Of a stretch of DNA of 64,000 nucleotides, positions 1 through 64,000 are shown piece after piece. Source of the stretch: Auricularia sp. M13 (lineage: Eukaryota; Basidiomycota; Agaricomycetes; Auriculariales; Auriculariaceae); contig CM073193.1 of assembly GCA_037042915.1 (NCBI GenBank), forward strand, positions 5,332,001 through 5,396,000, given 5' to 3'. The notes under the pieces are model-generated. The model searched no databases and was not told where the DNA came from. It saw only the letters and a list, made by a program, of their open reading frames with translations. Every line of letters begins with the position of its first letter. Positions within the stretch are counted from its first letter, which is position 1. Both the position numbers and the translations under genes were made by a program.

Positions 1-1025
1 CAGGAAAACGGTTTCGGGGCAGGCCGAGCTCCAACTGCTCCGGGAGCCAGCGCAAGATGCCCAGCAGCTCTGGAAGCTCCCGGAGTCCGTGAAGTGCCCG
101 GAGCACACGTTTGTTCATGCCTCGGATCAATTCAGCTTCGGCCAAGTGCAAGCCTATGCCAGAGTCAGTGTCTGCTCTGTATTGAGATATGCACTTCGCA
201 GTCCTTGTACTTGCCATTGGTGCCGTCCGTGACACCGCACTCCAGTGCGCACTCCATTCCGAAATGCTAGTGCTCGGAACTTGAAAATATAATCATATTT
301 TATTGTGTTCATAATGCTATAATATTGCGTTTGAACATGTCTTGTAAAAACATAAAATTTCGAGCTTGAGTTGCTGACTTGGAAGTTGTCCGAGTCGCCG
401 CTGGTCCAAGTCTTTTGAAGTCCGACGACGTGCGCGGTCACAAGTACAGGCCGAGGACGAGGCGGAGTCTAAAATGCCCCCGCTCTCTTTTTGGATCACA
501 CGTCGCCGCCACACCGTCGCCGCTGCCGCCGGGCCCGCGGCCGCGCCATGCCCTCCCCTGGCCCTGCTACTCATATACGCTGCTTTGGGTCAAATGCTGC
601 TCTGTATCCCGCTCTGGTTTCTATGGCTTTGGTTCTGGTCTGAGGTCTCTGCTCGCTGCTCTGCTCTCACGGTTTATCATGCTACGGGGCTTGCTATGTT
701 CTACTGGCGTTTCCGGGCTCGCTGCTAGGATTTCTGGGCTTTTTTCCGTATTAACCACGTTTTTCCTTCAGGATTCGATGCGCTCGCAGGGCGACTGCCC
801 AAGAATGATCATGCCGCAAGTCCAGCATCGTGCTACTATCTGGTATGTCGCGCCCCTTCATGGTCTTTCCGTTCTGACGAGTACGGTAGCAGGTTGTCGT
901 GCCATTGCGCTGTGATTAGGATTTTGGTACTTTGGGTCAGGAGGTTTGTTCAAGTAGACTTAGTGTAATTTTGCAATACAACTTGATTTTGTTACATCTT
1001 CGTGAATGAATAAGATAAGCAAACA
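1..1025. other. Left-edge stretch without a supportable gene
   Basis: I see no credible coding region. The open frames here lack ATG starts or domain-like composition. Around 20-100 there is low-complexity sequence rich in CTCCGGGAG-type words, which resembles the 3' part of the neighbouring minus-strand gene near 1060-1170, so it may be related downstream sequence. Confidence 0.4.
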
Positions 1026-1952
1026 TCAAAGCAAAGCTACGAAAGCTCCAGAACCTGAGCCGCAACTCCCGGAGCTCCAGCTCACTCCGAGAGTCGTTGC
1101 GCCTACGCCAGCAGCGAGCCGAGCTCCCATCACTTCACGATTCCCGGATGCTCCGGGAGCCTCCGGGGACCTCCACGGCAACTGGGCGTTTTCCTGATGA
1201 CTATACGACCCGTCTCCGTGAGGACTGCTTTCCTCGCTGCTGTCAGAGGTCGAGAAGTCTTCAGAGATGGTTTCTGTGTCCGCATAGTCATCGAGAGGCA
1301 GCTCTGCAACATCTTCCCGGTGAGACGCAGCCGATGCAGAGCTCGCATGCACATTAGAGCCGTTAGATCTCGAGGTGCGAGCTTCACCCTGCTGTTCAGC
1401 AACCCGCAACTCTGCACCATGACGAAACGCATCTTCGACGCTTGAAACGACGATGGACGTGCATTGCTCGATGGTAAGACTCGTGCGGAGCTCAGGCGGA
1501 ATAGTGTGCAGTCGTGAAACGGTTGCAGTGAAACCGAGGAGCGAATGGACGTAGCAGTTAGGCCAAGGAAGGGGCGACGAAGGAATGAGCGGAGCACGAC
1601 CTGGAGGATGGGGAGCGCCAGGAAATAGCCCGACAGCAGCATACGGGCACTCGACGTCCAGTCCTTGCCCGGCGCCGAAGAATCTCAGGCGCATAGGCTG
1701 TATGGCCATAGGAAGATACGGGTTATGGTTGGAAGGCTGTACGAGTTAACGAATGAGAGGACGCGCAGTTATTTGACTTACCAGGCTGATAATCGCAAGG
1801 AATTTCACTCGTGGGAGCTGTGAAGCAGCGTGTGTTGCTTTCGCATCTCGAAGAGCAGCGACAGACGCGACGGGATCGATGGAAACAACAGCAAAAGTAC
1901 CAATGAGACCGCCGCGTATATGGTTCAGCTTAGGGTTTTCTATGACTTCCAT
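1026..1952 (-). CDS. Unrecognised LDPVAS-family protein, copy 1 (two exons)
   Basis: Function unknown. The predicted exons are 1952-1782 and 1736-1026, joined across a 45-nt intron (1737-1781, GTAAGT donor, TACAG acceptor, phase 0), giving about 293 residues. The start is the ATG at 1952, which aligns with the starts of the two paralogues in this window. Residues about 15-130 form the conserved part: IGTFAVVSIDPVASVAALRD, then LRFFGAGQG, GLFPGAPHPPGRAPL, LPWPNCYVHS and FTATVSRLH. The tail from about residue 150 is Ser/Glu/Asp-rich low complexity and lacks the C-terminal helical region seen in copies 2 and 3, so this 3' end is diverged or mis-modelled. No signal peptide or membrane segment is seen. 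It lies in tandem with copy 2, about 690 bp apart on the same strand. The family call rests on comparison within this window only. Confidence 0.6.
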
Positions 1953-2638
1953 GGTAGGGAGAGTGACGATTGTTGACGTTGGGGATCAGGTTGAAGACAA
2001 TAATGACAAATATGCACAATGGGGATGCGTCGGAAGCACCGGAAGCGCGGCTCCGATGGCGCGTCAGGCGACTTGATAAATCTGATTCATTCTCTGACTA
2101 GAAAACATCGAATAAAACTGCGTAAAATAGATACAGGATGGCCAGAATCTCTGCGTCGGAAGCGAGCGGCCCCACCAGACTAGCGGGCCAAGTTTTTCCG
2201 ACGCAAAAACAAGCCCATCTGCTTCAACGCGACGAGAGCGGCGCGCTTGAATCGCCCTATGAAAGCTATGCGTCAGATATGCGACGAAGCAGTAGCTCAC
2301 AATATCACGGCGGCACGTACGTTGTAGTATTCCCGGTGCTGCCAAGTGTCTGAGCTCTATAACACGTCCGCAATTCTGGACTCACCACGTGACATACGAT
2401 TTTCCGTGCGTCCACGGCCAGTCAGCCTTTTCTCGGTATCCATCCCGGGAGGGCAGAGAAGCCCTGGTATCTTCGTAGCAGTTTCCCGTACGACGCCTCC
2501 TAAGAACGACTTCAGCAAAGTTGCCAAATTGAGCATGTTGTCAGCAAACCTGCTTCAAGCTTATAATCTATGGCGTCCTCCGGTCGAACTGAATCATCAA
2601 TCTCGTCTTCCCGGGAGCCGGTTTTCATCCCACGAATT
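1953..2638. other. Intergenic region between tandem paralogues
   Basis: This is the upstream region of copy 1 and the downstream region of copy 2. No further gene, repeat or clear TATA box is seen. Confidence 0.4.
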
Positions 2639-3699
2639 CTAGGGTAAGTGACCGGGGGAGCGTGAGCACCAGCTCGCCAGGCATGAGCCTATCACGTACG
2701 ACTCAGAGTCTGGATCAATGAGTTCTGCGGCAGCAACATCAGTTGCCCACTGGATTGTACGCGGCTTATCAACGAGCAGATTTATGGCTGCCCGCTTGGC
2801 CCACGCGGACTCGATCCTGTGTGTGTGATCAAGCATTGTTGACGACAGAGGGCAATGAGTGCGTACGCGTCCAGCTTCACAAGAACGTCAATGATCTCTT
2901 GCGGCGGGCTGATGTCGTCGAGAGACGTCAAATCCAACCATATCTCAGCTCGCGGGCGCATACGAGGCGGCAAGTCGGGAATCTTGTCCAGATCATCGGA
3001 GCGCGACGCGTCCGAGACGGTGCTTCGATGCGAAGGCGCCTCAAGCTGCTCAACAAGAGCTTCGTCGCCAACAGACTGAAGGCTAGTCGTCGAATGGTCC
3101 AAGGAATATTCCATTGAACCGCCGTGTTCTTCGCTAATGTAATCGTGCTCGGCTGAGGGTTCAGGTTCAGATGCCTCTCGAGCCAGTCTAACCGCCCTTA
3201 TAATGGTAATTAGATCAGAACGCGGGATAGCACTCGTGGACGTCGCGAGATGGAGCCGAGTGACGGTGGCCGAAAAGTGGCAGGAGAGATGAAGATAGCA
3301 GTCAAGCCATGGTAGCGGAACACTGGGTTGAAGAGGGTCCCAGCCGAGCGGGTGCTCAGCCTGAGGATAGAGCCCGAGACAGGCGATCGGATGCTTGATA
3401 GGAGCCCCGCGACCGACGCCATAGAACTCGAAAGCGAGAGGTTGGACATGTATTGGGGCAAAGGCATTGTAGTCGGGCTGTACGCGTGTCAGGATGAACG
3501 AACAAGGACCACAGGGGTGGGATGCACTCGCCCCGAACACGAGCGCAAGATACTTGCCGCGCGGCAATTGTGCAGCGGCAGCGGAGGCTTCCTCGTCCTT
3601 CAGATCAGCGACGGATGCGACTGGATCCAAGGACAGAACGACGAAGGTGCCCAAGGGAGCATCGTTGTTGCTTATACGTGGAGCCTCTACAATGTTCAT
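2639..3699 (-). CDS. Unrecognised LDPVAS-family protein, copy 2 (three exons)
   Basis: Function unknown. The predicted exons are 3699-3541, 3477-2867 and 2816-2639, about 315 residues. Intron 1 (3478-3540) is 63 nt and would also read through in frame. It sits at the same codon position and phase as the intron of copy 1, which supports it. Intron 2 (2817-2866) is 50 nt with a GTACGC donor and ACAG acceptor, and restores the frame into a helical C-terminus (IESAWAKRAAINLL). The start ATG at 3699 opens MNIVEAPRISNNDAPLGTFV, matching the other copies; an upstream ATG at 3888 would add 63 unconserved residues. The conserved domain (about residues 15-120) has GTFVVLSLDPVASVADLKD, FEFYGVGRGAPIKH, GLYPQAEHPLGWDPL, LPWLDCYLHL and FSATVTRLH. 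A Ser/Glu-rich linker leads to MRPRAEIWLDLTSLDD and the helical tail. No membrane segments are seen. Confidence 0.65.
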
Positions 3700-4252
3700 G
3701 TCAGCAGCAGCAACAGTCGAATCGTGGGGACTACAAGCGTTCACAGTGAGCGCGCGACAGTAGTTAAGCGAGAAATAGATCCCGCGATCCGGACGACTAT
3801 TGTGTCCTCGGCGATTCCTCGCGTCGTTGTTGCAGCAGGGCGAGCGACGGGATCCACCACTTCCTATATCATCAGGTACAGTGAACATCAGATTGCTATT
3901 GTGCTCGTTGTTTGCGGTTTCCTGCAGCTTCTTGAGCGCCCGAAATCAGGCGATCGTTATGCCGTGCTTCTATGAAGGTACCAGTTGCACGATCCAATGC
4001 TCTCTGAGCAAAGAACAAGCATGGCGCTGGCGGGGCGATGAGCGGAGGTAGGAAAGGTGCGGGAGATGCCGACCTGTCTTGGCAACGGACATTTCGTGTG
4101 TCACTGTACATTGCGCCATGCCCTTGCAACAAGAAAGTAATTCGGCCGCGCACGCAGGGGCACATACAAAATTGAATCTGAAATGACTATGCTACATAGG
4201 GTACGTCGCTAATTGCCTGAATTCAAGACACGCGCTCAAAACTGTTCAGACT
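3700..4252. other. Upstream region of copy 2, no gene seen
   Basis: This is the presumed promoter of copy 2 and the 3' flank of the coiled-coil gene. Small open frames here have no supporting features. Confidence 0.35.
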
Positions 4253-6428
4253 TCAGAAACGCGTCGCGCCGCTGGAAGAGTTCGACGGCGTGCCCGTGGA
4301 AGAGTACCTCTGCATATACCACGGCAAAGGCTGGGTGGACGAACGGCGCGTTGGTGTCATTCGGCCGCCTGGCCGCTCGCTCGGTGGCTTGTTGCTCGCG
4401 CCCTGCTGGTCTGACTCCGCCGAACTTTCTCGGGAATGCTTTGGCTCGAGTTTTGCTTCGATGGCGCTCAGCTTCTTCTGGATCTGCGAGGAGAACTCCG
4501 CCTGGGAGTTGAGCTTCATCTCGGCCGCGTTAAGCGCCTCGCGCAGCTCCGACATCTGCGTCTCCTGCGCCTTGACCTGCGCGATGAGCTCTGTCCCAGA
4601 CGATAGGAGCTCCTTGATCTGGGCGTCTTGTTCCTCTATAGTCGTCGCCTGGCTCTGGACACGTGTCTGCTCGTCGTGCAGTTCGTCGGTCACCTTGGAC
4701 TGCGCTTGCCTGAGTGCGCTGAGCTCTGCCTTTAGCTGCTCCATCTCAGACTCGCGGGTTGCGAGCGCGTCGGCCTGCTGCTTGATAATGAATTCACGGT
4801 TCCTATCTGCATCGGCCAGCTCCTGCGATCGTTGCTCTTGCTGTGCGAGGCGCTGCTCGAGAGGCGTCATCGTGTCGCGCAGGCTGCTGAGCGTAGCACC
4901 GTGCTCTGAGAGCCTGTCTGGCAGGGGCCTAAGCGCATCGATCTCGCCGTTCAGGGCGGCAATTGCTTCGGCATGCCCGTCCGCATCTGTCTTGCGCGCG
5001 CCGAGCTGCTCCTTGAGCCGACGACTCTCGCGATCCTGCTCTGAGATGCGACGCTCCAGCGACGCCGCCGTCCCGCGGACCTGGTCAACGAGCTCCCAGC
5101 ACTCGCTGAGATGTTGTGGCAGTGGATGCAGCGGCTCCACCGCGCTCTTGAGGGCCGAAATGCCGTCCGCGTGGGCTTGAAGCCCCTGCGAGTGTTCCGC
5201 GGCCGTCTGCGTCAATTCGTACTCCAAACGTTGCACCCGGATCTCCTCCTCCGAAATGCGCTGCTCCAGCGGCGGGATCGTGTCGCGCAGCTCCGAGATC
5301 TGCGAGGGAAGCGGACGAAGCGGCTCCATCTCTGCGGCGAGCGTCGCGAGCTCAGCCGCGTGTCTCTCCTGAGCGGCCCTGCCGGCGTCAAGCTCCGCGC
5401 GAAGACGATCGGCGTCCTGCGCCTGCGCGGAAACGCGCTGGTCGAGCGCGGGTACTGCCTCGCCCAACTGAACGACAAGCGTGGGGAGCACGCGCAATGG
5501 CTCGACCTGGGCCGTCAAGCCCGCAATCGCGTGTTCCAGGCCGTCGACATGCGCACCCGCAGCGTCCAGCCGACTGTGAAGGCGCCGCGCCTCGCCTTCC
5601 TGCGCGTCGACACGGCCTTCGAGGGCGGGCAGCCGCGCGCCCAGGCGGTCGATGCGCGCGTGTTGCTCTGCGAGCTGTACGGGCAGCACGCGCAAGGCCT
5701 CGAGCTCGGCGCCCAGGGTCGCGATGGCGTCTGCCTGCTCGTTGAGTTCCTGCACGTGCGACAGGTTTGCCTCGAGCTGCTCCTGGCCCAGCTTGTGCAG
5801 CGTGGCGTCGTGCTCCGCCATGCGGCGCTCCAGCTGCGGGATGCCAGTCTGCAGCGCCTCGATCCGCGAGTGGTGCTCGTCAATTGTCTCCGGCAGAGCG
5901 TGCAGCGGCTGGAGCAGCGCGAGAGCGTCGGCGTGTTCGGCGGCGAGAGCCCTGCTCTCTTTCAGTCGCCCGTCGAGGTCCGTGAGGCGCTGCTCGAGAG
6001 GCGCGACGGCGCGGCGCACATCGCCGAGCGACTTTGTCTGCGCAGCGAGCTCGCGTTCCTGCTCGCCGACGCGCCGAGTTAAGGATGGTAAGGCTGCCTG
6101 GATGCTAGCGAGCTGCGCGTCCTTCTCCGCCAGCGCCTGTGGCAGCGGGCGCAGCGGCTCGAGGTCGCGCCTCAGCGTCGCAATTCCCTCGCCGCGCTCC
6201 TTGTCGCGAACCTCGCCCGCGCTGAACTCATCGCGTAGTCTGTGGATATCGACCTCGAGCTGGGAGATGGTGGCTCGAAGCTTCTCGATGAGCTCGCCCT
6301 GGTCGGAAAGCTGTTGGGGGATGGTACGTTGTTGAGGGGGTTGGCCCCGCGACTTGATGAATGTCTAGGACAATGTCAGCGGCACGATCTGGAGCACTCG
6401 GATTGCTGACCTTGGTTCTGGAAAACAT
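4253..6428 (-). CDS. Long coiled-coil protein with repeated x-PLRxLP modules
   Basis: Two exons are predicted: 6428-6411 (MFSRTK) and 6364-4253, with a 46-nt intron (6365-6410, GTCAGC donor, CTGAC branch, CTAG acceptor, phase 0), giving about 709 residues. The open frame continues well upstream of the GTG at 6019, so the ATG at 6428 is the better start. Almost the whole protein is heptad-rich helix dominated by Leu, Ala, Glu, Gln and Arg. It is built from repeats of about 59-66 residues, each with (V/M)EPLRPLP, a stretch like PPLEQRISEQE, then RLKEQL and HAEAIAAL. The last 60 residues are basic and Ser/Pro-rich and look unstructured. This resembles a structural or tethering coiled coil (cytoskeletal, septal or Golgi types). 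I do not recognise the family and no enzymatic motif is visible. Confidence 0.7.
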
Positions 6429-6813
6429 TGCTGTTGGTGAATTCGAAGTGATGCTTCCAGAAGGGCAGTAGGCATGCTATATATTCTCCTCAGTCTGCCG
6501 CCATGTGCGTGTAGGGGGCGCGGTGCGCAGTGTGCGTTCCAAGCAGGGAACCGCGCGGGCGACGCTCACATGAATTGGGTGACCCTATGTAAAATACACG
6601 TGCCACACGCGTGTATCTGGGCTTATGCTGTGCGCGCCAGCCGGCGTAGCCTAAAAGGTGTAGACACCGAGCTAAGACAGAACAGCGCGGCACACTCGGC
6701 TGCGGTCTACTATTCGAAGAAATGCATTCAACATCCATTGTGAGAAAAACGTTTCTGGAAAGCATGGGAGCGTCAGAGCCTTGATAGCTGTCTATGTACA
6801 AACAAGGGCACGT
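6429..6813. other. Intergenic, upstream of the coiled-coil gene
   Basis: Promoter side of the coiled-coil gene and 3' flank of the next minus-strand gene. A TATA-like TATATTC lies at about 6478. Nothing else is supported. Confidence 0.3.
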
Positions 6814-7845
6814 TCAGGACCGTTCATTCGAGAAATAAACAGAGTCAAATTGTGAGGACAGCGCATCCCTCGGGCCTTCGATGAGAACGCGACGTAATTC
6901 CAGTGAGAGTCGTCTCTCGGTGACGCGATCGGCAAACTCGACGACATTCTGGGCTGTCACATATACGAAGTCGTAACCTACGCTGGTCTGAATCACCAGC
7001 GTCGTGATGTCAGGACATGAAATGCGATAGTCGGGGAGCGCCAGCGGAGAGACACTGTGCTCATTGATGTCGACGATGAGTTTTGGAACCGAATGAAACG
7101 GCGGTAGCCACCAATGCAGGCGCGGCCACAGAGTGGTCTGAATCTTGAGTGTGGCGAGCTGCCCGATAAAGAGTTCATTCTCGAGGAGCTGATTGGTGAC
7201 CATACTTCCTGGATAATAGTACTTGAGAGGCTCGGCGAAATGACGCACGAAACCAGAATGCCCGCATTTGACGGAGAGATTGAACTCCTCGGGGTATGTG
7301 TGGCTCAGGGAGAGGTGAAAGAAGCTTCGTAGGGGTTCCAAAGCCGTGTAAATGCCATCCTCGTCTGGACTGCATAATATGACTTCAGGTATGACGTGGA
7401 TAGGCAAGTGTGTGAAGAACCCAGGCAATGCTGCGTGCCGGAATTCCAGGTCAAACCAGTCAAGATTCCGTACGATGTTGAGCACAGCGGCAGGGAGAGG
7501 GGCATTCCTGAAATAGCACAGTCCACCCGTTAAGCGCAAGCGTCGCACGTTTGGAAAGAAATCGAAGAGGTAGCAGGGAAACTCCTCTTGGAATGTAGTG
7601 ATATGGTGATCGAAGAACACCTCGTCGACGTGCTCGAACGCTGTGATAATAATCTTGGGGAGGATGATGTTTTTAAGTCTGACGGTCCGCAGACATGCAG
7701 CTGATGCGGATAATAGCTGCTTGCCCTTGCCGAGAGGCAGGTCACGATAAAGCTCTGGGAGAGGGTCCGAGATGTAACAGATATACAAGTACTCCAGATT
7801 CTTCGCTTCCTGGCAGAGCTCCTGTTCGACGTGGAAGCGATACAT
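6814..7845 (-). CDS. F-box/LRR-like protein, probably 5'-incomplete model
   Basis: An open frame of 343 residues. It has no recognised catalytic motif. The spacing of short strand-helix elements (NLEYLYICYISDPLPELYRD, CLRTVRLKNI, NVRRLRLTGGLCYF, LATLKIQTTLWPRL, CPDITTLVIQ) resembles the degenerate leucine-rich C-terminal half of fungal F-box proteins. These act as substrate adaptors of SCF ubiquitin ligases; that role is an inference from architecture. No F-box is visible. An in-frame stop lies just upstream, and a possible splice acceptor (TTCAG, near 7868) suggests a short 5' exon between here and the divergent kinase gene at 8149, but I could not identify it. Start at 7845 is provisional. 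Confidence 0.45.
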   Translation of the reverse strand: MYRFHVEQELCQEAKNLEYLYICYISDPLPELYRDLPLGKGKQLLSASAACLRTVRLKNIILPKIIITAFEHVDEVFFDHHITTFQEEFPCYLFDFFPNVRRLRLTGGLCYFRNAPLPAAVLNIVRNLDWFDLEFRHAALPGFFTHLPIHVIPEVILCSPDEDGIYTALEPLRSFFHLSLSHTYPEEFNLSVKCGHSGFVRHFAEPLKYYYPGSMVTNQLLENELFIGQLATLKIQTTLWPRLHWWLPPFHSVPKLIVDINEHSVSPLALPDYRISCPDITTLVIQTSVGYDFVYVTAQNVVEFADRVTERRLSLELRRVLIEGPRDALSSQFDSVYFSNERS

Positions 7846-8148
7846 CGACTCGATGAGGATGGATTTGCTGAAGCGAATCAGTGGTCAGATAGGTCTGCCA
7901 CTGCCAGGCGCGGCTTCAGCATGGAAAAGTTTGTGACGAAGGGACCGGTACAGGTAGTCACGAGCCTCGGAGCTGGGACTGCTTCCTAAGGTGCATGCGG
8001 AGCGCCCCACACGACACGAGGGCGCAAGACGGTCCATTCGGGCTCCTCGCTGAGCGCACGATGCAAAAGACCGAAAAAATGTGGAGCTGGGAGAATCGAA
8101 CCCGCGGCCTCGACGCGCGTCCGAAACTCCGCTCCGAGACTTTGCGCC
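7846..8148. promoter_or_regulatory. Shared divergent promoter region
   Basis: About 300 bp between the minus-strand F-box-like gene and the plus-strand kinase. It must hold both promoters and perhaps a missing 5' exon of the minus-strand gene. No TATA box is clear. Confidence 0.35.
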
Positions 8149-10491
8149 ATGCCATCCTCGTCGTCGTCGCCACCGCCGTCGCCGGGGCCGTCTTCGGGCT
8201 CGCCCTCGCCGCGGCTGGCGCTGGCCGTGCTTGCCGAGCACCCGTGGACGCCGATTCTGACGGCGTCGCACCAGGTCGTGCTGTACAACGCGCACTCGCA
8301 CGCGCTCTCCATCCGCTCGTCCGAAGGCTCGCCGCCGCGGCCGCCGTCGCCGCCGCCACTCTGCCCGATGTGCGGCCAGGCCGTTGAGCGCCCGAGCAGG
8401 ATGACCCGCGCGCCCAACTACTTCCAGTTGCTCGCGCACGCCAACGAGGCGCAGTCGCGGCCCTCGACGCCGCCGCCGCCATCGCCGACGACGGAATCCC
8501 GAGGTCCGAAAATGGCGCAGGGATACTTTGATGCCTTCTTCCGCGTCGAGCACAGGCTCGGCATGGGCGCATCCGGCGCCGTCTTCCTCGTCCAGCACGT
8601 TATTGACGGCAACGAGCTCGGCCGCTTCGCGCTCAAACGCATCGCCGTTGGCTCATCTTCGGCCTACTTGCTCGACGTTCTCCGGGAAGTACGACTGCTG
8701 GAAAGCTTAAGACACGACAACGTTATCACATATCACCATGCCTGGCTCGAGTCGTACCAATGGTCGTCATTCCAGGCGCCCGTGCCAACTCTCCAGTGCG
8801 TCCCAATTTAATAAATATGCTCTTTACACTTACTGATTCTACAGCGCAGTATACTGATGCAGTGGGCCGACGGCGGAAGGTATGTCTGCTTTTCTTTCAA
8901 AAGTTTACTATAGCATGGCTGAATAGCGCAGCCTCGACGACCTAATCGAAGCCAGGCTGGGCGGCCCGCCGCCAGCGTCCAATACTGCAGCCAACTCGCG
9001 CGAAGCACGCATAGCGCTACACCGTGCGCGTCTTGCGTCCGCCAAGTCACGCGCGGTACACTTTCTGAGCGCGGAAGAGGTCCGCAGCCTCTTCACGGAC
9101 GTCGCGAGCGGGTTGGGTTTCCTCGTGCGTTTCTCCTCGTCACGGCCCTCGTACGCACACTGAACACCGTGCGTAGCACGAACGCGCCATCCTTCATTTG
9201 GACCTCAAACCCGGCAACGTTCTACTCACATTCGACGACGGACGGCTCGTGTACGTGGCGCGCACCACTCCACCCCCTCGCCTTTCAACTTCTATCTATC
9301 TAATGCATGTTTCTACGTAGCCCGCGAGCTCTCCTCTCAGACTTCGGCACCGCGCTCGACTCGCTCTCATCAACTGCGGCTGAGCGCGAGCGCACGGGCA
9401 ACACGGGCACGCTGGAGTACGCTGCGCCCGAGACGCTCGCGTCGCACGACCCGAGCGGCACAGGCAAGCTGCGGCCCATGGACGCGAAGGCCGACATGTG
9501 GAGCCTTGGTATGATTCTGCATGTGCTCGTGTTCTTCCGGCTGCCGTGGAAGACGGGCGAGGACCGTGGGAATCTGCGAGGCGGGCGGGCGGATAGTGCT
9601 GGGCTGCAGGATGAGCTCGAGGAGGAGATACGGAGGTATACTGGGTGAGTTCTGCTGTGACCGCCATCGTCCCGAGACTAATGTCATGTCGGCAGGTTCA
9701 CCGCGTCCGCCGCGCAGCGCCAGACCCTTGCGCGCCGGGGGCTACCCAAGGCGATCGTGACGCTGCTCGAGAGCCTGCTGCGCGTGAACCCGCGTCTGCG
9801 GCCGCCATGCGAGCGTGTACTGGGTGCTATCCGCGAGGCCAAGGTCCGTTTCAACCTTCTCTCTCAACGTTGTACCTTAATTTCTCATCCTCGTTGCGCC
9901 CGACCAGTTGGGAAGGGAGAGCCCGGAGAACGAGGCCGTCGTCGTCGCTGCGCGCAAACCGCCTACGCCGCCCACGCCAACCCTTTCGCCTTCAGAGGTC
10001 GTCGTGCGGAGGCGCAGCCCCAGCCCGCAGGAACATCATCAGCACCAGCTCGAGCAACATCCAGTCGTGCTGCACCGCCGCGCGTCGTCCTCGGCTGCCC
10101 GGCGCCCGTCGGCGGAGGAGCTGCTGCTGGAGCCGCCCGGGACGAAAGTGCTGATGGGCGTGCCGGGGATGGGAGCTGGCGGGGCGTCGCCAGATGTGCC
10201 GCCGCGCGAGGTGTTCAATTTGCTCGTCGGGCGCGCGGTGCGGGTGGGGCTGCTGACGGTCAAGGTGCGTCTTCCCTTCCTGGGTCTCGACGAAAGCACA
10301 CTGATGCGATGAGGTAGGTATACGCCCTCGCGCGCGCGGCGCCGGCCCCGCCCGCGTCCGTTAGCGCGCTGCTCGCGCTGTTGGCCGCGGCGGACTTCTG
10401 GCACGACCCGCCGGACATGTCGCGTAGCGCGCTGCTTGCGCTCGTCCATTTTGGCGTCGTGGCGGCCGTCAGGGCCGTGCGCGGCATTTGA
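8149..10491 (+). CDS. IKS1: IKS1-type serine/threonine protein kinase (eight exons)
   Basis: Predicted exons: 8149-8795, 8850-8879, 8932-9124, 9177-9250, 9321-9644, 9696-9843, 9908-10264 and 10318-10491. All phases agree and give 648 residues, close to the size of yeast Iks1. The N-terminus has LCPMCGQ and APNYFQLLAHANE, typical of this family. The kinase domain shows the glycine loop RLGMGASGAVFLV, lysine in RFALKRIAVG, glutamate in LREVRLLESLRHDN, hinge ILMQWADGGSLDDLI, catalytic loop LHLDLKPGNVLL, DFG in LLSDFGTALDS, and GTLEYAAPET. All key residues are present, so an active kinase is expected. After the kinase domain comes a Pro/Arg-rich linker and a helical hydrophobic C-terminus (SALLALLAAADFW and a final GVVAAVRAV). 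Exon 2 is only 30 nt. The family link is from motif recognition; the cellular role of IKS1 kinases is poorly known. Confidence 0.85.
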
Positions 10492-11163
10492 TCACGATGT
10501 CATGAGATATTGATGACTGGACCGCGGCGGGGAATGCACGTGCGAGCGAGGTGCTAACGTCAACGGTCCATAAAATGGGAAATCGTTGGAATGTACGAGT
10601 TATGTACAGTACTATTGCCATGTACACAAGATGATCTGATTCACATGGTCTCAAGCAGGCAACGCGGGTAATAAACAGTTGAGAAACGACCTATATAATG
10701 ATATACAATTGAGAAAGAAGCTATTTACTCACTGGACGGTTACTCGCAGTCGAGCTCCGCAAGGAGAGCCAACGCCGTGCTGCAGCATCGAGTATCCTGC
10801 AGCATCTCGTAACGGCGGAGCGCGCTCGTGGTGCGGTGAACGGCCTTGGTCACATCCGAACAACGCTTTGCTAAAGGCGCTGACCGCAAAAGCGCGCGCG
10901 CGAGGTACTTGCAGTAGCCGCGAATGTGCATCGTACTGGAACTGTTGAACAGATAGCAGCGAGTCTACCTACCTACCTACCAAGTGATTGCGCATGTTGA
11001 AGGGGCAAACATTCGCGCTCAGATCGTAGGGTAATAACCCAGTCTCAACGAAAATCCCCTTGCAATATTATCAGGCAGCGCGACCTATGATACTCAGCTG
11101 TATGCCTAGTCTCCTTTGCAAACTTTGATGGAAGAGAGTTAATACATTTTAAACTGTATGCCA
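10492..11163. other. Intergenic between convergent genes
   Basis: Shared 3' flank of the kinase and MFS genes. No further gene or repeat seen, apart from three copies of CTAC at about 10969-10980. Confidence 0.4.
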
Positions 11164-12660
11164 TTACTTTCCATCTGTACAAGAGCGTAATCTCCGAGCC
11201 TGACGCCATCGTTGGCCGTATTGCAATTCCGCCAGAGCAAAAGGACACGACAAAAGAGCGATAAGAGCGCAAATGGTGAAAGCCCACCCAACACCAGCGG
11301 CGCGGATGAGAGGTTGTATGGCGGCCGTGCCGGCGGCGGCGAACAGGCAACGCGAGAGGTTCATGCACGCAGTTACGCTGAATGACTGCTTCTGAAAAAG
11401 ATCGACAACAAGCGTTGCTGAGGAAAACATCAGCGAGTTCGACTGAGAGTGAGAAGAGCAATGCTCACAGAACGTAGCGAGGATGCAGGTGTCCAGTCCG
11501 CCGACGAAGAAGGCGAGTGTGATTGAGACCGCAATATGGACACGACGCTGGACGACCCAGCCAAAGGCCACAACTGAACCGATGAACAGTGCTGTTGGCA
11601 TAATCATTGGCCGGATGCGGGCACGCTCGATGTGCTCGACTTCGCGGCGATGCTCAGCAGGAGGAAGTTGGGCGTTCTCACGCTTCAGCTGCCGCGCGTA
11701 CTCGATATTGAGCACTTTTCCAGTCAGGACGCTGGCGCAGAGGGAGCCCGTTCCGTTGGAGATGTAAGTCAACCCAATATACAGATCGCTCAAGCCATAG
11801 CGCTCCGCGTAGAGAGGTGCAGTTGCGACCATGCTCATCTGCCAGACTGTATAGCATACCCCAGTGAAGACAACGCTGCAGAGAACCTCTGGTTCAGCAA
11901 GAAGTCGCAAAGTCGCGGCGATGTCGACCTTAAACGGTTTGCGCTCCGGATGGTGGGCTTGCGCAGGTTCCGCCTTAGGCGCATCGAGCCATCGGAGGGG
12001 AGGACGGAGGTATCTCGGCGGCGCGACGCTGCCATCGCCGACGATGCTGCGCATCGTCTCGGGAACAAGCAAAACGACGAGTGCCAGGAGAAAGCCGGAA
12101 AGGGCGAGCAGAAAGAAGAAGATGCCATGCCACCCTGTGAACTGCGCGAAAACGCCGCCCAGCACGGGCCCGACAGCCGTCGCGAAGCCGCCGAGTGCGC
12201 TGTAATTGCCCATAAACTGCCCGCGCTTGCTGACGTGCACTAGGTCGCCTATGAGGCCGGCGCCAATTGCTGTAGTCGAGGCAGAGCCGACGGCCTGCAA
12301 CGCTCGCAGCACCAGGACACCGACGTACGAGTCAACCAGGCTGAGTCCTAAGCATGCGCCGAGGTAGATGCTAAGGGTAGCAAAGTAGAGCGGTCTGCGC
12401 CCCACGCTGTCGCCGATGGCGCTCCAGAGCATAGGGCTGAGGCCCTGAAAGATGAGGTACGAGGTGATGGTCAGGTTAATGGCGGCCGTGGAGACTGCGA
12501 GGTCTCGAGAAAGTTCGGGGATGGCAGGTGTGTATAGGTTCGAGCTTAGCGGGCTAAGCAGGCCGACGACGCTGGCGATCGAGATGATAACGGCGCGCTG
12601 CGTGGGACCGAATTTGCTGTACTCGTTGCCGAGCTCTGCGGCGCGGCGGGGAGTTGCCAT
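11164..12660 (-). CDS. MFS transporter, DHA1 drug:H+ antiporter type
   Basis: A plasma-membrane or vacuolar secondary transporter, predicted to export drugs or small organic compounds in exchange for protons. The 498-codon frame begins with ATG at 12660. It has about 12 hydrophobic segments, the MFS motif A region (WSAIGDSVGRRPLYF) between TM2 and TM3, and the antiporter motif C region (GGFATAVGPVLGGVFA) in TM5. A cytoplasmic loop rich in charge (RQLKRENAQLPPAEHRRE) lies between the two halves. A 51-nt segment at 11418-11468 has a GTGAGC donor and CCTCAG acceptor. Removing it keeps the frame and gives ILATFSTLVVDLFQ, the usual form at this place, so the mature protein is probably 481 residues. 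Substrate cannot be told from sequence. Confidence 0.85.
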   Translation of the reverse strand: MATPRRAAELGNEYSKFGPTQRAVIISIASVVGLLSPLSSNLYTPAIPELSRDLAVSTAAINLTITSYLIFQGLSPMLWSAIGDSVGRRPLYFATLSIYLGACLGLSLVDSYVGVLVLRALQAVGSASTTAIGAGLIGDLVHVSKRGQFMGNYSALGGFATAVGPVLGGVFAQFTGWHGIFFFLLALSGFLLALVVLLVPETMRSIVGDGSVAPPRYLRPPLRWLDAPKAEPAQAHHPERKPFKVDIAATLRLLAEPEVLCSVVFTGVCYTVWQMSMVATAPLYAERYGLSDLYIGLTYISNGTGSLCASVLTGKVLNIEYARQLKRENAQLPPAEHRREVEHIERARIRPMIMPTALFIGSVVAFGWVVQRRVHIAVSITLAFFVGGLDTCILATFCEHCSSHSQSNSLMFSSATLVVDLFQKQSFSVTACMNLSRCLFAAAGTAAIQPLIRAAGVGWAFTICALIALLSCPFALAELQYGQRWRQARRLRSCTDGK

Positions 12661-13648
12661 ACTGCCTGTGCGCTACAATATCCGACATCCACGTCTTAAC
12701 GGGTACTAAGTGGGCAGCTGCCATGCGGCGGCGGCGAAAGAAAGGCTTGATCTGAGCGGCTTAGGCGCCGCACAGATTTCTTCGGGTTACTGACCGAACG
12801 CGGAAAGAAAGGGTCGCCCTCTTGCACCGATACGACCTGCTTTAGATTGCCAGGCTTCATGAGGGTGTGTGTGTCCCGGTGCCGGTATGAGAGGCACGAG
12901 AGCGGAGCAACGCGCACGAAAATCATTCCCAGTCCGCCCGAAACTTGTCGTGTGACCATGAATCGTCAACTGTGGCAGGTCTTCCACCATCGGCTCTTGG
13001 GTCAACCGAGTTCTTCTTGGCATGCGCTTACAGTCAACTTGGTCCGCAGCGGCTCCGATATGCGCAAGGCGTGAGCTCGAGTACGTCGGATAAACACTTT
13101 TTACTCCTTACTTTTCTTGTGCTCCTGCTCACGTGCAGCCAGCGCCGATGTCACATTTATTTCATTTCACATCTGGGGGTCCACTACGTAACATTTATTC
13201 GGATTTTGTCCCCGCGGTTATGGCGCGTAGGTCGTGCTGGATGATACGAATGGCGTGGTCAGTACCGTCACCTCGTCAATATCTCTACCTCCTCTGATAT
13301 CTGTCAGATATCGTATCACGATGCAGCTTCCGACCTACCTCAGCAGTCTGGCTCGACCAATATCTTTTCTGGCAACACTTTCCCGGACCTGGCTGAACTG
13401 TCCGATCTTCGAACGGGCAGTCGACTTGGCAAATGGTCATGGTCCAGCCTGAAGCGGGCGTCTATCCTTGGTGACGGCATGACAGGACTATAACGACGTT
13501 CCCAAACTGTCTGTGGCACCGAATACCAATGCGGAGATCTGCCATGCTCTGAGACAGGCACTCATTGTTGGGTGTTTGAGTGGTAGTATATGCAGAATCC
13601 CGCGGTTGTCTCGGAGACCTCTTGGACGGGCATACTGGATTTTCGACC
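12661..13648. other. Intergenic, about 1 kb, no gene seen
   Basis: Upstream regions of the MFS and dehydrogenase genes, which are divergent. Small open frames have no supporting features. Confidence 0.4.
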
Positions 13649-13655
13649 TATAAAA
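13649..13655 (+). promoter_or_regulatory. TATA box of the FAD dehydrogenase gene
   Basis: TATAAAA lies 11 bp before the ATG at 13666 and 41 bp before the ATG at 13696. Transcription normally starts about 30 bp past a TATA box, so this favours 13696 as the real start codon. Confidence 0.5.
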
Positions 13656-13665
13656 CGTCTCTACG

Positions 13666-15084
13666 ATGCTCCTCTCAAATCCAGCTCAGCCCGGAATGCA
13701 GCACCTCTTTGACGTCCTCGTCGTCGGTATGGGCCCAGCAGGCCTCGCAGCGGCAGCCAAGCTCGGCGAGACGAGTCTCAAATTCGCCATCGTCGACGCC
13801 GGCAAGGCTGTGGACAACCGCGACCGTTACGACCCAGACGATGCTACGCAGGGACACGGCGGCGCGGGACTTTTCTCGGACGGCAAGTTCTCGTTCTTCC
13901 CCTCCGCCTCGGACCTCTGGTCCCTGCCGCGCAGCGTCGACTTGCGTGCAGCGTACGACTGGACTTGCAGCGTCCTGCAGGCAGCTGGGTTGGACACGCC
14001 GCCGTTTCCTGAGGACCCGAACGCCTACTCCCCCGCGCACGCGCCCGGGGTCGAGGACTGGGTGCTCAAGGCCTATCCGTCTGACTATCTCTCGCTGGAT
14101 GGACGGCTCGAGCTCGTTCGGAGCATGGTAGAGTCCTGCCGCGGCGCTGTCTTCAGCGAGTGCAGGGTGCTGGACGTCGCGTACACTTCGTCCCTCGACA
14201 TTTTCACCGTCAGCGCTCAAAAAACGGGCTCAGACGACATGACGTACCTCCAGGCCAGGCGCCTCATCCTCGCGAGCGGGCGCTTCGGGCCGCTGCAGAG
14301 CTGCCTGAGCGCGCTCACGGCGCACTATACATTCCGCCGTCTCGAGGTCGGCTTCCGCATCCAGCAGCGCAGCGAGCGCGCGTTCTTCCGCGACATGCGC
14401 CAGCTCGATCCGAAACTGCGAATCCGTGCGGCGGATGGCAGCGTCGAATGGCGCACCTTCTGTGCCTGCCGCCGCGGGGAGACGTGTCTGACGCAGACCG
14501 GCGGGCTCTGGACCGTATCCGGCCGTTCGGACTGCCCGCCCACCGGTCGCTCCAACTCGGGGTTCAACACGCGCATCTTCGACGAAGACCTCGCCGCGCA
14601 TGCGTGGGCCCCGCTCTTGCGCGCGCTCGCCAGCAAGGATGCCCACTTCGAGGTCTCCGCCCAGGCACTTCTCCGCGGAGACGCGGACGCGGTAGCGACG
14701 CTAGACGGCATCTACGGCCGAGATCTCCGGGTCTCAATGGCGGATGGGCTGAGACGTCTGTCACACTCGTTCGAGGACCTCGGGGACGATCCGGACGCCG
14801 TTCTCATCGGGCCCACGCTTGAGGGCATTGGCTGGTACCCCAAAGTCGACGGCGACCTTCGTCTGCTCGACACGCCGGCGTGGGTCGCGGGCGACGCATG
14901 CGGACTGTTCCGGGGTATTGTGGCTGCCATGATCAGTGGCCACTACGCTGCGGCATCGGTCACGAGTGACCCAGCTTTCCAACGCCGCGGCGTCTGCGAC
15001 AGCGGCATCTATACCTTGAACACCTCATGCGACACCTCATGCGACGTCTGTGCGCAGTGTCAGGGGATTGAGACAGTGGCCTAG
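13666..15084 (+). CDS. FAD-dependent dehydrogenase (COG2509-like)
   Basis: A predicted soluble FAD/NAD(P)-binding oxidoreductase of 472 residues, or 462 if the ATG at 13696 is used. The N-terminal Rossmann motif is VLVVGMGPAGLAAAAKLG, followed by FAIVDAGK with an acid near the end of the second strand. GHGGAGLFSDGKFSF after it is characteristic of the COG2509 group. A second FAD-contact region is WVAGDACGLFRGIVAAMISG near the C-terminus. LILASGRFGPLQ fits the GG-doublet/ATG-type motif that closes the FAD fold. The last 40 residues are Cys-rich (NTSCDTSCDVCAQCQG), an odd tail that may be a small metal or disulphide segment or a mis-called end. The substrate is unknown. No introns are needed. 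A TATA box lies immediately upstream. Confidence 0.8.
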   Translation: MLLSNPAQPGMQHLFDVLVVGMGPAGLAAAAKLGETSLKFAIVDAGKAVDNRDRYDPDDATQGHGGAGLFSDGKFSFFPSASDLWSLPRSVDLRAAYDWTCSVLQAAGLDTPPFPEDPNAYSPAHAPGVEDWVLKAYPSDYLSLDGRLELVRSMVESCRGAVFSECRVLDVAYTSSLDIFTVSAQKTGSDDMTYLQARRLILASGRFGPLQSCLSALTAHYTFRRLEVGFRIQQRSERAFFRDMRQLDPKLRIRAADGSVEWRTFCACRRGETCLTQTGGLWTVSGRSDCPPTGRSNSGFNTRIFDEDLAAHAWAPLLRALASKDAHFEVSAQALLRGDADAVATLDGIYGRDLRVSMADGLRRLSHSFEDLGDDPDAVLIGPTLEGIGWYPKVDGDLRLLDTPAWVAGDACGLFRGIVAAMISGHYAAASVTSDPAFQRRGVCDSGIYTLNTSCDTSCDVCAQCQGIETVA

Positions 15085-16411
15085 GGATTCCACTTGCGCT
15101 GGGGATGTCGAACACAGAGCACGGTATCATATGAAGACATGAGTATCCATTTGCGACTCCGTGAGGTATAGATAACATTTCGTGCGTGCAAATTGTGGAC
15201 TAAATCAGAACAAGTCGTTGCACTCGAAGCCCTTGTTGCCGTTCTCATTGTGGCACGATCACTTGCTGGAAACCGGGTTACAATATGATTCAAAGGAGAT
15301 GTCGAGAAGATAATGCGAGTCTCCAACAATCAATGAGGCAGGCCCTGGCTTGTAACACTTCTTTTTCGAGGGGAATGTTACGTGGCTCCCAGAGACGGCG
15401 ATAAGCTGGGACTGTCGAATGGTCGGAGATAGTTGGACCGGATGCATCTCTTCCGAAGATTTTCGCTGGCCGGCGTCGCGCAAGTCGTTGCGTAGGAATG
15501 CATGTCGTGGCCACCAGTGAGCCCTGCTTTGGCATACAAACTCGCACCGGCGCTGCGCCTGCCCTGGTCGGATGTGATAGTACCTTAGCCTTCTTGGTAT
15601 GTTGTTTCCTGCACAGTCCGCGAGTGCTCAGTGCAAGCTTCCAACAAAGCCCTGGTAGCCTACGCAGGTCTCGCATCGTGGCCTCCAGCCTTTGCTACAA
15701 GTTTTATTGACCTGGCTTCCAGCCGGTCAGTAGGCAGGCGTGGTTTCTACGGTTGTTGGGGCTCGTGCCTCATTTCGGCATCCTCTGGTGTCCTTTCTGC
15801 ATTCCCTTCCTGCCTCACAGATGCTCGTTTGCTACTCGCGTAGCTCTGCTGGGTCTGCTCCTACTCGGGTGTGCCTGGGATACACAAACCTGCCGCTTTG
15901 TGAGCTCATGACCAGCCTTCCACGGTTCCTTGCTGTTGCACCTGGCAACAGCAAACACCTTCTTGTCGTGCGCCCAAGTCTCGGAGCTGTGGGGAAGGCC
16001 GCAACTCACATTATCCTGGGCATATCTCTGTTTCTCGAGCCCGGAAATCGCTTTGAGATGGTATCTGCTCATTTGGCGACCTGCATTCTACCTTGCATAC
16101 GCTGCCCCTCTCGCTGCTGCTGTGCCTGGCTCACGCCGACATGGCCGCACGAATCCCACGAGCAGGTGTCGATCTCAGGGCACAGCTTCTATCTACGATC
16201 AATCGCGGCATCATCCTGGGAAAATCTCCTTTCCTGGTCGAGACAAACGTGCGGCCTCCCGCGCGCTCCGACGCAGGGTTGTTCTCGCGGCGTCGTGTAG
16301 TGCTCATGGATTCTCTGGGCTCTTTCACGTGTGCATCGGACGCTGCTGGAAGCAGGATGCTCCGTTATCGATTGATATCATGTGGGCGAGGGCCAAACAT
16401 CGTCCCCGGGC
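15085..16411. other. Gene-poor stretch
   Basis: About 1.3 kb of mixed sequence without a convincing gene, tRNA or terminal repeat. Many short open frames occur on the plus strand, but none has a recognisable domain. Confidence 0.4.
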
Positions 16412-16418
16412 TATATAA
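16412..16418 (+). promoter_or_regulatory. TATA box (TATATAA)
   Basis: A clear TATATAA in a GC-rich setting, followed about 30 bp later by a pyrimidine-rich stretch and an ATG at 16447. It may drive the exon-like repeated sequence at 16.4-17.65 kb. Confidence 0.4.
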
Positions 16419-16847
16419 TCCCGCCCTCCCGCACCCTCCTTTGCCCATGACTCCCCAACGAGTATCACCCGCCATCACTCTCCCATTGTGCTCGCCGATG
16501 ACCTCGGCCCCTCGATGATGGCCCCCCTCAGTTGCATGCCGTCTTCCTCATTCACGGCGCGACTGCTCCGCGGCGGCAACACCCTCACTGGGTCCGTTCA
16601 TCGCCGACCATCGTCGTGCCCCTGCTGATGTTTGCCGCAGCTCGAGGCCACTACTATCCATGCCCGTCGTGCTCACACCCTGGCGGCGCACATCGCCTGA
16701 CGCCGACACTAACCTCGCCACGTTGCCGCCTCGCCTCTCTCGCTGCTGCGACGGCATGTTTCTGTGCCCCGCATCGTCTATCTGCAGCATTCTCACACGC
16801 GCGTAGATTATACCGTCGCTCGGCCCCCCACGCTCCCCATTGTCTCG

Positions 16848-16928
16848 CACGTCTCTTGCTTTGATATTGTCTTGCTATCGTCTGCGCTGTCCCACGTCTC
16901 CTGCTTTGTTATCGTCTTGCTATCGTCT
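16848..16928 (+). repeat. Tandem duplication, 45-bp period
   Basis: Two near-identical copies, starting at 16848 and 16893, share CACGTCTCYTGCTTTG and the words GTCTTGCTATCGTCT. Pyrimidine-rich; no coding role is apparent. Confidence 0.65.
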
Positions 16929-17025
16929 CTACGCTCTCCTCGCTTCGCAACTGCTAGAGACCCAGGACGCCAACGTACGCTCTCTACTTAGCGGCCATTG
17001 ACATTCGTACTAATCCTCTCAATAG

Positions 17026-17575
17026 ATTAGGCGGGCAACGCAGATGCGATTGTCGACGCGCCGGGATAGAGTCGCGACCTGCCGGGCGTCCAGATAAGAG
17101 GCTCGTGCGATCTGGGCGTTCTACAGAGTGCCTCCGGTGGCGGGCAGGAAGTCTCGTTCGCTGCTGAAGCCGGCGTCCGCGGTCTTGCAGGTCAGTCCCG
17201 CCGCCCTCCTTCGCCATCGCGCCGTTCAGCATTGCTGACGCCGCACCGCAGAATCCGCGTTTTATGTCGCGTGATATTCACATGTGTAGGCGTCTCAACG
17301 ACGCGTTTCCGCATGATGATCTAGCTCGTCCCGCGGCCGACAAAGGGCGCAATGGTATGTCCATCTTCGGATCCGTCGCCATCCGTGCAGTATACTGATT
17401 CCATTGGCAGTTTAGTAGGCAAACGCGTGTGCGACCGGTGACGCCCCGGGAAGAGTCGCTACCTGCAGGACGTCCAGATAGAGGCTGCATGCGATCTGGG
17501 CGCCCTACAGAGTGCCTCCGGCTGCGCACAGGAAGCTTTCGACGTCCCCGAAGCGGGCGCCCTCGGCTACCAAGG
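17026..17575 (+). repeat. Duplicated exon-like module (about 380-bp spacing)
   Basis: The segments at about 17026-17180 and 17411-17575 are diverged copies of one sequence. Shared words include GTCCAGATA, GCGATCTGGGCG and CTACAGAGTGCCTCCGG. Each is preceded by an AG and followed by a GT, and each has a possible short exon-intron upstream, so the unit looks like a two-exon module repeated in tandem. Translation in the shared frame gives related peptides (ACDLGALQSASG and SCDLGVLQSASG). One copy has an in-frame stop. It could be a decayed gene with repeated exons or an unrecognised repeat; function unknown. Confidence 0.45.
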
Positions 17576-18099
17576 TTCGTCTCTTCGTCGTCGCTCTTCT
17601 CCGCTGCTTTACTCACTGCTACGCAGTATCTGCGCCTTACGCGCCTGGCCCGTGCACTCTGCCCTCTCGCATCGTTGTCTTATCATTATTTCCTTTTGCT
17701 TTTGTCTCGCACTCGTAGAACACCGAACTAGAACAGCCTCGAAACCAAAAACAAAGACAATCGTAGATTACATCAGACAACATTAGATACAATAGTAACG
17801 GTAGTAGTAGGACTAGCATTAGTCGCCTCGAGATGATATGACCATAACGAATCAAACTCAAACGTCTGCCTTCTATCGTTCCGTGGGTTCCTGTGCAACT
17901 GTGACTGGATGCGGCGCCAGCTACAGCGCTCACAATTCCAAAAATGGCACTGTATGCGCAATGCAGGACGAGTGCGCAAACGGATAATTCATGCATTTCC
18001 GCGCAACATCAGATTCACTGGCAGGGACAAATGATGATGCCAACTCGCGACTCGGGAGTCGCGGAGCTAGAAAAAGCGTTCGTTCTTCGTCTCCCCATA

Positions 18100-18540
18100 G
18101 GCCCCCGGCAACTCCAGCCAAGGATAGTCCGCCAGTTTAAACTCCGACGATGCGAAAATACGCTATATTCTGGGCCTCAGAGTATGCTATTTGGACAAGG
18201 ATATGGTGGCTGTGCAGTAATACCGGAAGCAATCCGCCGGATGCCGGAGCCAGAAGACGAATATTCCCGTTAAGATGCTGAGGCACAGCCGGTATAGCCG
18301 AATTTCACCGTTAAAAGCGCTGATTCTGACTATTCCCGCCGAGATCAAGCGCCACGTCGTGCGACACGAGGCATTCGGCCGAGCCAGCCTGTGGGAAAAA
18401 TACGCTATCAGGACAAGGTTTTCGGGCATGGGGGACCAAGAATATGCTATGTCAGACAAGGATTTGGGTCTCCAGGCGGCTCAAAAGTATGCTATCCGGA
18501 AGCAAATGCGGACTATCCTTGGCCTGAGTTGCCGGGGGCC
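18100..18540. mobile_element. MITE-like non-autonomous DNA transposon (441 bp)
   Basis: The 33-bp terminal inverted repeats lie at 18100-18132 and 18508-18540 and begin GGCCCCCGGCAACTC. They match at 31 of 33 positions. The flanks carry a direct duplication TCTCCCCAT at 18090-18098 and 18541-18549, with the tenth base A on the left and G on the right. A 9-10-bp duplication is typical of Mutator-like elements. No open frame encodes a transposase. The interior has five degenerate copies of TAYGCTAT, several followed by GGACAAGG (see the separate repeat entry). Likely moved by a transposase encoded elsewhere. Confidence 0.75.
18160..18510 (+). repeat. Degenerate TAYGCTAT..GGACAAGG repeats inside the MITE
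   Basis: Copies of TACGCTAT or TATGCTAT occur near 18163, 18183, 18400, 18435 and 18488. Several are followed by GGACAAGG or AGACAAGG a few bases later. They are irregularly spaced and on one strand, so they are not part of the terminal inverted repeats. Confidence 0.55.
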
Positions 18541-18619
18541 TCTCCCCATGCTCCCAGACACCCCGGGCCATACATGTAACGTTTCCCCAAAGGTCCTACC
18601 ATGCATTACATCTCTATCC

Positions 18620-19390
18620 TCAAACATTTGATACAGGCGCTCCGAGTGGTGCCATCGACGACTCGGAGCGCCGGACAAAGTACATCCAGCCCGCCGCCTG
18701 CAACAGCGCATGCGCAAACGCCCCACACGCCACTGACGCGTTCCAGCCCAGCCTGTCGGGGAAGACGTACCACAGCCAGAGCATGGAGAGCGGCGCTGTG
18801 ACGGCGCCGTCGAGCATGCTGGGGCGTAGGTCTGCTATGGTGGTGCGTTTCAGACTGGATATCAGCGCTCGCAGCTAATTATATTGTTGGAGTGCGTTAG
18901 ACGACGGTTGGGTGATGTGATGTGGTTTGACGCACGGAGGCGAGGACGGGGCTGAGGCCCATCAGGACGAGCGAGATGCGCAAGGACACCGAAAGCGAAG
19001 GTGAGTCGTGTGTCCAGAAGATATTGGGTATCGCCCATGCTGCGCAACGCTCAACGTCAGCGAACCTGCGGTTTACGACGCCGAACCTGCAACATTCATC
19101 GGCAGCGTAAACAGCGCCCACAGCAGCAACGGCGTCTTCAAGTTGCCCCAGGCCGGGGACTGCTTCTCGGGGTCGACATCTGCGGCGCTGGCTTTCTCCA
19201 CCACTGCGTCACCCGGGCATTTCTCACCGTCCCCTTCGCATTCCCAGTCCCCGCCCGCGTGCTCCTCGTACATATGCCGAAGCCACCGCCTGACGAGCAC
19301 CGCTGCGAGACACGCGGCGAGCGCGGCGATGTGCGCGGGCGTGCCGTGCTCGATGCGCGCCATGCGCCTCGAGTGCGAATCAGGAATCAT
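18620..19390 (-). CDS. Small multi-pass membrane protein, family unknown
   Basis: Predicted exons 19390-19087, 19039-18936 and 18874-18620 give 220 residues. The introns are 47 and 61 nt (donors GTTCGG and GTGCGT), with consistent phases. About five hydrophobic segments are visible: IAALAACLAAVLV near residue 20, LLLWALFTLPMNVAAWAIP around 90-110, SLRISLVLMGLSPVLAS, TAPLSMLWLWYVF, and CGAFAHALLQAAGWMYFV. Between the first two lies an acidic loop (WECEGDGEKCPGDAVVEKAS), probably cytosolic or lumenal. There is no signal peptide, and the N-terminus has Arg/His before the first helix. No family motif was recognised. The start ATG at 19390 is the first with downstream hydrophobic coding; a second in-frame Met follows nine codons later. 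The 3' end lies 80 bp from the MITE. Confidence 0.55.
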
Positions 19391-20552
19391 TAGCTCGGCC
19401 TTGGGAGGGGATACAGTACCACACCACCAGCGCGCGCGCACGCCCCGATCTAACCTCCAACCTTTATCACTCTCCCAGGTCTATCTTTATACCGCCGTGC
19501 CTCTCTCTGATGCAGTATCCACATTCGGTGTCAGTTAAGTACTGTAATTGGCCCGCACCCAACTTCGACGTTTGGCGGCATTCAATCCTAACACGACGAA
19601 AGGGGCAACGCGCCTCAGCCGGGCTTACGCTTTTCGGTCTGGCGGAGACGGCGAGTGCCACGACTGGTTGGGAAGTCCTGCCAGACGGGGTGCAATTTCG
19701 TGCTGGGAGAGAAGAGTTCCTGAAGCGGATCGACATGTCAGATGGTGGGTATGCGCGCTCACGTTCGGGTCCGAGTCGTTAATAGCGGGCGACTCTCCCG
19801 CTCATTTGGAACGATTCCCACTGTATGTTAAGCTCGAGACTGCCGCCGAACTTATAGTGGCAGGGCATTGCCTGGATCGGAACTGCACATGCGATATCCG
19901 ATCGGTATCTACTCTCAGGTAATGCATGAGGAGTAGTGCGCCGTTATCCAATGGAGTGCTGACTCATTTCCAAGTCGCACCTCAAGCAAGCAAATAGAAA
20001 CACGACAATCGCGCTGGTCGAGTATTCCAAAAGAAGAAGGCTGGTAGATCTATCGAGCGAACATTTCTTCTATACATACACTACAGTATATATTTGACTG
20101 TCGATGATCTTTGGACCGCCGCAATCCGATCATATCTCCAAGTCTGACTCAGACGTTGTTCATAACACCGTGCAATTCATGAAGCATGGATACATGCGCT
20201 CCTAAAATCGGCTACATAGATGTGCTACAGCAGGCTAAGCGAGAGTGGGTAAGTGAAGGAGTGAGTACTTTCGGACAGGTTCATGGATCCATGTTCTCCT
20301 TGTCGTCATCAGTCGTCCGCGACGGCTTTTTCGACCTCAAGTTATCGCCGCAACGAGAAATCGGCAGCGGCGTGTTTTCCTGCAGCGCCTGATGGATAGA
20401 CGGCGCGCTGGAGCTGGAGACGAAAGGAGGAGGGCTAAACGCGATGGTCGAACCGCAGTTCGAGGCATTTTCCAGGTCTAGAAACGACGTCTACAAAACG
20501 ATAAACACTCCGCGTCATTGAAGGCGCAAAGCGGCCCACCATCTTAAAGAAA
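19391..20552. other. Intergenic, no gene seen
   Basis: About 1.1 kb. Two plus-strand open frames near 19510-19922 overlap in different frames and have no family features. No repeats noticed. Confidence 0.35.
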
Positions 20553-21059
20553 TTAGCCCGTGGGACAAAGGGGGTCGCGCACGGATTGAAAGTGTGCTTG
20601 GCCACCTCGAGGTGCACGTGAACTGGAGGGTCCTGTTGAATTTGCGTCGGAGGACGCAACGCCAATGATCGATCCCCATACGGGTTTGCCTAATAAAACG
20701 TGTATCAGGTGAAGGCCGGCACGACCAGCGCGAGCGTGACGCACCTGGAAGGAAGTGATCATGCGCTGAATATCGTCCTTCGGAGCGTTTCGCAACCTTT
20801 CCCCGATTTTCTTACAATGGGTTTGCAGGTCTTCGAATGTGGTGCGCATGATGATCACGGAAAGACGGTGCAATTTTGCGCCGCGGGGTAGAATGACTAT
20901 CTGTGGCAAAATATACGTGGGGTTGCCCCCTTTGTGCGTCCATGCAGGGTGTGACTGAAAAGCCGGACGATCGTGGAAAATGGGCCGGATAGTGTTCTTT
21001 GCACCAACATCAGCAAAACTGGGGAACACTGCCACAGAAAGAAGCACGCTTTCAGCCAA
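20553..21059 (-). CDS. Unsupported 168-codon open frame ending in the palindrome
   Basis: An uninterrupted minus-strand frame whose 5' end lies inside the left arm of the palindrome at 21015-21198. Its first residues (AESVLLSVAVFPSF) are mirrored by a short plus-strand frame on the other arm (AKNALLSVAVFSRF), simply because the arms are inverted copies. The centre (PTYILPQIVILPRGAKLHRL) has protein-like composition. No domain was recognised. It may be repeat-derived coding sequence rather than a host gene. Confidence 0.2.
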   Translation of the reverse strand: MAESVLLSVAVFPSFADVGAKNTIRPIFHDRPAFQSHPAWTHKGGNPTYILPQIVILPRGAKLHRLSVIIMRTTFEDLQTHCKKIGERLRNAPKDDIQRMITSFQVRHARAGRAGLHLIHVLLGKPVWGSIIGVASSDANSTGPSSSRAPRGGQAHFQSVRDPLCPTG

Positions 21060-21198
21060 TCAGGACGCGCTCGGACTGCTCTGCGAGCTCGTCAACTTTT
21101 ACCGGGAGGGGTAAAAGTTTGAGAGCTCGGTGAGCAGTCCGAGCGCAACCTGATTGGCTAAAAACGCGCTTCTTTCGGTGGCAGTGTTTTCCCGTTTT
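21015..21198. repeat. Large imperfect palindrome (about 88-bp arms)
   Basis: The left arm 21015-21102 and right arm 21110-21198 are inverted copies around a GGGAGG-type loop. Shared stretches include ACACTGCCAC, AGCCAATCAGG and GCGCTCGGACTGCTC, and the arms end in CAACTTTTACC and GGTAAAAGTTT. A transcript or single strand would fold into one long hairpin. It is the centre of either a foldback element or two repeat copies joined head to head. Confidence 0.75.
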
Positions 21199-21555
21199 CA
21201 CGATGAATGGGGACGACGATCTCCTGGCGCAATAAGTTCCAGCTTTCTGGCTCGGATCCCCGAAACGTTGCGAGGGGGAGGACCTCGATTGCCTCTGGGG
21301 TGGACCGCAGAAAAATGCAGGGCCGAGTGTCCGCCGGATTGACCGGTTCCCAAACCGGGGGAGGTGTTGAAAGCTCGAGCGAGTGGCTGACTGCGATACC
21401 TTTGGCGAACAGGTGTAAGGTCTTCTGAATAGAAATTGGGGCGCAGCACAGCTGGCCAGGAGTGGGAGAATGGAGTACGGCCTGGCTGCCGCCACGCGGG
21501 GGTGCAGGACGAGCAGAGCCAGAAACCATCACTGCTGGGAATCATGAATTTTCCG

Positions 21556-22346
21556 ACCTCATGTGATAGGTCAACTTTTGCAACACTGGGAAAATTCTAT
21601 TGAAATTTCAGTCTGTTGCAACAAGGGGTGGTAACCGGCAAAATCCGGTACATCATGTTAGTATGTATGTCCCCTCCGAGCTCGCGCTGCAGAGGTTGTG
21701 GACCCCAGGCTCCGGCGGAGCCGGAGGCCAGCCCGGTGTGCTGGCAGCCTCTGAGCTGCATTTTCACCTCATAAAATTGCAGCTGAGACCTCTTTGGCAT
21801 CAGAATTGAGTATTCCAGGTAGCCATGCAGATGTATGAAGGACAAAGTTTGTTGCAACACTGGCTGACTTGACCGACAACATCATCCTGCTTCAGAAGCG
21901 GAACAAACCGGATGCAAATCCGCGGATACGGAGGTAAATCCGCGGATATAGTATGTATGTCTCCTCCTCTCTGGCCTTACAGCGGTTACCGACCCGGTGC
22001 CGTTGATTTTGGTTCCGGATACCCCTTGTGTTGCAATGCTACAACCATTTTAACGCTTACCAGTGGCAAATGTTCAAGTTTTCCGAAGGTCGGAGAAGTG
22101 TGCCGGATTGTCTGCATCAGGCACAACTCTGAATTTTGCGAACCGCAAAAGCTGCCCCGGTCTGAATTTTGCGAACACAAACATCCTGTTATGTCCGGCT
22201 TCGGGAAAATCCCGCGGGCTTCTCCGAGTTTCGGAAAATTTGAACTTTTGTCACTGGCTAGATCCCAAATGGTTGTGGGTTTGTAACAGATGGATTATTC
22301 CACGACATTTTCCCAGTCTTGCAAAAGTTGACCTATCTCATGAGGT
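21556..22346. mobile_element. Non-autonomous TIR element (791 bp)
   Basis: The 40-bp terminal inverted repeats at 21556-21595 and 22307-22346 begin ACCTCATG and contain ATAGGTCAACTTTTGCAA. They match at 38 of 40 positions. The homology continues more weakly inward (CTGTTGCAA against CTGTTACAA). No transposase frame is present. The interior has a direct pair of TAGTATGTATGTC words near 21657 and 21948, followed in both by a CTCC run, so part of the interior is duplicated. I could not define a target-site duplication with confidence; the outside bases are T/A-rich. The family is therefore open. Confidence 0.7.
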
Positions 22347-22580
22347 TGTAAAAATCGAGATCCCCAGCAGTGCATACGGCCGATGTGAAGGAGAAGGGAA
22401 GAGAGGTTGTGGTTACACCGGAACCAGAGTCTTGATTCCGTCGCTTCGAGCGTGGTGGGGGCTTACATTAACCCGGCTGTCCACGAAGCGTCGCCGTTTG
22501 AACCTCCGACCTGCTTTTGTTCATAAACCAGAGCGCCACACACGACCATCCACTAGTTCGACGCACCTTCCCCCGTACGC

Positions 22581-25500
22581 ATGTCATACATCGATTTTCC
22601 CAAGCCTAGCGGAGACCGACTGCTCTTCGGCGCCTTCGTCGTCGTTGCGCTCGACCCGGTCGCTTCGTTCGCAGGCTTGGAAGACCCAAAGGTCAAGGAG
22701 GCTGCCATCCGAGTCAAGACGCGCAAGCGCCTCGTTATGGTTCAATTTGTGCGTCAGCAGTATCTAGGAGTCAGCCAGTCTCGTTTAGTCTTCTTCAGTC
22801 GCTCTCGCAACCGCCAAACGACGTACTTCCATTTCTTCCCGGTGGGCTCTGGCCTTCCCAAAGACACATGGGCCTGCTTCCCAGTTTCGCCGGAGACAGA
22901 TCATCCCGAGGGTCGTGGTCCAATTGGTGTTTCGAAGCCTTTGCCGATCCATCGTCCGTACATCCACACGACAGAAGCGTTCGAGGGCATCGTGTCGCGA
23001 ATCTACACCGACAACCCGACGGGCATTCAGTGCTCCGAGGACGATCAGACGCAAGTGTATCGAGAGCACCTGAGGGATACGGCCAGGATGGACGAGACGG
23101 CGGAATACGATACTAGTAGCTGGGGGTTCTTGCCCCCGGACCATCATGTCCGCAGTGCCTTTGGCACTATGCGTGTTGCGCGCTGCGCCGTTTACGGCCA
23201 CTTATTGTCCTTACCTCTGCATAGTATCAATACAAGGCGCTTTGCGCCGTTTTGGAGCTACAGAACGCCGTCAATGCCACAGCAATGCCCGAGCACGGCT
23301 TCCCTCCAATGGCTCCATTGACTATTGCATGACCAACACCTCAACACCCGTCCAAACGACGTGCATAGAGACCTGCTGGTCTGGCAAGATGCTCCCAGCA
23401 TGTATATCGCTGCAGCTAACCTATTGGTCGTCCACATCGTGCACCGCGACGAGGAAAGGCCACGTCAGCACATGATGACGTCATAGTTCCAGAACATTCC
23501 CCGAAAATCTCGGGCCATACTTGCTGGCTGCCGCGCGTCCCTTGCTCTCATCCTACTTCCACCGCTGTCCCACGACGCGTAATCCCCGTTCCCAGCCTCT
23601 TCCTTCCGTTCAGGACACAGACCCGTATTATAACCTCGGAAAAGCCGTCTTCCCCGCCACACTCGCTACACCCGCCTACGTTTGCCGATACGGTTGGCCG
23701 GGCGGATTCGACCACTTCAAACGCGACATTGCCCTCATTCGGTACCTCTCCCGGCCGCCTCCGCCGCGCTCCGCGACTCCCATTCCCCCGTTCTGGGTCG
23801 ATTTCCCGAACATGACGCACGACGACGACATGCTGCTCGACAACCAAGATGTCGAGATGGCCGGTGCTGCTCCTGGGCTGACGTCGGGCCCAGGCTCCGC
23901 AGACGTGCCTAACGCTTCGTTGGCCACTGGCGCCGCGCTGCCACCGACTTCGGCCACCACGTCCACCGGGCTACCTACCCCGTCTGCGCCGACGACCGCC
24001 TCGCTTCTGCCGATCCCCACCCTGCACAGCGCCAAGATCGTTGCCACTCCGCGCCCACAGGATGGCTTCCCGATGCCGACTGCTGTCAGTCTCAATGACC
24101 TGCTCCGCAACATCGCGCCCGAATCACGCATTCCTTGGCTGGCTGACGCCAACAAGTCGTCTTGCCTACTCGCCACCGTTGCCTCGCCACGCAGCTTCCG
24201 ACCGGACCAGGCTGGCAACACTGCGCGCGGCATCCAGAAAGTTATCAACGACTTCTTAGGCACCACCAATGTCTTCGTATCGCCGCCTGTCCAGCTGGTT
24301 CCCGGCGAGCTTGGCCCGTACACTTTCCTCGTTCGCAACCTTACCGAGGAGAACCGACGTGCACTGCTCAAACTCGAATGTCTCTGCACGGAGCCCGTCA
24401 CCGTACTCTTCTTCCAGCTCGTCCATACGACCGACTTCGTCACCGGCATTCTCGGCTGGAACGTCCCCGACGGGCCGACCGGCAAAACGCTCGTTCACCG
24501 CTGTGTTCTCCAGGAGTGCACGACTGGACCGAGCGCTCCGCGCATCCGCAACTTCATCGTCAACCATCACGACGCCTTCCCTGACTTGTCTGCCGACGCT
24601 GCTGTCGAGAAGGTGTTCAGCACGCTCCGTGTCGAACACAAGATTGTCCTTTCGCATAACAGACCGGAGGACGAGCAGAGTGTGTGGTTTGTCTATGCTA
24701 CCTCGCCCACCGTCGAAGCTTATGACGAGTGGTGTAACCTGTTCGTGGACATGGCGTTCGTTCACCCGGACTTTGGCAAAGGTATTGCGCAGAGCCGTGA
24801 CAAATTCCGTTGCTCCCTTTGCCAAGACCACACTCATACCCGCCCCATGTGTCCCCTCCCCAGAGTTCCAGGATGGCTTGGACCCAAGATCGACATCACC
24901 CCCGCCCCCAAATTCCCGTCTTCTCCCAGATTTGCTCGCGGCGGTAGTGCTGCCAGGGGCCGCGCTTATCGGGGTTCCTATGCATCTCCGCGCTCGTGAT
25001 TGTCGCTCTCTAAAAATGTAGTTCTCCTACTTGTTGCGTAACTTGAAAGTACTTAACCCCCACTCAATTTACATCCTCTTCGCATTATCAGACATGCGAC
25101 CCTACAGCGGAGGCCCAAATATACTGCTAGAACAGGAAAGCCAACGCTGCAGCACAAATCACCAAGCGGCGGCCTATTTAGGCCTGGACGTGCCGTGCCG
25201 AGAGGCTGAAGTCCCTCATGCCGCCAGTAGCTGTCTGATACTACTGGGTCGGCGTGCTGGACATAGTCCCCCCTTGACAGCCTGGGAATGACTGTCCTCG
25301 TCCGGAGACGGTTGCTATCCGGGGAGCGAGCAGGGCAACCACCACATCTACAACTCAGAGGAATAACATAATATCAACGGTGACGAATGACGGTACTGGC
25401 ATGCGCCTCTTCGACTCTCGAGAGGACTGCAACCTGTCCGCCGATTGCAACCTTGATGACAGAGTTGGAGAGTACGGTGGCGGAGCTATCCCTGCACGTC

Positions 25501-28500
25501 GTGGGATGCAGGACCTGATGCTGGGTCTGCAGGACGCGACAGGAACTATTCCCAGTGCATCTAGTGGACTTGGCAATTCTGGCCCTACATCCCACGACCG
25601 CAGAGATGTTTCAAATCTTGATGATACCGACTTTGAACTTGACTCTATCACTGAGGTGACTTGCCGGAGGTCGTCGGTAACAAATTCTCATATTTCCAAC
25701 CGGCCTAAAATTGTGAAACACACACGCGCCTATCTTAAAATAGGTTCCTTAAATATGAAGGGACGTGGAGCGCCTATGCCTGACCATCCTGATAACAAAT
25801 GGAACCATATCAATCAACTATTACGCGAAGAGAAGTTAGGTGTGCTCGCACTGCAGGAAACGCACCTCAATCAACAATTTGCCGATGGTCTAAATCGATT
25901 ATTCCAAAAGCAAATGCACATATTGTGGTCATCAAACCCCTTGAAATCAAGTGCTGAAGGCGTAGCTCTAGTACTAAATAAACAATTCACAAATACCACA
26001 GATATTAAATCATGGGAGATCATACCAGGACGTGCCTTACTTGCCATCCTACCTTGGCACCTATCGCTAACTTTATCTATTCTGGTCGTCTATGGTCCAA
26101 ATGACCCAAACGAAGCTCAAAACTTCTGGACGCATATTACACGCAAGATTGACTCGCTCAATTTGCCTGAACCTGATATCATGCTGGGTGACTTCAATCA
26201 CGTAGAAGAACCCTTTGATCGTCTACCAGCGCACCTAAATAGAATAGATAAAACTGACTCCTTTAATGAACTCCGCAGTAAATATGAACTCATAGATGGA
26301 TGGCGCCAAACATATCCTGATACCAAATCCTACACCTTTAAACAATTCTCCAACACATCACAGTCGCGAATCGATCGCATCTACTGCACTAATGAGATCC
26401 ACCATGCATGCCGCGCCTGGAAAATTAACGAAGTAGGAATAATAACAGATCACAAATTAGTATCTGTAGAACTAGTCGATCTCAAACAACCATACATTGG
26501 CAAAGGGCGTTGGGTCATGCCTACATACTTGATTAAGGACAAAATCCTCAATAAGGAGATCCAAGCTTCTGCGCTCCAACTTGAGGACGACCTAGAGCGG
26601 TGTAAACACTCTCGCAGTAACTCTAAAAATCCACAGATACTGTGGCAAAAGTTCAAAACCCATTTGTGCCATGTCGCACGACAACGTGCTAAGTTAGTGA
26701 TTCCTAGAATTGACCAAAAAGCGAAAGAACTTAAAATTCAGCTAGATCTAATTTTCAATGATCCAAGCCTGTCAGATGACGAAAAAGCTCTATCTGCAGC
26801 TGTCCTACAAGATCGACTCCAAGCGCTGGCTAAAGAGAAACATGACAACCAACGAATCCAGTCACACGTCAGGAATGCGCTACAGGGCGAGACTATCAGT
26901 AAATACTGGAGCGGCTTAAATAAGGAGAGGAAACCTCGTGACACTATGTTTAGCCTAAAAGTACCCAACTCCTCCCCTGCTAAATATACGAACAAGTCAT
27001 CTGAGATGGCTGACATTGCTCGTAAATACCATGATGAATTACAAGATCAGGATCTGTGCTTGGATCCTATAGAGCGAGAAATTGCTTTCCAACAAATATA
27101 TCAACAAATAGACGCAGAGATACCTGCGCATGAAAAAAGTGAACTGGCAAAATATTTAACTGAGGATGATGTAGCTCTTGCACTCATGACCTCTGCTAAT
27201 GGTAAGGCGCCAGGCATGGATGGCCTCCCTTACGAATTATGGAAGCATCTGCATTTACAATTCAAACGCGACCAATTAAATGGCGATGGAACTCACAAGA
27301 AATGTGATATTGTCAAAATTCTCACAACAGTATATAATGATATTGAGAAATATGGAGTCGCACCTGAGACTAAATTTGCTTTGGGATGGATGTGCCCCAT
27401 CTACAAGAAGAATGCTAAAGACGACATTGCAAACTATCGTCCAATTACTTTGCTTAATACAGACTATAAGACTTTTACTAAAGCTTTAACCTTTAAGTTT
27501 ACCCTGGCCGCTCCCACCATTATTCATCACGACCAAGCTGGATTTATGAAAGGACGGAGCATTTTTGACCATATCAAATTGACTAAACTTATGATAGACT
27601 ATGCTGAAGCGTCAAACCAAAATGGTATAATCGTTGCCCTTGATCAAGAGAAAGCTTATGACAAGGTCGCGCATGACTACTTATGGCGCACAATGGCTAA
27701 ATTCAATCTGCCCAACCACTTTATTAATATTGTTAAGTCGCTCTACGAGCATGCTGAGACAGTGGTAATTATAAATGGTGTCATAAGTGATCCTTTCACA
27801 GTTCGCCGAGGCGTTAGACAAGGAGATCCTCTATCATGCTTATTATTCAACATTGCGATTGAACCTTTGGCATCGGCGCTGCGCAAGTCAAACCTGAAGG
27901 GTCTTGACATTTCAGGTGCCGCTGAAAGGTTAATTACTACTTTATTTGCAGACGATACCACAATTTACCTATCCTCACATGACAGTTATATTGGTATGCA
28001 GAAAATCTTAAAGCAATGGTGTAAGGCTTCAGGAGCTAAGTTCAATGTCAATAAAACACAAATTCTGCCCATAGGTACTTCAACCTTTCGCCAACAATTT
28101 ATAAATACACGCCAATTGTCTCCTACTTCACCACCCATCCCCATAGACATTCACATTGCCAGCGATGGAGAGCCTATTCGTATACTTGGTTCATGGCCAG
28201 GAAACAAAGCAGACGGTGCTGCGCCTTGGCTCCCAGTTTTACAAAAGATAGAAAGAAAACTTAAACTCTGGAACTTGAGCCAACCCACTTTAGAAGGGCG
28301 TAGACTTATTGTACAAATGGTAGTGGGAGGCGGTACACAGTTCCTTACAAAAGCACAAGGAATGCCTAAGCATATTGAAGAGCGCGTGGTCAAAATAGTG
28401 CGTGACTTCATGTGGAACTATAAATCTGGCCCTCCTCCTGTGGCACTTGATGTGCTCCAACTCCCAATAGGACAAGGCGGTAAACAACTATTGGATATAC

Positions 28501-30720
28501 GTGCTAGAAACAAAGCGATCACCCTGACTTGGCTTTGCGACTACCTGACACAGACACCTCGACCTACGTGGACAAACCTTGCCGATGCACTATTAAGGTT
28601 AAATGTCCTCAAGACCCAAGAAAAAAAGTTGAGCGCTAACTTACGTGAAAATCCCTTTGTACAAAATTGGGGAGTTGAGACTAGAAAAACTAAATCTTCT
28701 AAACTGCCTCGCGACCTAGCTGAAATGCTCGCACTAGCAAAAGAATTTGGTGTAACACTAGACGCACACCCCTATCTTGAAGCGTCAGTACAAGGAGAAC
28801 TGCCGATATGGGGCCATTTTGCACTTGAGAAATCACCAAGGGAATCTGCCAGCACTGCGTGCTTACTTGATAATCACAAGTGCAGAACAGTCTCTGATGC
28901 TTATACCCTAGCATCTATCCTCAACTCAAATTGGCACAGGAACAATAAAAACTGTATATGTCGCAAATGCAACCAAATTAGGCACAGTACAAGCTGTAAT
29001 AATCCTCATAGATGTGCGAAAGCAGCCAAAAAGATTCTAGATAGCCTTCTACCAAAATGGAATCCCCTTAAACGACCTCCAGCTAATGATCTTGATCAGC
29101 TGCCAACTATTGAACCTTCTATCTCAGACGTTGAACAGGGAAAGGCCATAACATTTAACCCTGCTGCTTCGCCCAGCTCCCTAGCTGACGCCCTTAGAAT
29201 ATTCACTCAAATACCTGAAGATGATCATGCTGTACACGTCCTTGCACAAGGTCAACCTGCATTCAGAGGGGCTCAAATTGCAAACCCAAAGGAATACACC
29301 GTTTGGTGCGCAGGATTTGCTCGAAACAGGAAATGTGTTGACTCTAAAGTTGCCTCGGCCTGGACTATGAAAACGCCTGACTCAATTGAACGCATTAGCA
29401 ATCGTCTTCCAAATAATTTTAACTTACAAGAGCAAGGGGATATATTAGCCTTGATACTGGCTGCGAAATCAGCCCCTATAGACTGCATCCTTCACCTGAA
29501 GTCTTGCTCTAAGCGTGTCATTAAAAACATTACTGTAAGCTGCACATCAAACTATGATAATGGATGGTTCGGAAATAAATGTGCACACCTATACAGGGCA
29601 TTAATATGTCTTCTACGTGCTCGTGAAGCCAGAACAACTATCCAATATGTTCCAATTAAATCAGATACAGAAATGCACCAAACCCATGAGCGTGCTAAAC
29701 AGGCCTCAAATCGAGTGAATCCTGATGTAGTTGATATCAACTACCCTGCAGATTTTGATACACGGGGAATTAAACTACGAAGTCTCTCCCAGGCTACTGC
29801 GTACAAGCAGATCCTGGCACTAAAAAATGTTCCTGAAAGACAGCGCACACTATTGAACATTGAAATGGCAAGATGTGCAAATGCTGAAGTATCTGGTGAT
29901 GTTGTTCCAGATGATAAACTATGGAAATCCATCAGAACAAAGGATCTGAGACGCCCAGTGCGTGACTATATGTGGAAATTATTCCATGGTGCATACAAAA
30001 TAGGGCGCGACTGGTCACATGTTCCTGAGAAAGAGCAGCGTGCAATATGCCCTGTGTGCGAATGCGAAGAGTCAATGGAACATATACTAACAGAATGCCC
30101 TGGTAATGGCCAAGCGCAAATCTGGTCTCTAGCAAAACAGTTCTGGGAGAAAAAACACCCTTACTGGCCAACTCCCTCCCTCGCCACAATTCTCTCATGT
30201 GCACAAATGGAGTTTAAGGGAATAGACAATAAAAAACTTCATGCAACAAATAGACTTTACCGCATCCTGATCTCAGAGTCTGCACACCTTATCTGGAAAA
30301 TACGATGCAGGCGCCTATTCAATAATCAGGATCCCACTGTATTACCCACAGACCAGGAAATTCACCACAAATGGACATACACAATTGAGCAACGCATGCG
30401 TCTAGACTTTTATATGTCTGAGTTTGCACATAACAAAAACTCCTTGCCACGAAAACTTGTCTCACAAACCTGGCAGGACACGCCCTTGCACATGCATCTA
30501 AATCAACTATGCTCAGACAGAGAACCTGGGGTTTTAGTGGGTATCGGCAATATTGATCGCCCACCAGACTGTAGTCCTTGACTACAGCCACTGCCGGAGT
30601 CCCACACACAGTTTGAAGTGCATAAAGCATTTCCCCAGCGGTGGCAAAGAGTCCTGAGCCTCTACCTTGACGTATGTGTGAAGATCATATTATATATGAA
30701 TTCGTAACACTAAGCACCAC

Positions 30721-30757
<37 letters not shown>

Positions 30758-31244
30758 TACTAGTAGCTGCGAGCCCTGGACACCTTCTCTCATTGAGGAG
30801 GGATCCTTCATCGTGGACTTTCCCGAGACGTTCATGCGACCGTGCTACCAGATGTCGCTTGACATCAGCGCGGACGAGACGTTTGCGGATCCCCGTACGC
30901 ACCAGGACGAGATCGATGCCTTGCTCACGTAAGTGAAGCGTGAAGCACTGGCAGCGCGCGACACCCCCACTCAGCAGTGCTGCAGAATCGAGGCCGAGTG
31001 GCGCGAGCGTCGAGAGCTGGAGTGCACGATTCAGACCCGCGAGGACCGACTCCTCCAGTGGCGCAAATCGGACGGCGAATACGACAACTGGGAGGATGAC
31101 GAGATCACTGTGAAACCCAGTCCGCGCCATTTTGCACCGGTCATTGGCCGGTGTACGCGAGATTTTCCGCTTTCGGCCGGTGTCTGGTGGAAACAGTTGG
31201 ATTCGTTCCCAGTCGAGATCCAGCCGGAGTTCCGGTCGAATTGA
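22581..31244 (+). CDS. LDPVAS-family protein, copy 3, split by LINE-A
   Basis: A host gene interrupted by LINE-A. The 5' part, 22581-23122, starts MSYIDFPKPSGDRLLFGAFV and carries the family signature VVVALDPVASFAGLED, FHFFPVGSG and FPVSPETDHPEGRGPIG. The 3' part resumes in the same frame after the second duplication copy (30756) with TPSLIEEGSFIVDFPETFMR and MSLDISADETF. The apparent stop near 30930 is better read as a 57-nt intron (30929-30985, GTAAGT donor, TGCAG acceptor). It lies at the same place as intron 2 of copy 2 and leads into IEAEWRERRELE, the counterpart of IESAWAKRAAIN. The gene ends at 31244. Near 22752 a GTGCGT could begin an intron matching intron 1 of the other copies, but the best acceptor shifts the frame, so I keep the read-through. 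Without the LINE the gene looks essentially intact. Confidence 0.6.
23109..23122 (+). repeat. Target-site duplication of LINE-A, left copy
   Basis: GATACTAGTAGCTG here is repeated exactly at 30756-30769, right after the A tail of LINE-A. Confidence 0.9.
23476..23483. promoter_or_regulatory. CRE/ATF site (TGACGTCA) in the LINE-A 5' UTR
   Basis: A perfect palindromic bZIP site lies about 350 bp inside the element and 330 bp before ORF1. It could contribute to an internal promoter. Known for the motif; use by this element is inferred. Confidence 0.35.
23812..24999 (+). CDS. LINE-A ORF1 (nucleic-acid-binding protein)
   Basis: A protein of about 395 residues starting at ATG 23812 (MTHDDDMLLDNQDVEM). 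The open frame extends upstream to 23521 without a stop, but no ATG is seen there. The N-terminal third is Pro/Ala/Thr-rich and looks disordered. The middle (about residues 90-330) is a folded region with VTVLFFQLVHTTDFVTGILG and SVWFVYATSPTVEAYDEW, compatible with an RRM-like fold. Near the C-terminus is one zinc knuckle, CSLCQDHTHTRPMC, of the C-x2-C-x4-H-x4-C type. The protein ends in a Gly/Arg tail (SPRFARGGSAARGRAY). By analogy with other LINE ORF1 proteins it binds element RNA and forms the ribonucleoprotein. Confidence 0.8.
   Translation: MTHDDDMLLDNQDVEMAGAAPGLTSGPGSADVPNASLATGAALPPTSATTSTGLPTPSAPTTASLLPIPTLHSAKIVATPRPQDGFPMPTAVSLNDLLRNIAPESRIPWLADANKSSCLLATVASPRSFRPDQAGNTARGIQKVINDFLGTTNVFVSPPVQLVPGELGPYTFLVRNLTEENRRALLKLECLCTEPVTVLFFQLVHTTDFVTGILGWNVPDGPTGKTLVHRCVLQECTTGPSAPRIRNFIVNHHDAFPDLSADAAVEKVFSTLRVEHKIVLSHNRPEDEQSVWFVYATSPTVEAYDEWCNLFVDMAFVHPDFGKGIAQSRDKFRCSLCQDHTHTRPMCPLPRVPGWLGPKIDITPAPKFPSSPRFARGGSAARGRAYRGSYASPRS
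25167..25214 (+). promoter_or_regulatory. Conserved inter-ORF segment with hairpin, LINE-A
   Basis: Contains GGCCTATTTAGGCC, a perfect 5-bp stem with a 4-base loop, followed by GTGCCGTGCCGAGAGGCTGA. LINE-B has the same segment at 42507-42555 at the same place between its ORFs. It may be an RNA structure that controls ORF2 translation. Confidence 0.55.
25401..30581 (+). CDS. LINE-A ORF2: endonuclease, reverse transcriptase, RNase H-like
   Basis: About 1726 residues from ATG 25401; the frame is open from 25380. Residue numbers count from 25401. The endonuclease domain (about 110-345) has LKIGSLNMKGRG, LALQETHL, IMLGDFNHVEEP, SRIDRIYC and the DH of ITDHKLV, so all metal-site residues are visible. 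The reverse transcriptase (about 595-900) has KAPGMDGLPYELW, NYRPITLLNTDYK, VALDQEKAYDKV, GVRQGDPLSCLLF and the catalytic LFADDTTIYL. Near residue 1185 comes a cysteine cluster, CICRKCNQIRHSTSC ending NNPHRC. At about 1295-1420 an RNase H-like fold is recognisable (TVWCAGFARNRK, GNKCAHLYRAL) but with Cys in place of the first catalytic Asp. A C-terminal zinc finger (CPVCECEESMEHILTECP) of the zf-RVT type lies near 1552. This is the enzyme for target-primed reverse transcription. Confidence 0.92.
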   Translation: MRLFDSREDCNLSADCNLDDRVGEYGGGAIPARRGMQDLMLGLQDATGTIPSASSGLGNSGPTSHDRRDVSNLDDTDFELDSITEVTCRRSSVTNSHISNRPKIVKHTRAYLKIGSLNMKGRGAPMPDHPDNKWNHINQLLREEKLGVLALQETHLNQQFADGLNRLFQKQMHILWSSNPLKSSAEGVALVLNKQFTNTTDIKSWEIIPGRALLAILPWHLSLTLSILVVYGPNDPNEAQNFWTHITRKIDSLNLPEPDIMLGDFNHVEEPFDRLPAHLNRIDKTDSFNELRSKYELIDGWRQTYPDTKSYTFKQFSNTSQSRIDRIYCTNEIHHACRAWKINEVGIITDHKLVSVELVDLKQPYIGKGRWVMPTYLIKDKILNKEIQASALQLEDDLERCKHSRSNSKNPQILWQKFKTHLCHVARQRAKLVIPRIDQKAKELKIQLDLIFNDPSLSDDEKALSAAVLQDRLQALAKEKHDNQRIQSHVRNALQGETISKYWSGLNKERKPRDTMFSLKVPNSSPAKYTNKSSEMADIARKYHDELQDQDLCLDPIEREIAFQQIYQQIDAEIPAHEKSELAKYLTEDDVALALMTSANGKAPGMDGLPYELWKHLHLQFKRDQLNGDGTHKKCDIVKILTTVYNDIEKYGVAPETKFALGWMCPIYKKNAKDDIANYRPITLLNTDYKTFTKALTFKFTLAAPTIIHHDQAGFMKGRSIFDHIKLTKLMIDYAEASNQNGIIVALDQEKAYDKVAHDYLWRTMAKFNLPNHFINIVKSLYEHAETVVIINGVISDPFTVRRGVRQGDPLSCLLFNIAIEPLASALRKSNLKGLDISGAAERLITTLFADDTTIYLSSHDSYIGMQKILKQWCKASGAKFNVNKTQILPIGTSTFRQQFINTRQLSPTSPPIPIDIHIASDGEPIRILGSWPGNKADGAAPWLPVLQKIERKLKLWNLSQPTLEGRRLIVQMVVGGGTQFLTKAQGMPKHIEERVVKIVRDFMWNYKSGPPPVALDVLQLPIGQGGKQLLDIRARNKAITLTWLCDYLTQTPRPTWTNLADALLRLNVLKTQEKKLSANLRENPFVQNWGVETRKTKSSKLPRDLAEMLALAKEFGVTLDAHPYLEASVQGELPIWGHFALEKSPRESASTACLLDNHKCRTVSDAYTLASILNSNWHRNNKNCICRKCNQIRHSTSCNNPHRCAKAAKKILDSLLPKWNPLKRPPANDLDQLPTIEPSISDVEQGKAITFNPAASPSSLADALRIFTQIPEDDHAVHVLAQGQPAFRGAQIANPKEYTVWCAGFARNRKCVDSKVASAWTMKTPDSIERISNRLPNNFNLQEQGDILALILAAKSAPIDCILHLKSCSKRVIKNITVSCTSNYDNGWFGNKCAHLYRALICLLRAREARTTIQYVPIKSDTEMHQTHERAKQASNRVNPDVVDINYPADFDTRGIKLRSLSQATAYKQILALKNVPERQRTLLNIEMARCANAEVSGDVVPDDKLWKSIRTKDLRRPVRDYMWKLFHGAYKIGRDWSHVPEKEQRAICPVCECEESMEHILTECPGNGQAQIWSLAKQFWEKKHPYWPTPSLATILSCAQMEFKGIDNKKLHATNRLYRILISESAHLIWKIRCRRLFNNQDPTVLPTDQEIHHKWTYTIEQRMRLDFYMSEFAHNKNSLPRKLVSQTWQDTPLHMHLNQLCSDREPGVLVGIGNIDRPPDCSP
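30722..30755 (+). repeat. Poly(A) tail of LINE-A (34 A)
   Basis: An uninterrupted run of 34 A directly before the right duplication copy, marking the 3' end of the reverse-transcribed RNA. Confidence 0.95.
30756..30769 (+). repeat. Target-site duplication of LINE-A, right copy
   Basis: Exact copy of 23109-23122; the host frame resumes within it. Confidence 0.9.
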
Positions 31245-31537
31245 CGGCAGCATCAGGAATCACTGCAAGACACCTTGTAGACGCAGGAGCCAACAGTTCA
31301 GTATATTTTTTATGACAATTCCACGGCTTTGATTGTCAGGGGAAGCTCATGGATGCTGTCCAGCGTCGGTGTGAGGGAACGGACCGTCGGAGACTCGGAG
31401 CCATGATACTCGGAGGTCGCGGAGCGAGCACCGACCGAGCGCAGCAGTGTCGGTCTCGCCGATTTCCGTCTGGCCATCGCCTTCCAGACCTCGGGCGGAG
31501 CTTGACTTGTACTCAAGTTGTGGCCCAGGTCCTCAGC
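31245..31537. other. Intergenic between host gene copy 3 and LINE-B
   Basis: About 290 bp, probably 3' UTR of copy 3 and promoter of the gene whose TATA box follows. No gene seen. Confidence 0.35.
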
Positions 31538-31552
31538 TATATAAAGGCACCT
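31538..31552 (+). promoter_or_regulatory. TATA box that is also the left duplication copy of LINE-B
   Basis: TATATAAAGGCACCT contains a canonical TATATAAA. The same 15 bases recur at 52638-52652, directly after the tail of LINE-B. The original site was therefore a promoter-like sequence, and LINE-B now separates it from the small gene at 52668. Confidence 0.6.
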
Positions 31553-32382
31553 GGGGGGCTTCTTCCGGTACCATGATGGTCCGACTGCGCACAACGCTGA
31601 AGCAATACCATCCCCCCCTCTGTGAAGCCCTCCTATGCTAGGGGAACATTTCAGACAGAAATGGCAGTGTAACAACATATTTAAGATATATTTTACGAAC
31701 CGATGTCAAGCTCGACGATGAGCCGGACGTGAACACGATCCGTACAGCCGTGAGCATTGACGGCTAGTAAGCGCACACGCTACTAGGGCACCTCGTCTTC
31801 CATCGTTCTGGGCGTACGCGCCATGAATCTGTGCCCCCTTACGGCTTACCCGTCGTGGCGTGAAGGAGCGTCATGAGAGGACTTGAGGGCGCGTGGGCTC
31901 TACGCTGGCAAGCACTCGAACCCAGGCACGACGAGAAGATGGTAAGCCGAGAGCAAAAGTCTTAATTGCACGAGCAAGAAGCCCTGTGTGCTAGCAACGA
32001 GCGCGACGACGAGAAAATCAACAAAACGGCCCGTCGGCCCGTCCGGCTCTCACCGACTGTACAGCCGGAACTTTATCGCAAACATTGACAACGCAACCTC
32101 ATCGACTGCAGCGTCGCCTGGAAATCCTGCCCTCGCGACGACATGTAGTAACTACACTGTGAGGGCTGCCATGCCGAACGACAGGTGTGCTAGCACAGCA
32201 GTGCGGGGACAAACCCAATGGACGAGCCACCGCCCTGAATGATAACACCCCTGCCGCTGTCTAAAACGTCACAGCTGCCCGGAGCGCCCTACACAGTCTC
32301 CGGCACCAATTTATAAACACGAGTTGTGAGTACACTACGAACCCACTCCCTCACCCTCACCTAAACGTCCCCAACAACCCGC
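31553..32382 (+). other. Leader of LINE-B before the first zinc-finger gene
   Basis: About 830 bp without a convincing ORF. A TATA-like TTTATAAACA lies at about 32312, some 70 bp before the ATG of the first zinc-finger gene. Confidence 0.35.
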
Positions 32383-33012
32383 ATGGACAGTAGGGAAGAC
32401 CGCACTGTAGAAAGGCTGTCAATCGGCGGCCTTATAAACTTCTGGCAATCGCCAACGCCCCTCCCAGATGGGACGCCCGCGCACGTGGTGGCAGATTATT
32501 ATAGGGGCCTCATCGTCCACCCCTGGCAACTTCCGCGCTCGCCGGCAACCCCCCGCAAAAACGTGGTCGCACCTGACCCACACGACTCAATGTTCGATGC
32601 TCTTTTCGAAGAGGTCATAGATACCTCGCGCCTCGAGGACGAGCCTGCCACCACTACGTCGCCCCCGCTGCCTCACCTCGGCGCGTATGGTGGCACCCAA
32701 ACAATGTCCACTATACCGAGCTCGGAAATCCAGCAGCCAGAACAGACGGCGACGACCAGCGAATCCAACCTGTCCCATGCACGCCAGGCCGGAAACTCCA
32801 AATTTAAATGCTGCGGCTGCAACAAGGAGTTCACGAGACGCCGCAATCGCCAGCTGCACTGGAGCGCCAAACCGCGCTGTGAAATCACCCATCGTGAGGC
32901 GGTTCAAGGCACGACACTCGAGCAGGAATACCACCAGGCGGTTGCAGCTCGCAAATTAAATGCGGAACACAGGAAAATTCGCGAGATGATGTACAAGTTA
33001 TACGGCATATAA
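32383..33012 (+). CDS. Single-zinc-finger protein 1 (209 aa)
   Basis: An intronless open frame from ATG 32383 with a TATA-like sequence about 70 bp upstream. The N-terminal two thirds are Pro/Thr/Ser-rich and acidic (MFDALFEEVIDTSRLEDEP). Near residues 145-168 is one finger, CCGCNKEFTRRRNRQLHW followed by KPRC, fitting C-x2-C-x12-H-x6-C (C2HC type). A helical C-terminus follows (LEQEYHQAVAARKLNAEHRK). The finger and the VQGTT..Y.. stretch after it match the neighbouring gene at 33569-34452, so the two are paralogues. A role in DNA or RNA binding is inferred. It lies within the duplication limits of LINE-B. Confidence 0.6.
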   Translation: MDSREDRTVERLSIGGLINFWQSPTPLPDGTPAHVVADYYRGLIVHPWQLPRSPATPRKNVVAPDPHDSMFDALFEEVIDTSRLEDEPATTTSPPLPHLGAYGGTQTMSTIPSSEIQQPEQTATTSESNLSHARQAGNSKFKCCGCNKEFTRRRNRQLHWSAKPRCEITHREAVQGTTLEQEYHQAVAARKLNAEHRKIREMMYKLYGI

Positions 33013-33568
33013 GCATATTAATTTCCTGTAAATTTTATTCCTTTGTTGTGAGGTTAGCTCCCCAATAAGCACAAGCCGGCGGAGTCAAAATTGGGTCATT
33101 TTCGCCCACATGCCATCATTCCACCGCTCAAGGAATTCTACGATAAGCAACGACAGCTACATACATGTACACGTCAACCACTACGGCGTCCATCAGCAGC
33201 CGGGATAACACTATGCTAAAACCTAACATCCACCTTCTTGAACGGTGCGCGAACGGCGAACGCGATATTGACACTAGCCTAGCGCCAAGTCAACACAATT
33301 TCAAGACTCAAGCCTATCAGCTGGACCTCGAAAATGGGATGCATGACGATAGGATAGTCACAATAGAGCGCCCAGGGTCGACGGCGTACTCCAAGTTACA
33401 GAGTTCGCGGAGGACGAAGCGAAGCTTGATCCGACCCTAATCAATATCAGCCAGGCATCGCCCCAATATATATGGGCGCCTTATCACCTCTTCCAACACG
33501 CTAAGGTCGTAAATCGACCTCGAGGCAAGAATACTTAAGTCAGGCGATAGGCGATCGGACCGCCAGCA
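33013..33568. other. Spacer between the two zinc-finger genes
   Basis: About 560 bp. A TATA-like ATATATATGG at 33464 precedes the second gene by about 105 bp. No other feature supported. Confidence 0.35.
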
Positions 33569-34452
33569 ATGCCATCCCCACAGCAAAGCCCCAGCTCGCA
33601 CGACGCCGGCAGCGTGACTGCGCCTCCCACTTCCACGGACCGCTCAGACCCCGGCGAACTCGCAGGAATGACCACCCATACGCCCGTTCGCCCTAGGTCA
33701 CCTGCGCCCGATGCCATATGGAAATTCCCAATTAAGATCGATTTCTCACAGTACCAAGATTCTCTCTTCGGTACTCCCCTACTACACGCTTAACCGGAAC
33801 GATCTAATGAACATGCAGTAAGATCTGCGCGGCGCGCGCGCGAGGAACTAGTCACCAAGATTAAAGAAGAACCACGACAACCGTCGCTTCCGCCCATCGC
33901 TACTCTGCACGAGGACTCTCCGCCCCCAGCTCCAGCCGTTCCGCCCGCATCTCCTAGCATCCAGCCAGTTCGAAACGCACAGCCGGCAATGGCGGCCCCT
34001 GACATTTCCAGTACGCACTCACATTAGCTCGTCCACCTCATCTTACGTCCTACATAGTGGCCGATCAGGCAGCCAAAAATGACCGCCCAGCATCCAAGAT
34101 CCACCCTGCCACTGGTGCTCAAGCAGTGCAGGGTTCCACCCTAGTCAGTAGGACGCAACGACGCCCCTTGTTTCAGCCTCATGCTCCGACGGCCGCTCGC
34201 GAGATCCCGCAGAAGCCACGTGTATCGCCACGCGCTGGGATTAAGAAATGCTGGGGCGGGTGCAATAGCGTGTTCACGAGGAACGAGAGCCGTGACAAAC
34301 ATTGGACCAGACACCCGGAATGCGAGCAGCAACACGCGCGGGTCGTCCAAGATACGGAGGAAGCGGGGGACTACGCCAAGTCTGTCACTCGGCGCGCGTT
34401 TAAGGTCAGCAAGAAGAGCTCGTCGGCGACAACATCGACGACGCCTGCGTAG
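33569..34452 (+). CDS. Single-zinc-finger protein 2 (262 aa, three exons)
   Basis: Predicted exons 33569-33770, 33819-34010 and 34058-34452, with introns of 48 and 47 nt (GTACTC and GTACGC donors; TGCAG and CATAG acceptors). The phases agree and give 262 residues. The first two exons are Pro/Ser-rich with a short acidic-basic patch (REELVTKIKEEP). Exon 3 has the finger CWGGCNSVFTRNESRDKHW ending HPEC, fitting C-x3-C-x12-H-x6-C, then EQQHARVVQDTEEAGDYAK. It is paralogous to the gene at 32383. Sense-strand introns in a gene inside a LINE are unexpected, because LINE copies are made from RNA. This argues that the segment is either not part of the element or is spared from splicing in the genomic transcript. 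Confidence 0.6.
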
Positions 34453-35123
34453 GACGGAACGGCCTTCTTTCCGCATGTAGATCCATTTTCATTCCACCTC
34501 ACGAGTCTCCGTTTGTTTAGCTACACACGTATCTCACGCCTTGTTTCAAACGTGACTATCACAGCCACAGCTGCACCGCGTGAGGAATGAATGCCTGACA
34601 GCCTGGCGCGTAAACGACGCCTGGAGCTGTCTCTAGAGCGAGCAGCGAGTCACTTGCAATGCGAGAACAGCAGATTGCAGCCGAGCGTCTCTGAATCTTT
34701 GGTCGGAGTTCACCGGAGGCTTTACCCCTCCTTCCGTATCTCCCACCATAGCCGACGTCAGCGCCCACAGTGGCGGCGACCATCGACCAATTCTCACGCC
34801 AACTCGCGCGGCACCCAATGCGTGCATTAGATCACATTATTCGCTGGAGCTCTAGCGCTACAAACAGGCCTCCAACGCCGGGCCAAAATTACCGCAGCAA
34901 GGTACGCGACGAGCGCGGCGCCTCTTTGAAGCTCCAGCATTCATTCCTCTTCATTTCCAGACCCTTAATGTCGATGAGCGCTGACTGTCAGTCAAATTAG
35001 ATCATTTCCGGCGCTTGAGCTGGCGCTTGAGCTGACACTGTCAGCCAGGATACCACTAGCAGCCGCCAGTCGTCCGCTCAGAACCCAGATCCACTGGAAC
35101 GCGCCTATATTAAGCGAACGGCA
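34453..35123. other. Spacer before LINE-B ORF1
   Basis: No gene supported. A small direct repeat (GCTTGAGCTG twice, near 35013 and 35025) is followed by a TATA-like CTATATTAAG at about 35105, only 15-20 bp before the ORF1 ATG. Confidence 0.35.
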
Positions 35124-38100
35124 ATGCGTGAGGACCTACACTTCCCCAGCCGCCAAGTCAACATGGCCCGCGACCAAAACACCAACAGCTTTGCCCCGCT
35201 TGATCCAGACCTCGCGCCTGTGCCCGATGACCAGGACTCCGCACGCAACACGCCGACGACCGTCACCCAAGCCGTCGCCGACGCTCGCACCGAAGTAGGC
35301 CTTCACGGCGACGCCCCCGCCGATGGCCCAGATCCTGCAGCTGCCGTCAGCGATGCACTCCAACCTGTAACCCGCCAAAATCTCCATTTCAGTTCGCCGA
35401 CGGCGTCCGAGATAGACCAGGCTGGCTTTGTTCCAGTCGACCTCTCCGCCGAGCCCGCGCCAGCCAATCCAGACTCACCCTTCGACTTCGTGATGCCCGT
35501 CGACAAGAGAGGCACAATACGCAAGTTCCCCGGCACTCCATCGGACAAAAAGTCTCACACCGCCCGCCGTGACATGAAGGCGGCAGAGCGTCGTAAAATT
35601 GACGGCTCAGACGCTACCGTACGCAGCTACCCACTCCGCAGGCGCGCTAATTCTAATGCACTCCAGTCCCAGGCCATGGATCCCGAGGACCAGGCCGCTA
35701 CCAAGCAGCCGATCGCGCACGAGATCGCAACCGCGGCCAGCACACAGTCCAACACGCCGCAGGCACCGCACTTCGGAACGGTAAGCTCACCCATCCACGA
35801 GCTGCCGCTCTCTCCTCTGACGAGGCCGTGCAGTTCACGAGTGCGCGCAACGTCCTTGCCTACTCGCGCGCGGTAGCCGGCTCGCTGCGATCCCGTGCCT
35901 CCTCCACTACGTCGACGATACGCGCCGTCAACCACATCCCACGTCTCCCGAGCCCGCCGCGCTTCCCGGAGATGAGCACCAGGCTCGAACCACGCGACGC
36001 CTGGCCAACGTTGTCAGACATCAAGGAGCGCCCGACAGTCACCACGACGCTCCCGCCCAGGATCTACGACTCCGACGGCGAAGAAATCTCGCCTACCGAG
36101 TACGCCGGATGGCGAGCACGAGCGCGCATGGCAGAGGGCGAAGCAGGCAGTAGCCGTCTCCCCGATCCCGGCTCGCCCACTCGCACGGCCGCGACTCGAG
36201 AGCAGCGCCGCCAGGAGCGGCAACGCGCGCAGCAGCGTCAAGATGACTTCGACCTGTACGGCGTGAGCGAGGCCCCGCCGCCGCCAGTCTCGCCCACCGA
36301 GCACGCCGGATGGCGAGCACGAGCGCGCATGGCAGAGGGCGAAGCAGGCAGTAGCCGTCACCCCGATCCCGGCTCGCCCACTCGCACAGCCGCGATTCGC
36401 GAGCAGCGCCGCCAGGAGCGGCAACGCGCGCAGCAGCGTCAAGATGACTTCGACCTGTACGGCGTGAGCGAGGCCCCGCCGCCGCCAGTCAAGCAGGAGT
36501 CACCTGCAGAAGATGCCATGTCCGTCTCCGAACACGGGGCCGCGGGCTTCGACGTCGACGACGACGACCTCGACCAGGACCCGGAACCCTCGGATGACGA
36601 CGACGGCGGTGTCGCAATCACGGACCCGCCAGCTACGGAGGAGGAGCGCAAGCGAGCGATATCATACGCCGAGATCTTCGGCCGCACGGGCATCGCACTC
36701 GAGCGCGTCGGCGATATGTCGCCGCTGGACGGTCACCCGCGTAACCACATTTGGAACTTCGTCAACCCGGCGCAGAAGGCCGCGCTGGACAAGATTCCCG
36801 GCAGCAAGCTCATTATAAGGCCCATCGACATCCTCGGTCAGCGGCCGCTCCACAGCATGGACGACGACACGGTCACGGCGGTGGCCAGGAAGAATTTCCT
36901 CAAGGCTATCATCAAGCGCTTCCCCGGCCTGGACCCTCTCTTTACACGCCTTCGCGCTGCGGTGGATGCCGCGGACGACGAACAGGTCCAGGGAATCATC
37001 ATCGTCATCTCGCGCCTGCTGTTGCGGTCATCACGGCCGTCGCAAGCTCTGTCCGCTTGCCCGCGGGTTTTACGCCGCTTCGCCGAGCGTTCGGTCGCTG
37101 CTGTATACAGTCGGCGCACTGTTTATCCTCGGACGGAGACTCGGCCAGGGTTATACGCCTAGAGCTGCTCACCTCGGGATATGATCGACGCGCCGCTCTC
37201 TACCTGTCTAGAGGGTGAGACGACCTCGGCGCATACCCCAATTCGGCTCGGTGGAGGCTTCTTCTCCTCGGACCAGGGTTCGGCAGCTTTCCCCTCGCTG
37301 TATATGTCGGATATGGGCGTTACGGTGCTCGGGACAAGCTCCAGGACCACCTTTGGACCTGGGGCTGACTCGGCGGGTCACCTTGAGCGGCCTCGGAGAG
37401 TCGGGAACGCCTCTATTGGACTTCTCGTGGGTGCGGTACTCCTCGGATGGATAGTAGGCTGGTTATCATCGCCTGATACAAGCTCGGCTACACCCTCGGA
37501 CCCTCGGCCCGTGGCCTCAACAGTGCGGCGCTCTCCCCGTGTACTCGGGAGGTGCCCTCCTTCTCGGTCCGTACCCTCGGTGGATGTGTGTGCGTGTGTA
37601 GCATACCTCGGCACCTTCACCCTATCTCGGACCACGTTCGACTGGAGGTGTGGTATGGTTTTGGCACCATGGGAGACGACGGTGGGTGGACCCTTTAGCT
37701 CCGGGATCACCCTGGACCGGATCAGCGGACCTTGGGGAGGGGTATATAGGTTGTAGGGTGTAGATGCGTGTACCCTAGGTTTGGTCTGGTCAATTGTACC
37801 GCTTGTCCGTTCTTCCTCGTCCCTCTCTCCTCTCTTGGGCGTCGGTCTCGGCGAGTGACGAGCGCTCTGCCGTGACATAAGACCAAACCTTCACTCCCTT
37901 TCGACCGACGCTCATCCCTCTTCTCCTTCCCCACACGGCCGCGGCGTCCTCTCGACTACTATCGCCCGTGTGTCAAAGCCGACGACCTCATCAGGCCGGC
38001 CTCGCCGTCAGCTAGCCGCTGTGCACCGGCCGAGGTCCATTGGCACCCGCATCCTTCTCCCTCGGAGTCGCCACCCACCCTGAGAAGCGAGGCGTACGCT

Positions 38101-41100
38101 GCCAAGGCCCTATCTCCACCCCATCGGCCGCAGCGCATGACCAAGCCCTTGGCACAGCCTCTCCACACGGTCGCGCTGGGATACCCTGATCCCGCCCCGG
38201 CGACCCCTGGTGCAGCACCTCCTTCGCACCTTCTACCCCGGCGAGTAAACCGAGACACTCGCCTACGCCCAAAATCCCACCCCGGTTGTCTGGACTTGCG
38301 CGCTCAAGCCACAGCTGTTGTACCTTCCCCTCTCGCACGCCATCGGCAGATGGGGCCTCGGCCGTGATCCGGATGGACTGGATGCACGCGCCGCAACGCC
38401 CGAGATATGTATACCCTCATCCCGAGGACGTCACGACCCACCGGCCACTGGCTGGACGAACTGTACGATGTCTCACGACCCTCCGAGCTCACGCCGAAGC
38501 TCCGGCAACCAGTAACTTCACTCGCTGCGCGAATCCCAGCCGCCGACGGCGGATCCCACACGTTCCTTATTTCCCTTATCACTTACAGGTCGTGGCGCGG
38601 GGCGCAGTCGGACCCACAGGACACAGTACAAGATTGGAATCCCACGGCCCTCGGACACTGGATTCGGCCGCAGGAGACATACATTGAACGGCACCCCATC
38701 TAGGATGGACGCGCAGGCGGTCGGAACCGAACCCTTGGACCCGCAGGGAGGAGCCCAATTATTCTCACACGGACCCGGACCCTCGCCTCGGTCGCAAGTT
38801 CAAGAAAACTATTTATATTTTGTACACGCGCCCATTGCGACAAGAAAACTACATACAAGCCGGCCGATTCGAGCATCTAGTCCATATCCATCGCCTCCTC
38901 CACCTCCTCCTCCTCCTCCTCCTCCGGACCCGACTCAGGTGGCGCGGATGCGCGCGAGGAGGCCGCCCCAGGTGTCACGGAGGCGCGCGACGACCGAGTA
39001 GCGGTACCCGCTGCGAAGCGAGTGCCCCTGACGCATCGCCGAGCGCAAAGGCGCCGTCGCCGACGGCTGCGCATTCGCGGCCGCACCCCCGGTGACCAGC
39101 GCCCACGCCGCCGCAAACTGGCCCATGAAGTTGGGGTGCAGCGCGGGCGCTGCGACCCCGACCTCACCCGGCGCCTCGATAGGCAGCGCCGGCAAGCTCT
39201 CCTTCGCCGCCCGGGACCGCGACACACGGGGACGATGACGACGCGGGCACCTGGGACGTGACCGACGCGGCGCGGGGAACGAGAAGGCGGCGCGCGCGCC
39301 CGATACTGGCGCCTTGGAGCCCTTGCCCGTCTTGGTCCCGAACCCGAGCGGGGCGCGCAGGTCCTTCCAAGAGCACTTTACCTTCCGACGCGAGCACTCG
39401 AGGCACGCCGCCAGCCCCTGCGCCGGAAGGCAGTCGTCGTCGCGGTCCGCACAACGGCTGCACGGCTGCCCAGTGTCAGATATCACAACCCGCGCAGGAC
39501 GATGGTAACTACTCACCGAGGTCGGGACCCCATGGCGGTCTATCAGACCCTCCGCGAACGCCCGGTCCCACGCATGTCGGCGGTCGCGCAGAGCGGGTTG
39601 CTCCTCCACGCCGGGCGGGGGTGTCCGTGGCCGACGCGGGTGATGCAACACAGAGCCCAACGACGGCGGCGCAGGAGCGGGCGGCATCCGCACAGCAGAC
39701 GATGAGCGCGGCCGACGAGCAGGCGGCGCCGAGGGAACAGACGGAGCGGGCGCCGACGGTCGGGACGAAGACGACGCTGGCGCAGGACGACGCGGCCGAG
39801 GAACAACAACCGACGGCGGCGGCGGCGCGGACCTCTCGCACTCGGCGAACAGCGGGTGCCCGGGCGGGATCTTCAGCGTCGAGCAACGGGTCCTGAACAC
39901 GGCATCCGACGGCAGAGGTGGGAGGCGAAGCGCCAGCGGACGAACTTGCTCGGATAGCGCGGCGGGCACGGACAAAAACGGCGACAGGAGAGCGTCCGCG
40001 GGCGACGAGCAAGCAGCCAGACCGAGAGCAAGAGCACGGGCCGACGGCAACAACGAGAAAAGCAGGCGGCGCTCGACGCCGAACTCCAACTGTCGGTCGC
40101 GGGCCAGGTCACGGTGCGCAGCGGGGATGCCAGGGTCGCCGAGCGCGGCGGCGATGCGGTCCATGGCGTCGGTCAGGACAACGATGCGGGCCTCCATATC
40201 CACGGTCCGGGCGCGCGAGAGCACAAAGTCGGGCAGCACGGGCACCCAGGCGGGTGCTCCGCCACTGCGCTGGTCGTCGCGGGCGTCGTCTGCGCGGTCT
40301 GCAGAGGGCATGGTGGTGGTAAGAGGACAAGAAGCAGATTGACAGGCCGAAGCTTTATGTCCAACCGCGAACTGAATTGCCATTCAGTCCGCGGCGCCCT
40401 CGGCCCGTTGTTTTGTCCTCCCCGCCTTTCGCCTCTCACCCTCGGACGCTCTCTCGGCTCGCGGCTTGAAAGGGGGGTTATGTTGCGGTCATCACGGCCG
40501 TCGCAAGCTCTGTCCGCTTGCCCGCGGGTTTTACGCCGCTTCGCCGAGCGTTCGGTCGCTGCTGTATACAGTCGGCGCACTGTTTATCCTCGGACGGAGA
40601 CTCGGCCAGGGTTATACGCCTAGAGCTGCTCACCTCGGGATATGATCGACGCGCCGCTCTCTACCTGTCTAGAGGGTGAGACGACCTCGGCGCATACCCC
40701 AATTCGGCTCGGTGGAGGCTTCTTCTCCTCGGACCAGGGTTCGGCAGCTTTCCCCTCGCTGTATATGTCGGATATGGGCGTTACGGTGCTCGGGACAAGC
40801 TCCAGGACCACCTTTGGACCTGGGGCTGACTCGGCGGGTCACCTTGAGCGGCCTCGGAGAGTCGGGAACGCCTCTATTGGACTTCTCGTGGGTGCGGTAC
40901 TCCTCGGATGGATAGTAGGCTGGTTATCATCGCCTGATACAAGCTCGGCTACACCCTCGGACCCTCGGCCCGTGGCCTCAACAGTGCGGCGCTCTCCCCG
41001 TGTACTCGGGAGGTGCCCTCCTTCTCGGTCCGTACCCTCGGTGGATGTGTGTGCGTGTGTAGCATACCTCGGCACCTTCACCCTATCTCGGACCACGTTC

Positions 41101-42026
41101 GACTGGAGGTGTGGTATGGTTTTGGCACCATGGGAGACGACGGTGGGTGGACCCTTTAGCTCCGGGATCACCCTGGACCGGATCAGCGGACCTTGGGGAG
41201 GGGTATATAGGTTGTAGGGTGTAGATGCGTGTACCCTAGGTTTGGTCTGGTCAATTGTACCGCTTGTCCGTTCTTCCTCGTCCCTCTCTCCTCTCTTGGG
41301 CGTCGGTCTCGGCGAGTGACGAGCGCTCTGCCGTGACACCTGCCCCCAGAAGTCGTCGCGGCTTTCCTCACGGGGCGCTGGTGGATGCTAGGCAGCCTCC
41401 TCGTAGAGGTACACGAGTACGATCAGCCCGAAGGCTCGGAATTCGTGTACACCATGCGCCAACTCAATGTCCCCGCTGAAGCGGTGCCGCGGCGCCTACG
41501 TCCCGTGTGGCGCCGCAACCCCGAGATGCGCGCCATCGCCGCAGCCCACGCCGCCGAGAAGCACATCTCGACGGAGGAAGCCATGGAGCTCCTGCTCGCA
41601 TCGCTTCACGTCAAGCCGCTCAACGTCGTTCTACCCAAGACTCCGGGCGTGGTCGAGCAGCAGTTTAATATCTACGCAGGTCACTTCTTTAGCCCCGTCC
41701 TACACAGGCGTCTGCGCGACACCGCGGCCTCCATCGTCGTCGACGATCTCCTCCACGGACGAGGCATTGCATGGAGCGGGTGGTACTGCTCGAACTGTCG
41801 AGCTGAGTCGCACCCGGCGGGCAAGTGCGAGATCTGCAACCTGGAGAGCAGGAAGGGCAAGCAGAACGAGAAGCCGAAGAAGTCCCGTCGCAAGGACGAC
41901 GACGACGCCTCGAACCGTGGCCCGAGCGGCGGTCGCGGTCGACGTGATGGCCGAGGCGGCGGTCGCGGCGGCCGCGGAGGACGAGGCAGCCGCGGGGCAC
42001 CACGCGGCCGTAAGCCAGGATACTAA
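35124..42026 (+). CDS. LINE-B ORF1, interrupted by an LTR element
   Basis: The nucleic-acid-binding protein of LINE-B. It starts at ATG 35124 (MREDLHFPSRQVNMARD). Around 35781-35833 the frame changes. A 53-nt GT..AG intron would join the two frames exactly; a one-base frameshift is the alternative. Next come an Arg/Glu-rich 67-residue tandem duplication, an acidic patch (DVDDDDLDQDPEPSDDDD) and a folded region (FGRTGIALERVGDMSPLDGH). The LTR element sits after 37019, and ORF1 coding resumes at 41339 with WWMLGSLLVEVHEYDQ. The C-terminal part carries a zinc knuckle, CSNCRAESHPAGKC (C-x2-C-x4-H-x4-C), as in LINE-A ORF1, then a lysine-rich and a Gly/Arg (RGGRGGRGSRG) tail. The site lies between codons for a continuous sense reading, so the insertion is what splits the gene. 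Confidence 0.7.
36089..36490 (+). repeat. Tandem duplication of 201 bp in LINE-B ORF1
   Basis: Two units, starting at 36089 and 36290, encode 67-residue copies with AGWRARARMAEGEAGSSR, EQRRQERQRAQQRQ and DDFDLYGVSEAPPPPV. They differ at only a few positions and keep the frame. A recent in-frame duplication. Confidence 0.85.
37020..37877 (+). repeat. Left LTR
   Basis: 858 bp, starting TGTTGCGGTCATCACGG and ending GCCGTGACA. It holds a TATA box near 37742, giving short R-U5. It matches the right LTR throughout by eye. Confidence 0.88.
38935..40383 (-). CDS. Antisense open frame inside the LTR element
   Basis: A 482-codon frame on the strand opposite to the apparent orientation of the LTR element. 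The N-terminal half is helical and Ala/Leu-rich (VLTDAMDRIAAALGDPGIPA). The middle is Pro/Ser-rich. Around residue 310 there is a Cys motif, CSRCADRDDDCLPAQG then CLECSRRKVKCSW, resembling the Zn2Cys6-like clusters common in mushroom proteins of unknown role. It could be a captured or element-specific gene. Treated here as part of a fossil element and not interpreted further. Confidence 0.4.
   Translation of the reverse strand: MAIQFAVGHKASACQSASCPLTTTMPSADRADDARDDQRSGGAPAWVPVLPDFVLSRARTVDMEARIVVLTDAMDRIAAALGDPGIPAAHRDLARDRQLEFGVERRLLFSLLPSARALALGLAACSSPADALLSPFLSVPAALSEQVRPLALRLPPLPSDAVFRTRCSTLKIPPGHPLFAECERSAPPPPSVVVPRPRRPAPASSSSRPSAPAPSVPSAPPARRPRSSSAVRMPPAPAPPSLGSVLHHPRRPRTPPPGVEEQPALRDRRHAWDRAFAEGLIDRHGVPTSVSSYHRPARVVISDTGQPCSRCADRDDDCLPAQGLAACLECSRRKVKCSWKDLRAPLGFGTKTGKGSKAPVSGARAAFSFPAPRRSRPRCPRRHRPRVSRSRAAKESLPALPIEAPGEVGVAAPALHPNFMGQFAAAWALVTGGAAANAQPSATAPLRSAMRQGHSLRSGYRYSVVARLRDTWGGLLARIRAT
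40481..41338 (+). repeat. Right LTR
   Basis: 858 bp copy of the left LTR, preceded by the purine tract GAAAGGGGGG and followed by the CCTGC duplication. Confidence 0.88.
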
Positions 42027-42506
42027 ATGCACGTAGTGACCGCGCGGACGCCATGCGTCAACACACGCTTCCACGGCACTCACGCCGCTATACTCACCGC
42101 GGTCCCTCTCTCCCACACGCGTACCACCTCCAACCCGCTCTCTCCCCCCTCCAACGCTCCTTGCCCGCTCTCTCTACCCCCCTCCTTTCAATAATTACGG
42201 CGCATATAGCCGCACCCGCCATACCTGCCCGGTCACTAATTGCACGCCCTGTCGTTACCGCCCCCATCTCCTCACAGCCATCTCTGCGAGTGTCTCCCCC
42301 CGCCTTCCCTCGCGTCCGTACCGCGAGTAATACACGTTCGGAACTGACTAATATATTTTATTCGTACGGAAAACCTGCGTGCGTGAGCTGTCCCGGCACT
42401 GCTCGCGCGCCTTTCATTGGAGCTATGCACAATCTCCCTAAAGCTAAGTGCCCCGGTACGCCCACATTTACTGCAAGTACAGGAAAGCCTGCCGGGTCTC
42501 GTTAGA

Positions 42507-42555
42507 CGGCGGCCTATTCAGGCCAAGGACGCGCCGTGCGGAGACGCTGAAGTCC
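42507..42555 (+). promoter_or_regulatory. Conserved inter-ORF segment with hairpin, LINE-B
   Basis: GGCCTATTCAGGCC has the same 5-bp stem as in LINE-A, with a T/C difference only in the loop. It is followed by GCGCCGTGCGGAGACGCTGA. A second shared word, GCTGGACATAGT, lies about 50 bp downstream in both elements. The spacer around these words is not conserved. Confidence 0.55.
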
Positions 42556-42635
42556 TCGGGGAACTTCCATGAGCCGGAAAGCATGGAAAGGGATCCGCTG
42601 GACATAGTTCCACCGTTCTGGCCGGGATATGCCAG

Positions 42636-45600
42636 ATGTGCGGGCAGGGTGCACTGGCCCTGCCGGCGAGAAGAGCAGTGCAACCAAGAAGTAACACAGC
42701 AAGATATAACCTTAGGTCGCAAAGCAAACGGTTCGGATCGGAACCCCGTGGTGCTGGAACGGCGGATGATGTGCCCGCTACGTCCGCAGTGGATGAAGGT
42801 GCCGGGGTCAAGGACAGCGGGCTTTCAGGAACACCGGGCTCTGCGAGCCCATGCGCAATTGCGCAAACACGGGCCTCTGCCCATGAGTCTGGCGGATATG
42901 ACCGCCGAGTAGAGAACGCGGAAGGACGCGATGCAGATGCTCACAACAGAATCTCTGCATCGAGAGCCGCTAAGACGCCGGAATTCGCGCATGCCACCTC
43001 TGCAAATTCCACGCGGGATGCACATACGACACCAGATCTCAACGCACGCGCGTCTGCATCTCCTGGCGCAAGAGATGAGTACATCGCGACACCGAGCTCG
43101 TGGCGGGAGTCGCCAGAGACATGTCCGCACGAACAATCAGACGACGAAGTACCAGTCAGTGGCATGCCGAGAGAAGCACATCCAGACCGTGTACATCTCA
43201 TGACGAGCTACAAGCGGACACGAGCGTGTCTCAAATTAGCTTCTGAAAACATGAGAGGCCGGGGCTCCAGATCTATACCTGGGAATAGGAAGTGGAAACG
43301 CATTGCGGAAGATATGCGAAGGCAAAAGATAGGCGTCATGGCCTTGCAGGAGACTCATCTGTCTCAGGAGCACGTGGAGGTCATCCATAAACTGCATGGG
43401 CACATCGTGGTCATCAATTCCCAGCTTCCATCCAACCCCACGGGTGCCGGAGGTGTTGCAATAGTACTGAACAAGTTGGTCACGAATTACCTCTCGGTCA
43501 AATCACAGGTCCTGGTCCCAGGCCGAGCGATTGTTGTAACACTAAATTGGCATCGAGGTGATGACATCTCCATAATGGCAGTATATGCGCCCACGGACAA
43601 GAAAGAGAACGAGGGCTTCTGGTCCGACATCAAGAACAAGATAAAAAGGTCGAAAGGCACCATTCCCAAGCCAGATGTTGTGTTGGGCGACTTTAATATG
43701 GTGGAGGATCCTCTGGATAGATTCCCTGCGCGGCTGACACCCATTGACAACCCGCACTCATTCTATGAGCTCAAAAGATTCCTGTCTCTAACTGACGGAT
43801 GGCGGGAAACTTTCCCAGACAGTGTAGAATGGACATGGAGGAATAGCACCAGATCGGCCATGTCACGCATCGATAGGATCTATCTGACTAGGGCGCTCGC
43901 GCAGGCGAGCCGACGATGGGATATCCAGATGTCAGACCTAACTATCGACGACCATAGTAGGACCACAGTTGAGGTTGTAAACCTGGAAATGCCTGAGATT
44001 GGCCCAGGACGATGGTCTATGCAACCGAACTTGGCAAAAGACAAGAATCTCCTGAGAGCAGTGGACGGGCTAGGCAAGCAGGCATTGCGAGAGATCGCCG
44101 AGGTGAATGCGCAAGGTAGGTCGCAGTCGCGCAATGCTCAGACCATCTGGAAGTCGCTAAAAGACCGGATACGGACCCTGGCTCAGAAAAGGGCGAGGGA
44201 GCTGAATTGCACAAGGAACTCAAAAATCGCCCTGAAAGTAGCAGAGAGGCAGGCGGTGATTGCCACGGTACGAGCAGCGACGTCGCCGGACGATGAAGCC
44301 GAGTCGCGACAGCGACTGAAGACAATCGAGCGCGAGATCCATAGACTACAAGAGTCGACGCATGAGGACATCTTCAAGAATAGGAAGGACCGCGCGTGGC
44401 TGGAGGCTGAGACGATGCACAAATCCTGGTTCCGCTGGGCCAAGGAGAACAAGCCTCGTGACACCTTCGTCTCGTTGCGCAGGCAAGGAGAGGGCCGTCC
44501 AGGATATGCGAACGACTCGCGCACGATGGCAGAGGTCGCCAAAGAGTATCACGACGCCATACAGTACGTTGACTTGGCGGTGGATGCGCAAAGGCGTGAG
44601 GAGGCAACTCTCGAAGTCCTAAAACATGTGGAGCGCAGGGCAGACAATACCGCGAAGTGCGAGCTGCAGGCGTCGATAACCAGGGCGGATGTTATTGAAT
44701 CCATCGCCACGAGTAAGGCCGGCAGCGCAGCGGGAGTTGATGGGCTCGTATACGAACTCTGGAAAGAGCTCGTTCGTCTACACAAAGAATCGGCGCGCGC
44801 GTCTGCCCCGTGGGTGGACATCGCGCAGCTGCTCACGGAGGTTTACACGGACATTGAACGCCATGGTATCTCGGACGGGACGGAATTCTCGATCGGTTGG
44901 CTGTGCCCCCTCTATAAGAAGGGTGATAGGTGTGAGATCTCCAACTATAGGCCAATTACGCTTTTGAATACTGACTACAAAATTTACACTAAAGCGCTGG
45001 CGCTCAAATTGGCACGTGCGGCGCCGAGGCTCATACATGAATCGCAAGCGGGATTTGTACGAGGCCGAAGCATTGCGGAACAGACCAAAATTTCCTCTCT
45101 AATACTGGACTATGCTGAAGCCTACGAAGAGAACGGAATGATAGTTGCCCTCGACCAGGAGAAAGCATACGATAGGATTCGGCATGACTACCTTGGACGC
45201 GTCCTCCGCGAATTCGATCTACCGGAATCCTTTGTGAGAACAATTGAGAGGCTGTATGAAAACGCGCACACGACGGTGATGATTAACGGCTGCATGAGCA
45301 CGAGCTTCGCGGTCTCACGGGGAGTTCGCCAGGGCGACCCTCTGTCGTGCTTATTATTCAACCTAGCCATCGAGCCCTTGCCGGCGATGCTGAGACAGTC
45401 GAATCTGCGCGGCTATGCAATTCCCGGGATGACGCAAAAATTAATAGCGACCCTATATGCTGATGACACCACAGTATACCTGGCAGACGATGACTCCTTC
45501 GACGAGCTCACTCGGATTCTCGAGACGTGGTGCCTGGCATCGGGCGCGAAGTTCAACACACGGAAGACTGAAATAATTCCCCTCGGGACGAAGGAACACC

Positions 45601-48600
45601 GACACCGGCTCTTAGAGACACGACGCATGCATCCAGACGCAGCCCCCCTGCCAGACGGAATACGCATAGCACGAGACGGAGAGCCCACTCGCATACTTGG
45701 TACATGGCCGGGAAATGAGGTCCGAGAGGCGAACGCCTGGTCGGTCATGATCGATCGGATTTCGGCATCGTTGGAGCGGTGGGAGAAGATAAGGCCGTCC
45801 ATGAACGGCCGGAGCATTATATCGCAAACGGTCATTGGAGGCTTCTCACAGTACCTGACGTCGGCACAGGGGATGCCAACGCGTGTAGAGAAGCTCCTGG
45901 ATAAGCTGACGTTGGACTTTGTATGGGGCGGAGGACGCACCCGCCCGGTGAACATGGCGACACTGCGGCGTGCAAAGGACAAAGGCGGTCTGAAGCTATT
46001 CCATGCTCACGAAAGGAATGAAGCCCAGTACATCACATGGGTCGGCGCATTTATGTCCCCCGTGAGCACTCGCCCGATATGGGCGTATATAGCAGGTGCG
46101 ATCTTCCAAGCCGCGACTATAGCGAGAGACAGAGCGCGCATTCCAACAGAACAGCGCGTGAATCCGTTCTACCAGAACTGGAAACCAAACACGCGAAGGC
46201 TGCCCTTTATCCTGCGTCAGATGCTGCGCGTAGCGCGGAAGTACGATTTGATTCTGGACGCCCCGTATGTTCCGCAGGAGCTGAGGGAGCAAATGCAGGT
46301 ATGGTCTCACCCGGCTCTCGGAACTACTGTACTCGCACGACCAAGTGTTCAGTGGCTGGCCGCGTGACATAAGATGCTGGCGAGTTCATGAGTTCAACCA
46401 CGTCTGGGACGCGTGACTGAACTGGGAAATGAGTTCATCAGCCTTGAAACTACTTCCGGGAATGCGGGGGTGCAGGCGGCGTGGTACGTGATGCACGACG
46501 TGGTGCGGCCGCCAATATACACATCGTGGTGCGGCCCCAGGTATAAATGCGCCGCACAGGCCAAACCACCTCAAGCCGACCCAGTCCCTGCTTTCTACCA
46601 CCATGAGCTCGACTGGAAACCCAGTTTTCCGTGCTGAGGAGTGGCTTGGACGCGGCAAGAAGTTTCCGCGTCCTACTCCGCTTCACATTTCTCGCGCTCT
46701 CGATGCTGTTCTCGAGATACCGCACGATGCTGCCATCGATATTCCGCACTCGAAGCAGCCACTTGCCTCCCTCTCTGGCTACCTCCTGCCCAAGCTCGAT
46801 ACCCGGAGTAACGCAACATTTATCTTCTCCGCGGAGCCTGCTCAGATCAATCTACACGAACTGCCGCATCTCCCAGTTCCCGCACATTCTGTTATTATCG
46901 AGCTCGAGCGCGCCGTTGGACAGGCCTGGTTTGACAAGAAGGAGTCCTTCATCTTGGCACACATTTCGAAGAAGCGGCTGCCGCTCTGGTGCATCAACTA
47001 TTGGTTCCACATAACCCCTGCCGTTCGCGCCGCTATGTCTTGCACTGCCGCTCTTGCGTGGTGTGAGTCCATTGGAGCAAAGGACGATGTTGAAACGCTT
47101 CTATGGAGTATTTCATGGGGTGAGCCAATTAGCTGGGCCGACGGAAATGGCTCTGTCGACGCCGGCAACCTTTGCAAGCGCTTACTCGGCGACCGCTGGA
47201 TCTGCGACTCTACCGTTGGCGCAATGCTCAGTCTCATTCAACAAGATCTCTCCACCACTTCTCCCGGCCTCAGAGCACTGATATGTCCGCCGACGTTTGC
47301 CAGCCAGTTGAGGCCAGATCACGGTTTCTTCAACACGTACAGCCAGAAGCGCGCCCCGATGCTCTTTCGTATCGGCACACAGCTGGCTTCAGGGGACCTG
47401 CAGGCACTGTATTACTCGCTTAACGTCGACGGCAACCACTGGGTAGCGATTGGGATAGAGCTTGCAACACAGAGCCTTCTTTTGGCGACTCGCTTGATCG
47501 GCCAGCACCAGCATCTCACCTAGATCTCGTTGAACGGTGGCTGGAAAAGCATGGGATCACGGGCCTCACTCGTAGCGTCATGCCGCATGCCACTCAGGAT
47601 GACGAGCACTCGTGTGGACCTGTGCATATCAATACGATTGCCCATCGAACGTTGCAAGTTCCACTCTGGCAATCAGCGCAGAAGGACACCATACGCGTGC
47701 ATTGGCTCCGTCGCATCATTCAGGCACACCTCACATCACAGATGACCAGACTGCGCCCTTTGCCTGTTGATACCAGTGGTACTCATAGCCAGCCACGGCC
47801 GAGCCCTGCACCACCGGCCCTATCGAAGGACACATCTGCATCGGCACCAGCAGAGGATGGGATCATTGATCTTGATACGCATACCCAGGTCCTCCTCCAC
47901 TTTGACGAAGAGCAAGTCCTTCAAAAGTGCTCATCGACTGACCTAGCTTCCTTAGTACCGCTCGCACCAGTCCCCGATGTGTTACCGCCGACAAAGGCGC
48001 AAACTTCTACCGCTATCGACGAAGCCAATGCTTCCCAGCCCTCAAGAGCCTCCACTTCGATGACCCGTAAATCCATCAACAAGCGCACTGATGCAGCTGT
48101 CATGGGCAGCGGGGTTGGCCTATTCAAGTTTATGAAGCCAGTCAGCCACGACGAATATCTGGCCCAATGTAAACGGACATCGGATGAGGAGCGGGAGCGC
48201 CGAGAGCAGCTGCGGGAGCAGAGGGAAGCGCAGCAGCAGGCAGCTGAGGAGCGTAAACGTGCGCTGGCGAGGATCCGCAAGCAGAACGAGCGCGAACGCG
48301 ATCGCCAACGCGACATTGCAGCTGGCATCCGGAGTGCTTCGACTGGCAAACTTTTGGTGCGCAGCAGCGTGTTTCCTGATGGGATGGGACTCATTATTGC
48401 ATTCAGAAACCCATGGAACTTCGAACAGATGAATCGAGCACAGCTGGCTTTGACGTTGCAGCAGCAAGTCGGCCGCTCCAGCAGCTCAAGTTGATTGAGC
48501 GTTCAGAGAACCCGCGCGCCCGACCAGCAAATCCGACCCAGCTTCGAGTCAGCAACTCAGCAGTCGCAAGTGCACCAACTGGGCAGCTCCATTTCTCTGG

Positions 48601-51600
48601 CAGCAAATCAAGGAAGTGGGCGACGCATGTCGGCCCAAGATGCGACCCAGCGAAATCCGTCGGCTCCTCGTCATGCGCAATCCAACACTGTTTGAGGACC
48701 TCACGACTCAGGTCATTGGCCGCATGATCGATCGACAGGTCAACCCACCAATCTGGAAACCCAAGTGGCTGCAGACAGTCGAACGGAACAGTGTGCGCCC
48801 TGGCGGTCATGTTAACAGGCAAAACATTCTCGTGCGTTATTGCTTTCACTGTTTTGCGCAACTGTGTACTCACACCCAGCAGGCTTCGTACCCATCCCTC
48901 TATTCGCGAATCGTGAAGACGTTCGAATCTTTGCGCACAACCGGCATCAGCCTCTCGATTCGCGACGCTCGTGGTATCATTATCGGGTTCATTGTGCACG
49001 ACCACCCGGAGATCTTTGATAAAAAGAACAGCGCCGGTGAGCACTTCCGTGCGACAGAGCGCTGGGTACAGAAGACCATGGCCAATGACTTGGGCTGGTC
49101 CAAGCGGACAGCAACACGCGCCGCGCAAAAGCTCCCAGAGAACCATGAAGATGCTCGCTTGCACTCGTTCCTGCGGCAGTCCATCAGCATACGCGACTAC
49201 GTGATCGCCGCTGCTCTTCGCGCGAACATAGATCAGACAATGGTGGTCATCCAGGACGGCGAGCAACTGACCTACAATCCACGAGGCGTTAAACAGGTTG
49301 CTGTTCTTGGCGTCGAGGAGAAGCGTGCCTTCACGGTGCTCGTCGGCATCACAGCCGCAGGCGCCCTGCTTCCCTTTCAAGTCATCATGAAGGGAAAATC
49401 AAAGGTCTCGATTCCAACCCCAAGCGCACCGATGTGGCAGGACGCCATGGACCTGGGCTTCCATTTTGCCTGGTCGAACACGGACACGCACTGGAGCACG
49501 CAACTCACCATGCGCCAGTACGTCGAGAAGATTCTCGTACCCCACTTCCAGAGCGTCAAACGCAAGCTGGGTCTTGATGTCGAACAGGAGTGCATTCTCC
49601 AGCTCGACTGTTGGTCGGTCCATCGGTCAGTCGAGTTCCGAGAGTGGATGAAGAAGACGTACCCATGGATCAAGCTCGATTTTGTCCCGGGCGGTTGCAC
49701 AGGAATTTGGCAGCCTTGCGACGTTGGCATTCAGCGCGCTTTGAAGCATGTGATTCGCCGTTGCCAGCATGCGGATGTCGTCGAAGAGACGTACAACGCA
49801 TTGGAAAGCGGCATTGCCCCGGAAGACATCAAGCTCGATACGACCTTGCCTGTGCTTCGTCAGCGCTCCGTTGGGTGGCTGGTGCAGGCTTACCACGAGA
49901 TGAACAACCCGGAAATTGTCAAGAAGGTGTGTATGCTGTTCTGCAATGAATAACGCTGATGACTGTCCAGGCGTTCGAGCTATGCCGCGTCGGCACGTTC
50001 AACCTGTCGCAGGAAAGTCTGACCAGCTATGACGCATTGCGGAAGTTGCGCGACGTACAAGAGAATCAGCCCGACCTCTGGGCCCAGCTCAGCCCTGCTA
50101 CGGCTAGAGTTCCTGACGTCGACGACGATGCAGGCGACAGCGGCCCTGTAGATGCAACCGATAAGCGGCTGGCCGACGTCTTGGAGGCAGCCTACCAGCA
50201 GGCCGATGTTGCCGTTGGCCGGGCTACCAAGACGCCTGTACAGCGTGCTAAGCAGGTGCAGAATCCCGATGTTGCCGATGCGGACCTTTCGGATGACGAT
50301 GCATATGATACGGATTCCGACGGCGGTGAAACTGATATCGAGACCGATGACAAGGGCACCCAAGCAGCACTCAAGCGCAAGCGGGATCCTGAGGACGAGC
50401 AGCGCAGTGACTCACGGCGGCCGAAGCGCAGGTGTGCCGGCAAGCCATCTGGCTGGTATGATGAGGACCGATGGTAAGAGCAGATTCCGGTTGCAGCCGT
50501 CGGTTACACCTGTATTATACGATTTTCCTCGTTTATTCCGGTTCACAATTGGACGAGTTCAGGTCCTAGTCGGACGCGTGACATCACGCTGCCTGAGTTC
50601 AGTTCAGGCGGGACTGTGACGCGTGACCGAACACTTGGTCGTGCGAGTACAGTATGCACATGTCCAGAGCCACTGGATATAGAATACGCTGTCTCAAAAC
50701 TCACCACGCAGTGGTGACCGTAGAGGATCTTGAGGAAATTGCTGAACAAGACGAAGCGGATCATGAGGACGAAGAGGGGTGCGAATGCGAGAACTGCGCG
50801 CAGGACCGACAGGAAGGGTGTAGGCACCCATTCAGATGCAGACAGGTAGCTGAGGACATACTGAGCTCGATCAGGGGTAAATGGAACACCACAGCAGTAG
50901 CCGCGCCAAGAAGTACGGAACTCTGGGACACCTTTGGCGAAGATCGCCAGACTGCGCTACGGGACGGCGAATTAGTGGTCTTTCAGCCGGCCCTCTCGCA
51001 GCCTGAAAGGCTAGAAGACCTCGCGCGGATTTGCGTCAAATCGTTCGCCGTGGGTGCGGCATCCGCGATGGAAATCGTGACGCGGGATGCTGGGACAGCG
51101 GAATTTCACCCGCGGCTCACCGACCCCATCCAGGTCATTGTCTGCGCAGGGATGAGCAACGACAACTCAGAACTAGCGCGAGGAGGCTTCACCATCCATT
51201 TTCCCGACGAAGAGCTCGACGATCACGATCAAGCGTGTAGCGGGACAGGCCAGACGTATCTGCGAAGTCTGGCGCTGGCAATTACGAAGACAGTAGAGCT
51301 GGTACCGGCGCACGCGCCGATGCATGTGATTATGACATCTCGAACGGTCATAGAGTGCCTTACTACCGGCCTGGAGCGACACGAGCGGGCAGGTTGGTTG
51401 GACATCCCAGAAGCGGCGTATGAGTTACGAGTCGCAGTGGCGGCGTTGCGTACACGGGCCGCAGAGACATCCTTCTACCACGTCGATAAGAAACGGCGGC
51501 GCGCCTGGCCGGCAGTGAAGACGACACAGGAACGCGCGACCCTTTTCGCGAAGTATGGCGACGAGAAGGAAGTTGCCACGGAGGTATACGAGAGATTTGA

Positions 51601-52426
51601 CAGGCCAGGTCTGGACGTGGTCGGCATTAGACAGAAGGCTGCGCATCGTGCTATCAGGCTGTCTAAGGAGGCGGAGGAACCCGTGCGGAAGCGGACAGCT
51701 CGCAACCTGGCAAGAGTCAAGGAGGATGTCGCCGCTATCGGGACATTCACTCCGTCCGACCGACAGATATGGGCGGGGGCGCGGAACAGAGACTTGCCCA
51801 GGTCAATCCGAAACTTCCTATGGAAATGCTTGCATGATGCTCACAAGATTGGTTACTACTTTGCGAAAATGCCTGAACCTTGGAAAAGTTACGCCGAATG
51901 CCCCACGTGTCACGTGACTGAGTCTATGGAACACGTTCTCCTACACTGCCCGGACTCCAAACAAGAAACGATATGGAAGTTGGTACGAGTTTTCCTGCTG
52001 CACAAGAAGATTGACGTGGCCATCACTTTCGGCCTCATACTCGGGTGCGCAAACGTGCGGTTGCCAGGACTGCTCAGTGATCGGGATCTCGCGCGAGAGC
52101 GCTCCTTCCGAATAGTTGTAGCGGAATCTGCATTCCTAGCTTGGAAGATAAGATGCGAGAAACGTCTCGGTCATCCAGATGACCCAGACTGGTGCCTGAG
52201 CGCCGAGAATGTGCGGGCACGATGGATTGGAATGATGAAGGAATGTGTGTTACGAGACCATAGAATGGCTCGGCGCGACAAGAAGCGCCCGATGATGCCC
52301 TGGCTCGCGTGGGCAACGTGGCGCGACATGTTAGGTTCCAAAACGTGGAACATAAGCACAACGTTGGAACGACTCGGAGTTTTAGTGGGTACAGGATCCT
52401 CACACGATGCAGCTGGAATAGGATGA
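42636..52426 (+). CDS. LINE-B ORF2: endonuclease, reverse transcriptase, RNase H-like; interrupted
   Basis: The polymerase gene of LINE-B, split by a DNA transposon at 46327-50652. The open frame runs from 42636 (GTG; the true start is uncertain). The endonuclease (about residues 195-440) has LKLASENMRGRG, MALQETHLS, VVLGDFNMVEDP, SRIDRIYLT and IDDHSRT. The reverse transcriptase (about 690-980) has SAAGVDGLVYELW, NYRPITLLNTDYK, VALDQEKAYDRI, GVRQGDPLSCLLF and LYADDTTVYL. Coding resumes at 50655 in the same frame, with one TA of the duplication removed. It continues through the cysteine cluster CECENCAQDRQEGC ending HPFRC, an RNase H-like region (IVCAGMSND, MHVIMTSRTVIECL) and the terminal finger CPTCHVTESMEHVLLHCP. 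No other interruption is seen. Confidence 0.88.
46603..48494 (+). CDS. Ulp1-like cysteine protease gene of the DNA transposon
   Basis: The first frame, 46603-47523 (MSSTGNPVFRAEEWLGRGKK), reaches the catalytic His region NVDGNHWVAIGIE. Coding then continues in another frame with FGDSLDRPAPASHLDLVERW and the catalytic Cys region QDDEHSCGPVHINTI, so His, Asp (GDSL) and Cys of a C48 protease are all present. The switch near 47460-47480 is a one-base frameshift or a sequence error; no good intron signals were found. The C-terminal half is a charged coiled coil (ERERREQLREQREAQQQA) preceded by GLFKFMKPVSHDEYLAQC, as in related transposon proteins of mushrooms. It may process SUMO-like conjugates or element proteins; that is inference. 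Confidence 0.7.
48640..49953 (+). CDS. DDE_1-type transposase
   Basis: About 437 residues from ATG 48640 (MRPSEIRRLLVMRNPTLFED); the frame is open from GTG 48616 and may be spliced to upstream coding. The N-terminal 180 residues are helical, with TERWVQKTMANDLGWSKRTA suggesting a helix-turn-helix-like part. The catalytic core has IDQTMVVIQDGEQLTYN (first acid region), CILQLDCWSVHRS (second Asp) and GCTGIWQPCDVGIQRALKH (third Asp), the DDE/D order of the DDE_1 superfamily. It cuts and rejoins the element ends; TA duplications fit this family. A following frame, 49959-50477, starting FELCRVGTFNLSQESL, has an acidic and basic tail ending RRPKRRCAGKPSGWYD and is probably its C-terminus after an intron or frame change. 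Confidence 0.8.
   Translation: MRPSEIRRLLVMRNPTLFEDLTTQVIGRMIDRQVNPPIWKPKWLQTVERNSVRPGGHVNRQNILVRYCFHCFAQLCTHTQQASYPSLYSRIVKTFESLRTTGISLSIRDARGIIIGFIVHDHPEIFDKKNSAGEHFRATERWVQKTMANDLGWSKRTATRAAQKLPENHEDARLHSFLRQSISIRDYVIAAALRANIDQTMVVIQDGEQLTYNPRGVKQVAVLGVEEKRAFTVLVGITAAGALLPFQVIMKGKSKVSIPTPSAPMWQDAMDLGFHFAWSNTDTHWSTQLTMRQYVEKILVPHFQSVKRKLGLDVEQECILQLDCWSVHRSVEFREWMKKTYPWIKLDFVPGGCTGIWQPCDVGIQRALKHVIRRCQHADVVEETYNALESGIAPEDIKLDTTLPVLRQRSVGWLVQAYHEMNNPEIVKKVCMLFCNE
49959..50477 (+). CDS. C-terminal extension of the DDE transposase
   Basis: A 172-codon frame directly after the transposase stop, in another frame. It is acidic (DADLSDDDAYDTDSDGGETD) and ends in a nuclear-localisation-like KRKRDPEDEQ and RRPKRRC. 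Joining to the transposase needs a short intron or a frame change around 49945-49975. Confidence 0.5.
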   Translation: MTVQAFELCRVGTFNLSQESLTSYDALRKLRDVQENQPDLWAQLSPATARVPDVDDDAGDSGPVDATDKRLADVLEAAYQQADVAVGRATKTPVQRAKQVQNPDVADADLSDDDAYDTDSDGGETDIETDDKGTQAALKRKRDPEDEQRSDSRRPKRRCAGKPSGWYDEDRW

Positions 52427-52605
52427 TCAGCCAGGATTCAAGCCCCACACTGCCTCACTGGCGTGTTAAGTGCTATTTCTCCGAGGGGAGGTGTCTGTCT
52501 TCTTTCGAGGGCGGCCGTAACGGCTACCCCAACCAGCATGCGTGGCAACACGCATACGAAGGTACCCTGGGTTACTATGTGATTGCAGGATCTTTGACGC
52601 TCCAC

Positions 52606-52609
52606 AAAA

Positions 52610-52637
<28 letters not shown>
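52606..52637 (+). repeat. A-run and (TA)n tail of LINE-B
   Basis: Eight A followed by alternating AT, running directly into the right duplication copy. It marks the 3' end of LINE-B. The AT repeat merges with the TATA of the duplication, so the exact boundary can move by a few bases. Confidence 0.75.
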
Positions 52638-52646
<9 letters not shown>

Positions 52647-52652
52647 GCACCT
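52638..52652 (+). repeat. Target-site duplication of LINE-B, right copy
   Basis: TATATAAAGGCACCT, as at 31538-31552. The first four or five bases are less informative because the tail is itself AT-repeated. Confidence 0.65.
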
Positions 52653-52667
52653 TTTGCCCGCAAGGGC

Positions 52668-52838
52668 ATGTTCACATTCAGAGCTTCATGCTCGTCTCCA
52701 GCCGTCAAGACACCAAAGTTCCCAACCTGTGCAGGTATGCAACCTTCTTCCTATATACATGTCTTTGTCCTGACCACTGCCCCTGCAGATGATGACTGTC
52801 TGCAGCAGCCGTGTATTGGGATCACGGTCACATCATGA
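52668..52838 (+). CDS. Small two-exon gene separated from its TATA box
   Basis: Predicted exons 52668-52734 and 52789-52838, with a 54-nt intron (GTATGC donor, CTGAC branch, CTGCAG acceptor), give 38 residues (MFTFRASCSSPAVKTPKFPT and DDDCLQQPCIGITVTS). Four cysteines are present; no family recognised. Before LINE-B inserted, TATATAAA would have lain only about 20-25 bp upstream of this ATG, which is close for a start codon, so the real start may be further on. Tentative. Confidence 0.3.
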   Translation: MFTFRASCSSPAVKTPKFPTCAGMQPSSYIHVFVLTTAPADDDCLQQPCIGITVTS

Positions 52839-52947
52839 GAGAATGTGGTGTAAATTACTGATTAGTATTAGTATTGCCCAAATTGACTCTTGTTGATGTT
52901 CTTGTCACGTCACTGTAAATGCTGGGAATGGCACATGGGAAAGCCTT

Positions 52948-53690
52948 ATGAAAGACCCCGGGAGCATCTCATATCAGTGTACATTTCAGCTGGCCGAAGG
53001 CAGTTTTTCGTTTCCGAGCGCGCTTCGGGGGACGGGTCGAAAGTGCCAAAAACAGCTATTTTATCGTCCGAAATGGACGGCCCAAAATCGTCAGGCATGG
53101 TGCAAAAAAGGCCGGAGGACGGCTCGACTCTGTTCAAAGGCCGGTGGAAAGAGCGCGCTTTTTTCGACCGGCCAAGGTTTCACAGTGGATGGCCGCGTGC
53201 GCATTCAAAACTACAAAAGAAACTCTGATACTCACGTTTTTGCAGAAATACGCTGCAGTTCGCTCGCGAATCGACGCCCGAACCTCCTGTCTGCGCGACG
53301 CAGGATGGAACGTCTTCAGATCAGCGCGCAGAGGAAAGAGAACTGTGTGTACTGTTCAGTGTAATCAATTTGATTGGGGAACTGATATTACTCACAAGGT
53401 CGTTCGCGTACCTTTCCAACGCTTCCACTGCCCTGCGGGACGCCTCTGAGACGACATGCTCTGAGCCACCTTCTGCGCGGACAGGAAAGAACGACGAAGA
53501 GGTATCTTGCCATTCAGCACCTCAGGCTCTCGTTACGGCCGCGTATCCAGCTCCAGCGGCATCCAGTGGCCCGCAAGACTCGAAACGGAGTCGGATTGCA
53601 GATGAAGACGACTGGTTTCTGGCATACAGCCGCGTCAAGGCGTTCATTGTAGACTGCTTTCGCGCATTCATACCAGCCGAGGCCTGGTAA
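52948..53690 (+). CDS. Possible multi-exon gene, weak model
   Basis: Overlapping plus-strand frames (about 52948-53364 and 53370-53690) are separated by splice-like signals (an acceptor TTTTTGCAG near 53245). They contain protein-like stretches such as KYAAVRSRIDARTSCLRDAG and ending EDDWFLAYSRVKAFIVDCFR. Exons could not be fixed and no domain is recognised. Confidence 0.25.
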
Positions 53691-55682
53691 CCCGCATCAC
53701 CGTGGTCTGGCGGGGCGAGCGCTAGCCTTCTTGCTCATTTCGTCGTGCAATCAGCACTGAGCACTGTAAATAAATACTTGGTGCTATGCGAAACGAGCTC
53801 ACTTTTTTGGTGCTTTGAAGCGCCACCTTTCACGGGATGTGAGCGCTATGGACGACCCAGCCTGACGGAGTGGGGCGGCTTCCTTCAAGTTGGTACGAGA
53901 TTGACTGGGACACGTCAGCATCGGAGCCTGAAAGACCTTCTCCTGCTTTCTTCCTCCTTGGCATCCAGATTCCAGAGCATATGCGCGGGTCACGCTTAAC
54001 CTCATTTCCCACTATTCGACTTCTATACCTGGTTTCCTCGCGTCTCGGCTTGGACGACTTGCTAGATCCGACATTCGTCAAGTTGTTTGCGCTGCTTGGA
54101 GATCGGAGCTCGGTATGAACAACACAATGCTACTGATACATAGGGCTATAGATATGCAATACCACGTTGCGGTGAGATAAAAGGAAAAATAACTGTGAAC
54201 AAAACGGAAAGACTTACGCGCAGTACATCGTGCGCTCTACTTTGCACTGGAATAAAACCAAATGGTTACTGTACGTATCCCGATCAACCCAGACGACCTG
54301 AGGCAGTCATGCGGCGCGGTCGCACCGTGCGTTTCTTCTGCCCAACCTCCATATCCAAGATACATCCTAGTCACCTGAATATATGCTCTCGTACCTTGCG
54401 TGGATATGTGCACCGTCATCCTCGGCGCCGTCGCGATGCAAGACCAGGTCTCCGCGCTCTGGATCTGGATCAGCGCTGCTCATTTGGAGGATGAGGATGC
54501 AATGCACGCCGGCTGCCAGTGGGCACGCTTGCGCAGGTCCCAGGACGGAATGGGCGATGACTCGAACGGCGTGTCTGCCGGCCGCGACTCGCACCGCCGT
54601 CCAATATAATATCGCAGCGCCGGTGAGGATGACTCGGACTCTGTGGAGTTGGACTGGGAGAAGGCTTCGGAAGTCGCTCCGTTGGCGTATACGGAACTTA
54701 GTCAACAGTGAACACTGCGGAGCCAACTCTTTGACAGCGAGGGGAGGGCGCGCTAGCGCTGGTGGACGGTGCTGACAGATACTGGATACTGGATACTGCA
54801 CGGTGCTGTCAATGGCGCAAATGTTGACGCAGGTGGGAGGGCTGATACTCGTATTTGCCTTAGTCGGTGCTACGAGAAGGGTGCGGCATCCGTAGTAGGA
54901 AAGCTCGAGACGGTTCCGCTCGACTCTGACTCGGACTCTGACCATGCACCATCCTATCATCGACACAGAATCTGCGAATCTGCGAGATGGGTGTCGCTGG
55001 CTCTTGCTAGTAGGTGGGGTGCGGGCTCGACCGTGACGATTGCAGGGCTCCGACGTCCTTCATGATCAAGTTCGAGCAAGTCTTACTGGAGCGACGGAGC
55101 CGCGAGACAGCCCAACATAAAGCAAGAGCACCGCGTAGAGCCGTCACGAACGCTGAGCATGCCTCCACTGACAGGAAGAAGTCAGCGGGAAGTGCAAATG
55201 GTCAGAGGGTCGCACGAGAAGTTGAACCGCCGCGCAGAGTCGGAAGAGAGGATTTGCAGCGGCACAGGGCTGACTCATCCGGGCGTCGGCGCCGGACGGG
55301 TGCAAGGTGTCCGAGCAAAGCGATGCGGCGGAGCTCGGGTGGTTGCGCAGGTTCTCGAGCACGCGTCCAGACCGCCGCGAGGGTGCAAATTCAATCTGGC
55401 ATGCGCAGAGAAGGCAAGAAGAGTCAATACTTAGAGGTAAGAAATAAGCGTCGCAGAACACCCTTTAGCCCATCGCTGTGGTGCGTGTACCTTGGAGCTG
55501 GAGGAGCACGCGACCAGACCTCGGCCGGAGTCGGGATGGGTTGGGAGCTCGAGCTGACAGACGGCTGTCAATGAATCGCGGGCTCGGGCAGGCCTAGCCA
55601 GCATTCATATTCAGTAGCGGTCGGAAGCTGGCAGGGAAGAGAGCCGCAAATTGCCGCAGCACCTCTTCCTTGGACGGCCACG
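53691..55682. other. Gene-poor stretch, about 2 kb
   Basis: Short open frames only (for example SWYEIDWDTSASEPERPS near 53880). None has a recognisable domain or a convincing exon structure. No terminal repeats noticed. Confidence 0.35.
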
Positions 55683-56242
55683 ATGTCGGAGCCGCTGGAC
55701 GACGGGCCGACAGCAGCGCCGACGCCGGCTGCGGTGGAGCTGCGGCAGACGCAGCTGACGTTCCTCCTCGTCTCTGGCCGCCGCCGCACGATGGCGTTCG
55801 ACGACGACGCGACGGTCGGCCGCGTCAAGGAGCTCGTCTGGAATACCTGGCCCCAGGGTGCGCCCGCCATCGTCCTCGTCGTCCTCTACGCCAGCTGACT
55901 AGTCGTTGCAGAATGGCAGGACGAGCGGCCGCCGGCGCCCAACTACCTGCGGATCCTGTACCTCGGCAAGATGCTGCAGGACGACGAGACGCTGCTCTGT
56001 GCGTCTTGCCTACCGTATTTACTTACATGTTAACTAGCTGACACACGCACGCAGCGCTGAAGCTCCCGCCGTGGAGCGTCCCGACCATCATGCACCTCTC
56101 CGTCCGGCCCTCCGCGCCGCCCGCCGACGACGGCGCGTCCAAGAAACCGCGCTCCTCCATCCTGCGCCGCCCGACCGACTCACCGGCGGCGGCGGCGGAC
56201 GAGGAGGAGGAGGCGCGCGGGTGCTGTTGTGTGATCTGCTAA
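55683..56242 (+). CDS. Membrane-anchored ubiquitin-fold protein (UBL3/MUB-like)
   Basis: Predicted exons 55683-55857, 55912-55998 and 56055-56242, with introns of 54 and 56 nt, give 149 residues with consistent phases. After a short Pro/Ala leader the ubiquitin-like fold starts at about residue 20: LTFLLVSGRRRTMAFDDDAT, VGRVKELVWNTWPQEWQDER, NYLRILYLGKMLQDDETL and TIMHLSVRP. This order (long insertion before the YLGKML strand) matches UBL3/MUB proteins. There is no C-terminal Gly-Gly for conjugation. Instead the chain ends CCCVIC, a CaaX-type prenylation signal with extra cysteines for palmitoylation, after an Ala/Glu-rich linker. It should sit on the cytosolic face of a membrane. In animals and plants relatives recruit E2 enzymes or sort cargo to vesicles; here that is inference. 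Confidence 0.8.
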
Positions 56243-57409
56243 TAGCTGTGTGTGTTATACCGTGCGTCTGCTGCCACTCGTTTCGCACTGCTCTGACATT
56301 TCGACTTGGAGTGCCCCCTTGTACGACCTACGACTACGACCTCGCCCGGACCGCACCTGCATTTCTCCCCTCTCCACTCTCCACTCTCTGTGATATAGCA
56401 TATGCATGGATTTCTCTGCGCTCTCCCCACGGTACACTATAGACACGCACCCCTTTTCTAATCCTCCCATCCTCGTCACGCTCGTGTCGCGCGTACTTAT
56501 TGCATCATGCTGATGGACCTTGCAAGAACCCTTCGAACGAAGTTCTCATTTCGCCTCGCAGCGCACATGACCCGACCCGCCTCTCTCCAGTCCTATCGCT
56601 CCTCCCATAACCCACGCAGTAACCCACGCTCCCCTTTGCTGGAGGCCCACGCTCACCCTTTGCTGGAGCCGCGCGCCTCGGTTCAGCTTGAGTCGAGACC
56701 GCCAGCGATCGGCGCGGCAGAACCCTGAGACGCCGAACCACCGGGTCTCCTAATAGCTCCTGATCAGTGATTATGGTTCTGGGTCGAGTGGCTCCTCTTC
56801 TTCTCAGCCTCTTCTCTTCTGGTGCTGGCTCTCGTCCGGGTCTGGTGCTTGATCTCATTCGGATCTGTTCCATCTGGGTCGCGTGCCCGCTCGTGTCCAA
56901 ACTTGGATACGCTATGCTTTTCCCGCCACTCACATGGGCCCTGGGGGATGGATTGCAATCGCTGGACTCCGTCGCGAGCAAGACTTAGACTAGTACTCTG
57001 CCAGTGCGCGACAATATGGCCGGCGCTCTGGCTGCGGCTGCTGTCGTACGGTGCGTCACTGTGGCCGTGGCGGACGGGATCCATAGGCAGAGTACAGTAC
57101 GGTGCCGCTCGCGCCCTGAACTTAGAACTACTGAGCCGTTGCATTCCGTCCTGCTCCACTGGCAGTAGTCTAAAATCCCAGTCTGAGTGCCGGTGTTCCC
57201 ATTAATATTGCGCCGTACTCCCGCAGGACTCGGACGCGGCGCGACTCGGAAACTAAAGCTCAAAGCTCAGGCTCTGCGAATCCGCGTCCACTGCGCCCGT
57301 CCCACTCAGGCTACCAATGGAAAGTGACTTCCAGTAACTCCAAAACTCGCGCAGCAGCAGCACAAACAAACCGCTCATCTACTCGCCAACTAAGTACAGT
57401 ACAACCGCC
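56243..57409. other. Intergenic between convergent genes
   Basis: 3' flanks of the ubiquitin-fold and transcription-factor genes. Open frames on the two strands here are without support. Confidence 0.35.
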
Positions 57410-60400
57410 TCAAGGCGCATAGCGGTTACTAGCATTAGTATTGGTATTGGCATTACCCCCGTCCTGCTGTCCGTCGACGCCGATGCCCGACATGAGGAGC
57501 TGCCATGGGATGTCCAGGCCGCTCGCCGCGGGCACTTGCGGCATCTGCTGAGTCCAGTCTCCAGTCACGGTGAAGGATGCACTGCCAGTGGCAGGCTGAG
57601 GCATATCGTGATCGAAGCCTTGCTGGAAGGTCGGTGTTGGGTGCGGGTCCCACGGGTATGATGCGTATCTCTGGGGCTGCTGCTGATGTTCAACGAATGG
57701 TTGGCCAGCCTGAGGAGCAGGAGGAAGCTGATCGGGAAGGGACCACGGATACGCCTCGGCTGTCGGGTCCTGTGGCGGCGGTGGCGGCGGCATGCAGCAT
57801 TTCGGCGAGGGCGCCTTGGAGGCGTTCTTGACGACGCGCGAGCAGCACCACCCGAACCGCTTCTCGAGCTCGACGAACTCGGTGTCCACGGGACGCGGCG
57901 CCTCCTCCGCGCCGGCGGTGAACGCCGCGTACGCCTCCTGCGCCTTCGTCCTGAGCACGCGCGCGTCGGGCTACAGTGTAAACCGCAATGAGCAAGCAAG
58001 CGCATCGACTGAGACAGGGGATGGATATGCTTACCAAGATGCGCGCGGCGCAGCGCAGGGAGGGCGCGAGGCGCTCGAGCCAGTCGAGGACCTTGTTGAG
58101 CTCGGCCCACGCGGGCGGCGCGAGCCCGCTCGCGGGCGCCTTGATGACGATCGACGCGAGCACGAAGTACGCGCTGAGCACGGGCACCCAGAACACGCCG
58201 AAGCGCAGCGCGCGCGGCGCGCCCGGCTGCGCGTGCAGCCCGCGCACGCCGGCCGTGATGTAGAGCGCGCAGCGGAACGCCGCGAGCACCGACTGCGCGT
58301 GCCGGCTCGCCAGCGGGTCGCCGCCCCCCAGCGCGCAGTCCGCGAGCGCGCGCGCGAAGAAGCTGCGGTGCAGGAAGAGCAGCACTGGGGGGGTGGGCAA
58401 CAGTCAGCTTTGGGTTGAGGTAGCGGGGTGAATGAGAGGCGGGCTTACCTCGCTGCGTGAGCAGGAAGGCCAGGTAGCGCTGCAGGACGAGCGTCTCGGG
58501 CGCGCCGGCCTGGCTCGCCTCGATGTTGACCATGCGCAGGCCGTCGCTGATGGGGTGCTCGCGGACGAGGCGGTCGAGCCGCAGCACGACCTCGTACGCG
58601 GGCGGCTTCACGCCGAACGCCTGGTCCTGGATCTTGAACATGACCTCGTGCGTGAACGTCTGGCACCAGTGGTGGACTGCAACGGGCAAAGGGCATCAGA
58701 TCGAAGCTCGAAGCGGAAAGGCTTTGAAAGGCACGCACAGGACGCCTGCCACGTCCCGTCCGCGCCGAGAAACCGCTCGTGGTCCTCTGGATGTTTGGCG
58801 TCGATGCGCGCGGGCGAAAGGCTGGGCGGCCGTCCGGACGCGAAGCCCGACCAGTAATCCTGTACAGCTATTTCCCACTGTCCGACGCACCTCTCCATAA
58901 GCATGCTGTATGGGCAGAAGTCGACGACGTACGAATAAGTGACGCCGCCGTTGTTGCTCGCTCTCGGGCAGATTCCAGGGCGTGTCGTCGCGGTGCAGGC
59001 CGAGCTGCGCCCCACGATCAGATGAGACTCGTCAAGGGTAAGTAGTAGAATCATCTCTGGCACACGTACGCTTAGGGCGAACCGTGCAAGGAGACCGACG
59101 AGGCCATAACCGATCGTCGAGCCATCCGGATGCTGGTACAACTGCAAGAACGTCGACATCATGGACTGAGCTGTCCGTGAGCTACATGTGTTCCGCAACA
59201 GGCAGCGTGCAAGTGAGAAACGCACGACGGCTCGGATACAGTGTATCGAAGGGTTGTCGATGACAGACTCGATGGAGAGTGCAGCGCGACCGAGCTCGTA
59301 ATAACTTGCTGCCTCGGGATTTTGATTTGGCCGGTCCGGGTCGACTGCACACGCGATGGCGAGGACCACTATACGTTTCAGAGTCCATTAGCGCGTCAGA
59401 GTCTGCACGAACTGCCATCTGCGTACGGAAGAACATCCCCAATTCATGCGTGGTGATACGCGAGGCACAGGGACCCGCGCCATGGTATAGCGGTCCAAGA
59501 ACCGTTTTCTCGAGCTCGTCCTGAGGAATGGGCATGTGAAGCCAGGTCGCGTGCCGGTAGTAGATGTCCACGAGATGCCTGGCCTCGGGAGCGGGAGGTA
59601 GGCGGTGAGCGATTTTAATTGTCATATGCGTGCGAGCTTCACGAATGCTGGTCATCGGGAAGCCGCCGGAGAGGATCAGGATGTCGAGCGGGAGCGAAGA
59701 GCGGGACTCCGTTGTTTCCGGCGCGTTTTCGTCCTGCTCAATGCAGCGGCTCAGACATCATGAGCCGTGCGATGGAGCGCAAAACGGACAAACCGAGTCG
59801 ATGAGATACTACGCGAATGCGGTGTCAGTCATTCAAAGTCGAAGCCTCATGAATGTGACGCAAAAACGCACGTCTGCAACAGCACAGTGCGGGCCGAAGA
59901 AGTGCTCGCGTTCGCCGAGTGTAAGCGTCCCGAGGCTGTACGTCAGGGAGTCGGTCGAGCCTTCCGCAGCATTCTCCTCGTGCGAAGATAGCGACGCCTT
60001 TGAGCTGAGCGCGGCTGCGAGCAGTGGGTGCGGCTTGTCGGATAACTGGGCTTGCAGTTCGGCAAGGGCGTCCTCCAGCTCTACTATTCGTCTGGCCATC
60101 TTTGGACGCGGTCATTGGGCATCTAAACGCGCAGGCCTGTTTCACATACTGCCTCGACCTTGTACTGCAAGTACTGGGTTCCTGACGTTGCGGTTCTGCT
60201 GGATAGACGCGGCGTTGTCAGTCGTGAAACAAGCTGTACAAAGGCGCGATGCACCTCGGCTCCGAGCCCAGCGTCCCTAGAGAGTAGGTATCAAGTCAGC
60301 CAGCATGGTCTCGCATGCTTCACAAGCCAGCCGCACCTTCGGGACATATTGCACCGCAGCCTCGCCTGAAGCACGTCGAGCACGGCAAACGCCTGTCGCA

Positions 60401-60544
60401 CTTGAGCTTGAGCCTGCGGCATTCGGCGCACACCACTGGGTCGGGCCCGCGTCGCTTTCTCGTGTCGTCCTGCATGGCTGAGGACAAGATTGGATTCCGC
60501 AGTCGGTCGTCGCCGGGAATCGCCAATTGAGGAGGATCCTCCAC
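57410..60544 (-). CDS. Zn2Cys6 fungal-specific transcription factor
   Basis: A nuclear regulator with many small introns. Exon 1 (60544-60337) holds the binuclear zinc cluster: CAECRRLKLKCDRRLPCSTC and RRGCGAIC, all six cysteines present. Exons 60181-60159 and 60099-59872 add a short linker and a coiled-coil dimerisation helix (MARRIVELEDALAELQAQLS). The middle part, to about 58.4 kb, is the fungal_trans domain: HLVDIYYRHATWLHMPIPQD, VLAIACAVDPDRPNQNPEA, LGLHRDDTPWNLPESEQQRR, then (after an intron) FWEIAVQDYWSGFASGRPPS. Further exons have VHHWCQTFTHEVMFKIQDQA, RYLAFLLTQR and VLLFLHRSFFARALADCALG. The last exon (57958-57410) is Pro/Gln-rich and ends in an Asn/Thr tract, likely the activation region. 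Exon ends in the middle are approximate. The target genes are unknown; a P450 lies about 3 kb away. Confidence 0.85.
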
Positions 60545-63448
60545 GCTAAATGATCGGCGCGAGTGATTCTCGCACCGGTCCCGTTCAGGCCCGCGGCCTC
60601 ATCGTGCTTTCAGCGAAGTCTGCTCAGCTCGTCTGCGTATTTTCAGAAAATTCAGCCAAGTACCTTCGCACAATGACCCCCAGTTTCATTGAACCAACGC
60701 GGCACAAGCCATCTCACGCTGACCGGGTCGAGGCGCCCCCCGGTGCGGGATGCGTAGGGCGCCGTCATATCACGTTTCCCACCTGGGTCAGAAGCCGTTC
60801 AATCTTGAAGGACTTGCGCTGCGGAATGATGATCCGGCACGCCGTCGATCTCCGTTCACACACGGTGTAATGCTGACTGTATGCAACAATTACTGAGGGA
60901 CGCAGATACAGGTAAACCAAATGAAGTGCGAGTAATGCATTCGACGTTCTCGACGCTGGCATTCTCTTCGTTTGACAGAATGGATGCCTTCCCCTACGAT
61001 ATTCCGCTATTATAAATCTGCGTGCTCCACATTCCATCAAAACAGTGCATCCCACAAATATGTAGCGGAGGCCCGCGAACCCGTAGCGCAACTTGCATCA
61101 ACGGCTGCGGCAGCTGGGTGCGGCTGCCTCAAACTCTCAATGGGCATTAATCGTTCCGTGTGAAATCCAACAGCCCGCTCGGGCATGGAGCTTCATCAGG
61201 TCCAACCCTGACTAATCGGTCGGAAGAACACAGAACGTCAGCAAAGGACCTAGCAAGGGGCCCACACGATTTGGATCCGTGAGATCCACTGGGAGGGTCG
61301 TGGGAAGATTGATGAGCACTCAATAAGCCCAGGGCTCCAAGCTAACCGATAATGATCTTTCCCTCTCTCAAAGTCGATAGATCAGAATCTACATCGTGAG
61401 ACATCGCCAAAGGCTGCGGATTGACGTCGTCTGGGACAAGCCCCGCGGCAACCACTGCCAGAGTACACTCTGATCTGCTTCGGTGCGTCCATTGCTGCGC
61501 TCTGTCACTGGCGCTTTGACTTCTGAAACTTCTTAACGCTGTGTCTGGCTCGACTGTGCGATGAAAGTGACGCAGTGGGTCTGGCAGCCCGACCGCGGCG
61601 GCCTGTCAGTTGCAGGCCTTCGCGTTTGTCTTTCCTGGCACTAGCAACGAGAAACCGGATCCCAGGCTATGTGGCTGACCTCTCTAAGCCTGCCAGACCT
61701 GTTGGATGGATCGACGTCTGCCGGCATGCAGCCAGATTGGGACGGCAAGAGGAGCCGGAACGGCTGTGACGTTATGAGTCTCGAGCTGTGGCAGGGCTTC
61801 TTTTCGCAAGTGGCAGCCTTTCGAAGCGGGCTGCGGTTTCGTACATCAACAGACATGCCTTCTCCGCCTGCAGCGAGGAACTTCGACTCTTTTCCATTTC
61901 ACCGATGTTGGATAACGCGTAGAAGACTTTGCTCTCTATGATAAGGCACCGGACACTCGGCCCGTGTCACCTCTGCAAGACACTGAGACGGTCTTCTTCG
62001 CATGCAACCTGAGCCTGAGTCCCTTGTCAGCAACTGTCATGGTGGCTATTTCTGGGCCTGGATTGTGTCCAGCTCACATGAAGCCGACCTGCTTTGATGC
62101 ACTGATAGGCATGAATCCTGTACACTCAGAGTCTGCTGAATACCCTGGCGCGCGTCTTCAGGCTCTAGGCTTTGATCGTCCGTCCGAGTCTGACGGACTC
62201 GGAGGTTCAGCAGTTTCAGCGCTCTTTCTTAACTTACAGTCGCAGCACCGACCTTCATGTGAACCCTGATGGTGAGGGTGTACAGCAGGCGCGGCCACCA
62301 GAGACTTCCTCAGCAATCGAGTGTTCGAGTTGTGCATCAGGAATGCGGTGATGGCCCCCACTCGCAGGACTCAGAAGATCTGGCCAGTGGCTGAACATGA
62401 GAACGAGTGACTGCGTGGGCTCCCATCAGCCACAGATCGTCTTCCAACCGGTGACCTCGCGCAGCGCTATCTCTCCTGGGGTAGAACGAGAGAGACCGAT
62501 ATAGCTCCAGCTGGGGGTCATGTGGTCTCAGCCACGTATCCAGAGCTGAGCCAGATCGTCGTTGAACCTGACAATGAGACGCCTGGGGTTGACAGCTTCC
62601 GTGACTCATCAGACATCTTGACCGTATCTTGCCTCTGTCAGCTGTTCTCAGAGACGCCACACGGTTGCACTATAGTTTCTCCGCTGTTGGCAGCACTAGC
62701 GCGTTATTTTTGCCGGACGCGACGTCAACTACTCCGTAGACATCATGCCTCGTCGACACTCTCACATGGAACGGCATGTAGTGCATCCGCTGCTTCTTCA
62801 GCCACTGCCCAGATCTGAGCGGTAGTTTCATATTGACGATTTGTGGGGTGCAACCTTCTTTTGGAGACGACATTGGTACCAGTAGTCTGCGTGTTACTCC
62901 CAGGCTCTGGCAATGAGACCGTTTTCGAAAACATGCCGACGTCAGTACGTACAGTCCAAGCCGAGCATGATCACGCGGAACACCATCCGACTCCCAAAGG
63001 CGTCAGTCAACATGTCAGCGTCACCTCTGACGCTCCCAGGCCCGGCGCCACGCACGCGGGACCAGAAGCACGTGCCTACACAACTGACGCCTGCTTTGCA
63101 CGCCTGCAGATCTTGCACCCTTTTCCCTTTAAGCAACAAGCAATAGACGAGAGCCCCTGATTACGTTTTATTTTTGCGATCTGCAGACATCGGGAGTGCA
63201 CATCCTCCGGGGTCGCGGTGTTGCTTAACGACACGACAAGTTGCCACAGTACCAGAGATCGTCCACTAGTTGTCCGGCGAAATGTCAACGTTCGTTTGAA
63301 CACCGGAGAATGAGATCCTCTCATATCCTGGTGTAAATATGTCCAGCCGTCCACCCTGTTCCTTAGTTACCTTTTGTTTTTCCCATCCATGTAATGCGTC
63401 TGAGGCTTGAAAGCTTGACGGCCCGATCGCTCCATGCGCATCGAGAAA
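60545..63448. other. Long intergenic stretch, about 2.9 kb
   Basis: Between the transcription factor (promoter side) and the 3' end of the P450. I see no supported gene, tRNA or terminal repeat. Open frames near 61575-62270 are short, overlap in several frames and lack domains; a decayed gene is possible. Confidence 0.35.
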
Positions 63449-64000
63449 CTACACCAACGTGTCCTCTTCCTTATCCGCAATCTCGACGTCGTCCTCGGGC
63501 ACGTCCGTACGCGGACTCAGGTACACCATCAACGCGTCCCCGCGTGTCATCGTGAAGTCCTGAATCGTCGCGTCCCACGCCGCGCTCTCAGGCGCAAGGT
63601 GCATTTCGAAGCGGCGGAAGAGCGCGCACGCGGCGATGCGCAGCTCCTGCAGCGCGAGCTGGCGCCCGATGCACGACGTAGGGCCCGCGAGGAACGGGAT
63701 GCATGTCGCGGCCATCTCGCTGACGGTGCTCGTGTTGGGCGCTTTCTCTGCTGTTTCGGCCGTGTGCGGGTCGTCTGCCATTTCTCCAGCGACGCCTAGC
63801 GGTTTAGTTATGTCTGTGCGGAGCCAGCGCGAGGGCATGAAAGCGTCAGGCGACGCAAAGTAGTCGCTGCGATGCTGCATTGCGAAGGGGTGCACGGTCA
63901 CTGCGGTCCCTTCCGGCACAAACCTGCAGTACCCGAAAGTTAGATAAGATTTGAATCTGCAACTGTGGACCCGACGCACATCCCACAGATAACCTCTCCA
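63449..64000 (-). CDS. Cytochrome P450, C-terminal part (cut by window edge)
   Basis: The C-terminal 160 or so residues of a haem-thiolate monooxygenase. The heme loop is PFLAGPTSCIGRQLALQELR (F-x-x-G-x-x-x-C-x-G, Cys as iron ligand). Upstream are FVPEGTAVTVHPFAMQHRSD and FMPSRWL, the usual PERF-like segment. The gene continues beyond 64000. A 56-nt intron at 63924-63979 (GTGCGT donor, CTGCAG acceptor) joins the exon at 63980-64000 to GMFVPEGTAV. The stop is at 63449. The C-terminal tail is acidic (PEDDVEIADKEEDTLV). An inserted Glu/Thr-rich loop (GEMADDPHTAETAEKAPNTS) before the heme loop is longer than usual. Membrane anchor and substrate-recognition parts lie outside the window, so the reaction cannot be stated. 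Confidence 0.85.
   Translation of the reverse strand, partial: WRGYLWDVRRVHSCRFKSYLTFGYCRFVPEGTAVTVHPFAMQHRSDYFASPDAFMPSRWLRTDITKPLGVAGEMADDPHTAETAEKAPNTSTVSEMAATCIPFLAGPTSCIGRQLALQELRIAACALFRRFEMHLAPESAAWDATIQDFTMTRGDALMVYLSPRTDVPEDDVEIADKEEDTLV

Follow-up and report, generated by a model that had tools for sequence, protein, structure and literature searches.

A LINE insertion of about 12.4 kb carrying two C2HC zinc-finger genes and candidate introns in Auricularia sp. M13

Organization of the locus

The window analyzed here is a 64-kb stretch of contig CM073193.1 of Auricularia sp. M13. Positions 31553-52637 hold a single LINE insertion, about 12.4 kb long and no longer intact, which we call LINE-B (W for the window copy). 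From its 5' end, W carries zinc-finger gene 1, zinc-finger gene 2, ORF1, ORF2, and an A/TA tail, with ORF1 split by an LTR element and ORF2 by a DNA transposon (Table 1). A length of about 12.4 kb had been predicted for the element without its nested insertions, and the subtraction (21085 - 4324 - 4328) gives 12433 bp. The LTRs of the nested element (858 bp) are 100% identical, and no reverse transcriptase was detected inside it; apart from these LTRs, the only long direct repeat of W is a tandem repeat of 201 bp within ORF1. ORF2 matches RVT_1 (1.3e-36) and Exo_endo_phos (3.3e-9). Structure predictions for ORF1 from four copies had a mean pLDDT of 39.6 and were set aside.

Table 1. Features of LINE-B and its target site (window coordinates)
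Feature	Position	Strand	Remarks
Target repeat, left half (DNA transposon)	31106-31552	+	TIR CACTGTGAAACC, duplication GAT; 98.9-99.1% identical to uninterrupted C2, C8, C12
Target-site duplication TATATAAAGGCACCT, 5' copy	31538-31552	+	Word search, empty-site comparison
LINE-B 5' end, GGGGGGCTTCTTCCGG...ACCATGATG...AAGCAATACCA	31553-31624	+	Similar across seven aligned copies
TATA-like box upstream of zinc-finger gene 1	32310-32317	+	Common to W and C5
Zinc-finger gene 1	32383-33012	+	209 aa, one C2HC finger, intronless in W
Zinc-finger gene 2	33569-34452	+	262 aa if spliced; exons 33569-33770, 33819-34010, 34058-34452
Finger gene 2, candidate intron 1	33771-33818	+	48 bp, GT-AG; C1b, C1e, C4b agree in position and phase; C5 lacks it exactly
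Finger gene 2, candidate intron 2	34011-34057	+	47 bp, GT-AG; required to escape an in-frame stop
TATA-like TATATTAA box upstream of ORF1	35106-35113	+	Common to W, C5, C1b
ORF1, first part	35163-37019	+	Introns at 35619-35666, 35781-35833; resumes beyond LTR element
ORF1, candidate intron 1	35619-35666	+	48 bp, phase 0; equal place in 5/5 copies compared
ORF1, candidate intron 2	35781-35833	+	53 bp; in W, C1b; exactly absent in C5, C1e, C4b
Nested LTR element	37020-41338	+	LTRs 37020-37877, 40481-41338; TSD CCTGC
ORF1, last part	41339-42026	+	CCHC-like knuckle at ORF1 end (by eye)
Conserved RNA hairpin upstream of ORF2	42506-42547	+	LINE-A has one too
ORF2, first part	42573-46324	+	APE-type endonuclease, reverse transcriptase (domain matches)
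Nested TA-flanked DNA transposon	46327-50652	+	DDE_1 transposase, weak Ulp1-like ORF
ORF2, last part	50655-52426	+	C-terminal zf-RVT-like match, under the Pfam cut-off
A(8)(TA)n tail of LINE-B	52606-52637	+	
Target-site duplication, 3' copy	52638-52652	+	Word search, empty-site comparison
Target repeat, right half	52653-53187	+	Comparison with uninterrupted copies

Both predicted zinc-finger ORFs are present, the second being readable via two GT-AG introns. Between W and another copy in the genome (C5), dN/dS was low, at 0.25 for finger gene 1, 0.23 for finger gene 2, and 0.18 for ORF1 (simple counting, without a significance test). The structure model of the zinc-finger protein (mean pLDDT 77) consists of a beta-hairpin plus helices, and since the best of its 18 Foldseek matches had an E value of 4.5, we retain only the sequence-level C2HC assignment. 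The TATA-like boxes were located with three simple motifs and then compared by eye. Rfam gave no match at E 1 between 31500 and 35000, and hence no known 5' ribozyme in that interval, while the consensus fold of seven LINE-B 5' ends was weak (4 pairs). The 5' end had also been said to resemble that of LINE-A, a second LINE in the window (23122-30755). The similarity exists and is short, a G-run followed by ...CCGGACCATCATG...

Limits of the insertion

The original prediction, that one 15-bp word borders the element on both sides, was borne out. Within the 64-kb window TATATAAAGGCACCT occurs at the two borders only (shuffles, 0/100), with a count of 5 in the 52-Mb genome. Three loci (C2, C8, and C12) are empty sites, having the word once and nothing between flanks that are 98.8 to 100% identical to 31301-31552 (31303 for C8) and 52638-53000 of the window. 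Because the word stands once in these loci and on both sides in the window copy, everything between the two words, zinc-finger genes included, is inserted DNA. The TATATA part of TATATAAAGGCACCT touches the (TA)n tail, so the actual duplication may be shorter than 15 bp. The target is itself a repeat, extending from about 31106 to 53187, or about 982 bp once the LINE is removed, with CACTGTGAAACC ends; on visual inspection, each of the four copies has a 3-bp duplication. By general criteria, we take this DNA transposon to be CACTA-like.

Zinc-finger genes in the relatives of LINE-B

Dozens of copies in the genome make up a lineage usually equipped with at least one accessory C2HC zinc-finger gene (two in W). 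The finger segment moves with LINE-B in the same genome, as had been anticipated. C5 (12.9 kb) holds both finger genes within its own 19-bp duplication. C1b (10.8 kb; duplication GAAACTGTCTTGCTA, read at two fixed places) is 5' truncated near 33017 (about 33.02 kb), upstream of finger gene 2, and retains that gene together with ORF1 and ORF2. Five of the six relatives tested have duplications of their own, four of them full length (C5, C1d, C4, and C1e) and one truncated (C1b); in the sixth, C1c, no recognizable duplication was found. Duplication lengths across W, these five copies, and LINE-A are 14 to 19 bp. The homologous 5' end starts C5, C1d, C1c, C4, and C1e, and the same 5' motif is found in C4b; no 5' end was found in C1f, the eighth relative whose 5' region was read. 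None of the other seven begins near 35.0 kb of the window, the start named beforehand as speaking against a LINE that includes the finger genes.

The association extends to the reverse transcriptase rows of the whole genome: 50 of the 62 LINE-B-like rows are preceded on their own strand by a finger gene no more than 15 kb upstream (12 are not), versus none of the 15 LINE-A-like rows. In 2000 rotations, the corresponding number of B-like rows averaged 0.84 and reached 18 at most.

Comparison with known elements

LINE-B is an APE-type non-LTR retrotransposon, with a reverse transcriptase and an APE-like endonuclease, duplications of variable length, and an A-rich tail; it lacks LTRs apart from those of the nested element, and one copy (C1b) is 5' truncated. 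Like human L1, which is about 6 kb long, it encodes the endonuclease and reverse transcriptase together in ORF2, ends in poly(A) tails, is flanked by duplications of differing length, and has 5'-truncated copies; unlike L1, it measures 11 to 13 kb, its ORF1 is preceded by one or two accessory genes for zinc-finger proteins, and ORF1 and the finger genes contain candidate introns. ORF2 aligns with human L1 ORF2p (PDB 9k6g/8uw3) over residues 240-1142 (E 5.7e-45), and the comparison with PDB structures favors L1 over R2. LINE-A, flanked by its own duplication (GATACTAGTAGCTG), has a related ORF2 (57% in the reverse transcriptase), a similar 5' start, and the same hairpin before ORF2, but is 7.6 kb long and has a 506-aa ORF1 candidate in one frame; the zinc-finger segment was not found in it.

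As outlined in PMC5860796, SpIREs are spliced copies of human L1, in which splicing is harmful and the copies are generally dead ends. The likeness to LINE-B lies in the gap of exactly one intron that the copying of a spliced LINE RNA leaves behind; C5 has such a gap, finger gene 2 intron 1 being exactly absent inside an insertion flanked by a 19-bp duplication. In contrast to SpIREs as described there, splicing seems to be needed to read ORF1 in several LINE-B copies, and the lineage keeps its introns. Penelope-like elements are described as keeping introns and Terminons as giants with accessory genes (PMC3846280, PMC6431247), and LINE-B resembles them in retaining introns, in size, and in its accessory genes. 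They differ in reverse transcriptase class, endonuclease (GIY-YIG or none), and terminal repeats or telomere attachment. The grounds for rejecting this identity for LINE-B are its APE-like endonuclease and its poly(A) tails. Penelope-like elements were presented in 2013 as the only type of retrotransposon to disperse intron-containing genes (PMC3846280). Among the best-ranked matches in literature outside Repbase and subscription papers, no title or abstract described a LINE that carries accessory zinc-finger genes or has conserved introns.

Candidate introns in ORF1 and the finger genes

Copying through RNA should normally erase sense introns. In LINE-B, GT-AG structures lie at conserved places in ORF1 and in the finger genes, with exact presence or absence between copies. 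The two candidate sense introns of ORF1 are an addition to the original reading. A 46-bp GTAAGT intron in finger gene 1 of C5 is likewise exactly missing in W. Finger gene 2 intron 2 is less well supported, as it is one of eight GT-AG choices that avoid the stop. Removal of GT-AG introns of 46 to 53 bp lengthens the longest ORF1 frame from 454 to 629 aa in W, from 366 to 594 in C5, from 352 to 531 in C1b, and from 426 to 535 in C1e. C4b barely gains (578 to 582 aa), since it has another open frame. In W the ORF1 frame is open whether or not intron 1 is removed, removal of intron 2 alone giving 645 aa and of both 629. Without intron 1, the longest frame of finger gene 2 goes from 309 to 292 aa in C1b and from 248 to 236 in C1e, and stays the same in W (149).

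The family appears to have kept splice-type introns despite spreading through RNA copying. We conclude that the usual template of this LINE lineage would be RNA that retains its introns and, now and then, RNA that is partly spliced, the splicing itself being predicted from the genomic sequence.

Proposed mode of propagation

We regard the explanation as a whole as highly probable: a LINE insertion from a finger-carrying lineage, a mostly intron-retaining RNA template, and putative splicing and internal promoters. Full-length RNA with most of its introns would be the template for target-primed reverse transcription, while finger proteins and ORF1p would come from shorter mRNAs, started at the internal TATA promoters, or from spliced long RNA. 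Partly spliced RNAs, copied now and then, would leave exact deletions of single introns. The weakest step is the role of the finger protein, which we take, with less than even confidence, to be most likely a small protein that binds nucleic acid and regulates the expression or silencing of the element itself. We are more doubtful of a retrovirus-like program, in which unspliced genomic RNA would be the template, regulated splicing and internal promoters would supply mRNAs for ORF1p and the zinc-finger regulator, and the regulator would balance expression against copying or counter host silencing. Introns at fixed positions and exact single-intron differences make the separation of template RNA from mRNA in a LINE testable, and a zinc-finger gene conserved as an accessory would give elements usually limited to ORF1 and ORF2 a further protein, probably a regulatory one.

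It is rather unlikely that the introns were instead gained recently and repeatedly by insertion, and not kept through copying and lost via spliced RNA. ORF1 intron 2, present in only W and C1b of five copies, would fit such gains, and so would the unsure branching order of W, C5, and C1b: their closest pair differs between the ORF1 and ORF2 trees (in the latter, the C1c row has 16 stops, probably from a frameshift), so ORF1 intron 2 may be a loss or a gain, and the finger gene 1 intron can be polarized either way. However, ORF1 intron 1 and finger gene 2 intron 1 each keep one position and one phase in copies that have diverged to saturation, or nearly so, at synonymous sites, and are therefore old.

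Improbable, too, is the production of intron-bearing copies via antisense or DNA-like intermediates in place of unspliced sense RNA. An antisense template is among the proposals of PMC3846280 for intron retention in Penelope-like elements, but the domain search reported no GIY-YIG domain in ORF2, and 3' poly(A) tails, variable duplications, and 5' truncation suit target-primed copying of sense RNA.

We give very little credence to introns that are never spliced, with the changes of ORF1 frame due to programmed frameshifts or decay and the GT-AG ends to chance. Read-through is possible in ORF1 intron 1 of W and in finger gene 2 intron 1 of C1b and C4b, and the longest-frame tests do not favor splicing for C4b ORF1 or for the finger gene 2 of W, C1b, and C1e. 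Nevertheless, the GT-AG intron 1 of ORF1 varies in length at an equal position and phase in all five copies, finger gene 2 intron 1 does so in four of five and is exactly lacking in the fifth, and the ORF1 of C1b, spread over three frames, is joined only by two intron removals.

That host genes or genes of another element were trapped by chance between the two words, beside a shorter LINE from about 35 kb, has a negligible probability: finger genes of the same family do occur without a LINE reverse transcriptase nearby, but the flanks joined at the word in three empty sites and the segment, or its second gene, within the duplications of C5 and C1b refute it, and the upstream finger genes of 50 of the 62 B-like rows also stand against it.

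Zinc-finger genes outside LINE-B

The finger gene family also exists outside the LINE, since a related gene occurs in a repeat with no LINE reverse transcriptase in reach. Of 86 finger places, 32 lack such a reverse transcriptase within 25 kb downstream, among them this repeat, which has several near-identical copies. Of four near-identical finger genes with no LINE in reach, three were read, and at E 1e-5 their DNA matched neither the LINE loci retrieved nor the window, C1f, or C4b. The 10 kb read at one of these three contains an M43 peptidase ORF.

Limits of the insertion

The original prediction placed one giant LINE (LINE-B; the window copy is W) between two occurrences of a 15-bp word, TATATAAAGGCACCT, at 31538 and 52638, and the genome bears this out. 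The word occurs nowhere else in the window (chance expectation, none), and of its five copies genome-wide (52 Mb, 14 contigs), the three outside the window are empty sites holding it once, which align to window positions 31301-31552 and 52638-53000 with 98.8-100% identity. From these sites, the insertion spans 31553-52637, its limits being slightly ambiguous because the (TA)n tail abuts TATATA. The predicted length of about 12.4 kb also holds, since 21085 bp minus the two nested insertions and their duplications leaves 12433 bp. The repeat struck by LINE-B, which we presume to be CACTA-like, is about 982 bp long, ends in CACTGTGAAACC inverted repeats and is flanked by 3-bp duplications in all four copies (by eye). 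LINE-B in W ends in an A(8)(TA)n tail (52606-52637), but all six relatives read at the 3′ end show plain A tails; the TA run may have arisen by slippage on TATATA in the target.

The zinc-finger segment moves with the LINE

A genome search with window positions 31553-37019 found two loci that align to parts of ORF1 and the zinc-finger segment. Copy C1e (C1:348934) gave a short match, and at three further loci only the first 66 bases matched. As had been proposed, the zinc-finger segment travels with ORF1 and ORF2 within the same genome, with both finger genes in C5 and gene 2 in C1b, each inside its own duplication. C1b is an ordinary 5′ truncation of a unit that includes the finger gene, and C1f, one member of a nearly identical family, carries a finger too. 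The 5′-end pattern CTTCTTCCNGNACCANNATG occurs five times in the genome (reversed control, 0), with a finger gene and a LINE reverse transcriptase downstream on the same strand at all five sites; four of these (W, C1c, C1d, C4) served to derive the pattern, leaving C10:2460290 as the independent one. The zinc-finger segment is part of LINE-B. In C5, a 483-bp inverted-repeat element lies just upstream of finger gene 2 (loci L024 and L025 joined, reversed, 3843-4325).

LINE-B copies, the related LINE-A and elements nested in W
Element	Location	Strand	Size	Duplication	Description
C5	C5:2776001-2796000	minus	12926 bp incl. tail	19 bp	finger genes 1 and 2, ORF1, ORF2
C1b	C1:6709001 on			15 bp	finger gene 2, ORF1, ORF2; 5′ start corresponds to window position 33017 or so
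C1d			11049 bp	own	full-length, more distant; one finger (motif scan)
C4			11046 bp	own	full-length, more distant; one finger (motif scan)
C1e			11397 bp	own	full-length, more distant; one finger (motif scan)
C1c			11041 bp	none recognisable	finger frame broken
LINE-A	23122-30755		7.6 kb	GATACTAGTAGCTG	LINE-B relative
LTR element in W	37020-41338			CCTGC	splits ORF1; 858-bp LTRs, 100% identical
DNA transposon in W	46327-50652			TA-flanked	splits ORF2; DDE_1 transposase (1.2e-10)

Genome-wide, we merged three protein queries into 86 finger places (82 of the 86 rows of one search plus four rows of the others), dropping one piece of a split match and three rows with E >0.02, and excluding two further weak rows (E >0.01). 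On the reverse-transcriptase side, 77 of 120 rows were kept, without 7 secondary pieces and 36 rows at ≤34% identity; an element may in some cases be represented by two rows, one for each half, and the counts on both sides are "at least" values. A finger place lies within 15 kb upstream on the same strand in 50 of the 62 rows with ≥66% identity to LINE-B (51 within 25 kb) and in none of the 15 at ≤60%. Over 2000 rotations of the finger places the mean was 0.84 and the maximum 18, against the observed 50; small contig shifts preserve true pairs, and the ends of four contigs were set at their last match. The accessory finger gene is a feature of the whole LINE-B lineage in this genome, which, together with the introns in ORF1, goes beyond the original claim. 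Thirty-two of the 86 finger places have no LINE reverse-transcriptase partner within 25 kb, several of them with weak E-values. A related zinc-finger gene also occurs in a separate repeat of at least about 2.3 kb, 98.7-99.6% identical in the three copies read (L040, L041, L042), which had no LINE reverse transcriptase in reach; a fourth finger match, at C1:3432194, has an identical score.

Alignment of nine fingers gives the common pattern C-x2/3-C-x12-H-x6-C, and HW and P are invariant. Since Pfam C2H2 models recognise them weakly (best 0.0043, four of nine members), the LINE-B finger is a divergent C2HC finger. Comparing W with C5 on spliced models (no significance test), dN/dS is 0.25 in finger gene 1, 0.23 in finger gene 2 and 0.18 in ORF1. 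ORF2 aligns with human L1 ORF2p across endonuclease and reverse transcriptase (E 5.7e-45), and matches in the ORF2 search were free of stops in 30 of 37 rows.

Conserved GT-AG introns, probably spliced

Sense introns had been predicted in a finger gene; intron 1 of gene 2 is indeed kept in position, intron 2 is less uniquely defined, and ORF1 has probable introns as well. ORF1 intron 1 (GT-AG, 46-53 bp) sits at the identical place, in phase 0, in W, C5, C1b, C1e and C4b, while intron 2 is found in W and C1b and is exactly absent from C5, C1e and C4b. Intron removal extends the longest ORF1 frame from 454 to 629 aa in W, 366 to 594 in C5, 352 to 531 in C1b and 426 to 535 in C1e; C4b gains little (578 to 582 aa) because an alternative frame is open, the homologous protein being recovered nonetheless. 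Removing intron 2 alone yields 645 aa in W, so that W itself does not need intron 1 removed. By eye, a GT-AG stretch close to the ORF1 end must also be removed in C4 and C1d. Finger gene 2 intron 1 lies eight residues past a common IDF motif, in equal phase, in W, C1b, C1e and C4b, and is exactly missing from C5; as longest-frame counts alone do not favour removal in W, C1b and C1e, the case for it is position, phase and the intronless C5. Intron 2 of this gene must be removed in W to escape a stop, for which any one of eight GT-AG choices would serve, and C1e has a counterpart at a similar distance. In finger gene 1, C5 carries a 46-bp intron whose exact absence is seen in W.

That position and phase stay constant across copies with strongly diverged synonymous sites implies that these introns have outlived many rounds of copying, and hence that the template usually retains them. 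One copy exactly lacks one intron and its relative another, a pattern suggesting that partly spliced RNA serves as template on occasion. The outgroups carry finger gene 2 intron 1, so its loss in C5 is the simplest explanation. Either gain or loss could account for the distribution of ORF1 intron 2 and of the intron in finger gene 1, since the trees conflict: ORF1 joins W with C5 (89/91) and ORF2 joins C5 with C1b (85/91).

Earlier work describes Penelope-like elements as retaining introns and as alone in dispersing intron-containing genes (PMC3846280), Terminons as giant retroelements with accessory genes (PMC6431247), and spliced human L1 copies as known and generally dead ends (PMC5860796). 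Among the best-ranked titles and abstracts of our literature search, none describes a LINE with zinc-finger accessory genes or conserved introns, which does not prove absence.

Expression signals

The finger genes had been credited with their own TATA boxes. The TATA-like box ahead of gene 1 is common to W and C5, but W has a different box ahead of gene 2 from the one shared by C1e and C4b; a further box, ahead of ORF1, is common to W, C5 and C1b. The scan found no box in C4 and none at comparable placement in C1d. The common TATA-like boxes suggest separate mRNAs for the finger genes and ORF1. Upstream of ORF2, a hairpin (42506-42547) is kept across the LINE-B lineage and even in LINE-A, with both sides changed in three of 13 pairs in some sequence and one pair broken in one; it might serve ORF2 translation.

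Nested elements and LINE-A

C5 and C1b are continuous across both nested-insertion sites of W. No reverse transcriptase was detected in the LTR element, whose main ORF (482 aa, minus strand) has no Pfam match; by eye, its cysteine pattern resembles a fungal Zn2Cys6 finger. The second ORF of the DNA transposon is Ulp1-type protease-like (0.018, below the curated cut-off). ORF1 of W contains a 201-bp in-frame tandem duplication (36087-36490, 97%) not seen in C5 or C1b.

The zinc-finger segment was not found in LINE-A. In two A-like copies, at C1:2276127 and C2:3808518, the open frame containing the reverse transcriptase is 2538 and 2755 codons long, against about 1800 in many of the others.
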